Shown: positions 1 to 50,371 of the stretch, one piece after another
Position numbering within the stretch: the stretch's first letter is position 1
Layout: the number at the start of each line of letters is the position of its first letter
Assembly (NCBI RefSeq): GCF_011059185.1
Contig: NZ_JAALFE010000023.1
Coordinates: 1 to 50,371, forward strand
Reading direction: 5' to 3'
Length of the DNA stretch: 50,371 nucleotides
DNA from: Paragemmobacter kunshanensis
GTDB taxonomy: Bacteria; Pseudomonadota; Alphaproteobacteria; Rhodobacterales; Rhodobacteraceae
Translations under genes and position numbers: made by a program
Notes under the pieces: generated by a model
What the model saw: the letters and a program-made list of their open reading frames with translations, nothing else
Database searches by the model: none
What the model was told of the DNA's origin: nothing

Positions 1-77
1 GCCGTCAACGCCATGATTTATATGCGAAATATCACGATTACGACAGCGAAATCAGCGACTTACTTGGAGAATGTGGG
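1..77. repeat. Left copy of 77-bp perfect terminal inverted repeat
   Basis: These 77 bases are the exact reverse complement of the last 77 bases of the window; the two copies diverge at base 78 (G here, A in the right copy read on the minus strand). In the right copy the sequence is part of the hsdS reading frame. Here the same frame continues without a stop into the macro-domain gene. A 77-nt identity reaching precisely to both ends is what a de Bruijn assembly with k=77 leaves when both contig ends stop at one branching node, so both real repeat and assembly explanations stand. Confidence 0.95.
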
Positions 78-830
78 GTTCTGTTGTTTGTCCAAGTCCC
101 GGAGAGCTGGAGATTGCGTGGTCTGGCACTTCTTGCATTGGTGCTGGCAATCATATACGTGTACGTTTGGTTGCGCGCCAATAAACTTAGAAGCATTTCT
201 GTGAAGATTGAGGGCACAACTGTCAAAATTAAGGTTGGTGACATTTTTGAAGAAGACGACCTTAAGGTGATTGCATGCAATGAGTATTTTGACACAATCG
301 TCGATGATAAAATAATCGCCAAAAACACTGTCAATGGCGCATTTATCACGAGCTACCTTGATATTCCAGTTTCACATCTTGATGCTTTTATCGAATCGTA
401 TAGGTTTGAAGAAAATGAGGTCGGATCTGTTAATTCAAACAGGACATCCGGAAAGACTCAACGCTACAGGCTTGGAACTATTGTAAGGTATGGTGATTTT
501 CTCCTTACTGCCTTTGCTAAGTTTGACGATAGCGATCGGGCCACTCTCACAATGCCAGAGTATCTAGAGTTTCTCATGAACTTTTGGGATCGTGTGAACA
601 AAGTCTATGCCGGAAAGAGTGTTTCCGTAACGGTGTTTGGGTCAGGAATAACGAGAATCAAGGGTCACAAATTAATCAATGATGAGGAGTTGCTAAAGAT
701 CATGTTGTGGACTTTTCGAGTTAGTGAGATGCGCTTCAAGCATCCTGCGATATTGACGATAGTGATTCACGGATCGAAAATTGATAAGATTGATCTATTT
801 GATATCGCTTCCGCGAGACATGGGGTCTGA
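3..830 (+). CDS. Membrane-anchored ThsA-type macro domain protein, 5' partial
   Basis: The frame is open from the window edge to a TGA at 828-830, at least 275 residues. A hydrophobic helix (about nucleotides 114-170, ending YVYVWLRANK) is followed by a conserved domain starting VKIKVGDIFEEDD, then ACNEYFDTIVDDKI and a GAFI segment. I recognise this as the macro-like domain of Thoeris ThsA (formerly DUF6430). Family members usually have a second transmembrane helix before the visible one; here that place is taken by the hydrophilic 77-base repeat shared with hsdS, so the real start is not in the window or the junction is chimeric. Only TTG (84) is available as a local start. No TIR (ThsB) partner is next to it. 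The gene is AT-rich (22 of 60 bases are G/C in 241-300, against 45 of 60 in 2401-2460), suggesting transfer. A role in phage defence or nucleotide-signal sensing is inference. Confidence 0.7.
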   Translation, partial: RQRHDLYAKYHDYDSEISDLLGECGVLLFVQVPESWRLRGLALLALVLAIIYVYVWLRANKLRSISVKIEGTTVKIKVGDIFEEDDLKVIACNEYFDTIVDDKIIAKNTVNGAFITSYLDIPVSHLDAFIESYRFEENEVGSVNSNRTSGKTQRYRLGTIVRYGDFLLTAFAKFDDSDRATLTMPEYLEFLMNFWDRVNKVYAGKSVSVTVFGSGITRIKGHKLINDEELLKIMLWTFRVSEMRFKHPAILTIVIHGSKIDKIDLFDIASARHGV

Positions 831-1000
831 AGTTTGCTTGTGGAATCTTGCAATATGTCTGCACACGGAAGCGATCATTGGTTCTAGACAGGAACCGGCA
901 ATCATCTTGGCCTTGCGCGCAATTTCGTTTGTTGGCCTCGTCCTGGCGCAAAGGCAATCCCGCGTGTTCCCCCCGCGTTCCCCAGAAAACCCACACCAGA

Positions 1001-1049
1001 AACCGCCCCTTGGGGTGGTTCTGTATGTAGCTGAAAAATCTGGAAGATT
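1001..1049 (-). terminator. Probable terminator hairpins after tRNA-Asn
   Basis: On the minus strand, immediately 3' of the tRNA CCA end, AAATCT-TCC-AGATTT followed by TT forms a small hairpin (1033-1049). About 13 bases further AACCACCC-CAAG-GGGCGGTT (1001-1020) forms a second, GC-rich hairpin followed by a short T-rich run. Together they fit intrinsic termination of the tRNA transcript. Confidence 0.5.
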
Positions 1050-1124
1050 TGGCTCCGGCGGTAGGGATCGAACCTACGACCAATTGATTAACAGTCAACT
1101 GCTCTACCGCTGAGCTACGCCGGA
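1050..1124 (-). tRNA. tRNA-Asn(GTT)
   Basis: The minus strand folds as a complete cloverleaf: acceptor TCCGGCG pairs with CGCCGGA, the anticodon loop is CTGTTAA with anticodon GTT, the T arm reads GGTTCGATCC, the discriminator is G, and CCA is encoded (1052-1050). The 3' end faces the AT-rich macro-domain block at the left edge, the usual side for integrative elements, although no integrase is seen in the window. Confidence 0.96.
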
Positions 1125-1194
1125 ACACGTGGGCCGTATAGCAAGGGTGTTTCGGGGGGGCAAGGGGGTGTGGAGAGAAAAAGCGCGGGTGCGG

Positions 1195-2094
1195 TCAGGT
1201 CAGGTGGAAGATCGCGTCGGGGGCGGTGGGGTCTGACGTTCGGACGCGGTTATTTTCAAGCAGATCAAGCAAATGGGCAAGGACGTTGCGGCGCGCGGCG
1301 GGATGGAGCGCGGGGGGCGTGTCGTGGTAGAGCCGCATCGTCAGGCTGCCGGGATCGGCCGGGGCCCCGGACAGGAGGGCGAGGATCTGCGTCTCGCGCT
1401 GGTGGCGGTGGGTCAGGAGGGCGTGCAGCCTTTCGGCCGGGTCCGGGATCGGATCGCCGTGGCCGGGGAGGAAGCGGTCCCAAGGCTCGCCCTGCAGGCG
1501 CTGGAGCGCCGTGCAATAGGCGGCCATGTCGCCATCGGGCGGGGAGATGACCGAACTGCTCCATCCCATGACGTGATCGCCGGAGAAGAGCCACCCGCCC
1601 AAGGCGAAGCAGAGGTGGTTGCCGAGATGGCCGGGCGTGTGGAGGGCGGTGAGCGACCAGTCCGGGCCGTGGAGCGTGCTGCCGTCGTCAAGCCGTGCGT
1701 CGGGGGTGAAATCCGTGTCGAGGCCGTCGCCGCCTGCGGTGAGGCCAGCCGCTGCGAGGCGGGACATGAGGGGGGAGCGCCCATCGGTCGCCCTGCCGAA
1801 GGCGAGGACAGGTGCGCCCGTGGCGGCGGAGAGGCGGGGGGCGAGGGCGCTATGGTCGCGATGGCTGTGGGTGACGAGGATGTGGCTGATCCTTTCGCCG
1901 GGGTCGAGGGCGGCAAGGATCGCGGCGAGGTGGCGGTCATCCTCGGGGCCGGGGTCGATGACGGCCACCTGACCGGAGCCGAGCAGATAGGTATTGGTGC
2001 CGTGGAAGGTGAGCGGCGAGGGGTTGGGGGCCAGCAGATGGCGCAGGCGCGGCATGTCCCGGTCTGGGGGGAGGGGAAAGGGTGACTGTGCCAT
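1195..2094 (-). CDS. MBL-fold metallo-hydrolase (LACTB2-like)
   Basis: A 299-residue metallo-beta-lactamase-fold hydrolase. The zinc-binding signature THSHRDHS is near residue 90, followed by HTPGHLGNH, the bridging aspartate in FSGDHVMG and a late FLPGHGD motif. The C-terminal helical segment (ILALLSG ... RNVLAHLLDLLENN) matches the winged-helix tail of LACTB2-type enzymes, which act as thioesterases or endoribonucleases; the substrate here is unknown. I chose the ATG at 2094 because GAAGAGGAG lies just upstream and because the longer frame to 2151 would overlap the divergent kinase start at 2141. It is divergent from the histidine kinase, with 46 bases between them. Confidence 0.88.
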   Translation of the reverse strand: MAQSPFPLPPDRDMPRLRHLLAPNPSPLTFHGTNTYLLGSGQVAVIDPGPEDDRHLAAILAALDPGERISHILVTHSHRDHSALAPRLSAATGAPVLAFGRATDGRSPLMSRLAAAGLTAGGDGLDTDFTPDARLDDGSTLHGPDWSLTALHTPGHLGNHLCFALGGWLFSGDHVMGWSSSVISPPDGDMAAYCTALQRLQGEPWDRFLPGHGDPIPDPAERLHALLTHRHQRETQILALLSGAPADPGSLTMRLYHDTPPALHPAARRNVLAHLLDLLENNRVRTSDPTAPDAIFHLT

Positions 2095-2140
2095 GGGCTC
2101 CTCTTCCCAAGCTGCGGGCAGGAGGCTAGGCTGACGGTCG

Positions 2141-3457
2141 ATGGCCCGCAAGTCCCTCCTTCCCCGTGGTCTTTATGGCCGCGCCGCGCTGATCCTGATC
2201 GTGCCCATCGTCACGATCCAGCTTGTCGTTTCGGTGACCTTCATCCAGCGCCATTTCGAACGGGTGACCGAGCAGTTGACGGGCGGGGTGGCGGCGGAGT
2301 TGCAGCTTTTGCTGGATCTGGCGGAGGCGGCGGGATCGCTGGATGCCGCGCGGGCGGAGGTGCTGCGCGCGGCGGGGCCGCTGGAGGTGGAGGTGGCCTT
2401 GCCTGCGGGCGATGCGGCCCCGGTGGCGGATCGGACGGAACTGGTCGATCTGTCGGGGCGGGTGGTGATCCGCACGCTGCGGGCAGCACTTCCCGGGCTG
2501 GCGCCTGTCGATCTGGTGGAGGGCGATGGCAAGGTGCGGCTGCATCTGCCGACGCGCTGGGGCGAGATGGCGGTGGTGGTGAACCGGGCGCGGATGTCGG
2601 CCACCAATCCGCATCAGTTGCTGGTCCTGATGATCGCGACATCCATCCTGATGACGATCATCGCCTATCTGTTCCTGTCCAACCAGTTGCGGCCCATCGA
2701 GCGGCTGGCGGGGGCGGCGGAGGCCTTCGGGAAGGGGCAGGTGATCCCCTATAGCCCGCGCGGGGCGACGGAGGTGCGGGCGGCGGGGCGGGCCTTTCTG
2801 GACATGCGCGCGCGGATCGAGCGGCAGATCGAGCAGCGGACGCTGATGCTGTCGGGGGTGAGCCATGACCTGCGCACGCCGCTGACGCGGATGCGGCTGG
2901 GGCTTTCGCTCTTGCCCGAGGATGAGGAGACGCGGGCGCTGTTGTCGGATGTGGCCGAGATGGAGCGGCTGGTGGACGAATTCCTGTCCTTTGCGCGGGG
3001 CGATGCGACCGAGGCGGTGGAGGCGGTCGATCCGCTGGCGCTGGTGCGGCATGTGGTGGAGAACGCGGCGCGGTTGGGCAAACGGGTGGAGATGCGGGCC
3101 CCGGAGGCGGTGGGGCAGGTGATGCTGCGGCCGCAGGCGGTGACGCGGGCGCTGGAGAACCTTGTGAACAATGCGCTGCGCTATGGCAGCCGGGCGGTGG
3201 TGACGGTGGCGATGGGCGAGCGCTGGCTGCGGCTGGTGGTGGAGGATGACGGGCCGGGCATCCCGGCGGCGCGGCGGGCCGAGGCGGTGCAGCCCTTCAG
3301 CCGCCTTGATGCGGCGCGCGACCCGAACCGGGGCGGCGGCGTGGGGCTTGGCCTTTCCATCGCGGCGGATATCGCGCGGAGCCATGGCGGCGAGTTGCGG
3401 CTGGGGGAGAGCGCCAGTCTGGGCGGGTTGCGGGCGGAGGTGCTGCTGGCGCTGTGA
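2141..3457 (+). CDS. EnvZ-type sensor histidine kinase
   Basis: A 438-residue membrane kinase. The first transmembrane helix is at about residues 13-33, then a periplasmic domain, a second helix at about 160-182 (MIATSILMTIIAYLFL), a HAMP linker (LRPIERLAGAAEAFGKG) and a HisKA phosphoacceptor box SHDLRTPLTRMRLGL with the conserved His. The catalytic domain shows the N box (ENLVNNALRYG), G1 (VEDDGPGIP) and G2 (GGGVGLGLSIA). The layout is that of EnvZ/OmpB-type osmosensor kinases. No OmpR-type regulator lies beside it, so in this window it is an orphan. AGGAGG (2120-2125) is the nearest ribosome-binding site and is rather far from the ATG. Confidence 0.88.
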   Translation: MARKSLLPRGLYGRAALILIVPIVTIQLVVSVTFIQRHFERVTEQLTGGVAAELQLLLDLAEAAGSLDAARAEVLRAAGPLEVEVALPAGDAAPVADRTELVDLSGRVVIRTLRAALPGLAPVDLVEGDGKVRLHLPTRWGEMAVVVNRARMSATNPHQLLVLMIATSILMTIIAYLFLSNQLRPIERLAGAAEAFGKGQVIPYSPRGATEVRAAGRAFLDMRARIERQIEQRTLMLSGVSHDLRTPLTRMRLGLSLLPEDEETRALLSDVAEMERLVDEFLSFARGDATEAVEAVDPLALVRHVVENAARLGKRVEMRAPEAVGQVMLRPQAVTRALENLVNNALRYGSRAVVTVAMGERWLRLVVEDDGPGIPAARRAEAVQPFSRLDAARDPNRGGGVGLGLSIAADIARSHGGELRLGESASLGGLRAEVLLAL

Positions 3458-3490
3458 TCCCGGCGTCGGCCTTGGTGTTGCCGTTGGAAT

Positions 3491-3514
3491 TTGGGTATTT
3501 GGGCCAAGATGAAG
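3491..3514 (+). repeat. Dispersed intergenic motif GGGTATTTGGGCCAAG, copy 1
   Basis: A 24-base element reading TTGGGTATTTGGGCC then AAGATGAAG, identical to copies at 27886-27909 and 31105-31128. It lies between the kinase stop and the convergent CAP-domain gene. Related variants are at 24780-24802 and, on the minus strand, 9817-9839. Confidence 0.85.
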
Positions 3515-3527
3515 GGGCGGGTCGGGC

Positions 3528-3986
3528 CTAGTTCCGGCCGAGATTCAGCACCCAGTGCAGATCGCCGCCGCGCCCGATGGCGATGCCGATGCCAGCGTCT
3601 TTTGCGTTGCGCATCAGGAGGTTGCGGCGGTGGCCGCGGCTTTCCATCCAGCCTTGGGTGACGGTGGCGGGCGAGGGGTAGCCCTGCGCCACGTTCTCGG
3701 CGATTTCGCGGTAATCGTAACCGGCCCGGGCGGCGCGGTCGCCCAGATCGCTGCCGTCGCTGCCGTCATGGCCCATGCGGTTGCGGGTCGCGCTGTCGCA
3801 GGCGTGGTCCTGTGCGGCGCGGGTAAGGCGGGGATCGGCGGTGAGGGGGGAAAGGCGATTGGCCTGCCGTTCGGCATTGATCGCGGCCAGCGTTTCGGCG
3901 GCCAGTGCCTTCGCATTGGCGGGGAGGGTGCAGGCGGCGGCGGGGGTGGCTGCGAGGGCGAGGCAGAGGGCGGCGTGGCGGAGCAT
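3528..3986 (-). CDS. Secreted CAP-domain (SCP/PR1-like) protein
   Basis: A 152-residue protein with a short signal peptide (MLRHAALCLALAATPAAA, cleavage expected before CTLPA). The remainder is a bacterial CAP domain: AAINAERQANRLSPL, then ARAAQDHACD, an ENVAQGY segment with the conserved Glu, GWMESRGHRRNLL with the conserved His, and a terminal GIAIGRGGDLHWVLNLG. Family members are small extracytoplasmic proteins of mostly unknown function. It converges with the kinase upstream and sits 68 bases from the ynjD stop in the same orientation. Confidence 0.85.
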   Translation of the reverse strand: MLRHAALCLALAATPAAACTLPANAKALAAETLAAINAERQANRLSPLTADPRLTRAAQDHACDSATRNRMGHDGSDGSDLGDRAARAGYDYREIAENVAQGYPSPATVTQGWMESRGHRRNLLMRNAKDAGIGIAIGRGGDLHWVLNLGRN

Positions 3987-4054
3987 GGGGCACCTGTGGC
4001 GGGTCGATGGGGGAAGCCTAGGCGGGGCGCGCGCCTTGCGCGAGGGGGTGGGGA

Positions 4055-4708
4055 TCAGAGCGGCAGGGTTTCGCCCAGGGGAGAGAGGACGGGGCCGCCA
4101 GCGGCGCGGGCGTCTTCGGCATCATGGGTGACGAGGAGGGTGGGGATGCCTGCCTGGCGCGCGCGGTCGAAGGTGAAGGCGCGGATCTGGGCGCGCAGGT
4201 CGGCATCGAGGCGGGAGAAGGGTTCGTCGAGCAGGAGGGCGCTCGGTTCCGCGAGCAGGGTGCGCAGGAGCGCGACGCGGGCCTTCTGCCCGCCCGAGAG
4301 GGTTGCGGGGTCGCGGTCGGCATGGCCTTTGAGGCCGGCGGAGGCGAGGGCCTCTTCAATGCGGGCTTGGCGGGCGGCCCGGCCCCGGACATGGGTGGGA
4401 AGGGCGAAGGCCAGGTTTCCGCCGACCGAGAGATGGGGGAAGAGGACCGGGTCCTGAAACATCAGGCCGATGCCCCGGCGGCGCGTCGGTTCTTCGGAAA
4501 TGTCTTTTCCATTCAGGAGGATGCGGCCTGTTCTTGTGAATTCGGCTGCAAGGGTGCCGGTGATGGCGGCAAGGGCCGTGGATTTGCCCGAGCCGGAGGG
4601 GCCCATGATGGTGGCGACCTCGCCTGCCTTGATCGAGAGCGTGAGTGCCACGAGACGGCGGGGGCCGAGGGTGATGGTCAGATGGTCAAGCGTGAGGGTG
4701 CCGGTCAT
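4055..4708 (-). CDS. ynjD: ABC importer ATP-binding subunit, YnjD-like
   Basis: A 217-residue ABC ATPase, the size expected for YnjD. Visible are Walker A (GPSGSGKST) near residue 36, Q loop (LMFQDPVLFPHLSV), signature (LSGGQKAR), Walker B with catalytic Glu (ALLLDEPFSRLD) and the switch His (VTHDAEDA). Its ATG at 4708-4706 overlaps the stop of the permease gene (ATGA), so translation is coupled. It is the last gene of a three-gene YnjB-YnjC-YnjD operon on the minus strand. The substrate of this family is not firmly known; a thiamine-like role is only a database guess. The same reading frame extends upstream beyond 4708, but that part is a shadow of the permease. Confidence 0.85.
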   Translation of the reverse strand: MTGTLTLDHLTITLGPRRLVALTLSIKAGEVATIMGPSGSGKSTALAAITGTLAAEFTRTGRILLNGKDISEEPTRRRGIGLMFQDPVLFPHLSVGGNLAFALPTHVRGRAARQARIEEALASAGLKGHADRDPATLSGGQKARVALLRTLLAEPSALLLDEPFSRLDADLRAQIRAFTFDRARQAGIPTLLVTHDAEDARAAGGPVLSPLGETLPL

Positions 4709-6387
4709 GCCAGCCCCCGCATCAGGCGGCGGTTGCGCCAGAGGAGGAGCGGGGCCGCGATGGCAAGACCGAAGGCCAGCGCGGGCAGCAGGAGTTGGAG
4801 CGCGGCATAGGCCCCGATCAGGCGGCGGTTGCCACCGGAGGAGAGGGCGACGGCCTCGGTCGTCAGGGTTTCGACGCGGCCGCCGCCGATGAGGAGGGTG
4901 GGCAGGTATTGGCCGATGGAGACGGCCATGCCCACGGCGGCGGACGTCAGCAGGGGGCCTGCCAGCATGGGCAGGCGGAGGCGCCAGAAGATACGCGTCT
5001 CGGACGCGCCGAGTGTGGCGGCGGCGGTGGCGATGCGGCTGTCCCAGGCGCGGAAGGGACCCGAGAGCGAAAGGAAGACATAGGGCAGCACGAAGACGAG
5101 GTGGATGGCGGCGACGGCGGCGGGGGTGCCGTCGATGCCGAGGGGGAGGGTGAGCATCTGGAGACCCGGCAGGAAGGCGATCTGCGGGATGAGGAGCGGC
5201 AGGTAGAGCAGGGTCAGCGCGCGGGTGGTGGGTGTGAGGTTGAGCGTCGCCTCGGCCTGCAGGCAGGCGAGTGTGAGGATGAGGGCGGCCAGCGTGGCCG
5301 TGGCGGCGATGGCCAGCGTGGTGGCGGTGGTCTGGCCGAGGGCGGGGGCGGCGCTGACCCAGGTGCGGAGGGTGAGGGATTGGGGGACGGCGTCGGGGAA
5401 TTGCCAGAGGCCCGCGACCGACCAGAGCGCGAGGCCCGCGAGGCCGAGGGTGAGGCTGCCGGTGATCACGAGGCTGGCCGCGCGGGCGGCGGCGGCGGCG
5501 GGACGGTCGAGGTTGGGCAGGCGGGGGGCTTGGAACGCGGCGCGGACGAGGAGGTTTTGGACAAGTATTTCCGTTATACGCCAGATGGTTATGGCGGAAA
5601 TCGCAAGTGCCAGTTGAAGAAGTGCGGCGGCGGCGGCGGTGTCGCGCATGGTGAGGCTGGCCTCGCCCATCCAGAGGGTGATCTGGGTGGCAAGGGTGGG
5701 GGGAAGCGTGGGGCCGAGGATCAGCGCCATGTCCACCGTCGTCATGCCATAGGCCAGCACGGCGTAAGTGGGCAGGCGGAGTTGGCGGTAGAGGTCGGGC
5801 AGGAGGGTGAAGGTGAAGCCTGCGATCCGCCCGTAGCCAAGGCTGGCCGCCGTGGTGAGGCGGCGGTCGGCATCGAGTTGCGGCAGGGCGGCGAGGGCCA
5901 TCAGGAGGAGGAAGGGCAGTTCCTTGGTGATCAGACCAAGGGTGAGGGAAAGGCCCCATGGATCGTTGAGGATGAGGAGGTCGGGCGGGGATTGCCAGCC
6001 CGTCACCTCGGGCGAGAGGAGGCGGGCGATCCAGCCGGAGGGGGCGATGAGGAAGGCAAGGCCGAGCGCGGCGGCGGCATGGGGGACCGAAAGGAGCGGC
6101 GCAAGGCTGCGGCGGATGCGGGCAAAGGTGGGGGTGCCCGCGAAGGCCGCGAGGATGAGGAGGGTGAGTGCGAGGGCGATGAGCGTGGAGGCAAGCCCCG
6201 TGCCGAGGGAGAGGGCGGCGGCGCGGGGCAGGCCGGGCCATGCGAAGAGCGATGCCACGCCTGCGCCTGCGTTGCGGAAGGCGGGAATGACGGTTCCCGC
6301 CAGCCCTGCGAGGACGGGCAGGATCATCAGCGCAAGGGTGAGCGGGGGGGCGAGGCGGAGGAGGCTGCCCCGCCCGGCCTGCCTCAC
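4705..6387 (-). CDS. ynjC: ABC importer permease, two-domain, YnjC-like
   Basis: A 560-residue, strongly hydrophobic protein with two tandem permease domains, each with an EAA-like loop (first ...AAASLGYGRIAGF..., second ...AAATLGASETRIFWRLRLPML). A fused double permease of 500-560 residues next to a 217-residue ATPase is the YnjBCD arrangement. I chose the GTG at 6387-6385 because it overlaps the TGA of the binding-protein gene (GTGA) and leads directly to the first hydrophobic helix; the ATG at 6438 would overlap the upstream gene by over 50 bases. Confidence 0.83.
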   Translation of the reverse strand: MRQAGRGSLLRLAPPLTLALMILPVLAGLAGTVIPAFRNAGAGVASLFAWPGLPRAAALSLGTGLASTLIALALTLLILAAFAGTPTFARIRRSLAPLLSVPHAAAALGLAFLIAPSGWIARLLSPEVTGWQSPPDLLILNDPWGLSLTLGLITKELPFLLLMALAALPQLDADRRLTTAASLGYGRIAGFTFTLLPDLYRQLRLPTYAVLAYGMTTVDMALILGPTLPPTLATQITLWMGEASLTMRDTAAAAALLQLALAISAITIWRITEILVQNLLVRAAFQAPRLPNLDRPAAAAARAASLVITGSLTLGLAGLALWSVAGLWQFPDAVPQSLTLRTWVSAAPALGQTTATTLAIAATATLAALILTLACLQAEATLNLTPTTRALTLLYLPLLIPQIAFLPGLQMLTLPLGIDGTPAAVAAIHLVFVLPYVFLSLSGPFRAWDSRIATAAATLGASETRIFWRLRLPMLAGPLLTSAAVGMAVSIGQYLPTLLIGGGRVETLTTEAVALSSGGNRRLIGAYAALQLLLPALAFGLAIAAPLLLWRNRRLMRGLA

Positions 6388-7595
6388 TGCGCCACCCCGT
6401 AGCGGGCGGTCCAGTCCTGTGCGATGCGGGTCATCCATGAGGCATGGGGTTCCAGGAGGACGGGGCCGAGATCGGCGGGCGAAAGGGTGGCGATGCCCAG
6501 TTCCAGCGCATCGAACCTTGCGCGGTCTTCCGGGGCAAGGGCCTGAAGATCGAGGACGGTCTGGAAGCCGAGGACGGCCGGGTCCTGTGCGCGGGCCTGC
6601 ACTTCGGGGTCGAGGAGGAGGTTGGCGATGACGAGGGCGCCGGCGCGGTGGGCGGCGTTGAAGGGGATGGCGACGAAGGAGGCGTTGCCGATGGTGCCGC
6701 CCTGCAGGACGAAGGTGCGGACGGTGTCGGGCAGGTTTCCGGCGGCGATTTCGGCGCTGGCGCGGCCGGGGTTGAAGGCGAAGGAAATGTCGATTTCGCC
6801 ATCGGCAAGCAGTTGGCCAAGCGCGGGTTCGTTCTGCGGGAAGGCCTTGGCCTGCCGCCAGAGCGCGGGGTGGAGCCGGTCGAGGAAGGCCCAGAGCGGG
6901 GCGACCTGCGCGTCATAGGCCGCCTCGTCCACCGGGGATTGCAGCAGGCTGGGGTCTTCCATCACGCCGTAGAGGACCTGTTTGAGGAAGGTGGTGCCAA
7001 GGTAATCCGGCGGCTGCGGATAGGTGAAGCGGCCGGGATTGGCGATGGCCCATTCTGCAAGCGCGTCAAGGCTTTGCGGGGGCTGGGGCAGGCGCGCGGT
7101 ATCATGTTCGAAGACGAGTTGCGCCATGGCCCATGGGGATTCGAAGCCTTCGGTGGGAAGGGTGAAATCGGTGACCGTGGCGGGTTTGCCCGCGACATCC
7201 ACGAGCGGCCAGTTGGGCAGGTATTCGGTAAAGGAACCGTAAAGAAGCCCCTGCGATTTCATGGCGGCGAAGTTTTCACCATTGATCCAGATGAGATCGA
7301 CGGCCCCGCCTTCGGTCTGCCCTGCCTGCTGTTCGGCCAGCACGCGGGCGACGGCATCGGAGGTGGCGGCGAGTTTGACATGTTCGAGGGTGACTCCGTA
7401 GCGTTCCTGCGCCTTTTCCCCGATCCAGGTTATGAAATCGTTGATCTTGGGATCGCCGCCCCATGCGTGCCAGTAGACGGTCTGGCCGCGCGCCTCTGAC
7501 AGGATGCCATCCCATTCTGCGGCAAGGGCTTTTGTGGAAAGCCCGGCGAAGGCGGGGAGGCTTGCGAGGAGTTGGAGGGCGGTGCGGCGGTGCAT
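6384..7595 (-). CDS. ynjB: ABC importer substrate-binding protein, YnjB-like
   Basis: A 403-residue periplasmic binding protein. The N-terminus MHRRTALQLLASLPAFAG has paired arginines before a hydrophobic stretch and ends at TKALA, compatible with Tat or Sec export. The body contains VYWHAWGGDPKINDFI, DLIWINGENF and a long lobe typical of YnjB. The ATG at 7595 is preceded by GGGAGA; the longer open frame to 7838 overlaps the divergent phosphatidyltransferase start and looks spurious. It is first in the ynjBCD operon and coupled to ynjC by a GTGA overlap. Confidence 0.85.
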   Translation of the reverse strand: MHRRTALQLLASLPAFAGLSTKALAAEWDGILSEARGQTVYWHAWGGDPKINDFITWIGEKAQERYGVTLEHVKLAATSDAVARVLAEQQAGQTEGGAVDLIWINGENFAAMKSQGLLYGSFTEYLPNWPLVDVAGKPATVTDFTLPTEGFESPWAMAQLVFEHDTARLPQPPQSLDALAEWAIANPGRFTYPQPPDYLGTTFLKQVLYGVMEDPSLLQSPVDEAAYDAQVAPLWAFLDRLHPALWRQAKAFPQNEPALGQLLADGEIDISFAFNPGRASAEIAAGNLPDTVRTFVLQGGTIGNASFVAIPFNAAHRAGALVIANLLLDPEVQARAQDPAVLGFQTVLDLQALAPEDRARFDALELGIATLSPADLGPVLLEPHASWMTRIAQDWTARYGVAQ

Positions 7596-7695
7596 GGGTT
7601 CTCCCTTGGCGGTGCTTGTGAGGCGCGGTCGGACCGGGATAGCTAGGGCGGGTGGCGGCTGGCAACAGTCTTGTGGCCCGGGATACGGAAAGGTG

Positions 7696-8310
7696 ATGCC
7701 GATGCTGGACGGCTGGATGCGGGGGATCATTGACCCGGCGCTGGGGCGGATGGGGAAAAGCCTTGCGGCGCAGGGGGTTGGCGCGGATGCGGTGACGCTG
7801 GCGGGGCTTGGGCTGGGGTTGGTGGCGGCGGCGATCATCGCTGTGGGTGGGCCGGGATGGCCGGCGGCGCTGCCATTGCTCGCCAGCCGGGTGGCGGATG
7901 GGCTGGATGGGGCAGTGGCGCGGGCGCGGGGGAAGACGGATTTCGGGGGCTATCTGGATATCGTCTGCGACTTTGTCTTTTATGCTGCGATTCCAATGGC
8001 TTTCGTGCTGCGCGATCCGGGCGTGAATGCGGTGGCGGGGGCGTTTCTGCTGGCGTCCTTCTATGTGAACGGGACGACCTTCCTTGGCTTTGCCGTGCTG
8101 GCCGAAAAGCGGGGGATGGAGACGCGGGGGCGGGGAGAGAAGTCGCTTTATTTCACCGCCGGTTTGCTGGAAGGCACGGAGACGATTGGGTTTTTCCTGA
8201 TCCTTTGCCTTGTGCCATGGGCCTTTGCACCCCTGGCCTGGGCTTTTGGGGCGCTGTGTTTCGTGACGGCGGGGGCGCGGGTCTGGCTGGCGGTGCGGAC
8301 GTTCCGATAG
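7696..8310 (+). CDS. CDP-alcohol phosphatidyltransferase family protein
   Basis: A 204-residue polytopic membrane enzyme. It carries the full family signature D-G-x2-A-R-x8-G-x3-D-x3-D, seen as DGAVARARGKTDFGGYLDIVCD near residue 70, which binds the CDP-linked donor and metal. The predicted reaction is transfer of a phosphatidyl (or substituted phosphate) group from a CDP-alcohol to an alcohol in the inner membrane; the exact lipid product cannot be told from sequence. GGAAAGG precedes the ATG at 7696; a second ATG two codons on is possible. It is divergent from ynjB. Confidence 0.85.
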   Translation: MPMLDGWMRGIIDPALGRMGKSLAAQGVGADAVTLAGLGLGLVAAAIIAVGGPGWPAALPLLASRVADGLDGAVARARGKTDFGGYLDIVCDFVFYAAIPMAFVLRDPGVNAVAGAFLLASFYVNGTTFLGFAVLAEKRGMETRGRGEKSLYFTAGLLEGTETIGFFLILCLVPWAFAPLAWAFGALCFVTAGARVWLAVRTFR

Positions 8311-8399
8311 GTGCAGCGGCCGGTGCAGATGCGCAGTGCAGACGGGCGTATGCACGCAGCGACCGGTGGGTTCCGGAGGCGTTAAGGAATGGTGGCCGG

Positions 8400-8491
8400 G
8401 TAGGGCGGGGTTTACCCCGCCTTACGCTGGCGCATGGCGGGGAGACCCCCGCCTTACGCTGGCGCGTGGCGGGGTGAACCCCGCCCTACGG
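8400..8491. repeat. REP-like palindromic intergenic element
   Basis: Outer arms GTAGGGCGGGGTTTA and TGAACCCCGCCCTAC are near-perfect inverted copies. Between them lie two direct 31-base units (8415-8445 and 8447-8477), each starting CCCCGCCTTACGCTGGCGC and differing at two positions. The element lies between the convergent phosphatidyltransferase and photolyase-like genes. It resembles GC-rich REP/BIME elements; no coding role is seen. Confidence 0.75.
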
Positions 8492-8498
8492 CGCCGGG

Positions 8499-9680
8499 TC
8501 AGGGCATCACCGCCTCGCGGAAGCGGAAGAAGCCGTGGGTCGCATGGGGCCATGACTGCGCGTCATGGTCGCGCAGGAGGCGGGCGAGGCGGATGCCCCG
8601 GTCGGCCAGCAGCGGGGCAAGGCGCTGGAGCGCGGCTGCGGTGGGGCCGATGGGGGCGTAGGGGGTGGCCAGCTGCCGGATGCCTTGGGCTGCGAGTTGG
8701 TCGCCGAGAGCGTCGAGCCCGGCTTCGGTGAAGCGGGGGGCGTCGGGTTGGCCCCTGCGGATGGCGGTGTCGGCGACGCCTTCGTCCACGAAGGCGGTCA
8801 CCAGCGGGTTCACGGCAAGGGGAGAGCGGCGCGCGGTCGTGGTGAGGAATAGGAGCGGCGTCTCTGGCGGCAGGTGGGGGAAGCCGTCGCCGGCAAGGTC
8901 ATCCTCATGCAGGAGGAGCGCGGTGGGGTCATCGGGGTGGAGGATGTCGCCCTGTGGCACGGGGCGTGGGGCGGGGTGGGGCTGCATCGGCAGGGGGCGG
9001 CAGTCGCGGGCAAGGCCCGTGGGGCGGAAGCGGCCACCGGTGTTCCTGGCGATGTTGTCGGGCGTGGCGGCATAGGTCTTGCCGGGCGTGTGCAGACCGC
9101 CCACCCAGCGCCATGACAGGGTGTTGGAGGCCGGGTCGCCACAGATGAGGTGGCGCAGGAAGAAATCCGCCCCCAATTCCCATGGCAGGCGCAGGGTGAA
9201 GATCCAGATCGAGGCGAACCACATGCGGGCGTGGTTGTGGAGATAGCCTGTGGCGGCCAGTTCCTGCGCCCAGTGGTCGAAGCCGTCGATCCCGGTCTGG
9301 CCCGTGCAGGCGGCCTCCCATTGCGCGCGGAGGCCCGCTTCGGCCTGAACCCGGTTCAGTGCCTCGGTCAGGCCCTGGCGATAGGCGGACCAGATGGCGG
9401 GCCGGCGTTCGAGCCAGCCTTTCCAGTAGGTGCGCCACCAAAGCTCTGCCAGGAACTTGTCGGCGCCTTGCGGATGGGCGCGCAGGGTGGCCTCGATCGC
9501 CTCGGCCTCGGTCAGGAGGCGGTGGCGGATATAGGGGGCAAGGCCCGAGACATGGGGATGTCCGGGCAGATCCTCGTTCCGGCGGGCGGCATAGGCCTGG
9601 CCCGCACGGGGGAGGAAATGGTCGAGCCGGGCGGTGGCGGCGGCGCGTGTGGCGGGCAGGGGGAGGGGGAGCGCGGTCAT
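8499..9680 (-). CDS. Photolyase/cryptochrome-like FAD-binding protein, possibly permuted
   Basis: A 393-residue protein. The photolyase FAD-binding helical domain lies at the N-terminus: AELWWRTYWKGW near residue 80, ATGYLHNHARMWFASIW near 145, and GDPASNTLSWRWVGG near 182 followed by ATPDNIARNTGGRF. Ordinary photolyases put an alpha/beta antenna domain before this; here almost nothing precedes it. Instead about 130 residues follow, alternating strand- and helix-like segments and ending DHDAQSWPHATHGFFRF, which resembles the end of an antenna domain. It is therefore a photolyase-family protein with an unusual domain order. DNA repair versus photoreception cannot be decided. Confidence 0.75.
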   Translation of the reverse strand: MTALPLPLPATRAAATARLDHFLPRAGQAYAARRNEDLPGHPHVSGLAPYIRHRLLTEAEAIEATLRAHPQGADKFLAELWWRTYWKGWLERRPAIWSAYRQGLTEALNRVQAEAGLRAQWEAACTGQTGIDGFDHWAQELAATGYLHNHARMWFASIWIFTLRLPWELGADFFLRHLICGDPASNTLSWRWVGGLHTPGKTYAATPDNIARNTGGRFRPTGLARDCRPLPMQPHPAPRPVPQGDILHPDDPTALLLHEDDLAGDGFPHLPPETPLLFLTTTARRSPLAVNPLVTAFVDEGVADTAIRRGQPDAPRFTEAGLDALGDQLAAQGIRQLATPYAPIGPTAAALQRLAPLLADRGIRLARLLRDHDAQSWPHATHGFFRFREAVMP

Positions 9681-10006
9681 GCGGCGAGAGGTAGGGGGGC
9701 GGCCCTTTCCGGCAAGGCGGGCGTGTCGTGGCGCCGCATCATGGCGAGGCGCCTGCGGCCCGGGCGCGGCAGGGAGGAGGCCCAGGGGGCAAGACCATGC
9801 AGAACCGGCCTATCCTCTTCATCTGTTGGGAAAATATCCTCGGGGGGAGGCGCGGCACGCGCCGTGGGGGGCAGACAGCCCCCCTCACGGGCCGGGCGGG
9901 GCGAGCGGCAATCCGACCGGGTGCCCTTGCAGCCCCCCGTCCACGCAACTAAGACTCTGGCAACATTCCGTCGTTTAGATCATGTGAGACACAAAGGCAG
10001 GCCGAA
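9681..10006. other. Intergenic region upstream of clpP with hairpins and a repeat motif
   Basis: This 326-base stretch has no convincing gene. It contains, on the minus strand, a variant of the dispersed motif (9839-9817, GGATATTTTCCCAACAG then ATGAAG) and two hairpins, GGCGCG-GCA-CGCGCC (9849-9863) and GGGGGGC-AGACA-GCCCCCC (9866-9884). The clpP promoter must lie in the last 120 bases, but I cannot assign -35/-10 boxes with confidence. Confidence 0.6.
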
Positions 10007-10639
10007 ATGCGCGATCCCGTCGAACACTACATGAATACCCTTGTTCCCATGGTCGTTGAACAGACCAGCCGGGGCGAGCGGGCCTATGACATCTTCTCGC
10101 GCATGCTGAAGGAGCGGATCATCTTCCTGTCCGGCCCGGTGCATGACGGGATGTCGTCGCTGATCTGCGCGCAGCTTCTGTTCCTTGAGGCGGAGAATCC
10201 GTCGAAGGAAATCAGCATGTACATCAACAGCCCCGGTGGCGTGGTGACGTCGGGCCTGTCGATCTATGACACGATGCAATACATCAAGCCGAAGGTTTCC
10301 ACGCTGGTGATCGGGCAGGCGGCCTCCATGGGATCGCTTCTCTTGACGGCGGGGCAGAAGGGGATGCGCTTCAGCCTGCCCAATTCGCGGGTCATGGTCC
10401 ACCAGCCCAGCGGCGGCTATCAGGGGCAGGCCACGGATATCATGATCCATGCGCGCGAGACCGAGAAGCTGAAGCGGCGGCTGAACGAGATCTATGTCAA
10501 GCATACCGGCAATGATTACGACACGGTCGAGGCGGCGCTGGAGCGGGACAATTTCATGTCGGCCGAGGATGCGAAGGCCTGGGGTCTGATCGACGAGATC
10601 GTGGAAAGCCGCGGCAAGGCGGAAGACGAGTCGAAGTGA
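10007..10639 (+). CDS. clpP: ATP-dependent Clp protease proteolytic subunit ClpP
   Basis: A 210-residue serine peptidase that forms the tetradecameric proteolytic chamber used by ClpX and ClpA. The catalytic triad is visible: Ser107 in GQAASMG, His132 in VMVHQPSGG and Asp181 in LERDNFMSA, with the usual spacing. The oxyanion segment SPGGVVTSG is present. Length and start ([19 protein letters not shown]) match family members. A strong intrinsic terminator follows, then clpX in the same direction, the conserved bacterial order. Confidence 0.97.
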
Positions 10640-10645
10640 TGTTTC

Positions 10646-10679
10646 GCCCCCGTCCGGGCGGACCGGGCGGGGGCTTTTT
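10646..10679 (+). terminator. Intrinsic terminator after clpP
   Basis: An 11-bp stem (GCCCCCGTCCG pairing with CGGGCGGGGGC, one G-T wobble) with a short loop is followed by TTTTT at 10675-10679. It lies just after the clpP stop and before clpX, so clpX probably has its own promoter or relies on read-through. Confidence 0.9.
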
Positions 10680-10763
10680 GGCATTGTGGGGGCGCGGGCC
10701 TTGGCCTAGACTTTCACGACAAGGGCGGGCCCGGGCGGCCTGCGCGTGGCAGAGGACGACGGA

Positions 10764-12032
10764 ATGGCGAACAACTCCGGCAGCGACAGCAAGAACACGC
10801 TTTATTGCTCGTTCTGCGGCAAGAGCCAGCATGAAGTGCGCAAGCTGATTGCAGGGCCGACCGTCTTCATCTGCGATGAATGTGTCGAACTTTGCATGGA
10901 CATCATCCGCGAGGAGACGAAGACCTCGGGGCTGAAATCGTCCGAAGGGGTGCCGACGCCGCGCGAGATCTGCAAGGTGCTGGATGACTATGTGATCGGC
11001 CAGATCCATGCCAAGCGCGTGCTGTCGGTCGCGGTTCACAACCATTACAAGCGGCTGAACCATTCGTCGAAGGCGGATATCGAGCTGTCGAAGTCGAACA
11101 TCCTGCTGATCGGGCCGACAGGCTGCGGCAAGACGCTGCTGGCGCAGACGCTGGCGCGGATCCTGGATGTGCCCTTCACCATGGCGGATGCGACGACGCT
11201 GACGGAAGCGGGCTATGTGGGCGAGGATGTGGAGAACATCATCCTGAAGCTGTTGCAGGCGTCGGAATACAACGTCGAACGGGCGCAGCGCGGGATCGTC
11301 TATATCGACGAGGTGGACAAGATCACGCGCAAGTCGGACAACCCGTCGATCACGCGGGATGTATCGGGCGAGGGGGTGCAGCAGGCGCTTCTGAAGATCA
11401 TGGAAGGCACGGTGGCGAGCGTTCCGCCGCAGGGGGGCCGGAAGCATCCGCAGCAGGAATTCCTGCAGGTGGACACGACGAACATCCTGTTCATCTGCGG
11501 CGGGGCCTTTGCGGGGCTGGAGAAGATCATCGCGCAGCGCAACAAGGGCAGCGCGATCGGCTTCGGGGCCGAGGTGAAGGGGCCCGAGGATCGCGGCGTG
11601 GGCGAATTGTTCAAGGAGCTGGAGCCCGAGGATCTGCTGAAGTTCGGGCTGATCCCGGAATTCGTGGGCCGCCTGCCGGTGATCGCCACGCTGACCGATC
11701 TGGACGAGGCGGCGCTGGTCACGATCCTGACAGAGCCGAAGAACGCGCTGGTCAAGCAGTATCAGCGGCTGTTCGACATCGAGGGGGTGAAGCTGACCTT
11801 CACGCCGGATGCGCTGACGGCGATTGCCAAGCGGGCGATCAAGCGCAAGACCGGCGCCCGGGGGCTGCGGTCGATCATGGAGGATATCCTGCTGGATACC
11901 ATGTTCGAACTGCCCGGGATGGACGGTGTCGAGGAGGTTGTGGTGAACGAGGAGGCGGTGAATTCCGCCGAGGCGAAGCCCATGCTCGTTTACACCGAGA
12001 CGAAGAAGAAGGAACCGGCGACGGCGGGCTGA
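10764..12032 (+). CDS. clpX: ATP-dependent Clp protease ATP-binding subunit ClpX
   Basis: A 422-residue AAA+ unfoldase that feeds substrates to ClpP. The N-terminal zinc-binding domain has CSFCGK and CDECVELC; the AAA+ core has Walker A GPTGCGKT, the GYVGEDVE pore loop, Walker [11 protein letters not shown], the ClpP-contacting IGF loop ([10 protein letters not shown]) and the sensor-2 region [12 protein letters not shown] chose the ATG at 10764 (AGAGGA upstream) rather than the in-frame GTG at 10746. Codon use matches the chromosome. Confidence 0.97.
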
Positions 12033-12057
12033 TCCCCCCGGCGGAAGCCAGGCGAAA

Positions 12058-12082
12058 GGGCGGGCCTTGCGGCCCGCCTTCT
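12058..12082 (+). terminator. Probable terminator after clpX
   Basis: An 8-bp perfect stem GGCGGGCC/GGCCCGCC with a TTGC loop, followed by TTCT, begins 26 bases after the clpX stop. The T-run is weak, so termination may be partial. Confidence 0.6.
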
Positions 12083-12095
12083 GCGTTCTGAAGGA

Positions 12096-12152
12096 CGATT
12101 TTTCTGCGAAAGATCGGGGTGGGGCGGGGCGGGATTTTTCGCAGAAAAATCG
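12096..12152. repeat. 16-bp perfect inverted repeat, AT-rich arms
   Basis: CGATTTTTCTGCGAAA (12096-12111) and its exact complement (12137-12152) flank a 25-base GC-rich loop. It sits between clpX and the NDUFA12 gene. It belongs to the same class as the intergenic palindromes at 14146-14190 and 19698-19802 and could act as a second terminator. Confidence 0.85.
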
Positions 12153-12259
12153 TGCCGCCCCGAAGAGATGGTCACTTTCCCGCAGCTGTGGCGGCTTGGC
12201 GCTGGACCTTTGCGGCGGCTTCGGCCATATGGGGACCAATGGTTTCCCGGAGGCTTATG

Positions 12260-12634
12260 ATGGATTTCCTCAAGCGGCTTGTCACATGGTGGAACGGCCA
12301 GACACTGGGCACGCAGCTTTACACCTCGCGCAAGGGGGTGAAGGTGGGCGAGGACGATCAGGGCAACGTCTATTACGAAACCCGCGACGGCAAGCGGCGC
12401 TGGGTGATCTTCAAGGGCGAGGCCGAGGCGAGCCGGGTTGCGCCCGACTGGCATGGCTGGCTGCACCACACCTGGGACCAGCCGCCGACCAAGGCACCGC
12501 TGAAGCACAAGCCCTGGGAAAAGCCGCATCAGGAGAACCTGACCGGCACCGAGGCCGCCTATGCCCCGCCCGGATCCATCCGCCGGCCCGATCCGGTGGC
12601 GCGCCGGGACTATGAGGCGTGGCAGCCCGAGTGA
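12260..12634 (+). CDS. NADH:ubiquinone oxidoreductase subunit NDUFA12 family
   Basis: A 124-residue protein of the NDUFA12/B17.2 family, an accessory subunit of complex I found in mitochondria and alphaproteobacteria. Diagnostic segments are [52 protein letters not shown] and the late HKPWEKPH motif. GGAGG at 12249-12253 lies six bases before the ATG at 12260; the ATG immediately upstream (12257) is an alternative. Its stop overlaps the mlaD start by one base (TGATG). Confidence 0.92.
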
Positions 12635-13119
12635 TGGCCGAGAATCGTGCAGAGATTCTGGCAGGGGCCGCGGTTCTTGCCGCGGCGCTGGGCTTTCTTG
12701 TCTATGTCGGGCAGGAGACCGGCCTGACGGAGCGGACGACGGACAGCTATGATCTGGTGGCCTCCTTCCGGTCGGTCGAGGGGATACGGGTGGGCACGGA
12801 TGTCCGGCTGGCGGGCGTCAAGGTGGGCACGGTGACGGGGCTGGACCTGAACCCGCAGACCTTTTTCGCCGATGCGGTGCTGACCGTGCGCAGTGCGGTG
12901 CAATTGCCCGATGACTCGGCCGCGCTGATTTCTTCCGAAGGGCTGCTGGGCGGGAATTTCGTGGAACTGGTGCCGGGCGGATCGCTGGACAACCTCGCCC
13001 CGGGCGCCGAGATCGAGGATACGCAGGGGGCGGTTTCCGTCATCTCGCTGATGATGAAATTCGCGGGCGGCGGCGGGGATGGCGCGGCCCCTGCTGCGGA
13101 GGGCGGGGCCGTCGAATGA
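12634..13119 (+). CDS. mlaD: MCE-domain lipid transport protein MlaD
   Basis: A 161-residue protein with one N-terminal transmembrane helix (AGAAVLAAALGFLVYVG) and one MCE domain: YDLVASFRSVEGIRVGTDVRLAGVKVG, then SSEGLLGGNFVELVPG. This is the layout of MlaD, the periplasmic hexameric component of the Mla phospholipid transport system that keeps outer-membrane asymmetry. The other mla genes are not adjacent. It overlaps the NDUFA12 stop by one base and the next gene by ATGA, so three genes are translationally linked. Confidence 0.9.
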   Translation: MAENRAEILAGAAVLAAALGFLVYVGQETGLTERTTDSYDLVASFRSVEGIRVGTDVRLAGVKVGTVTGLDLNPQTFFADAVLTVRSAVQLPDDSAALISSEGLLGGNFVELVPGGSLDNLAPGAEIEDTQGAVSVISLMMKFAGGGGDGAAPAAEGGAVE

Positions 13120-13541
13120 GGCGGCGGCTGGCCTTCGCGCTCTGCTGCCTGATGGCAGCGGCCCTGCCGGGGGTGGGGCAGGCGCAGGAGTTTCGCAATG
13201 CCGAGGCGGGCATCCTGCGCTGGCTGGACAAGCTGACGGGCGAGACGGCGGATATCGAGCTTGTGCTGGGGCAGGAGGCGGTATCGGGGCGGCTGTCGAT
13301 CCGCATGGATGCCTGCCGTTATCCGGCGGACAACCCGGCCTCGGACGCCCAGGCGCATCTGACGATCCGCGATGCGAGCGTCGCCCAGCCGGTTTTCGAG
13401 GGCTGGATGGTGGCCTCTTCACCCGCGCTGTCGGCGCTGGATCATCCGCGTTACGATGTCTGGGTGTTGCGCTGCGTGACCCCGGCGGCGGCCCCGGCGG
13501 AAGAGGCGGAGCCTGCCACGTCGGAGGGCGAGGGGGAGTAG
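13116..13541 (+). CDS. DUF2155 domain-containing secreted protein
   Basis: A 141-residue exported protein with a signal peptide ending near GVGQA. The conserved DUF2155 body has ILRWLDKLTGETADIEL, a central CRYP cysteine, FEGWMVASSPALSALDHPRYDVWVLRC and an acidic, Ala-rich tail. Its function is unknown. The start overlaps the mlaD stop (ATGA). Its last 91 bases overlap the 3' end of the convergent aat gene. Confidence 0.88.
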   Translation: MRRRLAFALCCLMAAALPGVGQAQEFRNAEAGILRWLDKLTGETADIELVLGQEAVSGRLSIRMDACRYPADNPASDAQAHLTIRDASVAQPVFEGWMVASSPALSALDHPRYDVWVLRCVTPAAAPAEEAEPATSEGEGE

Positions 13542-14134
13542 CCCGCAGGGTGGAACTCAGCCCGGCCTTGCAGCGCGGTGGCGAGGCGGCGGTGATAGTC
13601 GGACCGCGGGATTTCGATGCCGCCGAGGCTGCGCAGATGCGGTGTCAGGAATTGCGTGTCGAAGAGGGTGAAGCCGCCTGCCTTGAGCCGGTGGACGCAC
13701 CACGCGAGCGCGGCCTTTGATGCATCGGTGCGGCGCGAGAACATGCTTTCGCCGAAGAAGGCGGTGCCCAGGGTGACGCCATAGACGCCGCCGATGAGTT
13801 CTGATCCTTCCCATACCTCGACCGAATGGGCGTGGCCCATGCGGTGCAGGGCGACATAAAGCGTGAAGATCGTGTCGTTGATCCAGGTTTCATCCCGGTC
13901 GGCGCAGGAGTCCACGGTGGCGGCGAAGGCCGTGTCGGCGGTGACGCGCCAGCCGGAGCGGAGGAGGGTGCGGCGGAGCGAGCGCGAGATGTGGAAGCCG
14001 TCGAGGGGCAGGATGCCGCGGCGGCGGGGATCGACCCAGTGGATTTCGGGATCGTCGCGGCCTTCGGCCATGGGGAAGATGCCCGCGGCATAGGCGCGGA
14101 GCAGGATTTCCGGGGTGATGGCCTGTGCGTTCAT
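13451..14134 (-). CDS. aat: Leucyl/phenylalanyl-tRNA--protein transferase
   Basis: A 227-residue enzyme that adds Leu or Phe to N-terminal Arg/Lys of proteins, marking them for ClpS/ClpAP (N-degron pathway). Conserved segments are ILLRAYAAGIFPMAE, WVDPRRRGILPLDGFHISRSLRRTLL, ETWINDTIFTLYVALHRMGHAHSVEVWE, GGVYGVTLGTAFFGESMFSRRTDASKAAL and LFDTQFLTPHL. I chose the ATG at 14134. A C-terminal tail of roughly 30 Ala/Ser-rich residues is encoded antisense to DUF2155 and is not part of the usual domain. Confidence 0.95.
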   Translation of the reverse strand: MNAQAITPEILLRAYAAGIFPMAEGRDDPEIHWVDPRRRGILPLDGFHISRSLRRTLLRSGWRVTADTAFAATVDSCADRDETWINDTIFTLYVALHRMGHAHSVEVWEGSELIGGVYGVTLGTAFFGESMFSRRTDASKAALAWCVHRLKAGGFTLFDTQFLTPHLRSLGGIEIPRSDYHRRLATALQGRAEFHPAGYSPSPSDVAGSASSAGAAAGVTQRNTQTS

Positions 14135-14145
14135 CGGGGGCCGGG

Positions 14146-14190
14146 GCAAAATTCTTCGAAGAATTTTGCAAATTCCTTCGAAGGAATTTG
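14146..14190. repeat. Two adjacent perfect AT-rich palindromes
   Basis: A 24-bp perfect palindrome (14146-14169, left half GCAAAATTCTTC) shares its last base with a 22-bp perfect palindrome (14169-14190, left half CAAATTCCTTC). They lie between accC and aat, both on the minus strand. Each hairpin ends in a run of A/T, as a bidirectional terminator would. Confidence 0.9.
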
Positions 14191-14222
14191 GAAGCGGCGC
14201 CCCGGTGGGGCGCCGCGCCGTT

Positions 14223-15572
14223 TCATTCCGCGAATTGCGCGGCGAGCCATTTTTCCAGCCAGTGGATGTTGTAGTCGCCGTTCTGGATATCGGGTTCCGC
14301 CAGCAGCATGTGGAAAAGCGGGACCGAGGTGTCGATGCCGTCGATGATCAACTCCCCCAGCGCGCGTTTCAGGCGGGCGAGCGCTTCGGGGCGGTCGCGG
14401 CCATGCACGATCAGCTTGCCGATCAGGCTGTCGTAATAGGGCGGGATGGAATAGCCGCCGTAAAGCGCCGAATCCATGCGGACACCGAGGCCACCCGGCG
14501 CGTGGAAGACGCGCACCTTGCCGGGGCAGGGGGCGAAGTTCGGCAGTTTTTCCGCGTTGATGCGGACTTCGATGGCGTGGCCGTTGATTTCGAGGTCCTG
14601 CTGCGAGAAGGACATCGGCAGGCCTGCCGCGACGCGGATCTGTTCGCGGACGAGGTCCACGCCGAAGATCGCCTCGGTCACCGGATGTTCGACCTGAAGG
14701 CGGGTGTTCATTTCGATGAAGTAGAACTTGCCGTCTTCGTAGAGGAATTCGATGGTGCCCGCGCCGATATAGTTGATCTTGGCCACTGCGTTGGCGCAGA
14801 TTTCCCCGATTTCGGAGCGCATCTTGGGCGTGATGGCGGGACCGGGGGCTTCTTCGAAGACCTTCTGATGGCGGCGCTGGAGCGAGCAGTCGCGTTCGCC
14901 CAGATGCACGGCCTTGCCCTTGCCGTCACCGAAGACCTGAATCTCGATATGGCGGGGCTTTTGCAGGTATTTCTCGATATAGACTTCGTCATTGCCGAAG
15001 GCGGCCTTGGCTTCGCTGCGCGCGGTGCGGAAGGCGATTTCGAGTTCTTCGGCGTTCTTCGCCACCTTCATCCCGCGCCCGCCGCCGCCGGCGGTGGCCT
15101 TGATGATGACGGGATAGCCGATCTCGGCGGCGACAGTCTGCGCGGTTTCGTAATCCGGCACGCCACCGTCAGAGCCGGGGACGACCGGGATGCCCAGTTC
15201 CTTGGCGGTTTCCTTGGCGGTGATCTTGTCGCCCATGATGCGGATATGTTCCGCCGAGGGGCCGATGAAGGTGATGCCGTGGTCCTCCAAGGCCTGCGAG
15301 AACGCGGCGTTCTCGGACAGGAAGCCATAGCCGGGATGGACCGCCTGCGCGCCCGTGATTTCGCAGGCCGAGATGATGGCGGCCTTGTTCAGGTAGCTTT
15401 GGGACGACGAGGCGGGGCCGATGCAGACGGATTCGTCGGCCATGCGGACATGCATCGCGTCGGCGTCCGCCGTGGAATGCACGGCGACCGACTTGATCCC
15501 CATTTCGCGGGCGGCACGGATCACGCGCAGCGCGATCTCGCCCCGGTTGGCGATCAGGATTTTCTCGAACAT
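14223..15572 (-). CDS. accC: Acetyl-CoA carboxylase biotin carboxylase subunit
   Basis: A 449-residue ATP-grasp enzyme that carboxylates biotin on AccB, the first step of fatty-acid synthesis. It begins [17 protein letters not shown] and shows the glycine-rich ATP loop [12 protein letters not shown], the catalytic region [16 protein letters not shown] with the conserved Arg and Glu, and [11 protein letters not shown]. It is immediately downstream of accB, 11 bases apart, the usual accBC operon. Confidence 0.97.
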
Positions 15573-15583
15573 CGGGTGTTCCC

Positions 15584-16084
15584 TTATTCGATGATGAGGA
15601 GCGGTGCGCCGTATTCGACGGGGGTGCCGTCTTCGACGAGGATGCGCTTGACGGTCCCGGCCTTGGGGGCGGGGATGTGGTTCATGGTCTTCATCGCTTC
15701 GATGATGAGGACGGTCTGGCCTTCGGTCACGGTGGCACCCACGGTGACGAAGGGCGCGGCACCGGGTTCGGCGGCGAGGTAGCAGGTGCCGACCATCGGC
15801 GAGGTGACGGCGCCCGGATGCTGGGCCGGGTCTTCCGGCGCTGCGGAGGCGGCGGCCGGGGTGGCGGCGGCGGGGGCTGCGGCAGGGCCCGCAGCGGGGG
15901 CGGCGTGCTGCACGAAGGACGGTGCTGCCTGAACCACGGTGACCTGCTTGATGACGCGCACTTCGAGGCTGTCGTCATCGCCATATTCGCGTTTCACTGA
16001 AAGCTCGGTCAGTTCGTTCTTGTTCAGAAGTTCTGCGAGCGCCTGGATGAAGGCGACATCGGCTTCGGTGGTGTTCTTGCTCAT
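15584..16084 (-). CDS. accB: Acetyl-CoA carboxylase biotin carboxyl carrier protein
   Basis: A 166-residue carrier. An N-terminal domain (about residues 1-50) is joined by an Ala/Pro-rich linker (about 55-85) to a biotinyl domain with [11 protein letters not shown] and the biotinylation motif EAMKTM; the modified lysine is Lys132. It is the first gene of accBC. A 276-base spacer separates it from the divergent preT gene. Confidence 0.96.
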
Positions 16085-16287
16085 GCCGGTCCTCTGCTGG
16101 CGACGTTGCGCCGGGTTTCTTGGTTTCGCCGGGTTCCACGAGGTGGCGGTGGCCCGGAGGTTGCCGAGCCTTATACGCGACAGGCGCGGGGGTGAAAAGC
16201 GCCGATGTTGGGGGCGGGTTTGCCTGTTTTCGCAGCACCCAAAGCGGATTGAGGGCGCTGTCGGGAAAAAACCTGCGGCGGGTGTAT

Positions 16288-16303
16288 TTTACCGTTTGAT
16301 AAA
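16288..16303. promoter_or_regulatory. Weak RutR-like half-conserved box upstream of preT
   Basis: TTTACCGTTTGATAAA agrees with the RutR consensus TTGACCANNTGGTCAA at 10 of the 14 fixed positions and lies 57 bases before the preT start. The surrounding stretch is the AT-richest part of the accB/preT spacer. Regulation by one of the two local TetR proteins is inference. Confidence 0.35.
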
Positions 16304-16360
16304 AATATGGGCCTGTGGCAGCGTTTTCCTTAACGAAGAAAACAAACAGGGAGATTTGCC

Positions 16361-17701
16361 TTGTCCAACAGCCCGCTCACGCCCGGCGTCGTTCCGGGGC
16401 GTCTGCCAGCCGAAGCCATTGCCGGGAATTTCAGCGACCACGAGGCGCCGCTTGACGCGCATGAGGCGCGGGTGGCGGCGGATCGCTGCTATTTCTGCCA
16501 TGACGCGCCCTGCATGACGGCCTGCCCCACCAGCATCGACATCCCGCTGTTCATCCGCCAGATCGCGACCGGCACGCCGGATGCGGCGGCGCGGACGATC
16601 CTGAGCCAGAACATCCTGGGCGGCATGTGCGCCCGCGTCTGCCCGACCGAGACTTTGTGCGAGGAGGTCTGCGTGCGCGAGGTGGCCGAGGGCAAGCCGG
16701 TGGAGATCGGGCGGTTGCAGAGGTTTGCCACGGATACGCTGATGGCGAAGGGGGTGCATCCCTTTGCGCGCGCCGCTGCGACGGGGCGGAAGGTGGCGGT
16801 CGTGGGGGCGGGGCCTGCCGGTCTGGCGGCGGCGCATCGGTTGGCGATGAAGGGGCATGACGTCGTGATCTTCGACGCGCGGCCAAAGGCCGGGGGCCTC
16901 AACGAATACGGGATCGCGCAGTACAAGAGCACGAATGATTTCGCGCAGGCCGAGGTGGAGTGGCTGCTGAAGATCGGCGGGATCACGGTGAGGACCGGGG
17001 TCGCGCTGGGGAAGGGCGTCACGCTGGCGGAGTTGCAGAAGGATTTCGATGCGGTCTTCCTTGGGATGGGGCTGGCGGGGGTGAATGCCCTGCGCGCGCC
17101 GGGCGAGGAATTGTCGGGCGTGCGCCCTGCGGTGGATTTCATCGCGGAACTGCGGCAGGCGAAGGACAAGTCGGTTCTGCCGATCGGGCGCGATGTGGTG
17201 GTGATCGGCGGCGGGATGACCGCCGTGGATGCCGCCGTGCAGTCGAAGCTCTTGGGTGCGCAGAACGTGACCATCGTCTATCGGCGCGGGCAGGAGAAGA
17301 TGAGCGCCTCGGGCTATGAGCAGGAGCATGCGACGAGTGCGGGGGTGCGGATCATCACCAATGCGGCACCCGTGGCCGTGCATCAGGCGGGGGCGGCGAT
17401 GGAGGTGGAATTCGCCTATACCGTCGATGGACCGGACGGCATGACATCCACGGGCGAGACGTTCCGGCTGCGCGCGGATCAGGTGTTCAAGGCGATCGGG
17501 CAGACGCTGTCGGGCGCGCCGGAGGGGTTGGCGCTGGCGGGTGGCAAGATCGCCGTGACGGGCGCGGGGCGGACGTCGGTTCCGGGTGTCTGGGCCGGGG
17601 GCGACTGCGCGGCGGGGGGCGAAGACCTGACCGTGACGGCGGTGGCCGAAGGGCGCGATGCGGCGGAGGATATCCACGCGGCGCTGATGGCCAAGCAATG
17701 A
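16361..17701 (+). CDS. preT: NAD-dependent dihydropyrimidine dehydrogenase subunit PreT
   Basis: A 446-residue FAD/Fe-S oxidoreductase subunit that passes electrons from NAD(P)H to PreA for reduction of uracil and thymine, the first step of reductive pyrimidine breakdown. The N-terminal cysteine clusters (CYFCHDAPCMTACPT, then GGMCARVCPTETLCEEVC) bind [4Fe-4S]; GAGPAGLAAAHRLA binds FAD and IGGGMTAVDAAVQ binds NAD. The start is a TTG at 16361, with AGGGAG seven bases upstream and no better ATG. dedA and preA follow in the same direction. Confidence 0.93.
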   Translation: MSNSPLTPGVVPGRLPAEAIAGNFSDHEAPLDAHEARVAADRCYFCHDAPCMTACPTSIDIPLFIRQIATGTPDAAARTILSQNILGGMCARVCPTETLCEEVCVREVAEGKPVEIGRLQRFATDTLMAKGVHPFARAAATGRKVAVVGAGPAGLAAAHRLAMKGHDVVIFDARPKAGGLNEYGIAQYKSTNDFAQAEVEWLLKIGGITVRTGVALGKGVTLAELQKDFDAVFLGMGLAGVNALRAPGEELSGVRPAVDFIAELRQAKDKSVLPIGRDVVVIGGGMTAVDAAVQSKLLGAQNVTIVYRRGQEKMSASGYEQEHATSAGVRIITNAAPVAVHQAGAAMEVEFAYTVDGPDGMTSTGETFRLRADQVFKAIGQTLSGAPEGLALAGGKIAVTGAGRTSVPGVWAGGDCAAGGEDLTVTAVAEGRDAAEDIHAALMAKQ

Positions 17702-17770
17702 AAATCGCACGCTCCCCTTTACCGGGGCGCGGAGATGCCCCATGTGCCTTGCCGGAAACGGTGAGGTATC

Positions 17771-18307
17771 ATGGATCTTTCGTCCGAGGCGATCATCGCC
17801 TTCATGGAGCGGCATCAGGAGTGGTCCTTCTGGCTGTCGCTGGTGTTCGCAGCGGCCGAGACGACGGCCTTCCTGTCGCTTCTGGTGCCGTCGACGGCGA
17901 TCCTCGTGGGGGTCGGGGCGACGGTGGCCACGGGGGCGGTGCCGTTCCTGCCCATCTGGGCCGGGGCGGCGCTGGGGGCTATCGTCGGATCGACCTTCAG
18001 CTGGTGGCTGGGCTGGCGGTTCGGGGATCGCATCCTGAAGATGTGGCCGATGCGGGATCACCCGGACCTTGTGGGGCAGGCCGAGGAGGCCTTCCGCAAA
18101 TGGGGGATGGGCGCGGTGTTCATCGGCCATTTCTTCGGGCCGTTGCGACCGGTGATCTTCCTCTTCGCGGGCATGATGAAGATGTCGCTGCCGCTGTTCC
18201 TGATCGTGAACGTGGTGGCCGCGATGGCATGGGCCTATGTGATTCCGAAGTTCGGCGAGGTCGGCGGGATCATCATCGGCTGGTTCTGGAACCTGTTCGG
18301 GTTCTGA
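17771..18307 (+). CDS. DedA/SNARE-associated family membrane protein
   Basis: A 178-residue membrane protein with several hydrophobic helices and DedA-domain segments: ETTAFLSLLVPSTAILVGVGA, GAIVGSTFSWWLGWRFGD and the signature GHFFGPLRPVIFLFAGMM. DedA proteins act as lipid scramblases or flippases. It lies between preT and preA, which normally neighbour each other, so it interrupts the two-subunit enzyme. Spacing is 69 bases before and 75 after. Confidence 0.85.
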   Translation: MDLSSEAIIAFMERHQEWSFWLSLVFAAAETTAFLSLLVPSTAILVGVGATVATGAVPFLPIWAGAALGAIVGSTFSWWLGWRFGDRILKMWPMRDHPDLVGQAEEAFRKWGMGAVFIGHFFGPLRPVIFLFAGMMKMSLPLFLIVNVVAAMAWAYVIPKFGEVGGIIIGWFWNLFGF

Positions 18308-18382
18308 GACGCAATTCCAATTCAGATAGCAAGACGGCGGCGGGCTGTGGCCTGACCGTGCGCGCCAACATGGAGGTTTGTC

Positions 18383-19681
18383 ATGGCTGACCTGACGTCG
18401 AATTTCATCGGGATCAAATCGCCCAACCCGTTCTGGCTGGCCTCGGCCCCGCCGACGGACAAGGAATACAACGTCCGCCGCGCCTTTGACGCGGGCTGGG
18501 GCGGGGTGGTGTGGAAGACGCTGGGGAGCGAGGGGCCGCCGATCGTGAACGTGTCCGGCCCGCGCTATGGCGCGATCTGGGGGGCGGATCGGCGGCTTCT
18601 GGGGTTGAACAATATCGAGTTGATCACGGATCGGCCTTTGTCGGTGAACCTTGAGGAGATCCGGCGGGTCAAGAAGGACTATCCGGACCGGGCGCTGGTG
18701 ATTTCGCTGATGGTGCCCTGCGATGAGGAGTCCTGGAAGGACATCCTCATGCGGATCGAGGATACCGGGGCCGACGGGGTGGAGCTGAACTTCGGCTGCC
18801 CGCACGGGATGGCCGAACGGGGCATGGGCTCTGCCGTGGGGCAGGTGCCGGAATATATCGAGATGGTCACCGCCTGGGTGAAGCATTATTCCAAGATGCC
18901 CTGCATCGTGAAGCTGACGCCCAATGTCACCTCGATCCTGCCGCCTGCGATGGCGGCGAAACGGGGGGGGGCGGATGCGGTTTCGCTGATCAACACGATC
19001 AAGTCTGTGACGAATGTCGATCTGGACAGCTTTTCGCCCTTCCCGATGATTGATGGCAAGGGGTCGCATGGCGGCTATTGCGGGCCGGCGGTGAAGCCCA
19101 TCGCGCTGAACATGGTGGGCGAGATCGCCCGGCATGCCGAGACGCGGGGACTGCCGATCTCGGGGATCGGCGGGGTGACGACCTGGCGGGATGCGGCAGA
19201 GTTCCTGGCGATGGGGGCGGGCAATGTGCAGGTCTGCACGGCCGCGATGACCTATGGCTTCAAGATCGTGCAGGAGATGATTTCGGGCCTGTCGCAGTAT
19301 CTGGACGAGAAGGGCATGCGGCTGTATCAGCTGGTGGGCCGGGCCGTGCCGAACTTTGTCGAATGGCAGGATCTGAACCTGAACTACGTCACCAAGGCGC
19401 AGATCGACCAGGATGCCTGCATCAAATGCGGGCGCTGCTATGCAGCCTGCGAGGATACCAGCCATCAGGCCATCGCCATGTCGCCCGAGCGTATCTTTAC
19501 CGTGAAGGATGACGAATGCGTGGCCTGCAATCTTTGCGTCAATGTCTGCCCGGTGGAGAACTGCATCACCATGGTGGAGATGCCGAAGGGCGCGACCGAC
19601 CCGCGCACGGGACGGGTGGTTTCGGACTATGCCAACTGGACGACCCATCCGAACAACCCGTCGGCGCAGGCGGCCGAGTAG
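18383..19681 (+). CDS. preA: NAD-dependent dihydropyrimidine dehydrogenase subunit PreA
   Basis: A 432-residue catalytic subunit. The TIM-barrel FMN domain begins NFIGIKSPNPFWLASAPPT and includes ELNFGCPHG and GIGGVTTWRDAAEFLAMGAGNVQVCTA. A C-terminal ferredoxin domain carries two [4Fe-4S] motifs, CIKCGRCYAAC and CVACNLCVNVCP. With PreT it reduces uracil or thymine to the dihydro forms that feed the hydantoinase and ureidopropionase at 23492-26286. Three long AT-rich palindromes follow the stop. Confidence 0.95.
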   Translation: MADLTSNFIGIKSPNPFWLASAPPTDKEYNVRRAFDAGWGGVVWKTLGSEGPPIVNVSGPRYGAIWGADRRLLGLNNIELITDRPLSVNLEEIRRVKKDYPDRALVISLMVPCDEESWKDILMRIEDTGADGVELNFGCPHGMAERGMGSAVGQVPEYIEMVTAWVKHYSKMPCIVKLTPNVTSILPPAMAAKRGGADAVSLINTIKSVTNVDLDSFSPFPMIDGKGSHGGYCGPAVKPIALNMVGEIARHAETRGLPISGIGGVTTWRDAAEFLAMGAGNVQVCTAAMTYGFKIVQEMISGLSQYLDEKGMRLYQLVGRAVPNFVEWQDLNLNYVTKAQIDQDACIKCGRCYAACEDTSHQAIAMSPERIFTVKDDECVACNLCVNVCPVENCITMVEMPKGATDPRTGRVVSDYANWTTHPNNPSAQAAE

Positions 19682-19697
19682 GGGCGAAGACGGCGAA

Positions 19698-19802
19698 GCC
19701 CGAAAATTTTCCGCGGAAAATTTTCGGGCGCTGGTCCCGAAATCTTCCAGTGGAAGATTTCGGGAAAGGGGTGCCGGAAAGTTTTCTGGAAAACTTTCCG
19801 GC
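19698..19802. repeat. Tandem array of three perfect palindromes
   Basis: Three consecutive perfect inverted repeats differ in sequence but share a design: 19698-19729 (32 bp, half GCCCGAAAATTTTCCG), 19736-19764 (29 bp, half CCCGAAATCTTCCA) and 19773-19802 (30 bp, half GCCGGAAAGTTTTC). They separate the convergent preA and 76-residue genes, where bidirectional termination would be useful. Confidence 0.92.
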
Positions 19803-19814
19803 CCGGTGGCGGGG

Positions 19815-20045
19815 TCAGCAGATGACGTTGATGCGGCCTGCGTTGCAGATCACGATATACTGGCTGTCGCATTCTATGAGGTGATAGCCTCTGCGCCGAA
19901 CTTCGAGTTCGAAGGCGGCGCGCCCGATGTCGCGCTCCACATCGCGGATGGCGCGGCGGATCACGCCACCCTTCGCGACCGCCTTGGCGGCAAAGATGCT
20001 CTCGGCCCAGGAGGTGCGGCGGGGATATGTCATGTCATGTGCCAT
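19815..20045 (-). CDS. Small conserved hypothetical protein
   Basis: A 76-residue protein ending RRRGYHLIECDSQYIVICNAGRINVIC, preceded by WAESIFAAKAVAKGGVIRRAIRDVERDIGRAAFELEV. I recall similar small proteins in Rhodobacterales genomes, sometimes mis-annotated as phosphoribosylanthranilate isomerase; no function is known. It is basic in the middle and ends in a beta-rich segment with two cysteines. The start may be the ATG at 20045 or the one four codons later (MTYPRR). Confidence 0.7.
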   Translation of the reverse strand: MAHDMTYPRRTSWAESIFAAKAVAKGGVIRRAIRDVERDIGRAAFELEVRRRGYHLIECDSQYIVICNAGRINVIC

Positions 20046-20089
20046 GCCGCCAGTTTGGCAGCCAAGGGTAAAGTCGGGGTTAACGGCCC

Positions 20090-20695
20090 CTATACCGCCA
20101 GCAGTTTCCGGAACAGCGTTTCCAGATAGGCCCCGGCCTCGGCGAAGGGGTCGTGATCCGGGCCGAGCACGGCCCGGACCTGCATGTCGAAATCGGCATA
20201 ATGCTGCGTCAGCGCCCAGATCGAGAAGATCAGGTGATGCGGCGGCAGGCGCGCGATGCGCCCTTCGTCCATCCAGCCCGCGAGGATGGCCGATTTCCTG
20301 TCGACCAACTGCTTGAGATCGCCTTCGATGGCGTCGCGCATGCGCGGCGCGCCTTGCAGGATCTCGTTCGCGAAGAGGCGGCTTTCGCGGGGGAAGTCGC
20401 GGCTGAGTTCGATCTTGCGGCGGACATAGGCAAGGATTTCCGAGAGCGGATCGCCGGCGGGATCCATGTCGCGCAGGGGATCGAGCCAGGTATCGAGGAG
20501 ACGGGTCAGCAGGGCCTGGTGCATCGCCTCTTTCGAGGGGAAGTAATAGAGAAGATTGGGTTTCGACAGGCCCGCCACCTCGGCGATCTGGTCCAGCGTC
20601 GCCCCCCGGAAGCCGTAGGTGGAAAACACCTCGAGCGCGGCTTCGAGGATGGTTTCGGAATTCTTCTTCTGGATGCGGGTCCGGGGTCGGGTCAT
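20090..20695 (-). CDS. TetR family regulator, RutR-like (first of two)
   Basis: A 201-residue regulator. The HTH domain is at about residues 10-60 (ILEAALEVFSTYGFRGATLDQIAEVAGLSKPNLLYYFPSKEAMH), followed by a RutR-type ligand domain with ALTQHYADFDMQVRAVLG. I chose the ATG at 20695; the longer frame to 20806 adds an unconserved Pro-rich extension. A second, related TetR (22709-23356) lies 2.6 kb away. RutR senses uracil in E. coli, and this gene sits inside the pyrimidine-catabolism region, so a similar ligand is plausible but not shown. Confidence 0.85.
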   Translation of the reverse strand: MTRPRTRIQKKNSETILEAALEVFSTYGFRGATLDQIAEVAGLSKPNLLYYFPSKEAMHQALLTRLLDTWLDPLRDMDPAGDPLSEILAYVRRKIELSRDFPRESRLFANEILQGAPRMRDAIEGDLKQLVDRKSAILAGWMDEGRIARLPPHHLIFSIWALTQHYADFDMQVRAVLGPDHDPFAEAGAYLETLFRKLLAV

Positions 20696-20857
20696 CTTTG
20701 CGGGCTTTGGTCTTGCAGGGGTCGATTGTGCGACCTTGGCCCATATCCGGGGCGGATGCAAAGCGTTAGCGGCAAATGGGGTGACCATGGGCCTGCGGCC
20801 CGACATGCGCTTTCCCGGCCAGTCGCGAAGGCCGCAGGGCCTTCGCGGGGGCGCGGA

Positions 20858-20947
20858 TCATTCCACCGCGAGGATCATCAGATAGGGCACCGCCACCAGC
20901 ATCCCGACGACGATGGCGAGCGAACGGGTCAATCCCTTGAAATTCAT
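20858..20947 (-). CDS. Predicted 29-residue single-span membrane peptide
   Basis: An ATG at 20947, preceded by GAGGGA at good spacing, opens a 29-codon frame to a TGA at 20858: a basic start (MNFKGLTRS) and one hydrophobic helix (LAIVVGMLVAVPYLMILAV). A GC-rich hairpin (GCGAAGGCC-GCA-GGGCCTTCGC, from about 20826) follows the stop. The size is below usual gene-calling limits. The ribosome-binding site, signal-anchor look and terminator support a real gene; the function is unknown. Confidence 0.5.
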   Translation of the reverse strand: MNFKGLTRSLAIVVGMLVAVPYLMILAVE

Positions 20948-21055
20948 GCTGTCCCTCTTGTTTCCTGTGGTTCTGCAGGATTTGATCTAGGTGCAGGCAG
21001 GGGCGCGGACAGCCGACGATCACGGGAACGTGACCGGCGGTCGCGCGGGATGGTG

Positions 21056-21553
21056 TCAGGCCCCGGGAAGCAGCGTGTCGAGGGCGCGCACGACGAGACG
21101 GTGGTCTTCCAGCTGCGGCAGGCCCGAGACGGTCGCGCAAGCGACCAGCCCGGCGCCGGCGACGCAGACCGGCACGGCACCGCCGTGAATGGCATAATCG
21201 TCTTCGGAGAGGCCGTGCATGGCGAGGCTTTCTCCTTTGGCCGCCATGTTCCGCCCGACATGCAGCGAGGCGAGGTGGAAATGCAGGGCGGTGTTGGATT
21301 TCCGCCGTGCCCAGCGATCGTTGATCGGGGCGGAGCCCGGCATGGCGAGGTGAAAGAGCGTGCGGTCGGGGGTGCGGATGTCGATCACGACGGGAAGGCG
21401 GTCGAGCTTTGCCATGTTCATCATGGTCAGCCCGAGGCGAAGAGCGGTTTCTTCAGTGAATTCCGCAAGGACAAGGCGGGCGGCTTCGGCTTCGAGATCG
21501 GTGATATCCATATCGGGCTTTCGGTCCTTGCTTGCGGATCGGGGGGCGGTCAT
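21056..21553 (-). CDS. Heme-degrading-domain / UPF0303 (HbpS/GlcG-like) protein
   Basis: A 165-residue protein resembling UPF0303/HbpS-like proteins: LPVVIDIRTPDRTLFHLAMPGSAPINDRWARRKSNTA, then AAKGESLAMHGLSEDDYAIHGGAVPV and the C-terminal GLVACATVSGLPQLEDHRLVV. Some relatives bind or degrade haem, while others have no known role. The ATG at 21553 overlaps the stop of the upstream methyltransferase gene (ATGA), favouring this start; an internal ATG at 21511 (MDITDLEAEAARL) is nearer the usual family start. Confidence 0.75.
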   Translation of the reverse strand: MTAPRSASKDRKPDMDITDLEAEAARLVLAEFTEETALRLGLTMMNMAKLDRLPVVIDIRTPDRTLFHLAMPGSAPINDRWARRKSNTALHFHLASLHVGRNMAAKGESLAMHGLSEDDYAIHGGAVPVCVAGAGLVACATVSGLPQLEDHRLVVRALDTLLPGA

Positions 21554-22623
21554 GCACCCGAAGAGCGCAGCGTGGGTTTCCTGGCGGGGGTCGCTTTCGG
21601 GCTGGCCGGGCCGGGTTTGGCACGTGAAGCGGCGGGCTTTGTGGGGGGGACACGGGTTTTTGCGGCCGGGGCAGGTGCCGCAGCGGCAGGGGATGGGGCG
21701 GGCGTCGGGTCTGCCTGCGCGGCCTCGCCGCGTTCATCCCGGACCAGAAGCGCGGGGGGCAGGGCATCGGCATAGCGCCCGGGCAGATCTGCCGGGACGA
21801 GGGAACGCCGCACCAGTTCATCCAGCGCATAGAGCGCGAGGCTGTGGCTTTCGATCACGGCGGCGGCGAGGAGGGCAAGCTGCATCACCTGCCCGTCGCT
21901 GAAGCCGTCGATCCGGCCCGGATGGCGCAGATAGACGGCGTCGCCGTCGATCAGCTGATCGGCATTGCGGCGGCGATGCAGGCGCGCGGATTGGGAATTG
22001 GGCATGGGCTGGGATTTGTTGAACAGGAACTTGTGCAGCATGAAGCCCTGTGCGCGCAGGCTTTCGTCGACGCCGCCCATCATCGGCTCGTCCTCATAAA
22101 GCTGCATGTAGCGCAGTTCGACGATGACGGCGACGGCATCGGCCAGGACGCGGGTGGCATGGTCGAAGACCAGCTTCTCGCCGCCCTGAATGTCGATCTT
22201 GAGCAGGTCGCAGGGGGCGAGACCTTCGATCCGGTCTAGGCTGAGGGTCTGCATCTGCAGCTTTTCCAGAACCCGCGCCCAGCGGCCGCGACCAAGGGCG
22301 CGCAGGCCCGGCAGGTGCGGCGGGAAGATCGAGGTGAGGCCGCTGCTGGCATAGATATGCAGCGTCTGGAGGCTGCCATCGCCAACGGCATGGGGGTGAT
22401 AGCTTTCCTGCGGCCCCTTGATGCGCTGGAGTTCGGCATAGGCCGCGGGCTGCGGTTCGAACCCCGTGACATGGCAGCCGCCCGCCCGGAGGAGGGCGGC
22501 ATAGGGGGCCTCGTTGATCGGATTTGCCCCGACATCGAGGATGGAGGTCGGCCGCGGCAGCGGCAGGCTGGCAAGGAGCAGGCTGACATGGGCTGGCAGC
22601 GCGGGAGGGGAGGCGGAGGACAT
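21550..22623 (-). CDS. FkbM family methyltransferase
   Basis: A 357-residue protein. The Rossmann SAM-binding domain begins SILDVGANPINEAPYAALLRAGG, with FEPQP, then the FkbM core LLKIDIQGGEKLVFDHA and VIVELRYMQLYEDEP. A long low-complexity tail of about 60 Ala/Pro/Lys residues follows. These enzymes O-methylate sugars or small molecules; the acceptor is unknown. I chose the ATG at 22623 over a GTG three codons upstream. It is coupled to the UPF0303-like gene by ATGA. Confidence 0.82.
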   Translation of the reverse strand: MSSASPPALPAHVSLLLASLPLPRPTSILDVGANPINEAPYAALLRAGGCHVTGFEPQPAAYAELQRIKGPQESYHPHAVGDGSLQTLHIYASSGLTSIFPPHLPGLRALGRGRWARVLEKLQMQTLSLDRIEGLAPCDLLKIDIQGGEKLVFDHATRVLADAVAVIVELRYMQLYEDEPMMGGVDESLRAQGFMLHKFLFNKSQPMPNSQSARLHRRRNADQLIDGDAVYLRHPGRIDGFSDGQVMQLALLAAAVIESHSLALYALDELVRRSLVPADLPGRYADALPPALLVRDERGEAAQADPTPAPSPAAAAPAPAAKTRVPPTKPAASRAKPGPASPKATPARKPTLRSSGA

Positions 22624-22708
22624 GGCGAACACTCAAACCGATAGGGACTGCGGCCAGCCTAGGCCAAGGGCGCGGCTTTGGATAGATGGCCCGCGGGCAG
22701 GGCGATGG

Positions 22709-23356
22709 TCAGATCGCGCCGATGCCGCGCAGGATGATCTGCTTGACGCTTTCGGTGGCCTCGCGCCATTGCGCGTCGGTCAGGGGGCGGCCCTGGTTCA
22801 GGGTTTCGATCTGGTGGCCGAAATCGGCGTAATGCTGGGTCGTGGCCCAGAGCATGTAGAGCAGGTGGCGCGGGTCGATGGGGGCCATCTGCCCTTCGTC
22901 GATCCAGCGCTGGATGACGGCCATGCGGCCTTCGGTCCATTGGCGCAGGGTGGTTTCGAGATAGTCCTGGATCACGGGCGCGCCATGCATCACCTCGGCC
23001 GCCCAGACCTTGGAGCCGTGGGGGTGGCGGCGGGAGATATCCATCTTCGCCTCCACATAGGCGCCGATGCCTTCCACCGGGCCTGCCGCGCCGTCGAAGG
23101 AGGAGGCGGCGTCGAGCCAGATTTCGAAGATGTTCTGCACGACGCGGCGGTAGAGATCCTCTTTCGTGGGGAAGTAGTAATGCAGGTTGGCCTTGGGCAG
23201 GCCCGCCATATCGGCGATGAGTTGCATGGTCGCGCCGCCGAAGCCCGCCTCGGCGAAGACGCGTTCGGCGGCGTCGAGGATGAGGCGCTCATTCTGCTGC
23301 CGGATATCTGTGCGACGGCCGGGGCGGATGCGGGAAATGCGGGCGGTTCCGGGCAT
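22709..23356 (-). CDS. TetR family regulator, RutR-like (second)
   Basis: A 215-residue regulator with an N-terminal HTH (ILDAAERVFAEAGFGGATMQLIADMAGLPKANLHYYFPTKEDLY) and a RutR-type C-terminal domain with WATTQHYADFGHQIETLNQG. It is divergent from the beta-ureidopropionase gene. The spacer holds two near-perfect RutR operators, the first 18 bases before its own ATG, so autorepression and control of the catabolic operon are both expected. The effector is probably a pyrimidine or its breakdown product (inference from RutR). Confidence 0.9.
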   Translation of the reverse strand: MPGTARISRIRPGRRTDIRQQNERLILDAAERVFAEAGFGGATMQLIADMAGLPKANLHYYFPTKEDLYRRVVQNIFEIWLDAASSFDGAAGPVEGIGAYVEAKMDISRRHPHGSKVWAAEVMHGAPVIQDYLETTLRQWTEGRMAVIQRWIDEGQMAPIDPRHLLYMLWATTQHYADFGHQIETLNQGRPLTDAQWREATESVKQIILRGIGAI

Positions 23357-23374
23357 TCGTCCTCGTGATTTTCA

Positions 23375-23424
23375 TTGACCGGATGGTCAGGTTGTGATGC
23401 GTTTCGTATTGACCATATGGTCAG
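23375..23424. promoter_or_regulatory. Two RutR-type operators in a divergent promoter
   Basis: TTGACCGGATGGTCAG (23375-23390) and TTGACCATATGGTCAG (23409-23424) match the E. coli RutR consensus TTGACCANNTGGTCAA at 12 and 13 of 14 fixed positions. Their centres are 34 bases apart, about three helical turns, so two dimers could sit on the same face. They lie between the TetR gene (minus) and the ureidopropionase gene (plus). Confidence 0.85.
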
Positions 23425-23491
23425 GATGCGAGTCGATCAACAAGCGTGGGACAGGGGCCGACAGAGCCCGCACCACAGGGAGAGCCAGCCG

Positions 23492-24742
23492 ATGCCAGCA
23501 CCCGGGGAGAACCTCAGGATCAATTCCGCGCGGCTGTGGGACAGCCTTGAAGAGATGGCGTTGATCGGGCCGGGCGTGGCAGGCGGCTGCAACCGGCAGA
23601 CCCTGACGGATGCCGACAGCGAGGGGCGGCATCTGTTCCAGCGCTGGTGCGAGGCGGCGGGGATGACCATGGGCGTGGATACCATGGGCAACATGTTCGC
23701 GACGCGGGCGGGGACGGACCCGGAGGCCCTGCCGGTTTACATGGGATCGCATCTGGATACGCAGCCGACGGGCGGGAAATATGACGGTGTCCTCGGTGTG
23801 CTGGGCGCGCTGGAGGTGGTGCGGACGATGAACGATCTGGGGGTCAAGACGCGCCGCCCCATCGTGGTGACGAACTGGACGAATGAGGAGGGGGCGCGGT
23901 TCGCGCCTGCGATGCTGGCCTCGGGCGTGTTCGCGGGGATCCATACCGAGGAATATGCGAAGGGGCGGCGGGACCTTGAGGGCAAGGTCTTTGGCGAGGA
24001 ACTGGCGCGCATCGGCTGGGTAGGGGATGAGAAGGTCGGCGCGCGGAAGATGCATGCGATGCTGGAGCTGCATATCGAGCAGGGGCCGATATTGGAGGCC
24101 GAGGGGAAGACGATCGGCGTCGTGACCCACGGGCAGGGGCTGTGGTGGCTGGAGATCACGCTGACGGGGAAGGATGCGCATACCGGGTCCACGCCCATGC
24201 ATATGCGGGTCAATGCGGGGCTGGGCATGGCGCGGATCACCGAGCGCGTGCATCAGATCGCGATGAGCCATCAGCCGAACGCCGTGGGCGCGGTGGGGCA
24301 GGTGAAGGTTTTCCCGAACAGCCGCAACGTGATTCCGGGGAAGGTGGTCTTCACGGTGGATATCCGCAGCCCTGAGCAGGGGAAGCTGGATGCGATGAAG
24401 GCGGAGGTGATCCGCGCGGCGCAGGCTGTGGCGAAGGAGCTGGGTCTGGGCTGCGAGATCGAGGATGTGGGGCATTTCGATCCCGTGACCTTCGATCCCG
24501 GTCTGGTGGGCGTGGTGCGGGGCGCGGCCGAGCGGTTGGGGTATTCGCATATGGATATCGTTTCCGGCGCGGGGCATGACGCCTGCTGGATCAACCGCGT
24601 GGCGCCGACGGTGATGGTGATGTGTCCCTGCGTGGACGGGCTGAGCCATAACGAGGCGGAGGCGATCAGCCCGGAATGGGCGGCGGCGGGGACGGATGTT
24701 CTGCTGCATGCGGCGCTTGAGGTGGCGGAGGTGGTTTCCTGA
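23492..24742 (+). CDS. N-carbamoyl-beta-alanine amidohydrolase (beta-ureidopropionase), M20 family
   Basis: A 416-residue zinc amidohydrolase catalysing the last step of the reductive pyrimidine pathway, N-carbamoyl-beta-alanine to beta-alanine, CO2 and ammonia. Metal and catalytic motifs are visible: GSHLDTQPTGGKYDGVLGV, TNEEGARFAPAM, MLELHIEQGP and SGAGHDACW. The length is typical of hyuC/amaB/pydC proteins. I chose the ATG at 23492 (GGGAGAG upstream); the frame starting at 23375 would put coding sequence over the operators. It is followed by dihydropyrimidinase 89 bases downstream. Confidence 0.92.
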   Translation: MPAPGENLRINSARLWDSLEEMALIGPGVAGGCNRQTLTDADSEGRHLFQRWCEAAGMTMGVDTMGNMFATRAGTDPEALPVYMGSHLDTQPTGGKYDGVLGVLGALEVVRTMNDLGVKTRRPIVVTNWTNEEGARFAPAMLASGVFAGIHTEEYAKGRRDLEGKVFGEELARIGWVGDEKVGARKMHAMLELHIEQGPILEAEGKTIGVVTHGQGLWWLEITLTGKDAHTGSTPMHMRVNAGLGMARITERVHQIAMSHQPNAVGAVGQVKVFPNSRNVIPGKVVFTVDIRSPEQGKLDAMKAEVIRAAQAVAKELGLGCEIEDVGHFDPVTFDPGLVGVVRGAAERLGYSHMDIVSGAGHDACWINRVAPTVMVMCPCVDGLSHNEAEAISPEWAAAGTDVLLHAALEVAEVVS

Positions 24743-24747
24743 TGGAA

Positions 24748-24802
24748 CCCCCGGGGGTTTTGCACCCCCGGACCCCCGCAGGATATTTGGGAACAGATGA
24801 AG
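24748..24802 (+). repeat. GC hairpin plus variant of the dispersed TATTTGGG motif
   Basis: CCGGGGG-TTTTGCA-CCCCCGG (24751-24771) is followed by GGATATTTGGGAACAG then ATGAAG (24780-24802), a variant of the motif found exactly at three other sites. It lies between the ureidopropionase and dihydropyrimidinase genes and ends 29 bases before the latter's ATG. Confidence 0.75.
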
Positions 24803-24831
24803 CCTGAGGGTTTCGAGAGGGAGAGAAGCGG

Positions 24832-26286
24832 ATGAGCGCCACCATCATCAAGAACGGCACTGTTGTGACGGCGGACCTGTCCTACAAGGCGGATGTGCGG
24901 ATCGAGGGGGGGAAGATCACCGAGATCGGCGCGAACCTGACGGGTGGGACGGTGCTGGATGCGACGGGCTGCTATGTGATGCCGGGGGGGATCGACCCGC
25001 ATACGCATCTGGAGATGCCCTTCATGGGCACCTATTCGGCGGATGATTTCGAGAGCGGGACGCGCGCCGCGCTGTCGGGCGGGACGACGATGGTCGTGGA
25101 TTTCGTGCTGCCGGGGCAGGGGCAGGGGCTGATGGATGCCGCGCAGATGTGGCACAACAAGTCGGGTCGCGCGAATTGCGACTATTCCTACCACATGGCC
25201 GTGACATGGTGGGGCGAGAAGGTCTGGGAGGGCATGGCAGACAGCGTGAAGGCGGGGATCACCTCCTTCAAGCATTTCATGGCCTATAAGGGCGCGCTGA
25301 TGGTGAATGATGACGAGCTGTTCTCGTCCTTCCGCCGGGTGGGTGATCTGGGCGGGCTGGCCATGGTCCATGCCGAGAATGGCGATGTGGTGGCGGAGCT
25401 GACGGCGAAGCTGCTGGCCGAGGGGAATACCGGGCCGGAGGGGCATGCCTATTCCCGGCCCCCGCAGGTGGAGGGGGAGGCGACGAACCGCGCGATCATG
25501 ATTGCCGACATGGCGGGGGTGCCGCTCTATGTCGTCCACGTGTCCTGCGAGGATGCGCATGAGGCGATCCGGCGGGCGCGGCAGGCGGGCAAGCGGGTCT
25601 GGGGCGAGCCGCTGATCCAGCACCTGACGCTGGATGAGAGCGAGTATTTCCATCCCGATTGGGACCATGCCGCGCGGCGCGTGATGAGCCCGCCCTTCCG
25701 CAACAAGGAGCATCAGGCGAGCCTTTGGGCGGGGCTGATGTCGGGGTCGCTGTCCTGTGTCGCGACGGATCATTGCGCCTTCACGACCGAGCAGAAGCGG
25801 TTTGGCGTCGGGAATTTCGCCAAGATCCCGAACGGGACGGGCGGGTTGGAGGATCGTCTGCCGATGCTCTGGACGCATGGGGTGGGGACGGGGCGGTTGA
25901 CGCCGAACGAATTCGTGGCGGTGACCTCCACCAATATCGCGAAGATCCTGAACCTGTACCCGAAGAAGGGCGCGGTGCTGGTGGGGGCGGATGCGGACCT
26001 TGTCGTGCTGGACCCGGAAAAGGAGAAGGTGATTTCCGCCAGCACCCAGCAGTCGGCGATCGATTACAACGTGTTCGAGGGCCACAAGGTGAAGGGTCTG
26101 CCGCGTTTCGTGCTGACGCGGGGGCAGGTTGCCGTGAATGACGGGGCGGTGCAGACGCAGGAGGGCCACGGGAAATTCGTGGGTCGCGAGGCGCGGCCTG
26201 CGGTGAACCGGGCGCTGAGCCAGTGGAAGGACCTGACCGCGCCGCGCCCGGTGGTGCGGACGGGCATTCCGGCGACGGGTGTGTGA
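24832..26286 (+). CDS. hydA: Dihydropyrimidinase
   Basis: A 484-residue cyclic amidohydrolase that opens dihydrouracil or dihydrothymine to N-carbamoyl-beta-amino acids. Visible active-site elements are GIDPHTHLEMPF (first metal histidines), the carbamylated-lysine segment SFKHFMAYKGALMV, MVHAENGDVV, YVVHVSCEDAHEA and ATDHCAFTTEQK (late Asp). The length matches the family. A purine-rich ribosome-binding site (GAGAGGGAGAG) precedes the ATG. With PreTA and the ureidopropionase it completes the three-step pathway in one region. Confidence 0.95.
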   Translation: MSATIIKNGTVVTADLSYKADVRIEGGKITEIGANLTGGTVLDATGCYVMPGGIDPHTHLEMPFMGTYSADDFESGTRAALSGGTTMVVDFVLPGQGQGLMDAAQMWHNKSGRANCDYSYHMAVTWWGEKVWEGMADSVKAGITSFKHFMAYKGALMVNDDELFSSFRRVGDLGGLAMVHAENGDVVAELTAKLLAEGNTGPEGHAYSRPPQVEGEATNRAIMIADMAGVPLYVVHVSCEDAHEAIRRARQAGKRVWGEPLIQHLTLDESEYFHPDWDHAARRVMSPPFRNKEHQASLWAGLMSGSLSCVATDHCAFTTEQKRFGVGNFAKIPNGTGGLEDRLPMLWTHGVGTGRLTPNEFVAVTSTNIAKILNLYPKKGAVLVGADADLVVLDPEKEKVISASTQQSAIDYNVFEGHKVKGLPRFVLTRGQVAVNDGAVQTQEGHGKFVGREARPAVNRALSQWKDLTAPRPVVRTGIPATGV

Positions 26287-26297
26287 GGGATGGGGGT

Positions 26298-26714
26298 CTA
26301 AGGGACCAGATGCTCCAGTTCCGGCAGCAGAACCACGCTTTCCTGTTCGTGCGGGTCGGTCCGTGCGATGACGGCGCGTGCGGGGGTGCTGCCGGGGTTG
26401 AAGGGCAGGTGGGGCATGTCGGCGGGGATGTAGAGAAGATCGCCGGCCGCCAGTTCCATGCGGTGTTCGAGAGCGTCGCCCCAGAACATCGAGGCGATCC
26501 CGTCGAGCATGAAGATGGCGGTTTCGTGGGTGGCGTGCTTGTGCGCCCTGGCGCGGCCCCCCGGCGGGATCGTCAGCAGGTGCATGCAGATGGCCTGCGC
26601 GCCGGTGGTTTCGCGGGCGATGCCTTCGAAATAGCTGAACCCCTGCTTGCCGTCATAGCTGTGGTCGGCCGAGGGGCGGAGTTTGTGGCAGGCGGGACGG
26701 GGGGCACTGGTCAT
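26298..26714 (-). CDS. Cupin domain-containing protein
   Basis: A 138-residue single-cupin protein. The two cupin motifs are ARAHKHATHETAIFMLDG and ELAAGDLLYIPADMPHLPFN, giving the histidines and Glu of a metal site. The ATG at 26714 has GGAG nine bases upstream and is preferred to the ATG at 26729. It converges with the dihydropyrimidinase (11 bases between stops). Location in the pyrimidine region hints at a link with beta-alanine or malonate-semialdehyde chemistry, but nothing in the sequence proves it. Confidence 0.82.
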   Translation of the reverse strand: MTSAPRPACHKLRPSADHSYDGKQGFSYFEGIARETTGAQAICMHLLTIPPGGRARAHKHATHETAIFMLDGIASMFWGDALEHRMELAAGDLLYIPADMPHLPFNPGSTPARAVIARTDPHEQESVVLLPELEHLVP

Positions 26715-26770
26715 CGTGGAACGCTCCATTCATGGTCTGGGCGGAGCATGGCATGGCGCGGGGGCCTGCG

Positions 26771-26890
26771 TCAGCCGTCTTCTTCGGCGGGCGAGGGGTC
26801 CGGTTGCGGGGCGAAGGTGAGGACGGGGATGGCGAAGAGGTTGTCTTCCAGATCCTCGGGCATGGGGGCGAAGGCGAGCGTGCCGGGCAT
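26771..26890 (-). CDS. Possible 39-residue acidic small protein
   Basis: A short frame from the ATG at 26890 to the TGA at 26771 encodes MPGTLAFAPMPEDLEDNLFA, then IPVLTFAPQPDPSPAEEDG. It is acidic and proline-rich with no recognised domain and only a weak ribosome-binding site. It is kept because it fills the gap between the cupin and the divergent ABC operon and its composition does not look like random antisense Arg/His/Pro sequence. Confidence 0.3.
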   Translation of the reverse strand: MPGTLAFAPMPEDLEDNLFAIPVLTFAPQPDPSPAEEDG

Positions 26891-26986
26891 CGGGATGGGG
26901 CCTTTCTTCGGGGGATGCGGGCAGGATGCCCGCAGGCTGCGACGGTTTGATGACGGTGCGCGCGGACGCGCCGGGAACGGGTGGGA

Positions 26987-27787
26987 ATGAAGGATACGTT
27001 GAACGCAGACGCGCCGGTGATCGAGGCCAAGGGGTTGAACCTGACCTTCGAGACGGGGGACGGGCCCGTGCATGCCCTGCGGGATGTGAACCTGTCGGTG
27101 GAGCGGGGGGAGTTCGTCAGTTTCATCGGGCCGTCGGGCTGTGGCAAGACCACCTTCCTGCGCTGCGTGGCGGCGCTGGAGCATCCGACGGGCGGAAGCC
27201 TGACGGTGAATGGCATGACCCCGGACGAGGCACGGCGGCGGCGCGCCTATGGCTATGTCTTTCAGGCGGCGGGGCTTTATCCCTGGCGGACGATTGCGGG
27301 GAACATTGCGCTGCCGCTGGAGATCATGGGGTTTTCCAAGGCCGAGCAGGCGGAGCGGATCGAGCGGGTGCTGGATCTGGTGGAGTTGAAGGGGTTCGGG
27401 AAGAAGTTCCCCTGGCAGCTTTCGGGGGGGATGCAGCAGCGGGCCTCGATTGCCCGGGCGCTGGCCTTTGATGCCGATATCCTCTTGATGGACGAGCCCT
27501 TTGGCGCGCTGGACGAAATCGTGCGGGACAGGCTGAACGAGGAGTTGCTGAAGCTTTGGGCGGCGACGGGGAAGACCATCGGCTTTGTCACCCATTCGAT
27601 CCCCGAGGCCGTGTATCTTTCGACGAAGATCGTGGTGATGTCGCCCCGTCCGGGGCGGATCACGGATGTGATCGACTCGCCTTTGCCGAAGGAGCGGCCG
27701 CTCGACATCCGCGACTCGGCTGCGTTCATCGAGATCGCGCATCGGGTGCGGGACGGGTTGCGGGCGGGGCATGGCGATGAGGTATGA
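26987..27787 (+). CDS. NitT/TauT-type ABC importer ATP-binding protein
   Basis: A 266-residue ATPase of the nitrate/taurine/thiamine-precursor class: Walker A GPSGCGKTT, Q loop YVFQAAGLYPWRTI, signature LSGGMQQR, Walker B ILLMDEPFGALDE, and a switch His in FVTHSIPEAVYLS. The ATG at 26987 is used (GGGTGGGA upstream), with a GTG two codons before it as an alternative. It starts a transport operon, ATPase - small EamA-like protein - permease - permease - binding protein, all on the plus strand. Confidence 0.9.
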   Translation: MKDTLNADAPVIEAKGLNLTFETGDGPVHALRDVNLSVERGEFVSFIGPSGCGKTTFLRCVAALEHPTGGSLTVNGMTPDEARRRRAYGYVFQAAGLYPWRTIAGNIALPLEIMGFSKAEQAERIERVLDLVELKGFGKKFPWQLSGGMQQRASIARALAFDADILLMDEPFGALDEIVRDRLNEELLKLWAATGKTIGFVTHSIPEAVYLSTKIVVMSPRPGRITDVIDSPLPKERPLDIRDSAAFIEIAHRVRDGLRAGHGDEV

Positions 27788-27885
27788 TCCCCTGTCAGCC
27801 GGGGGCACCCCCTCCCCGACCCTCCCCCGTGCCGGGGGAGGGAGTCTGCGCTGCGCGGGCGGCGCGCGGGTGGGCCGCGGTGCAA

Positions 27886-27909
27886 TTGGGTATTTGGGCC
27901 AAGATGAAG
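27886..27909 (+). repeat. Dispersed intergenic motif GGGTATTTGGGCCAAG, copy 2
   Basis: Identical over 24 bases to the copies at 3491 and 31105. It ends 13 bases before the ATG of the small EamA-like gene, inside the ABC transport operon, and is in the same orientation as the genes. Confidence 0.85.
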
Positions 27910-27922
27910 CCGGGGGGCGGGC

Positions 27923-28258
27923 ATGAGCGCGGGGCTGATGCTGTGGCTTTCGGGCGCGATGGCGGCCTTCATCGCGGCGAATTCCGTGCTGCGGGCCTAT
28001 GCGGGGTCGGGGGCATGGCCGACGCTGGCGCTGGCTTTGGGCTGTTTTCTGGTGGGCAACCTGATGATGGTGCGGCTGATGCGGGAGAGCGGGCTGGCGC
28101 TGGCGGTTTCGATTTCTTCGGTGGTGCAACTGGTGGCGCTCGCACTGATCGGGGTCTTGTGGTTCGGCGAGCGGCTGACGGGATTGCAGGCGGCGGGCGT
28201 GGTGCTGGGGATCGTGGCCGTGGCGATGATCGCCTGGCCGCAGGGAGCGCGGGGATGA
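27923..28258 (+). CDS. Small EamA/SMR-like four-helix membrane protein
   Basis: A 111-residue protein with four hydrophobic helices and an SMR/EamA-like C-terminus (VQLVALALIGVLWFGERLTGLQAAGVVLGIVAVAMIAW), where the conserved Glu lies in GERLT. Small multidrug-resistance proteins and half-size DMT transporters have this size. It is inserted between the ATPase and first permease of the ABC operon and overlaps that permease by ATGA, so it is probably co-produced with the importer. The cargo is unknown. Confidence 0.75.
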   Translation: MSAGLMLWLSGAMAAFIAANSVLRAYAGSGAWPTLALALGCFLVGNLMMVRLMRESGLALAVSISSVVQLVALALIGVLWFGERLTGLQAAGVVLGIVAVAMIAWPQGARG

Positions 28259-29142
28259 AGGGGAAGGCGATACCCGTTCTGATCGTGCTGGGGATCATCC
28301 TTGTGATCTGGTATCTCTGCACGGTCTGGATGAATGCCGCCTGGGTCTACGATCAGGCCGGGCGCACGGGGCGGACGGTCGGGTTTGGCGAATTGGTGCA
28401 GGCCACCATGGTGCAGGAGCGGCCGATGCTGCCTGCGCCGCATCAGGTGGCAGCGGCGCTGTGGGACGGGATCGCAGGGCAGGCGGTGACCAGCAAGCGG
28501 AGCCTCGTCTATCATGGCTGGGTGACGATGGAGGCGACGCTGGCGGGCTTCGCGCTGGGGATCGTGCTGGGTGTCTCGCTCGCCGTGGGGATCGTCTATT
28601 TCCGGGTGATGGAGGCGACCGTCATGCCCTGGGCGGTGATCAGCCAGACCATTCCCATCGTGGCCTTGGCGCCGATGATCGTGGTGCTGTCGAATACGCT
28701 TTCGCTGGGTGAGGCGCTGGGGCTGGAGAACCGGCTGGTGTCGAAGACGATCATTTCGGCTTATCTCAGCTTCTTTCCGGTGCTGGTGGGCATGGTGAAG
28801 GGGTTGCGCAGCCCCGATGCGATGCAGGTGGACCAGTTGGCGACCTGGAATGCGAGCGGGTGGCAGAGTTTCAAATACCTGCGGCTGCCGTCGTCGATGC
28901 CCTATTTCTTTGCCAGCCTGAAGGTCGCCATTGCGGCGGCCCTGGTGGGGGCCATCGTGGGCGAGTTGCCGACCGGGGCGGTGGAAGGGCTGGGCGCACG
29001 GATGCTGGTGGCGAGCCAGTTCGGGCAGCCCCTGCTGATGTGGGCATCGCTCTTTGCTGCCGCTTTGGTCGCGGGGATGCTGATCCTTGGGGTCGGTGCC
29101 ATCCAGCGGGCGGCGGATCGGGCGATGGGGGTGCGGCCATGA
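28255..29142 (+). CDS. NitT/TauT-type ABC importer permease, first
   Basis: A 295-residue permease. It has one N-terminal helix (IPVLIVLGIILVIWYLC), a periplasmic stretch ending MLPAPHQVAAALWDG, then a BPD transmembrane domain with five or six helices and the EAA loop (DQLATWNASGWQSFKYLRLPSSMPYFF). ATGA overlaps couple it to the genes on both sides. Together with 29139-29984 it would form a heterodimeric channel. Confidence 0.87.
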   Translation: MKGKAIPVLIVLGIILVIWYLCTVWMNAAWVYDQAGRTGRTVGFGELVQATMVQERPMLPAPHQVAAALWDGIAGQAVTSKRSLVYHGWVTMEATLAGFALGIVLGVSLAVGIVYFRVMEATVMPWAVISQTIPIVALAPMIVVLSNTLSLGEALGLENRLVSKTIISAYLSFFPVLVGMVKGLRSPDAMQVDQLATWNASGWQSFKYLRLPSSMPYFFASLKVAIAAALVGAIVGELPTGAVEGLGARMLVASQFGQPLLMWASLFAAALVAGMLILGVGAIQRAADRAMGVRP

Positions 29143-29984
29143 GCGGGCTGTGGTTGGCCATCGTCTTCTGGATCGCGGCCTGGGGCGCGAATGTCTGGAT
29201 TGCGCGGCGGGCGCGGGGGCGGTTGGCGGGGATGGTGCCGCCGGTGCTGTTCGGGCTGGCGGTGCTGGTGCTGTGGGAGGGGGCGGTGCGGGCCTTTGCC
29301 GTGCCGGAGGTGATCCTGCCCGCGCCGAGTGTGGTGGTGGCGGCGATCGGCGCGAATCTTGGCACGCTTTGGGGCGATTTCGTGCAGACCATCGTGAAGG
29401 GGGCCTTTTCGGGCTATGCGATGGGCTGCGGCGCGGCGCTGGTGGTGGCGGTGCTGGTGGACCGGTCGCCCGTGCTGACGCGGGGGCTGTTGCCGGTGGG
29501 GAATTTCGTGGCGGCGCTGCCCATCGTGGGCGTGGCGCCGATCATGGTGACCTGGTTCGGCTTTGGCTGGCAGTCGAAGGCGGCGGTGGTCTTTGCTATG
29601 GTCTTCTTCCCCGTACTGGTGAATGCGGTGGCGGGGCTGACGGCCGCCGACCGGATGCATCGCGACCTGATGCGCACCTATGCCGCCGGATACTGGACGA
29701 CGCTCTTCAAGCTGCGGCTGCCGAGTGCTGCGCCCTTCATCTTCAACGGGTTGAAGATTGCCACAACCCTGGCGGTCATCGGGGCCATCGTTGCGGAATT
29801 CTTCGGCTCTCCGACGCGGGGGATGGGGTTCCGCATCTCGACCGCTGTCGGATCGCTTGCACTGCCCATGGTCTGGGCGCAGATTTTCGTGGCAGCCCTT
29901 GCGGGCACGCTGTTCTACGGTTTCGTGGCCATGATCGAGAGACGGGTCACGTTCTGGCACCCCTCCCAGAGAGTGCGGGGATAA
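29139..29984 (+). CDS. NitT/TauT-type ABC importer permease, second
   Basis: A 281-residue permease with the conserved entry VPEVILPAPSVVVAAIG, a central PIVGVAPIMVTWFGFGWQSK and the EAA loop (DLMRTYAAGYWTTLFKLRLPSAAPFIFNGLK). It overlaps the first permease by ATGA. The binding protein follows 40 bases downstream. Confidence 0.87.
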   Translation: MSGLWLAIVFWIAAWGANVWIARRARGRLAGMVPPVLFGLAVLVLWEGAVRAFAVPEVILPAPSVVVAAIGANLGTLWGDFVQTIVKGAFSGYAMGCGAALVVAVLVDRSPVLTRGLLPVGNFVAALPIVGVAPIMVTWFGFGWQSKAAVVFAMVFFPVLVNAVAGLTAADRMHRDLMRTYAAGYWTTLFKLRLPSAAPFIFNGLKIATTLAVIGAIVAEFFGSPTRGMGFRISTAVGSLALPMVWAQIFVAALAGTLFYGFVAMIERRVTFWHPSQRVRG

Positions 29985-30024
29985 TGAAGAAACACATCCA
30001 ACTGGCGACATGGAGGTCGGAGAC

Positions 30025-31020
30025 ATGATGAAGGGTTTGATGGCGGGCGCGATGATGGCGCTGATGGCGGCGGGGGCCGCTTCGGCGCAGGACAGCGTGA
30101 AGCTGCAGTTGAAATGGGTGACGCAGGCGCAGTTCGCGGGCTATTACGTGGCCGAGGCGAAGGGGTTCTATGACGAGGAGAACCTTGACGTCACGATCCT
30201 GCCGGGCGGGCCGGATATCGCGCCGGAGCAGGTGATCGCGGGCGGTGGCGCGGATGTCATCACGACCTGGATGCCCGCAGCGCTTGCCGCGCGGGAGCGG
30301 GGGGTGCCGCTGGTCAACATCGCGCAGCCGTTCAAGAATCAGGGTCTGTCCTTTGTCTGCCGCAAGGATCAGGGGGTCGAGTCGACCGCCGACTTCCCCG
30401 GCAAGACGCTGGGCGTGTGGTTCTTCGGGAACGAATATCCGTTCTATGCCTGGATGGCGAAGCTGGGCCTTGCCACCGATGGCAGCGAGGGCGGCGTGAC
30501 CGTGCTGAAGCAGGCCTTCGACGTGGAGGCCCTGCTGAACGGGCAGGCGGCCTGCATCAGCGTGATGACCTATAACGAATATGGTCAGGTGCTGGATGCC
30601 GGGCTGACGCCGGATCAGCTGACGTTCTTCTCTTATGGCGAGCAGGGCGTGAAGGTGATGGAGGACGGGCTTTATGCGCTGGAAGAAAGCCTGAAGGACC
30701 CGGCCTTCGAGGACAAGATGGTGCGGTTTGTCCGCGCCTCGATGAAGGGCTGGAAATATGCCGAGGCGAACCCCGCCGAGGCGGCACAGATCGTGGTGGA
30801 TGCGGATCAGACCGGTCTGCAGACGCTTGAGCATCAGACCTACATGATGGGTGAGGTGGCCAAGCTGACCGCAGGGTCGAACGGGGCGCTGGATCCGGCC
30901 GATTTCAACGCGACGGTCGAGGCGCTGCTGGCGGCGGTGAGCCCGGAGAACCCGGCCATCACCAAGGCGCCGGATGCGGGGGCCTTTACTTCGGCGATCA
31001 CGGACAAGGCGCTGCAGTAA
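30025..31020 (+). CDS. NMT1/THI5-like ABC importer substrate-binding protein
   Basis: A 331-residue exported binding protein. The signal peptide is MMKGLMAGAMMALMAAGAASA. The mature part is NMT1/THI5-like: LQLKWVTQAQFAGYYVAEAKGFYDEENLDVTILPGGPDI, GADVITTWMPAALAARERG and GKTLGVWFFGNEYPFYAW. Relatives bind pyrimidines such as hydroxymethyl-aminopyrimidine. Next to complete uracil catabolism genes, a pyrimidine or dihydropyrimidine ligand is likely (inference). GGAGGT lies seven bases before the ATG at 30025. Confidence 0.88.
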   Translation: MMKGLMAGAMMALMAAGAASAQDSVKLQLKWVTQAQFAGYYVAEAKGFYDEENLDVTILPGGPDIAPEQVIAGGGADVITTWMPAALAARERGVPLVNIAQPFKNQGLSFVCRKDQGVESTADFPGKTLGVWFFGNEYPFYAWMAKLGLATDGSEGGVTVLKQAFDVEALLNGQAACISVMTYNEYGQVLDAGLTPDQLTFFSYGEQGVKVMEDGLYALEESLKDPAFEDKMVRFVRASMKGWKYAEANPAEAAQIVVDADQTGLQTLEHQTYMMGEVAKLTAGSNGALDPADFNATVEALLAAVSPENPAITKAPDAGAFTSAITDKALQ

Positions 31021-31042
31021 GCATCGCCGGACGGAAGGACGG

Positions 31043-31075
31043 GGCGCGCGCGGGGAGACCTGCGCGCGCCTTTTT
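31043..31075 (+). terminator. Strong intrinsic terminator after the ABC operon
   Basis: A 9-bp perfect stem GGCGCGCGC/GCGCGCGCC with a 10-base loop is followed by TTTTT at 31071-31075. It closes the ABC importer operon 22 bases after the binding-protein stop. Confidence 0.92.
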
Positions 31076-31104
31076 CATGCCGGGCGCTGGGGGAGATGGC
31101 GGAT

Positions 31105-31128
31105 TTGGGTATTTGGGCCAAGATGAAG
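31105..31128 (+). repeat. Dispersed intergenic motif GGGTATTTGGGCCAAG, copy 3
   Basis: Identical over 24 bases to the copies at 3491 and 27886. It lies between the terminator and the ScfR-type regulator gene, in the same orientation as both. Confidence 0.85.
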
Positions 31129-31133
31129 GGGCG

Positions 31134-31160
31134 GTTGTAAAGTTTTCCGGGCGTTGTAAA
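31134..31160 (+). promoter_or_regulatory. Direct repeats GTTGTAAA upstream of the ScfR-type gene
   Basis: GTTGTAAA occurs at 31134-31141 and 31153-31160, 19 bases apart start to start, ending 28 bases before the regulator's ATG. AT-rich repeats at this spacing in front of an XRE gene suggest an autoregulatory operator, but no published consensus is matched. Confidence 0.4.
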
Positions 31161-31188
31161 TCTGTGGGCCTTGCCAATGGGAGGGGCC

Positions 31189-32496
31189 ATGCCGCTATCG
31201 GCGCTGACGGGAACGCGGTTGCGGGAGCGGCGTCTTGCGCTGGGCCTCCGGCAGGGGGTGGTGGCCGAGGCGGCGGGGGTGTCGGCCTCATACCTCAATC
31301 TGATCGAGCATAACCGGCGGCGGGTGACGGAGGAGGTGCTGGCGGCGCTGGCCGGGGTGCTGGGTGTGCCGGTCGAGGTGCTGCGCGAGGGCGAGGGTAG
31401 CACGCTGCTGGAAGACCTGCGTCTGGCCGCCGCCGCGGCGGGCGAGGGGACCGGGGCGGAACTGGACCGGATCGAGGAATTCGCGGGGCGCTTTCCGGGA
31501 TGGGCGGGGACGCTGGTCGCGCTGGAGCGGCGGGTGGCGGGGCTGGAGCGCGCGGTGGAGGCGCTGAACGACCGCATGACGCATGACCCGCATCTGTCGG
31601 CCTCGTTGCATGAGATGCTTTCGGCGGTGTCGTCGGTGCGCAGCACGGCGGAGATCCTGGCAGAGCCGGGCGAGATCGACCCGGACTGGCAGGGGCGGTT
31701 CCTGCGCAACCTGTTTTCCGACAGCGAGCGGCTGGCCGCGGTTTCGGAGGCGCTGGTGGCCTATCTGGACGGGTCGGAACAGGCGGGGGTGCAGGGCATC
31801 GCATCGCCCCAGGAGGAATTCGAGGGCTGGCTGGCGGCGCGCGACTGGCATCTGCCGGAACTGGAGGACGGGGGGGCGGGACTGGCCGCCCTGTCGGGCG
31901 AGATCGGGGGCCTGGTTTCGGGGGCGGCGCGGCAACTGGCGCGCGACTGGCTGCGCCGTGCGGCGGAGGAGGCCGCGCGCCTGCCCATGGCGGTGCTGGA
32001 GGCGGAGATGGCGGCGGCCGGGCCCGCGGGGCCCGATCCGCTGCGGCTGGCGCGGGCGCGGGGGCTGCCCGTGACGGGGGTGATGCGGCGGCTGGCGCTG
32101 CTGCCGGGGGCGGGCTTCGGGCTGGTGATCTGCGATGCCTCGGGCACGCTGGTCTTTCGCAAGCCGGCGGAGGGCTTTGCCCTACCGCGATTCGGGGCGG
32201 CCTGTCCGCTCTGGCCGCTGTTTGCGGCGCTGGGGCGGCCGATGAGCCCGGTTGCGGCCGATCTGGCGACGGCGGGGCGTGGGGCGCGGCGGTTCGCGGC
32301 GCTGGCCTGGTGCGACCTGCAGCATCCGGGTGGGCTGGCCGGGGTGGAGTTGCGGGAGGCGGCGATGCTGATCCGCCCGGTGGCGGGGGCGGCGACGGGT
32401 GGAGAAGCGTTGCAGGTGGGCACGAGTTGCCGGATCTGCCCGCGGCGGGATTGCCCGGCCCGGCGGGAGCCTGCGATCATGGGCGAGGCGGTCTGA
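31189..32496 (+). CDS. XRE-family ScfR-type regulator (short-chain fatty acyl regulator)
   Basis: A 435-residue regulator. The N-terminal Cro/CI-type HTH (LRERRLALGLRQGVVAEAAGVSASYLNLIEHNRRRVTEEVLAALA) is at about residues 8-60, followed by a long helical region and a C-terminal domain ending in the conserved cysteine cluster CRICPRRDCPARREP typical of the RamB/ScfR family. These regulators respond to acyl-CoA and control acetate or propionate metabolism. The start is the ATG at 31189, after GGGAGG. It lies upstream of an SLC5-type kinase system, a class tied to acetate sensing elsewhere; a functional link is inference. Confidence 0.85.
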   Translation: MPLSALTGTRLRERRLALGLRQGVVAEAAGVSASYLNLIEHNRRRVTEEVLAALAGVLGVPVEVLREGEGSTLLEDLRLAAAAAGEGTGAELDRIEEFAGRFPGWAGTLVALERRVAGLERAVEALNDRMTHDPHLSASLHEMLSAVSSVRSTAEILAEPGEIDPDWQGRFLRNLFSDSERLAAVSEALVAYLDGSEQAGVQGIASPQEEFEGWLAARDWHLPELEDGGAGLAALSGEIGGLVSGAARQLARDWLRRAAEEAARLPMAVLEAEMAAAGPAGPDPLRLARARGLPVTGVMRRLALLPGAGFGLVICDASGTLVFRKPAEGFALPRFGAACPLWPLFAALGRPMSPVAADLATAGRGARRFAALAWCDLQHPGGLAGVELREAAMLIRPVAGAATGGEALQVGTSCRICPRRDCPARREPAIMGEAV

Positions 32497-32630
32497 CCCG
32501 GCGCTGCGAATGGGCTTTTGACAGGGTGCCGGGAATCGGGGCATCGTCGGGGCAGGATGCCGGCAGCAGACCGGTGGGGAACCGGAGGGGACCAGGCGCA
32601 TGTCTGGCGCCCGTGGGAGGGAAGGCTGCA

Positions 32631-32999
32631 ATGACGAGCCATGTCCTTTTGATCGAGGACGAGCCCCATATTGCCGAGGCGATCCGGTTCATCCTGAGCC
32701 GGGACGGGTTGACCGTATCGACCTTTGGCGATGGCAGCGGCGCGGCCGAGGCGGTGCGCAAGGAGCGGCCCGATCTGGTGATCCTCGATCTGATGCTGCC
32801 CGGCTGTTCGGGGCTGGAGATCCTGCAGGCGATCCGGTCGGATCCGGCGACGGAGACGACGCCCGTGATGATGCTGACGGCCAAGGGCCAGGGCCGCGAC
32901 CGCGAGGCGGCGGAACGCGCCGGGGTGAGCCATTTCATGACCAAGCCCTTTTCGAATGCCGAGATGCTGGCCTCTGTCCGGGCGCTGGTGGGGCGATGA
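32631..32999 (+). CDS. Single-domain response regulator
   Basis: A 122-residue CheY-like receiver without an output domain. The acidic pocket is LLIEDEPH, the phospho-acceptor Asp is in LVILDLMLPGCSG, the switch Thr in MMLTAKGQG and the conserved Lys in FMTKPFS. It overlaps the next small gene by ATGA and is two genes before the SLC5-STAC kinase, its likely partner. Confidence 0.88.
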   Translation: MTSHVLLIEDEPHIAEAIRFILSRDGLTVSTFGDGSGAAEAVRKERPDLVILDLMLPGCSGLEILQAIRSDPATETTPVMMLTAKGQGRDREAAERAGVSHFMTKPFSNAEMLASVRALVGR

Positions 33000-33262
33000 A
33001 GCGGGCGCGATCCCCCCTCTTTCTGAAACGGGGCAGTTATCGCAAGCGGCGCCTGCGCGACGGGGCGCGGATGCTGCCGGTCTTTGGGCTGTTCCTGCTG
33101 TTGCTGCCGATCCTCTGGGCCCCGGCCGAGACGGAGGCCACGGATACGGCGCGCGACGGGCTTTACCTGTTCGCGGTCTGGTTCGGGCTGGTGGTGGTGG
33201 CGGCGCTGCTGGCCCCGGGACTGGCCGAGGAAACCAGCGGGGACGAGGGCGAGGAACGCTAG
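32996..33262 (+). CDS. Small two-helix membrane protein of the kinase operon
   Basis: An 88-residue protein: a basic N-terminus (MKRARSPLFLKRGSYRKRRLRDGARM), a helix MLPVFGLFLLLLPILW, a short acidic loop, a second helix LYLFAVWFGLVVVAALLAPG and an acidic tail. It overlaps the response regulator by ATGA and ends three bases before the kinase ATG. Small membrane proteins of this size commonly accompany SLC5 transporters and SLC5-kinases; an assembly or gating role is only a guess. Confidence 0.8.
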   Translation: MKRARSPLFLKRGSYRKRRLRDGARMLPVFGLFLLLLPILWAPAETEATDTARDGLYLFAVWFGLVVVAALLAPGLAEETSGDEGEER

Positions 33263-33265
33263 GCC

Positions 33266-35953
33266 ATGCCCTTCAACCTGCTTGTCCTGTCCTGCCTTGC
33301 CTATGTCGCGGTGCTGTTCTCGGTGGCCTTCCTGGCCGAGCGGCGCGCGGCGATGGGGCGGATCGGCTGGCTGCGATCGCCCATGATCTACACGCTGTCG
33401 CTGTCGATCTATTGCACGGCCTGGACCTTCTATGGCGCGGTCGGCTATGCGGCGCGGTCGGGGCTGGAATTCGTGACCATCTACCTGGGGCCGACGCTGG
33501 TTTTCGTGGGCTGGTGGCTGCTTCTGCGCAAGCTGGTGGCGATCGGGCGGCAGCAGCGCGTGACGTCGATCGCGGATCTGATTTCGTCGCGTTTTGGAAA
33601 ATCGAACTTTCTGGGCGTGGTGGTGACGCTGCTGGCCGTGGTGGCGGCGACGCCCTATATCGCGCTGCAGTTGCAATCGGTGACGCTGTCCTTTGGTGTC
33701 TTTGCCAGCGGAACGCCGGAAGGCTGGGCCCTGCCGGACCGGGATTCCACCGCGATCTGGGTGGCGGGGGGGCTGGCGCTGTTCACCATCCTGTTCGGGA
33801 CGCGCAATCTGGATGCCAAGGAGCAGCACCATGGCGTGGTGCTGGCCATCGCGGTGGAGGCGGTGGTGAAGCTGGTGGCGCTGCTGGCGGTGGGGGTGTT
33901 TGTCGTCTGGGGGTTGGCCGGCGGGCCTGTGGAGCTGTTCCAGCGGATCGAGGCCTCGCCCATTGCGGATTGGGAATTGCAGCCGGGGCGGTGGGCCGGG
34001 CTTCTGTTCGTGTCGGGCGCGGCGGTGATCTGCCTGCCGCGGATGTTCCAGGTGATGATCGTCGAGGATGGCGAAGAGCGCCATATGGCGCGGGCGAGCT
34101 GGGCCTTTCCGCTGTACCTGCTGCTGATGAGCCTGTTCATCGTGCCGATTGCGGTGATCGGGCTGGAGCGGATGCCCGAGGGGGCCAATCCGGACATGTT
34201 CATGCTGACGCTGCCCCTGGCCGAGGGGCAGGGCGCGCTGGCGATGCTGGCCTTTCTGGGCGGGTTTTCCAGCGCCACCTCCATGGTGATCGTGGAAAGC
34301 ATCGCGCTGGCCACGATGGTTTCGAACCATGTGGTGATGCCGATCTGGCTGAAGCTCCGGCCGAAGGCGGCGATGTCGGGGGATGTCCGGCGGATCGTGA
34401 TCCTGTCGCGGCGGCTGGCCATCGTGGCGGTGCTGACGCTGGGCTATCTTTACTATCGCCTGTCCGGGGGATCGGCGGCGCTGGCGGCGATCGGGCTGAT
34501 CGCCTTTGTGGGCGTGGCGCAGGTGCTGCCGGTTCTGGTGGGGGGGCTTTACTGGCGGGGGGCCACCAAGACCGGGGCGGCGGCGGGGCTGGTGACGGGC
34601 TTTGCCGTCTGGATCTATACGCTTTATCTGCCGTCCTTCGGGCCGGGTGCGGCGCTGAGTGTGGCGGTCTTCGAACAGGGGCCGGGCGGGATCGGCTGGC
34701 TGCGGCCGCAGGCCTTGTTCGGGGTGGCGGGGGCGGATCCGCTGCTGCATTCGCTGGTCTGGTCGCTGGCGCTGAATACGGCGGCTTTCTGCATCGTGTC
34801 GCTGTTCACCTTTCCCGGCCCGGTGGAGCGGATGCAGGGCGTGGCCTTCGTGAATGTCTTCGATGCCGAAGGCGGCGGGCCGCAGGGATGGGCGCGGGGG
34901 CGGGCAGAGCCCGAGGCGCTGTTGGTGATGACGCAGCGGATCCTTGGCAACGAGGCGGCGCTGGCGCTGTTTGCAACCGAGGCGCGGACACAGGGGAAGG
35001 ACGGCTATCTGCCGGACGCGACGCCCGATTTCGTGGCCGGGCTGGAGCGGCGGCTGGCCGGATCGGTGGGGGCGGCGACGGCGCATGCGATGATCAGCCA
35101 GATCGTCGGGCGGGCGACGGTATCGGTGGAAGACCTGATGGCGGTGGCCAATGAGACCGCGCAGATCATGGAATATTCCGCCCAGCTGGAAACCCAGCGC
35201 GAGGAACTGACCCGCACCGCGCGGCAGTTGCGCGAGGCGAATGAAAAGCTGACCCAGCTTTCGGTGCAGAAGGATGCCTTCCTGAGCCAGATCAGCCATG
35301 AATTGCGCACCCCCATGACATCCATCCGGGCCTTTTCCGAAATCCTGACCGAGGGCGATCTGCCGCCCGAGATGGTGGCGAATTACGGGCGCATCATCCA
35401 TGAAGAGGCGATCCGCCTGACGCGGCTGCTGGATGACCTGCTGGATCTGAGCGTGCTGGAGAACGGATCGGTTCAGCTGAATCTGGGGCTGGCCAATATC
35501 CAGCAACTGATCGACCGGGCGCTGGCCTCGGCCAGCCATACGCGGCCGGAGCGGGTGTTCGTCATCCACCGCGACCTGCCGTCAGAGAACCTGTTCGTGC
35601 GGACGGATGCGGACCGGCTGGTGCAGGTCTTCATCAACCTGATCTCGAATGCGCGGAAATATTGCGATGCGGCGGCGCCGGAGCTGAAGATCACCGTGCG
35701 GCAGAAATCGGGGCGGGTATCGGTGGATTTCGCCGATAACGGATCGGGGATTCCCAAGCAGAGCCAGGCCATCATCTTCGAGAAATTCGCGCGGCTGACG
35801 GATCAGACGCGGGCGGGGGGCGCCGGGCTTGGTCTTGCGATCTGCCGCGAGGTGATGGCCAATCTGGGCGGCACGATCACCTATCTTCCGGGTCAGGGCG
35901 GGGCAGCCTTTCGCGTGATGCTGCCGCTGCGACTGGAGCAGAAGGCGGCTTAA
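33266..35953 (+). CDS. SLC5-STAC-histidine kinase fusion (CbrA/CrbS-like)
   Basis: An 895-residue sensor. Residues about 1-520 form a sodium:solute symporter (SLC5) domain with a dozen hydrophobic helices (YTLSLSIYCTAWTFYGAVGYA, GGFSSATSMVIVESIALATM). Residues about 540-620 resemble the STAC linker (LERRLAGSVGAATAHAMISQIV), followed by a coiled coil (AQLETQREELTRTARQLREANEKL). HisKA is at ISHELRTPMTSIRAFSEIL, and the ATPase domain has N box NLISNARKY, G1 DNGSGIP and G2 GAGLGLAIC. Unlike CbrA/CrbS hybrids there is no receiver; the separate regulator at 32631 probably takes that role. Relatives control acetate or amino-acid use. Confidence 0.88.
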   Translation: MPFNLLVLSCLAYVAVLFSVAFLAERRAAMGRIGWLRSPMIYTLSLSIYCTAWTFYGAVGYAARSGLEFVTIYLGPTLVFVGWWLLLRKLVAIGRQQRVTSIADLISSRFGKSNFLGVVVTLLAVVAATPYIALQLQSVTLSFGVFASGTPEGWALPDRDSTAIWVAGGLALFTILFGTRNLDAKEQHHGVVLAIAVEAVVKLVALLAVGVFVVWGLAGGPVELFQRIEASPIADWELQPGRWAGLLFVSGAAVICLPRMFQVMIVEDGEERHMARASWAFPLYLLLMSLFIVPIAVIGLERMPEGANPDMFMLTLPLAEGQGALAMLAFLGGFSSATSMVIVESIALATMVSNHVVMPIWLKLRPKAAMSGDVRRIVILSRRLAIVAVLTLGYLYYRLSGGSAALAAIGLIAFVGVAQVLPVLVGGLYWRGATKTGAAAGLVTGFAVWIYTLYLPSFGPGAALSVAVFEQGPGGIGWLRPQALFGVAGADPLLHSLVWSLALNTAAFCIVSLFTFPGPVERMQGVAFVNVFDAEGGGPQGWARGRAEPEALLVMTQRILGNEAALALFATEARTQGKDGYLPDATPDFVAGLERRLAGSVGAATAHAMISQIVGRATVSVEDLMAVANETAQIMEYSAQLETQREELTRTARQLREANEKLTQLSVQKDAFLSQISHELRTPMTSIRAFSEILTEGDLPPEMVANYGRIIHEEAIRLTRLLDDLLDLSVLENGSVQLNLGLANIQQLIDRALASASHTRPERVFVIHRDLPSENLFVRTDADRLVQVFINLISNARKYCDAAAPELKITVRQKSGRVSVDFADNGSGIPKQSQAIIFEKFARLTDQTRAGGAGLGLAICREVMANLGGTITYLPGQGGAAFRVMLPLRLEQKAA

Positions 35954-36008
35954 GGATTTCTTCGTTCTCTTGCGTGAGACTGCCTTGTGCAGAATGCAGG
36001 ATGGCCGG

Positions 36009-36914
36009 ATGTCGTTGATTCAGTTGAAGCGTTCCACTGCCGCGATGGCGGGGGACTCCACCGCGGCGGTGGAGCGGGTCTGGGCGCTGGCGCTTGCCCG
36101 GGCCGCACAGGAGGAGTTGGGGATTGCGCTGTCGCTTGGGGATTGCCGATTGCAACGGCGGACCCTGGGCGAACTTGGCGAATTGCTGCCGGAACCCGCG
36201 CTGATCGCCGCGCTGGATGAAGGTGCGGGCGAAGCGACGGGGGTGCTGGTTGTCGATGCCGGGCTGATGGCGGGCATGGTGGAGGCGCTGACAACCGGAA
36301 CGGTGACGGCGCTGGACCGGGCCGGGCGACGGCCGACACGGACGGATGCGGCGTTGCTGGCACCTGTGCTGGACCGGGCGCTGGCCGGGTTCGAGGCTGC
36401 CGCAGCCGAGGCCGATCTGACGGAATGGGCGCGCGGGTTCCGCTTTGCGGCAACGGTTGATGGCGGGCGGGCGCTGTCGCTGATGCTGGAGGATGTGGAG
36501 TTTCGCGTTCTGCTGGGCGAGGTGGATCTGGCCGGCGGGGCCCGCAAGGGGCGGCTGATCCTGGCGGTGCCTGACGGGCTGGGTGGCGGCATGGCGGAGG
36601 TGCGGCCGCCCGTCGATACCCGCTTTGCCGAAGCCCTGGCCGAGCGCGTGGCAGGGGCGGAAGTGCGGCTGGACGCGGTGCTGATGCGGCTGTCGATGCC
36701 CTTGGGGGCGGTGATGGCGCTGCGGGTCGGGCAGGAGGTGGCGCTGCCCCTGGCCGATATCGGGCAGATCGGGCTGGAAGGGCTGGACGGGCGCCGGGTG
36801 GGGGCTGGGCGGCTTGGCCGGCAGGGCACGGCGCGGGCGGTTCGCCTGGCAGGCGAGGCGGAAGAGCGCCCGCAGCAGACCGCGGTGGCGGTGCTTTCGG
36901 CGGGACGGATGTAG
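36009..36914 (+). CDS. FliM/FliN-like SpoA-domain protein
   Basis: A 301-residue protein with FliM-like layout: a middle region (TRTDAALLAPVLDRALAGFEA) and a C-terminal SpoA fold (VLMRLSMPLGAVMALRVGQEVALPLADIGQIGLEG, then RLGRQGTARAVRL). FliM/FliN form the C-ring switch of the flagellar motor; SpoA domains also occur in type III secretion. No other flagellar gene is in the window. AGGA seven bases upstream supports the ATG at 36009; an ATG at 35994 and a TTG at 35970 are alternatives. The spacing after the kinase gene is about 55 bases. Confidence 0.72.
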   Translation: MSLIQLKRSTAAMAGDSTAAVERVWALALARAAQEELGIALSLGDCRLQRRTLGELGELLPEPALIAALDEGAGEATGVLVVDAGLMAGMVEALTTGTVTALDRAGRRPTRTDAALLAPVLDRALAGFEAAAAEADLTEWARGFRFAATVDGGRALSLMLEDVEFRVLLGEVDLAGGARKGRLILAVPDGLGGGMAEVRPPVDTRFAEALAERVAGAEVRLDAVLMRLSMPLGAVMALRVGQEVALPLADIGQIGLEGLDGRRVGAGRLGRQGTARAVRLAGEAEERPQQTAVAVLSAGRM

Positions 36915-36967
36915 GGTGGCGGGCGGCCTGTCTGGCCGCGCCCGCCCCCATGGCGATGCTGGCGGGC

Positions 36968-37396
36968 TCAGCCCTGCTGGGACAGGCCCTGGAGCGTGGG
37001 GCGCAGATGTTCCAGTTGATAGCCGAAGCGGGCCGGGATCGCGATCAGGTCATCAATGGGCATCTGGCCCGCATGGGCCAGCGCCCAGACGACCGATGAC
37101 CGGTTGCCGCTGGCGCAATAGGCGAAGACCGGGCCGGTGGCGGCCTCGATCGCGGCGCGCTGGGTGGCGACATTGTCCATCGTCAGCGCCCCGCCGATCA
37201 CCGGATTGGCGACGAAGGCCAGACCCAGCGCCTCGGCCGCGGCGCGGATGACATCGGTATGCAGGTCGGGCGGGATCTCTCCATCCGGGCGGTTGTCGAT
37301 GATCAGGCTGTAGCCCGCCGCCTTGATGGCCGGAAGATCGGCAGGGTCGATCTGGGGAGATACGGCATAGCTTGGGGTCAGGGCGCGGATTTCCAT
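36968..37396 (-). CDS. TIGR01244 family sulfur transferase / phosphatase-like protein
   Basis: A 142-residue protein of the TIGR01244 (beta-lactamase hydrolase-like) family with a phosphatase-type P-loop CASGNRSS (Cys-x5-Arg) and the N-terminal SPQIDPADLPAIKAAGYSLIIDNRPDGE. Relatives often sit with sulfide or persulfide genes (BlhA, ETHE1, YeeE). Here two YeeE/YedE genes follow upstream on the same strand, consistent with a sulfur-handling operon. It converges with the FliM-like gene. Confidence 0.85.
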   Translation of the reverse strand: MEIRALTPSYAVSPQIDPADLPAIKAAGYSLIIDNRPDGEIPPDLHTDVIRAAAEALGLAFVANPVIGGALTMDNVATQRAAIEAATGPVFAYCASGNRSSVVWALAHAGQMPIDDLIAIPARFGYQLEHLRPTLQGLSQQG

Positions 37397-37428
37397 TGCA
37401 TACTCCAGTCGCGCGGCCGGGGCGGGGA

Positions 37429-37872
37429 TCAGGTCGCCGGGGCCATCCGTTCAAGCCGCGCGCGGGCGGCGGGTGCGGCGACCATACCCGCCAGCATGGC
37501 GATAAGGAAGACCAGACCGCCAGTTCCGCCCCAGCCGAGAGAGGCCAGCGCCGGGCCGGGGCAGAGGCCCGAAAGCCCCCAGCCCGCGCCAAAGAGGGTG
37601 GAACCGATGACAAGCGGGGAATCGACGGTCCGGCCGCCGGGCGAAAGGGGGATGGTGCGGCCCAGAAGCGCGGTGCGCTGTCGTGCCGCGATGCGCCAGG
37701 CAATGGCCATGGGGATGAGCGCGCCCCCCATGACGAAGGCCAGCGTCGGATCCCAATCGCCGAAGACATCCAGCCAGCCCTGGACCCTGGTCGTGTCGGT
37801 CATGCCGGAGATCAGCAGGCCGAGGCCGAAGATTGCGCCCGAAAGGGCGGCGGCAAGGTTGCGTTTCATCAT
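37429..37872 (-). CDS. YeeE/YedE family membrane protein (second half-size subunit)
   Basis: A 147-residue membrane protein with four helices and the motif GSTLFGAGWGLSGLCPGPALASL, which carries the cysteine of the YeeE/YedE sulfur-transport family. Half-size pairs like this (PmpA/PmpB) are thought to move thiosulfate or other reactive sulfur. Three candidate ATGs (37881, 37872, 37869) lie together; the one at 37872 overlaps the upstream stop (TGATG) and is preferred. Confidence 0.82.
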   Translation of the reverse strand: MMKRNLAAALSGAIFGLGLLISGMTDTTRVQGWLDVFGDWDPTLAFVMGGALIPMAIAWRIAARQRTALLGRTIPLSPGGRTVDSPLVIGSTLFGAGWGLSGLCPGPALASLGWGGTGGLVFLIAMLAGMVAAPAARARLERMAPAT

Positions 37873-38309
37873 CAGATCCATCCCAGCACGTGACGGGCCA
37901 GCACCATGACGATGCCCCCGGCGAGAATGTAGAAGACCGTGGCCACGATCCCGCGCAGCGACAGGCGCGAGATCCCGCAGACCCCATGCCCCGAGGTGCA
38001 GCCATTGGCGAGCCGGGTGCCAAGCCCGACCAGCAGGCCGCCCAGGATCACCAGCGCCCAGTTGCCGGTGAGATGCGTGTCCGATCCGCCCGAAAGCAGG
38101 ACGGCAAGGCCGGGCAGGGCGATCAGCCCGGCAAGGAAGGAGGCGCGTTCGGCCCAGCTGTCGCGCCCGCTGCCATCGACCAGACCGCCGACAATGCCCG
38201 AGGCGCCCATGACGCGGCCATTGACCAGAAGATAGAGCGCCCCGGCGCCGCCGATCATCAGGCCGCCGAGAAGGCCCCAGAGCCAGGCAATATCGAACAT
38301 GTGGGTCAT
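37872..38309 (-). CDS. YeeE/YedE family membrane protein (first half-size subunit)
   Basis: A 145-residue membrane protein with four to five helices and the conserved cysteine motif GTRLANGCTSGHGVCGISRLS, the part of YeeE that contacts the sulfur substrate. It pairs with the 37429-37872 protein, with which it overlaps by one base. It is the first gene of the three-gene sulfur operon; its promoter lies in the AT-rich segment 38375-38415. Confidence 0.85.
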   Translation of the reverse strand: MTHMFDIAWLWGLLGGLMIGGAGALYLLVNGRVMGASGIVGGLVDGSGRDSWAERASFLAGLIALPGLAVLLSGGSDTHLTGNWALVILGGLLVGLGTRLANGCTSGHGVCGISRLSLRGIVATVFYILAGGIVMVLARHVLGWI

Positions 38310-38422
38310 CCTGCAGGGCCCCTTGCGGGGGGTGGTGGGGGCGGCATCGCGCCGCCGGTGCCGATCATATGGGGCAGAGAGAAGATATCACAAGTCTTGA
38401 ATGTATGAAATCGGCGTGAGTC

Positions 38423-38436
38423 TTGATCGAGGTCAA
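38423..38436. promoter_or_regulatory. FNR/FnrL-type box
   Basis: TTGATCGAGGTCAA matches the FNR consensus TTGATNNNNATCAA at nine of ten fixed positions. It is centred about 62 bases before the DksA-like ATG and 121 bases before the divergent YeeE gene, suggesting oxygen-dependent control of one or both. Confidence 0.6.
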
Positions 38437-38491
38437 GGACGGGAAATGCGGGCCTGTTAGGATTGGCGAACCGGAAAGCAGGAGGGTGCCG

Positions 38492-38809
38492 ATGACTTCG
38501 CTCACGATGCGCAGGGAACAACTGGAGGCCCGGCTGGCCGATCTGCAGGGCAGGCTTGCGGGGATCGAGGCCGAGCTTGATTCCCACAATGCCGCCGATT
38601 GGGAGGAACTGGCGACCGAACGCGAAGGCGATGAGGTGCTGGAAGGCATGGGCCTGAGCGGGCAGCAGGAGATTCGCATGATCGAGGCGGCGCTGCAGCG
38701 GATCGCCGCGGGCGAATACGGATATTGCGTGAAATGCGGGGCCGAGATCGGCGCGGCGCGGCTGGATGTGCTGCCCTTCACCCCGTTCTGCCGCGACTGC
38801 GCGGCCTGA
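38492..38809 (+). CDS. DksA/TraR-family zinc-finger protein
   Basis: A 105-residue protein with an N-terminal coiled coil (REQLEARLADLQGRLAGIEAEL), a central QQEIRMIEAALQRIAAGEYGYC region and a C-terminal four-cysteine zinc finger CVKCG...FCRDC. DksA-like proteins bind the RNA polymerase secondary channel. It is shorter than E. coli DksA (151) and resembles short TraR-like alphaproteobacterial homologues. AGGAGG lies seven bases before the ATG. A 74-residue gene follows 16 bases downstream. Confidence 0.87.
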   Translation: MTSLTMRREQLEARLADLQGRLAGIEAELDSHNAADWEELATEREGDEVLEGMGLSGQQEIRMIEAALQRIAAGEYGYCVKCGAEIGAARLDVLPFTPFCRDCAA

Positions 38810-38825
38810 GAAGGAGGAGACCGAC

Positions 38826-39050
38826 ATGGCGATGACCAGATTGACGGATATTGCGGGTCTGATGGGCGAGGCTGTGGAGGCTGCGGCGGCGGGGCAGGCG
38901 ATGGGCCTGGCGGTGCTGCGGGCCGAGATGGAGGCGCTTTCGAAGGTGATGCCGGGGGCCGAGCCCGCAGAGGATGCCGCGCAGGCCGAGGCGCGCCATG
39001 CGGCAGAAGAGGCCGAGATCGAGGCGGGATTTGACAACATGCCGGTCTGA
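38826..39050 (+). CDS. Small hypothetical protein next to the DksA-like gene
   Basis: A 74-residue, Ala/Glu-rich helical protein (ITDIAGLMGEAVEAAAAG-like start, acidic tail AEEAEIEAGFDNMPV) with a strong ribosome-binding site, GGAGGAG, before the ATG at 38826. No domain is recognised. It is probably co-transcribed with the DksA-like gene from the FNR-type promoter. Confidence 0.65.
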   Translation: MAMTRLTDIAGLMGEAVEAAAAGQAMGLAVLRAEMEALSKVMPGAEPAEDAAQAEARHAAEEAEIEAGFDNMPV

Positions 39051-39124
39051 TCGGACCGGGGCCATTGCCAAGCCGCGGCGCGCAGCTCTTAATGGAGACA
39101 AACGGTGGCGGAGCGCGGCGCGGC

Positions 39125-40954
39125 ATGACGGACGGAGCGGGGCAAGGGTTGACCCTGGGGCGGATCGGCCCCGTTCTGGAGATTGTCCTGCAGGCCCCGC
39201 TGTCGCGGGGTTTCGGTCCTGATCTGTGCCGCGCGCTGTCCGGGGCGCTGGATCTTGCGGAAACGACCGGGTGCCGGGCCGTGCTTCTGCGCGCGGGCGA
39301 TGCAGCCGAGGCCGGGCCGGAAGCGGCGGAGGACGGGCCAGAGGGGCCGGTGCCGGCCCTGGGGCCGCTTTGCCAGCGGATCGAGATGCTTGGCTGTCCG
39401 GTGATCATGCTTCTTGACAAGGTGGTAGGTGGCGATGCGGCGCAGCTTTCGCTGGCGGTGCATCTGCGGCTGGCTGCGGAAGGGGTGACTTGGGCCTTGC
39501 CAGCGGTGCGGGTGGGATTGGCGCCGGGGGCGGGTGCGACGCAGCGGTTGCCGCGGCTTGTGGGGGCTGGGTTTGCGCTGGATCTGATGCTGTCGGGGCG
39601 GGCGATCGGCGCGGCAGAGGGGCTTGCCGCCGGACTGTTCGACAGGATGCCGGGAGAGGATCCCGTGGCAGGGGCGCGGGCCATTGCCGCGGAGGCGGCA
39701 GGTCGGCCGGGTCTGAGCGGGGGCGCGGTATGGCAGCGGGTCTGCGATCTGCGGTCCGGGCTGCGGGATGTGACGGCCTATCGCGGGGCGGTGGATGCCG
39801 CACGGCAGCGCCTGCGGGGCGCGCGTCTGCCGGCGCCGGGGCGGATCGTGGATTGCGTCGAGGCGGCGCTGCTGCTGCCCTTTGAACAGGGCCTGGCCTT
39901 TGAGGGGGCCGTGATCGAGGATCTTCTCGCCACCGCGGAATCGCAGGGCCTGCGCCATGCCGCGCGGGTGGAGCGGGCGGCGATGCGCCTGCCGCGGCAG
40001 GTGGCGGGCCTGACTGTGCCGGTTCCGTCGCGTCTGGCGATATGGGGGGCGCGGGGCGATGCAACGCTGGTTGCGATGGCCGCGCTGGAGGCGGGGATGA
40101 CGGTGCTTCTGGCGGATCCGGCGCGCGAGGATCTGATCGCCGCGCTGGAGCGGATCGCCGCGCGGCAGGAGGCGGCGGTTCAGGCGGGGCGTCTTGCGCC
40201 GGAAGCGCGGGATGCGGATTGGGCGCGGCTGATCCCGCTGGTTGGCCCTGCGCGACTGGGCGAGGGAGAGGTGATCGTGACGACGCGCCCGGATCTGGCG
40301 CTGAAGGCCCCGCGCAGCGTGCTGGCCCTCGGCGTGCCCGCGCTGCCGGGGGCGGTGAGCCTGTCGGTGGTGCCGCCGCCGGGTGGGGCTGGCGGAACGC
40401 TGGCCGAGATGGGGCTGACGGGGGAAACCATCGCCCCCCAGCGTGCCGCGCATGCGGTGGCCTTTGTTCGGCGGCTGGGCTGGTCGGTGGTGCCGGTCGG
40501 CGCTGGCGGGCCGGTGGCGGTGGTGCTGGCCACGGCTTTGGCCGAGGCGGTGTCGCATCTGGAAGGGCGCGGCGTGCCGCGGGCGGTGATTGCGCAGGCG
40601 CTGGCGCTGGCGGGGATCGCGGGCGAGGGGCGGGCAGGCCAGCCGCGGGCCACGGAAGAGGCGGTGGCGCGGCGCTGTCTGGGCGCGCTGGCCAATGCCG
40701 GGGCGCGGCTGATCGAGGCGGGCACGGCGCGCGACAGTGCAACTGTCGATGCCGTGGCCATCGGGGCGGGCATCATGGCGCGCTGGACTGGCGGGCCGAT
40801 GCTGCAGGCGGACCGGCGGGGGCTGATCGTGTTGCGCCGCGATCTGCGGGTCTGGGCCGCCGAGGCGCCGGACCTGTTCAGCCCGGCCCCCTTGTTCGAC
40901 CGGCTGATCGCCGAGGGGCGGCCCCTGGCGGCAGATGCCGCGCGGGCCGCCTAG
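39125..40954 (+). CDS. FadB-like enoyl-CoA hydratase/3-hydroxyacyl-CoA dehydrogenase, catalytically degenerate
   Basis: A 609-residue protein with the two-part FadB/FadJ order: crotonase-like domain (about 1-190), then a 3-hydroxyacyl-CoA dehydrogenase-like part (about 280-600). The crotonase signature is clear (ALPAVRVGLAPGAGATQRLPRLVG), yet both catalytic glutamates are gone: the GGGCE-type Glu aligns with Gln107 and the ALPE-type Glu is Ala127. In the dehydrogenase part the nucleotide loop is IWGARGDAT instead of GxGxxG, and the catalytic HFFNP motif is replaced by LSVVPP (about 413-418). The frame is intact over 1.8 kb, so it looks like a maintained non-enzymatic paralogue. The start may be 39125 or 39092. 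Confidence 0.75.
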   Translation: MTDGAGQGLTLGRIGPVLEIVLQAPLSRGFGPDLCRALSGALDLAETTGCRAVLLRAGDAAEAGPEAAEDGPEGPVPALGPLCQRIEMLGCPVIMLLDKVVGGDAAQLSLAVHLRLAAEGVTWALPAVRVGLAPGAGATQRLPRLVGAGFALDLMLSGRAIGAAEGLAAGLFDRMPGEDPVAGARAIAAEAAGRPGLSGGAVWQRVCDLRSGLRDVTAYRGAVDAARQRLRGARLPAPGRIVDCVEAALLLPFEQGLAFEGAVIEDLLATAESQGLRHAARVERAAMRLPRQVAGLTVPVPSRLAIWGARGDATLVAMAALEAGMTVLLADPAREDLIAALERIAARQEAAVQAGRLAPEARDADWARLIPLVGPARLGEGEVIVTTRPDLALKAPRSVLALGVPALPGAVSLSVVPPPGGAGGTLAEMGLTGETIAPQRAAHAVAFVRRLGWSVVPVGAGGPVAVVLATALAEAVSHLEGRGVPRAVIAQALALAGIAGEGRAGQPRATEEAVARRCLGALANAGARLIEAGTARDSATVDAVAIGAGIMARWTGGPMLQADRRGLIVLRRDLRVWAAEAPDLFSPAPLFDRLIAEGRPLAADAARAA

Positions 40955-41166
40955 CCGAGGATGATCCCGATCACCACGGCCATGAGGCCCAGCGCGGAAA
41001 TCGCCAGCGCGCCGAGGTTGATGGCCACCACCTGTTGCAGGCGCGCCTTCATCTGATCGTCGGGCAGGCCGGACTTGCGCGCCCGCACGGCCAGCACGAC
41101 GCACCAGCCAAGGCCCAGGATGCCCAGCATCGACAGCGCCGCGCCGCCCCAGATCAGATAATCCAT
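40951..41166 (-). CDS. Small two-helix membrane protein
   Basis: A 71-residue protein with two hydrophobic helices, YLIWGGAALSMLGILGLGWCVVLAV and VVAINLGALAISALGLMAVVIGIIL, joined by a charged loop (RARKSGLPDDQMKARLQ). I recognise it as a conserved but uncharacterised type. GGCGGGA precedes the ATG at 41166. Its stop overlaps the end of the convergent FadB-like gene by four bases. Confidence 0.75.
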   Translation of the reverse strand: MDYLIWGGAALSMLGILGLGWCVVLAVRARKSGLPDDQMKARLQQVVAINLGALAISALGLMAVVIGIILG

Positions 41167-41327
41167 TCCCGCCACCCGCTTCTTCCCGTCCGGCCATCGT
41201 CCTAGCTTGGCAGGCGGACAGGGGCAAGGCGGGCGATGCTGTCGTGGTGCCGTCAGCATCGGCTTGAACCCGGGGCGAAAGCCGGGGTAGGGAGGGGCGA
41301 GGCAATCTTTCATTTCACGAGGGCAGG

Positions 41328-41582
41328 ATGAGCGACCCGACCGACGCCTATAACGTCACCGCCGATGAACTGCGTCAGTTCATCGAGCGCTATGAGCAGC
41401 TTGAGGCGGAAAAGAAGGATGTGACCGAGCAGCAGAAAGAGCTGATGGCCGAGGCCAAGGGGCGCGGCTATGACACCAAGGTGCTGCGCAAGGTCGTGGC
41501 GCTGCGCAAGCGCAAGCCCGACGAGATCGCCGAGGAAGAGGCGGTGCTGGAGATGTACAAGGCCGCGCTCGGGATGAACTGA
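41328..41582 (+). CDS. gapR: DUF2312 / GapR-family DNA-binding protein
   Basis: An 84-residue, highly charged protein (ITADELRQFIERYEQLEAEKKDVTEQQKELMAEAKGRG-type helix, then VLRKVVALRKRKPDEIAEEEAVLEMYKAALG) matching DUF2312. In Caulobacter the family member GapR clamps overtwisted DNA and helps replication and division. A short loop rich in Lys/Arg is the DNA-binding part. An intrinsic terminator follows at once. Confidence 0.9.
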   Translation: MSDPTDAYNVTADELRQFIERYEQLEAEKKDVTEQQKELMAEAKGRGYDTKVLRKVVALRKRKPDEIAEEEAVLEMYKAALGMN

Positions 41583-41615
41583 GCCCGGCCTTGCGCCGGG
41601 CGCGCGGCCTTTTTC
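41583..41615 (+). terminator. Intrinsic terminator after the GapR-like gene
   Basis: GCCCGG-CCTTGCG-CCGGGC (41583-41601) is followed by GCGCGGCC and a five-T run. It lies between convergent genes and begins next to the GapR-like stop. Confidence 0.75.
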
Positions 41616-41622
41616 GGCCCGA

Positions 41623-42498
41623 TCAGGGATCGAGGAAGGTCACGCCCGGCGTGGCGCGGATGCGTGCGATGTCGTTGCGATAGTTTTCCTCGAGCCGGTC
41701 GACGAGGTCTTCGTCCCAGCCGGGAAGATCGAGTTCCATGTCGATCTGGTCGGTCAGGGCGAACTTGTCGAGGAAGGCCGAAACGATGCGCCGTCTCTGG
41801 GTGACGCTGGCGGGGGGATTGGCCGAGAGATAGGCCCGCATCCGTTCGATCCCGTCTGGCGACATGAGTTCCACCAGAAGCTGATCCGTATCCTCGAGCA
41901 GGGTGCCGGGGGAATGGCCGGAGACGGCTTGAAGCACTTCCGGCCAGATCAGCGGCGTATCCTCGTCGCACCAGATGGTGAGATTGGCGTCGGGGTTCAG
42001 GGTGCGCACTTCCTCGACCAGGCGGAACCAGCTGATATCCATCGGATCGGCACCGCCCATCGCCTCTTCGAAGGATTTGCCGTTCAGGCGGGAATGCAGC
42101 GCGGGCAGGAAGCTGGCCGGGCTGCGGATCGCCATGTGGAATTCGGCCTCGATCTCGGGGAAGATCTGGGTGAAGGCGCGGATGCGTTCGGCCGCGGCAG
42201 GATAGAGCCTGCGCGAGCGGATCACCCATTGCGGATAGCTGAGGAAGTTGTCCCAGGACAGGATCAGGCGATCTGCGCGCTCTTCCTCCATGATCTGGTC
42301 AAGGACGACGGCCTGGGTGTCGCGGCTGGCGGCGCGGCCCTTGAGCGTGACCGCCGTGTCGCGCAGGAGCGAGCGATAGCGCGTCGGCGGCGGCACGACG
42401 ATGCCCTGCGCGCCGAGGATGTCGCGGTTTTTCCATAGACAACGGATCAGCCGCTCATCATCCGTGCAATGGGCGCCGAGGTGGTAAACGATACGCAT
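41623..42498 (-). CDS. Conserved hypothetical protein (sulfotransferase-like appearance)
   Basis: A 291-residue protein starting MRIVYHLGAHCTDDERLIRCLWKNRD and containing RADRLILSWDNFLSYPQW, ERIRAFTQIFPEIEAEFHMAIRSPASFLPAL and ANLTIWCDEDTPLIWPEVL. The opening strand-loop and the overall pattern recall sulfotransferase or glycan-modifying proteins found in Rhodobacterales, but I see no confident PAPS-binding loop, so no function is given. It is divergent from the iron-type permease and converges with the GapR-like gene. Confidence 0.75.
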   Translation of the reverse strand: MRIVYHLGAHCTDDERLIRCLWKNRDILGAQGIVVPPPTRYRSLLRDTAVTLKGRAASRDTQAVVLDQIMEEERADRLILSWDNFLSYPQWVIRSRRLYPAAAERIRAFTQIFPEIEAEFHMAIRSPASFLPALHSRLNGKSFEEAMGGADPMDISWFRLVEEVRTLNPDANLTIWCDEDTPLIWPEVLQAVSGHSPGTLLEDTDQLLVELMSPDGIERMRAYLSANPPASVTQRRRIVSAFLDKFALTDQIDMELDLPGWDEDLVDRLEENYRNDIARIRATPGVTFLDP

Positions 42499-42584
42499 GG
42501 GGACTGAACTGCTTCCTGTCGTCTTTGGGGGCAGACTATACGCCCTTTCTGGACAGGGAAACCGCTTTCCGCTATGCGCCGCAC

Positions 42585-44246
42585 ATGATGACCAAGCAGG
42601 ACAGTCGGGTTTCGCAGTCTTGGCCCCGGTTCAGGCCGGATGTCTGGACAGTGGGCGCGGTGCTGATCGCGGCGGTCGTTCTTGCGCCGATGCTGTCGGT
42701 GGTCTGGATCGCCTTTCACCCGACCGAGAACATCTGGCCGCATCTGGCATCGACGGTGCTGCCCCGCTATTTCGGAACCACGCTCTATCTGATGGCCGGG
42801 GTCGGGCTGCTGACGGCGGTGACAGGCACGGTGACGGCCTGGCTGGTGGCGATGTACCGCTTTCCGGGGGTGCGCTGGCTGGATTATGCGCTGCTCTTTC
42901 CGCTGGCCATTCCGGCCTATGTGGGGGCCTATGCGCTTGTGGATTTCCTGCAATATGCCGGGCCCGTGCAGGGCATGCTGCGGGCGATGATGGGCTGGGA
43001 AAGCGCGCGGGACTACTGGTTTCCCGAGGTGCGATCCGAGGAGATGGCGATCCTGGTGCTGGCTTCGGTCCTTTATCCCTATGTCTATCTGCTGGCGCGG
43101 GCGGCCTTTCGGGAAAGTTCGGGCTGCGCCTATGAGGTGGCGCGGGCGCTGGGGGCGGGGCCCTGGGGGCTGTTCCTGCGGGTGGGCCTGCCACTGGCGC
43201 GGCCGGCCATCGCGACGGGGGTGGCGCTGGCGCTGATGGAGACGGTGGCCGATTTCGGGACGGTGACCTATTTCGGGGTGCAGACCCTGACGACGGGGGT
43301 CTTTTCCACCTGGCTGAACGGCAACAATGCCGGGGGCGCGGCGCAGATCGCCGGGGTGATCCTGATGCTGATCCTGCTTCTGGTGGCGCTGGAACGGGTG
43401 GGGCGGCGCAATGCGCGGTTCTACCGGATGGGCCGGTCGGCCCGCCCGGTGGAGCGGGCGCAGTTGCAGGGGGCAAGGGCCTGGGCCGCGACGGGGCTGT
43501 GCCTGTTTCCCTTTCTGATGGGGTTCGGCCTGCCGGTGGGCGTGATGCTGCATCACGCCTTGGCCAATCCGGAGGTCTGGCTGGCGCCGGGCCTGATCGC
43601 GGCGATGGGCAATACGCTGACGGTGGGCGGGGTGGCCGCGCTTCTGACGGTGGGGGCGGCGGTGTTTCTGGTCTATGCCGTGCGGATGGCGGGGCGGGGT
43701 GTCGCGCGGGTGGTGCTGCCCCTGACGACGCTGGGCTATGCCGCGCCGGGGGCGGTGCTGGCGGTGGGGCTGCTGATCCCGCTGGCCGCGCTGGACAACC
43801 GCCTGGCCGATGCCGTGCTTGCGCTGACGGGGCATGATCCGGGCCTCTTGATGACGGGCACGGCGGGGGCGATCATCCTGGCCTATGGGGTGCGGTTCTT
43901 CGGGATTGCGCAGGGGGCGGTCGACGCGGCCTTCGGGCGCATCTCGCCCAACCTACCGATGGCGGCGCGGTCGCTTGGCCGGGATGCGGGCGGCACGCTG
44001 ACGGCGGTCTATCTGCCGCTGATGCGGGGATCGGTGGCCACGGCCATGCTGGTGGTCTTTGTCGATTGCGTGAAGGAACTGCCGGCGACGCTGCTGTTGC
44101 GGCCGTTCAACTTCAACACATTGTCGACGCGGGTCTATGAGCTTGCCAGCCTTGAGAGGTTGGGCGAAGCCTCGCCCGCCGCGCTGGTGGTGATTGCTGT
44201 GGGGCTTTGCGCCGTGGCCCTTCTGGCGCGGGCAAACCGGGCCTGA
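42585..44246 (+). CDS. Iron-type ABC importer permease, two-domain (FbpB-like)
   Basis: A 553-residue double permease of the ferric-iron/polyamine class. Each half has about six helices and an EAA loop: first CAYEVARALGAGPWGLFLRVGLPLARPAI, second MAARSLGRDAGGTLTAVYLPLMRGS. The second half includes FVDCVKELPATLLLRPFNFNTLSTRVYELAS, characteristic of FbpB-type iron permeases. No binding protein or ATPase is adjacent, so its partners are elsewhere. The ATG at 42585 has no good ribosome-binding site; the next ATG follows immediately and the frame is open further upstream. Confidence 0.83.
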   Translation: MMTKQDSRVSQSWPRFRPDVWTVGAVLIAAVVLAPMLSVVWIAFHPTENIWPHLASTVLPRYFGTTLYLMAGVGLLTAVTGTVTAWLVAMYRFPGVRWLDYALLFPLAIPAYVGAYALVDFLQYAGPVQGMLRAMMGWESARDYWFPEVRSEEMAILVLASVLYPYVYLLARAAFRESSGCAYEVARALGAGPWGLFLRVGLPLARPAIATGVALALMETVADFGTVTYFGVQTLTTGVFSTWLNGNNAGGAAQIAGVILMLILLLVALERVGRRNARFYRMGRSARPVERAQLQGARAWAATGLCLFPFLMGFGLPVGVMLHHALANPEVWLAPGLIAAMGNTLTVGGVAALLTVGAAVFLVYAVRMAGRGVARVVLPLTTLGYAAPGAVLAVGLLIPLAALDNRLADAVLALTGHDPGLLMTGTAGAIILAYGVRFFGIAQGAVDAAFGRISPNLPMAARSLGRDAGGTLTAVYLPLMRGSVATAMLVVFVDCVKELPATLLLRPFNFNTLSTRVYELASLERLGEASPAALVVIAVGLCAVALLARANRA

Positions 44247-44300
44247 GCCGCGGCGCGGACTTGCGCGGCTGCGGGAAACGGGCTATTTCGCGCGGGACGT

Positions 44301-44376
44301 GCCTCTATAGCTCAGCTGGTAGAGCACCTGATTTGTAATCAGGGGGTCGGGGGTTCGAGCCCCTCTGGGGGCACCA
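44301..44376 (+). tRNA. tRNA-Thr(TGT)
   Basis: A complete 76-base cloverleaf: acceptor GCCTCTA with TGGGGGC, D arm GCTCAGCTGGTAGAGC, anticodon stem CTGAT around loop TTGTAAT with anticodon TGT, T arm GGGTTCGAGCCC, and encoded CCA. The type I restriction-modification block starts 3' of it, so this tRNA is a candidate integration site. Confidence 0.97.
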
Positions 44377-44380
44377 ATAA

Positions 44381-44411
44381 AAACAACAACCTAGGCCGAG
44401 TTTGTTGTTTC
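44381..44411 (+). terminator. Hairpin after tRNA-Thr
   Basis: AAACAACAA (44381-44389) pairs perfectly with TTGTTGTTT (44402-44410) around a GC-rich loop, five bases after the tRNA CCA. It would terminate the tRNA transcript and, on the other strand, the hsd operon. The remaining spacer to 44642 is AT-rich (24 of 60 bases G/C in 44401-44460) and shows no gene. Confidence 0.7.
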
Positions 44412-44642
44412 GTTCGTGAGATAAAGCGAGACAGATCTTGCATATATCTTGCACGAGTTGAGGCAGAACGTTTCCCTTGGAGCATGACCCCGCCTTTCGG
44501 CAAAGTAGCGAGATCGCCTGCTTGCATGTCAGCGCGAGAGTGTGATTAACGCGCGTAGGCAAGGCTATTCGCAGATCTTTGGATCGATTTCTGGCTGTTT
44601 TGGGCTACCGTCTGCATCTTCTGATCGGTTTCGGTACACTTT

Positions 44643-47600
44643 TCACGCAACCGCCTTTCTGCGGAGATCATCTACCGTAGCGATGATCCGTTGAATGTCT
44701 GCCTCCGGAAAAATACCTGAGATGCCAAGGTCGCTAAGGTCAGTGTAAGGGCTTTCGTAGAACCGAGCCGGATCTACTACACCCTGTTCGGTGAGGTGAT
44801 TTATAAGCAAGTCGAGAAATTCTTTCTGTGCGCTTGTTGGTGTCTTTCCTTCTGTAAGTGCACTGAAGGCCTCCTTGGCGGCCTTCCGGTCAAGACCAAC
44901 CAATGAACGCAAGAATAGTCCGAGACCGCCAGCTTGCGCGATCTCCTGAGCTCCATCGGACACGGGCACGCCTTCGGCATCAAACATCTTTTCCAGTTCG
45001 GCCAGATCCATCGGGGTGAGTTGCTCGGCGCGCCGAACCTTCTGCAAGGCGATGTGGTCTCTGTGCTTTTCAAGGAAGCGGCGCACCTTTGTGGTGAAGC
45101 GGGCTTTGTCGATGCCGGTGCCAATGGCTTCGACGGTGACCTCTGTGCCTGCCCCAATCTCGTCGGTGAAGTCGGTGTAGACGATCTTGCGCTCAACCGG
45201 CTCGATCAGCTTGACCAGATCGCGCAGCGAGCGGCGCACGCGTTCGAGGTCCTCTGCTAAGGTGTCCTGCCAGAACTCGTCGGTCTGCACTTCAAGGATC
45301 AGCGGCAAGTGGTTCTTGACCAGCGGCACGTTTGCCAGCGCCTCAAGGTCCGATGCCACTTGCCTGATCCTGTTTGAATACTGGATGAAGGTGGCGTCCT
45401 GCTGCAGCAGACGGAGCATCGCGCCCAGTACGAGAAGGTCGAACTGCTTTGCAGCGAGGTCGTCGTCTTGGAAGGCGCTGGGCAGGCCGGAGACCTTGGT
45501 CGTCAGGTCTAGACGATCCTCGATGCCAAGGCTGTCCCACACGTCGCGCTTCTGGAACCGTTCAACCGTGCGCCTTTGCTGCCGGACGAGGAAGTTCTCG
45601 ACTGACATGCCCGCCACCTCTTCATACAGTCGGTCACGCAGGGTGGTGGTCAGGTCCGCATGGTCTTCCTTGCCCGCCAGCTCGGCGATCAACTCGACGC
45701 GGGTGTTGAATAGCCTCGCGCCGATGGGCAGGCCTATCGTGGGTTCGACGCGGTCGGGGTTCTGGTTGAAAAATTCGAAGTTCTGGCAGAAGTCGAAAAT
45801 CTGGAAGCTTTCCTTGTCCTGCCCGACGCCGAAAAGGTCTGGGCGCAGGCGGGTGCCGCGACCGATCATTTGCCAGAACTTGGTCTTCGAGCGGACGATC
45901 TTGAAGAAGACGAGGTTTACCACCTCCGGCACGTCGATGCCGGTGTCGAGCATGTCGACCGAAACGGCGATGTACGGGGCCTTTTCGGCTTCCGAGAAGT
46001 CGTCGATCAGGCTTTGGGCATAGACCACGCTGTAGTCGATCAGGCGGGCGAACTGGCCCGCGTGATGCGGGTAGTTCGCGTCGAACCGCTCGACGATGAA
46101 CTGGGCGTGCTTGCTGTTCTTGGCGAAGATGATCGTCTTGCCAAGCCGGTCTCCGCCAGCCACCTTGATGCCGTGGGTCATCAGGTATTCGAGGACCTTG
46201 TCGACAGTATCCTCGTTGAATAGCCACTTGTTCAGGTCATTGGCGTCGACGCGGTCAGGAACCTCGCCGTCTTCGTTCCACTCCAGTGCGTCCCACTCGG
46301 ATTTCTCTTCCTCGGACAGCTGGTCATAGGTGATCCCTTCGCGCTGGAACTTCAGCGGCACCGATACCACGCGCGGCGGGACGAGGTAGCCATCGGCCAC
46401 GGCGTCGTCGAGGTCGTAGGCATCGGTCGGGACGCCGCGTTCAAGCTGGAAGAGCGAATATGTGTCGCGGTCGATCTCGTCCCGCGGAGTGGCGGTCAGA
46501 CCTACGAGCAGGCTGTCGAAGTAGTCGAATATCGCGCGGTATTTGCGGTAGACCGAGCGGTGCGCCTCGTCGATCACGATCAGGTCGAAATGGCCCGCGC
46601 TGAAGCGTTTGGTGCCGTCCTTCACCTCGTCGATCAGGCCCATCATGGTAGGATAGGTCGACAGGCACACGCGCGCGGCGCTGTGGTCGTTCTTCTTCGG
46701 ATCGTGCTTCTCCAGCAGGTTGGCGCTTGGGGCCGTGGGAAGGTGCCTCTTGAACGCGCCGTGGGCCTGTTTCACCAATGCCACGCGGTCGGCGAGGAAG
46801 AGGACGCGCTTGCACCAGTTCGCCCGCATCAGCTGGTCTATCAGCGCAATGACGGTGCGTGTCTTGCCCGATCCGGTGGCCATAACCAGCAGCGCCTTGC
46901 GCTGGCGGTCCTTCTCGAACGCCTCGCCCACGCGGCGTATGGCGCGGGCTTGGTAGAAGCGGCCTGCGATGTCTTCGTCGACGTCGACCGTTTCCAGAGG
47001 CTTGCGGCTGGCGCGGCGCTGGTGGAGGAGCTGCAGTTCGTCCTTCTTGTAGAAGCCGGACACGGGGCGCGGCGGGTACATCGCGTCATCCCAGAGCCAA
47101 TGCTCGTAGCCGTTGGTGCAGAAGATCACGGGGCGGCGGCCAAAGGCCTTTTCCAGACAGTCAGCGTAAAGCTTCGCCTGCTGCTGGCCAACCAGCGCGT
47201 CCTTGCGGGTGCGCTTGGCCTCGACCACCGCCAAGGGCAGGCCGTCATCGCCCCAGAGGACGTAATCGACGAAACCCCTACCTTCCGCGTTCGGCATGCC
47301 GTGCACTTCGAACTCGCGGTCGCGGGCGTCGGTCAGGGGCCAGCCAGCCTCAGCCAGCAAGAGGTCAATGAAGGCGTCGCGGGTGGCGGCTTCGTTGTAG
47401 TCGTGGGTGTCGGGGGCGGCTTGGTTCGCCTTGCGGATGGCCGCGATTTCGGCGCGCAGGGCGGCCAGTTCCGCCTCGACCGCTGCGCGCCCCTCTTCGG
47501 TGGCGCGGCGCGCCTCCTCGGCCTGTTTGGCGGCTTTTACGGCTAGGTCGTGGTCTTCCTTCAGCTTCCTGATCTGGTCGACCGTGGAAGCGCTGATCGT

Positions 47601-48032
47601 CAGCGTCTTTTGCAGCTTGGCGGGGTCAAAGGCTATGCCCGCGTCAGGCTTGGCCCCTTTGGCATAGGTGCGGGCGATCCAGTAGCAGATGTGGTGCAGT
47701 TCCTTCAGCACCGCCAAGGCTGAGGCGGTGGTTACGGGCTTCATGTCATGGACGGCGCGGTTGCCGGTGTCCTTGACGAACCGCGCTTTGGTGACGATGG
47801 CGGGGCCAGCGAGGGCCGTCAGGCTGGGTTCGGCGATCAGGGCGGCGAGGGTCGTCTCGTAGGGCCGTTTCAGCAGCGGTTCACGTTGGTAGAGCCATGT
47901 GAGGCCGACTTCGAGCGCGAGCCTTGCGTAGAAGCACGCGCCACGCGGGTCAGACAAAGCGGAGGCCTCGGCCCGCTGGGCCGGATCGGCGAGGTCTTTA
48001 AATTCGGCGCGCAGAAATGCGAACTGGGTCAT
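44643..48032 (-). CDS. hsdR: Type I restriction endonuclease subunit R
   Basis: An 1129-residue motor-nuclease, full length. It begins with a DUF4145-type helical domain (about 35-125) and a coiled coil (about 150-205). The PD-(D/E)xK nuclease follows (FVDYVLW near 254, VVEAKR near 271), then SF2 helicase motifs: Walker A MATGSGKT near 385, DEAH near 486, TATPRDE, and motif VI QMIGRGTRLRP. The C-terminal EcoEI-type domain contacts the methylase. It translocates DNA and cuts unmodified phage or plasmid DNA as part of an R2M2S complex. Its ATG overlaps the stop of the upstream unknown gene (ATGA). Confidence 0.95.
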   Translation of the reverse strand: MTQFAFLRAEFKDLADPAQRAEASALSDPRGACFYARLALEVGLTWLYQREPLLKRPYETTLAALIAEPSLTALAGPAIVTKARFVKDTGNRAVHDMKPVTTASALAVLKELHHICYWIARTYAKGAKPDAGIAFDPAKLQKTLTISASTVDQIRKLKEDHDLAVKAAKQAEEARRATEEGRAAVEAELAALRAEIAAIRKANQAAPDTHDYNEAATRDAFIDLLLAEAGWPLTDARDREFEVHGMPNAEGRGFVDYVLWGDDGLPLAVVEAKRTRKDALVGQQQAKLYADCLEKAFGRRPVIFCTNGYEHWLWDDAMYPPRPVSGFYKKDELQLLHQRRASRKPLETVDVDEDIAGRFYQARAIRRVGEAFEKDRQRKALLVMATGSGKTRTVIALIDQLMRANWCKRVLFLADRVALVKQAHGAFKRHLPTAPSANLLEKHDPKKNDHSAARVCLSTYPTMMGLIDEVKDGTKRFSAGHFDLIVIDEAHRSVYRKYRAIFDYFDSLLVGLTATPRDEIDRDTYSLFQLERGVPTDAYDLDDAVADGYLVPPRVVSVPLKFQREGITYDQLSEEEKSEWDALEWNEDGEVPDRVDANDLNKWLFNEDTVDKVLEYLMTHGIKVAGGDRLGKTIIFAKNSKHAQFIVERFDANYPHHAGQFARLIDYSVVYAQSLIDDFSEAEKAPYIAVSVDMLDTGIDVPEVVNLVFFKIVRSKTKFWQMIGRGTRLRPDLFGVGQDKESFQIFDFCQNFEFFNQNPDRVEPTIGLPIGARLFNTRVELIAELAGKEDHADLTTTLRDRLYEEVAGMSVENFLVRQQRRTVERFQKRDVWDSLGIEDRLDLTTKVSGLPSAFQDDDLAAKQFDLLVLGAMLRLLQQDATFIQYSNRIRQVASDLEALANVPLVKNHLPLILEVQTDEFWQDTLAEDLERVRRSLRDLVKLIEPVERKIVYTDFTDEIGAGTEVTVEAIGTGIDKARFTTKVRRFLEKHRDHIALQKVRRAEQLTPMDLAELEKMFDAEGVPVSDGAQEIAQAGGLGLFLRSLVGLDRKAAKEAFSALTEGKTPTSAQKEFLDLLINHLTEQGVVDPARFYESPYTDLSDLGISGIFPEADIQRIIATVDDLRRKAVA

Positions 48033-48583
48033 ATCGACCGCGTGACGAGGTCCATCACCGAGGCGTTTGACATGATGAACTGTACGGCTTGCGAGAAATC
48101 GCCCTCTTCTTCGTTCCCCAAGTTCATCGCCATCTGAAACAGTAGCTGGTCAAGATCGAAGACGTTCTCGAAATCTACCATCGAAACGACCTCATGCGAT
48201 CCCAGATCGTAGGCGAGGAACTTCAAGTGCGTCTGACTGGACGCATCGGCGACCAGTTTCAGCGTGCCGAACTGGAAGGGGTTCAGGAAAGTCTCAACAT
48301 AGGTTTCTTGTGGCGTCCCTGCAGCGATCTGCCAGACGACATAGGCAACGATGCCGTGCGGAGTGCTGACGATCCCCTTATGGGCAATCAGGGTCATGGG
48401 CTGAACGTGCGCAAGACCTTTGGCGTGCGGCGGTTCCTCCCTAAAGAAGACGACAACCTCGTCGCCAACGTCGGCGTCAAAGGTCACTCGATAGAAACCA
48501 CACCCGTAAGTCCGCATCTCTCTGGGCAGGGGCGGGAGCGCGAAGTCCTTGATGCCGTGACGCCACTGGTTATCAATGATCAT
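48029..48583 (-). CDS. Unknown protein between GIY-YIG-like gene and hsdR
   Basis: A 184-residue protein with no recognised domain. It starts MIIDNQWRHGIKDFALPPLPREMRTYG, is strand-rich in the middle (VGDEVVVFFREEPPHAKG, GIVAYVVWQIAAGTPQE) and ends in an acidic helical part (FDLDQLLFQMAMNLGNEEEGDF). Its stop is inside the hsdR start (ATGA), so production is tied to HsdR. It could be an accessory or control factor of the restriction system, or a second defence component. I chose the ATG at 48583; GTG/TTG alternatives exist a few codons upstream. Confidence 0.75.
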   Translation of the reverse strand: MIIDNQWRHGIKDFALPPLPREMRTYGCGFYRVTFDADVGDEVVVFFREEPPHAKGLAHVQPMTLIAHKGIVSTPHGIVAYVVWQIAAGTPQETYVETFLNPFQFGTLKLVADASSQTHLKFLAYDLGSHEVVSMVDFENVFDLDQLLFQMAMNLGNEEEGDFSQAVQFIMSNASVMDLVTRSI

Positions 48584-48666
48584 TAATGTACACCCTTGAT
48601 GCAATCAGACCAAATGTTACGCGAAGACTAAACCAGAACAAGCCTTGCGATGCGCAGCTTCGAATT

Positions 48667-49173
48667 TTACCGAAGTTCAGGAAATTCGCTCCGGAAGGCT
48701 TCCTTGGCCGCCTCCCATTTTTCTAAACCGTCCGGTGACAGCGACCAGCTGCAGGCGACCGTATTCATCACGTTGTAGCCGACAGCCTTCAGCCCGTCGC
48801 AAAGCAGCTTTTCCATTGCACCGACCTGATTGCGTAGCGGGGTATGCTTTAACATCAGTGCGGCACGGTCAGCGCCGTCATGCGCGACCTGATCGTAGAT
48901 CGGCCCGTGTGCAATCAGATCGAAGCTGTTGCAATCTTCGGGACGGATGTCGCGTTTCAGCAGGTGTTTTCGCAGGGCGTTTTGGGTGGTCTGGAACCCC
49001 AGATGCTGACCCATGCGTGTGTATGGCGCGGTTGCATGGGGGCTGGAGTTGTCGCCGGTTCGCCCAACGTAGAGCAGCGTGTTATCTCCGGCGTCTACAC
49101 GCCAAACATAGAGCCAGAAACCTCGGCGCAGCATTGGACCTGGCAGAGTTAACTTATGGATAGGGGCGGTCAC
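48667..49173 (-). CDS. GIY-YIG-like nuclease-fold protein in the hsd operon
   Basis: A 168-residue protein with a degenerate GIY-YIG pattern: FWLYVWRV, eleven residues, LLYVGRT, then YTRMGQHLG (Arg/His), VGAMEKLLCDG (the Glu helix) and YNVMNTV (the late Asn). All usual catalytic positions have plausible residues, so it may be an active nuclease or a fold-only relative. Its ATG overlaps the hsdS stop (ATGA). Finding it between hsdS and hsdR is not the standard order; a helper for degrading cut DNA is a guess. Confidence 0.65.
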   Translation of the reverse strand: MTAPIHKLTLPGPMLRRGFWLYVWRVDAGDNTLLYVGRTGDNSSPHATAPYTRMGQHLGFQTTQNALRKHLLKRDIRPEDCNSFDLIAHGPIYDQVAHDGADRAALMLKHTPLRNQVGAMEKLLCDGLKAVGYNVMNTVACSWSLSPDGLEKWEAAKEAFRSEFPELR

Positions 49174-50371
49174 AGTTCACCTCGGAAAGCTCGATGCTGT
49201 AACGATCCGAATAGCTGGTCGAAAGCCATAGCCTGCCTCTCGGCAACAAGGGTCTGATTTGCCACTTCGTTTCGGCGGTCCAAGAACTTCTGCTGCTCTG
49301 CCAGCGGCAGAATTGGGACTTCGAAGTCTTCTATCTGGGCTTTGGTGATCGCTTGGCGTGTTGCACCAGCCTCTGCAATTCGAAGAAGCTCGGATTTTGA
49401 TTTTGGCAACAGGAGAAAAGCCTCCAAGAACTCAGGCACCACGATCCTATTGGGGCGAATGATCGCCACGTGCTGATTTACCCGCGCCCCACTTAGTTCA
49501 GGAGGAGCTATACAGACCCGCGCGACGGATGCTCCGGTGATGTTCAGAAGAACGTCACGCCCCTGCACGATCACATTCTTCAGGCCGTCGGCCTGTGCGT
49601 CGTCAAGGAACGCTAAGCCCTTCCTGTCAAAAAAGCCGTCCCGCACGTTCATGCTTCGGATAAGGGGGACCCCCTGTTCCTTGTATGCACTGTCACCACC
49701 GCGAGGCGTGGCACCGCTTCCAATCTTGACGCAAACCTCCCCGAGTTTTTGTCGTTCAGCCGACGCTTGGTCATCCCCAAACATCTCCTGAAAGATCGCC
49801 TGCCCGAGGGCGTTGAGGCGGTCGAGGGCGCGGGCGCGGAGACGGCGCAGCGCGTCCGCCTGATCAAGGATCGCCGCGATGCGCTTTTGCTCCTCCAAGG
49901 GGGGGAGGGGGATAGTCATCTGCTTCAGGTGGCTTGGCCCAAAGTTCAACTGGGCGCTACCTGTGACTAGCCGACTGATCTGCGTCCGAAAGGATGCTGA
50001 CTGAAACCAATGCCTCAGGAATGCCAGATCGGATACATCGGTCTTGGCCTTAAAGCGTATCGTGCTTGTGTTCATGCACAGCGGAAGGTGTTGTTCGTGA
50101 ACAAATGCAACCTTAGTGCGCAGAAAGCCGTCCTCGTCGAAGGATATGCCGCTGCTCGCGATCACCAAATCGCCCGCATCCACTGCGAAATGTCTATACT
50201 TACGATCAAACTCTTCGACGGACAGATGCCTATCAGTCCTTGAAAGATCGATGGTACCGTTCGGTAAAATGTTGCCCACGTTCAGCACCTTTATCCCACA
50301 TTCTCCAAGTAAGTCGCTGATTTCGCTGTCGTAATCGTGATATTTCGCATATAAATCATGGCGTTGACGGC
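49170..50371 (-). CDS. hsdS: Type I restriction-modification specificity subunit, 5' partial
   Basis: About 399 residues are visible; the N-terminus lies beyond the window end. The sequence runs from the end of the first target-recognition domain (GIKVLNVGNILPNGTIDLS ... LNFGPSHLKQMTIPLPPLEEQ) through the central conserved helix (KRIAAILDQADALRRLRARALDRL) to a second recognition domain (GEVCVKIGSGATPRGGD ... IEDFEVPILPLAEQQ) and the distal conserved helix. This is the usual two-TRD design that reads a bipartite DNA site for HsdM and HsdR. The last 77 bases are the terminal inverted repeat. hsdM is expected just outside the window. Confidence 0.92.
   Translation of the reverse strand, partial: RQRHDLYAKYHDYDSEISDLLGECGIKVLNVGNILPNGTIDLSRTDRHLSVEEFDRKYRHFAVDAGDLVIASSGISFDEDGFLRTKVAFVHEQHLPLCMNTSTIRFKAKTDVSDLAFLRHWFQSASFRTQISRLVTGSAQLNFGPSHLKQMTIPLPPLEEQKRIAAILDQADALRRLRARALDRLNALGQAIFQEMFGDDQASAERQKLGEVCVKIGSGATPRGGDSAYKEQGVPLIRSMNVRDGFFDRKGLAFLDDAQADGLKNVIVQGRDVLLNITGASVARVCIAPPELSGARVNQHVAIIRPNRIVVPEFLEAFLLLPKSKSELLRIAEAGATRQAITKAQIEDFEVPILPLAEQQKFLDRRNEVANQTLVAERQAMAFDQLFGSLQHRAFRGEL
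50295..50371. repeat. Right copy of 77-bp perfect terminal inverted repeat
   Basis: This is the exact reverse complement of bases 1-77. Here it encodes part of the hsdS frame (residues ending DSEISDLLGECG before GIKVLNVGNI), which reads as natural HsdS sequence, so this is more likely the original location of the sequence. Confidence 0.95.

Follow-up and report, generated by a model that had tools for sequence, protein, structure and literature searches.

The window analyzed in the present study, a stretch of 50,371 nucleotides that represents the complete contig C34 of a 117-contig draft genome totaling 4,464,082 bases, ends on both sides in the same 77 bases in inverted orientation. This contig almost certainly halts at two separate, oppositely oriented copies of the insertion sequence (IS) ISPme1, with the matching ends being a consequence of the assembly of a multicopy IS. 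The two termini are as follows:

1..77, plus strand: ISPme1 terminus of 77 bp (on the start-codon side of the transposase gene), a 77-base overlap with other contigs, with the body of the IS lying beyond the window
50295..50371, minus strand: the same ISPme1 terminus of a second copy in reversed orientation, matching 1..77

Positions 1-77 and the reverse complement of 50295-50371 were identical (0 mismatches), with the first difference at base 78, as claimed in the initial annotation of this DNA, and 20-mers sampled every 5 bases along the 77-mer were found within the window at the two ends only. When the genome itself was searched, the 77-mer was present with 0 mismatches at 31 contig ends and one internal site in contig C66, with differing sequences beyond it among these 31 ends, and a variant with mismatches at 13 of the 77 positions was present at four more contig ends. 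A match of this kind is far beyond chance. The 77 bases had also been regarded as part of hsdS, which was incorrect because they correspond to the end of ISPme1, as judged by the DNA identity described below, and the matches to the gene family begin later in the reading frame; the 77-mer supplies residues 1-25 of a 399-residue frame, in which the Methylase_S match started from residue 51 and the best NCBIfam match from residue 25. A protein segment encoded by the frame through the 77-mer and shared among contigs was rejected based on the different continuations on the 31 contig ends, and was also countered by C66, in which the 77-mer sits upstream of a transposase start.

Regarding the identity of the repeat, the sequence of C66 runs on inward from the 77-mer for 1525 bases, into the following gene:

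C66:153-1508, minus strand: IS1380 transposase of 451 residues (NF033539, PF13701)

The transposase scored 387.5 bits against NF033539 (transpos_IS1380), which has a cut-off of 180, and matched PF13701 (DDE_Tnp_1_4) at 6.4e-146, well above the cut-off. A search with C66:1-1602 matched 208 plasmid records, 34 of which showed at least 99% identity; the first 23 records listed covered 100% of the query at 99.9% DNA identity, and 20 of these 23 were annotated with an ISPme1-family transposase. Isoforms of one IS are recognized by the rule of at least 95% DNA identity, and the identity of 99.9% over 1602 bases between C66 and the ISPme1-annotated records is within this rule. Furthermore, an IS copy joined from two contigs had a length of 1671 bp, and seven plasmid copies aligned with it over its full length, one of them being a copy with the same ends on pMTH1 of Paracoccus methylutens; besides 2 to 4 mismatches in 1671 bases, no difference from ISPme1 was seen. 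The two termini of the IS agreed at 14 of their first 16 positions, constituting short imperfect terminal inverted repeats. The opposite (left) end of the IS was present at 16 contig ends, which had C66:1-77 and 69 more bases in common, except that one of them deviated at a single base. These identities establish the 77-mer as the right end of ISPme1, an IS1380-family insertion sequence of approximately 1.67 kb.

IS1247, which also belongs to the IS1380 family, is listed in Table 2 of PMC3281130 with a length of 1672 bp, inverted repeats of 16/13, and 5-bp direct repeats. Records annotated as IS1247 covered 99% of the query at a DNA identity of approximately 85%, and the repeat in the window was assigned to ISPme1 by identity. 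The variant that deviates at 13 of the 77 positions, located at the termini of C30, C60, C42, and C31, represents a related second IS1380-type end and may belong to an IS1247-like element. A search for the left end allowing up to 3 mismatches in 19 bases found 21 places, comprising the 16 exact left ends, C73 and C77 with 2 mismatches, and three internal places with 3 mismatches. The sequences at the termini of C77 and C73 are possibly the other side of the IS1247-like element, the end counts of which are again uneven (4 versus 2) if both sets belong together.

To examine the length of the match, we collected the 131 contig ends that were visible in the draft, in which 51 of the 117 contigs, all short, read as N throughout where fetched and one more contig had one N end. 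Ninety-seven of the 131 visible ends fell into sixteen groups of at least two members with a common terminal 77-mer, while 34 ends were unmatched. The overlap was exactly 77 bases in 15 of the 16 groups and 78 bases in one, and the sequences differed from group to group. In the group of left IS ends, the length of 77 was due to the single deviating member, with the remaining 15 having 146 bases in common. Contigs of another genome of the same genus (G006) started with 127 and 124 bases of the right ISPme1 end, and those of a third (G018) with 115, 115, and 114 bases; therefore, the overlap was not strictly constant in these two genomes, varying by 1 to 3 bases. Since the overlap was approximately uniform within each assembly, nearly constant in G006 and G018, and different between assemblies, its length goes with the assembly. 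Values of 77 and 127 are common choices of k in assemblers, and a length of 77 is consistent with such a k-mer, from which we infer k = 77. The alternative raised in the initial annotation, namely, that both contig ends reach one branch node of a k-mer graph, is borne out by the 31 ends that meet at one node with differing continuations and by the overlap of 77 bases in 15 of the 16 groups. Three more repeats were noted among the contig ends, starting with TGTTGATTTGCACTG, TGTTGATTTGCGCTG, and GTCGTCTAATCGCAG and present at 9, 9, and 6 ends, respectively, and are probably other insertion sequences.

Taken together, the genome holds dozens of near-identical copies of ISPme1, which an assembler with the k of 77 suggested above would have been unable to cross, and contigs arriving at the same IS end would thus bear identical terminal 77 bases. 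Since both ends of the window contig meet the same IS end, the flanking copies point in opposite ways. Both copies presumably entered by ordinary transposition, thereby breaking the anti-phage defense genes thsA and hsdS. Matching ends of this kind are ordinary and already known. The present results remove a false lead because fixed-length identical termini on many contigs indicate a collapsed repeat rather than a local switch; the positive yield is modest, namely, two genes at the edges of this contig, one of a Thoeris system and one for type I restriction, apparently broken by copies of a known IS.

The gene adjoining the left terminus is as follows:

84..830, plus strand: truncated thsA (Thoeris macro-domain protein), with approximately the first 30 codons absent (PF20016, 5.9e-60; PADLOC ThsA)

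The PADLOC ThsA profile was matched at positions 31-278 of 278, and relatives in eight named records each had an open frame of at least 30 residues upstream of the matched stretch, with the match beginning 12 residues later in one of the eight. The start of the profile match at position 31 and the upstream frames of these relatives suggest that the IS removed approximately 30 codons, and, thus, thsA appears to have been interrupted by the insertion of ISPme1. The detached start of the gene was not found in the draft, in which 51 contigs read as N.

At the right terminus, the following genes of a type I restriction locus were identified:

49170..50294, minus strand: truncated hsdS (type I specificity subunit), with the N-terminal piece absent (PF01420, alignment with the Aliarcobacter HsdS, PADLOC Specificity_I)
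48029..48604, minus strand: ORF of 191 aa between hsdS and hsdR, with a hypothetical protein at the corresponding position of a Thioclava plasmid
44643..48032, minus strand: hsdR (type I restriction subunit; Pfam, PADLOC)

The second residue of HsdS past the 77-mer aligned to residue 252 of the 426-residue Aliarcobacter HsdS, which is in its second half, and the remainder of the window protein aligned to the first half. This alignment places the IS inside the first specificity domain of the window HsdS, and hsdS also appears to have been interrupted by the insertion of ISPme1. The ORF at 48029..48604 had no match in Pfam and PADLOC searches. The gene order in the Thioclava plasmid was a DNA methyltransferase, hsdS, a hypothetical gene, and a helicase-type gene, and the window followed the same order from hsdS onward, from which hsdM is expected past the IS. 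Among the other contigs of the genome, none of the seven matches to N6_Mtase (PF02384) was tied to the right end of the window, and hsdM was not found; similarly, none of the four PF01420 matches in the genome was tied to this end as the rest of hsdS.

We also examined the bases immediately flanking the IS termini for target duplications. The candidates in the window are as follows:

78..82, plus strand: candidate 5-bp target duplication GTTCT, the first five bases past the IS
50290..50294, minus strand: candidate 5-bp target duplication ATAAA, the first five bases past the IS

None of the 16 visible left ends carried a GTTCT or ATAAA flank as a partner, and neither insertion in the window was seen from both sides. 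In the draft as a whole (16 left and 32 right flanks), 9 of the 16 left ends had the same 5-bp flank on a right end, versus a mean of 3.7 pairs in column-shuffled flanks, of which 24 of 20,000 shuffles gave at least 9 pairs. Matching over 4 bp yielded 4 pairs (shuffled mean of 2.0; reached in 149 of 2,000 shuffles) and matching over 6 bp yielded 2 pairs (shuffled mean of 0.09; reached in 4 of 2,000 shuffles); therefore, 5 bp is the best-supported duplication length in this draft, although other lengths exceed their means too. The target was biased, with T at position 2 in 24 and A at position 4 in 25 of the 32 right flanks, and column shuffles were used as the control because a shifted-position control underestimates chance with a biased target. 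The pairing over 5 bp agrees with the 5-bp direct repeat listed for IS1247 in the table of PMC3281130. No 5-bp direct repeat directly flanked any of the seven plasmid copies of ISPme1 inspected, although a 6-base match was present in one, in contrast to what the flank pairing suggests for many copies in the draft.

An intact copy of an IS has one right and one left end. The visible ISPme1 termini in the draft comprised 32 right and 16 left ends, with the 51 short contigs reading as N, and a simple two-sided binomial test gave a value of 0.03 for this difference. The missing left ends may lie in these N-masked contigs. Left ends missed through divergence were rejected as a cause because the search allowing 3 mismatches added only C73, C77, and three internal places to the 16 exact ends. 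Either end of the IS was present in three other genomes among 18 of the same genus, with right and left counts of 4 and 1, 2 and 2, and 4 and 3, respectively. The 23 plasmid records with a right end had 32 right and 33 left ends, with pMTH1 being the sole uneven record (3 right and 4 left), while 11 additional plasmid records had the left end only. The near-balanced counts in plasmids show that the element itself is not one-ended.

Some copies of ISPme1 may have moved as transposable modules consisting of the IS and DNA next to its 3' end, such that shared DNA on the left side results in fewer distinct left junctions. A passage of PMC9330008 reports that ISPme1 mobilizes DNA adjoining its 3' end, and transposable modules of ISPme1 are mentioned in a passage of PMC3281130. 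The transposase of C66 reads toward the left end, the side with fewer junctions, which is also consistent with modules; however, among the visible contig ends, the 23 right flanks left unpaired had no match in the flank of any shared group other than the left IS end. Matches to unpaired right flanks were present at three unshared ends (C75, C55, and C64), without a control. Considering both sides, we regard a contribution of modules as somewhat unlikely, and it is doubtful that the twofold excess of right ends reflects the spread of approximately half of the copies as one-sided modules with shared left-end DNA. If this one-sided spread were true, ISPme1 would be a main driver of gene duplication and defense-gene loss in this strain. 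A shorter element bounded by the right end on both sides and coexisting with the full IS would also explain 32 right versus 16 left ends, but is very improbable and was rejected because right-right pairs with complementary 5-bp flanks numbered 3 versus a shuffled mean of 3.03, and the right and left ends in plasmid records bearing the right end were close in number (32 and 33, respectively).

The other reading in the initial annotation, in which hsdS-like inverted repeats flank an invertible 50-kb segment and switch type I specificity, is scarcely credible: although the inverted repeat is exact and adjoins hsdS, and homologous recombination between the oppositely oriented IS copies could invert the segment, the 77-mer belongs to the end of ISPme1 by identity and adjoins 31 different sequences on contig ends, no hsdS family match begins before residue 25 of the frame including it, and the opposite end of the window carries thsA and no second hsdS. 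Inverted hsdS repeats occur at loci that switch type I specificity. The window resembles such loci in that hsdS adjoins an inverted repeat, and differs in that the repeat is ISPme1 rather than hsdS, with thsA as the left neighbor; inverted repeats within hsdS genes or fragments were not found at the two window ends. Other PF01420 matches of the genome were located on C28 and C44. Therefore, the branch-node part of the initial annotation was supported, whereas the switch was not, and both genes look as if the IS had interrupted them. Like any inverted pair of ISs, the two ISPme1 copies could in principle recombine homologously and invert the segment, but nothing in the draft assembly shows this. 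Far from the defense genes at both ends, the region at 18383-26286 on the plus strand carries ordinary pyrimidine-breakdown genes, encoding PreA, a hydantoinase/carbamoylase-family amidase, and dihydropyrimidinase.
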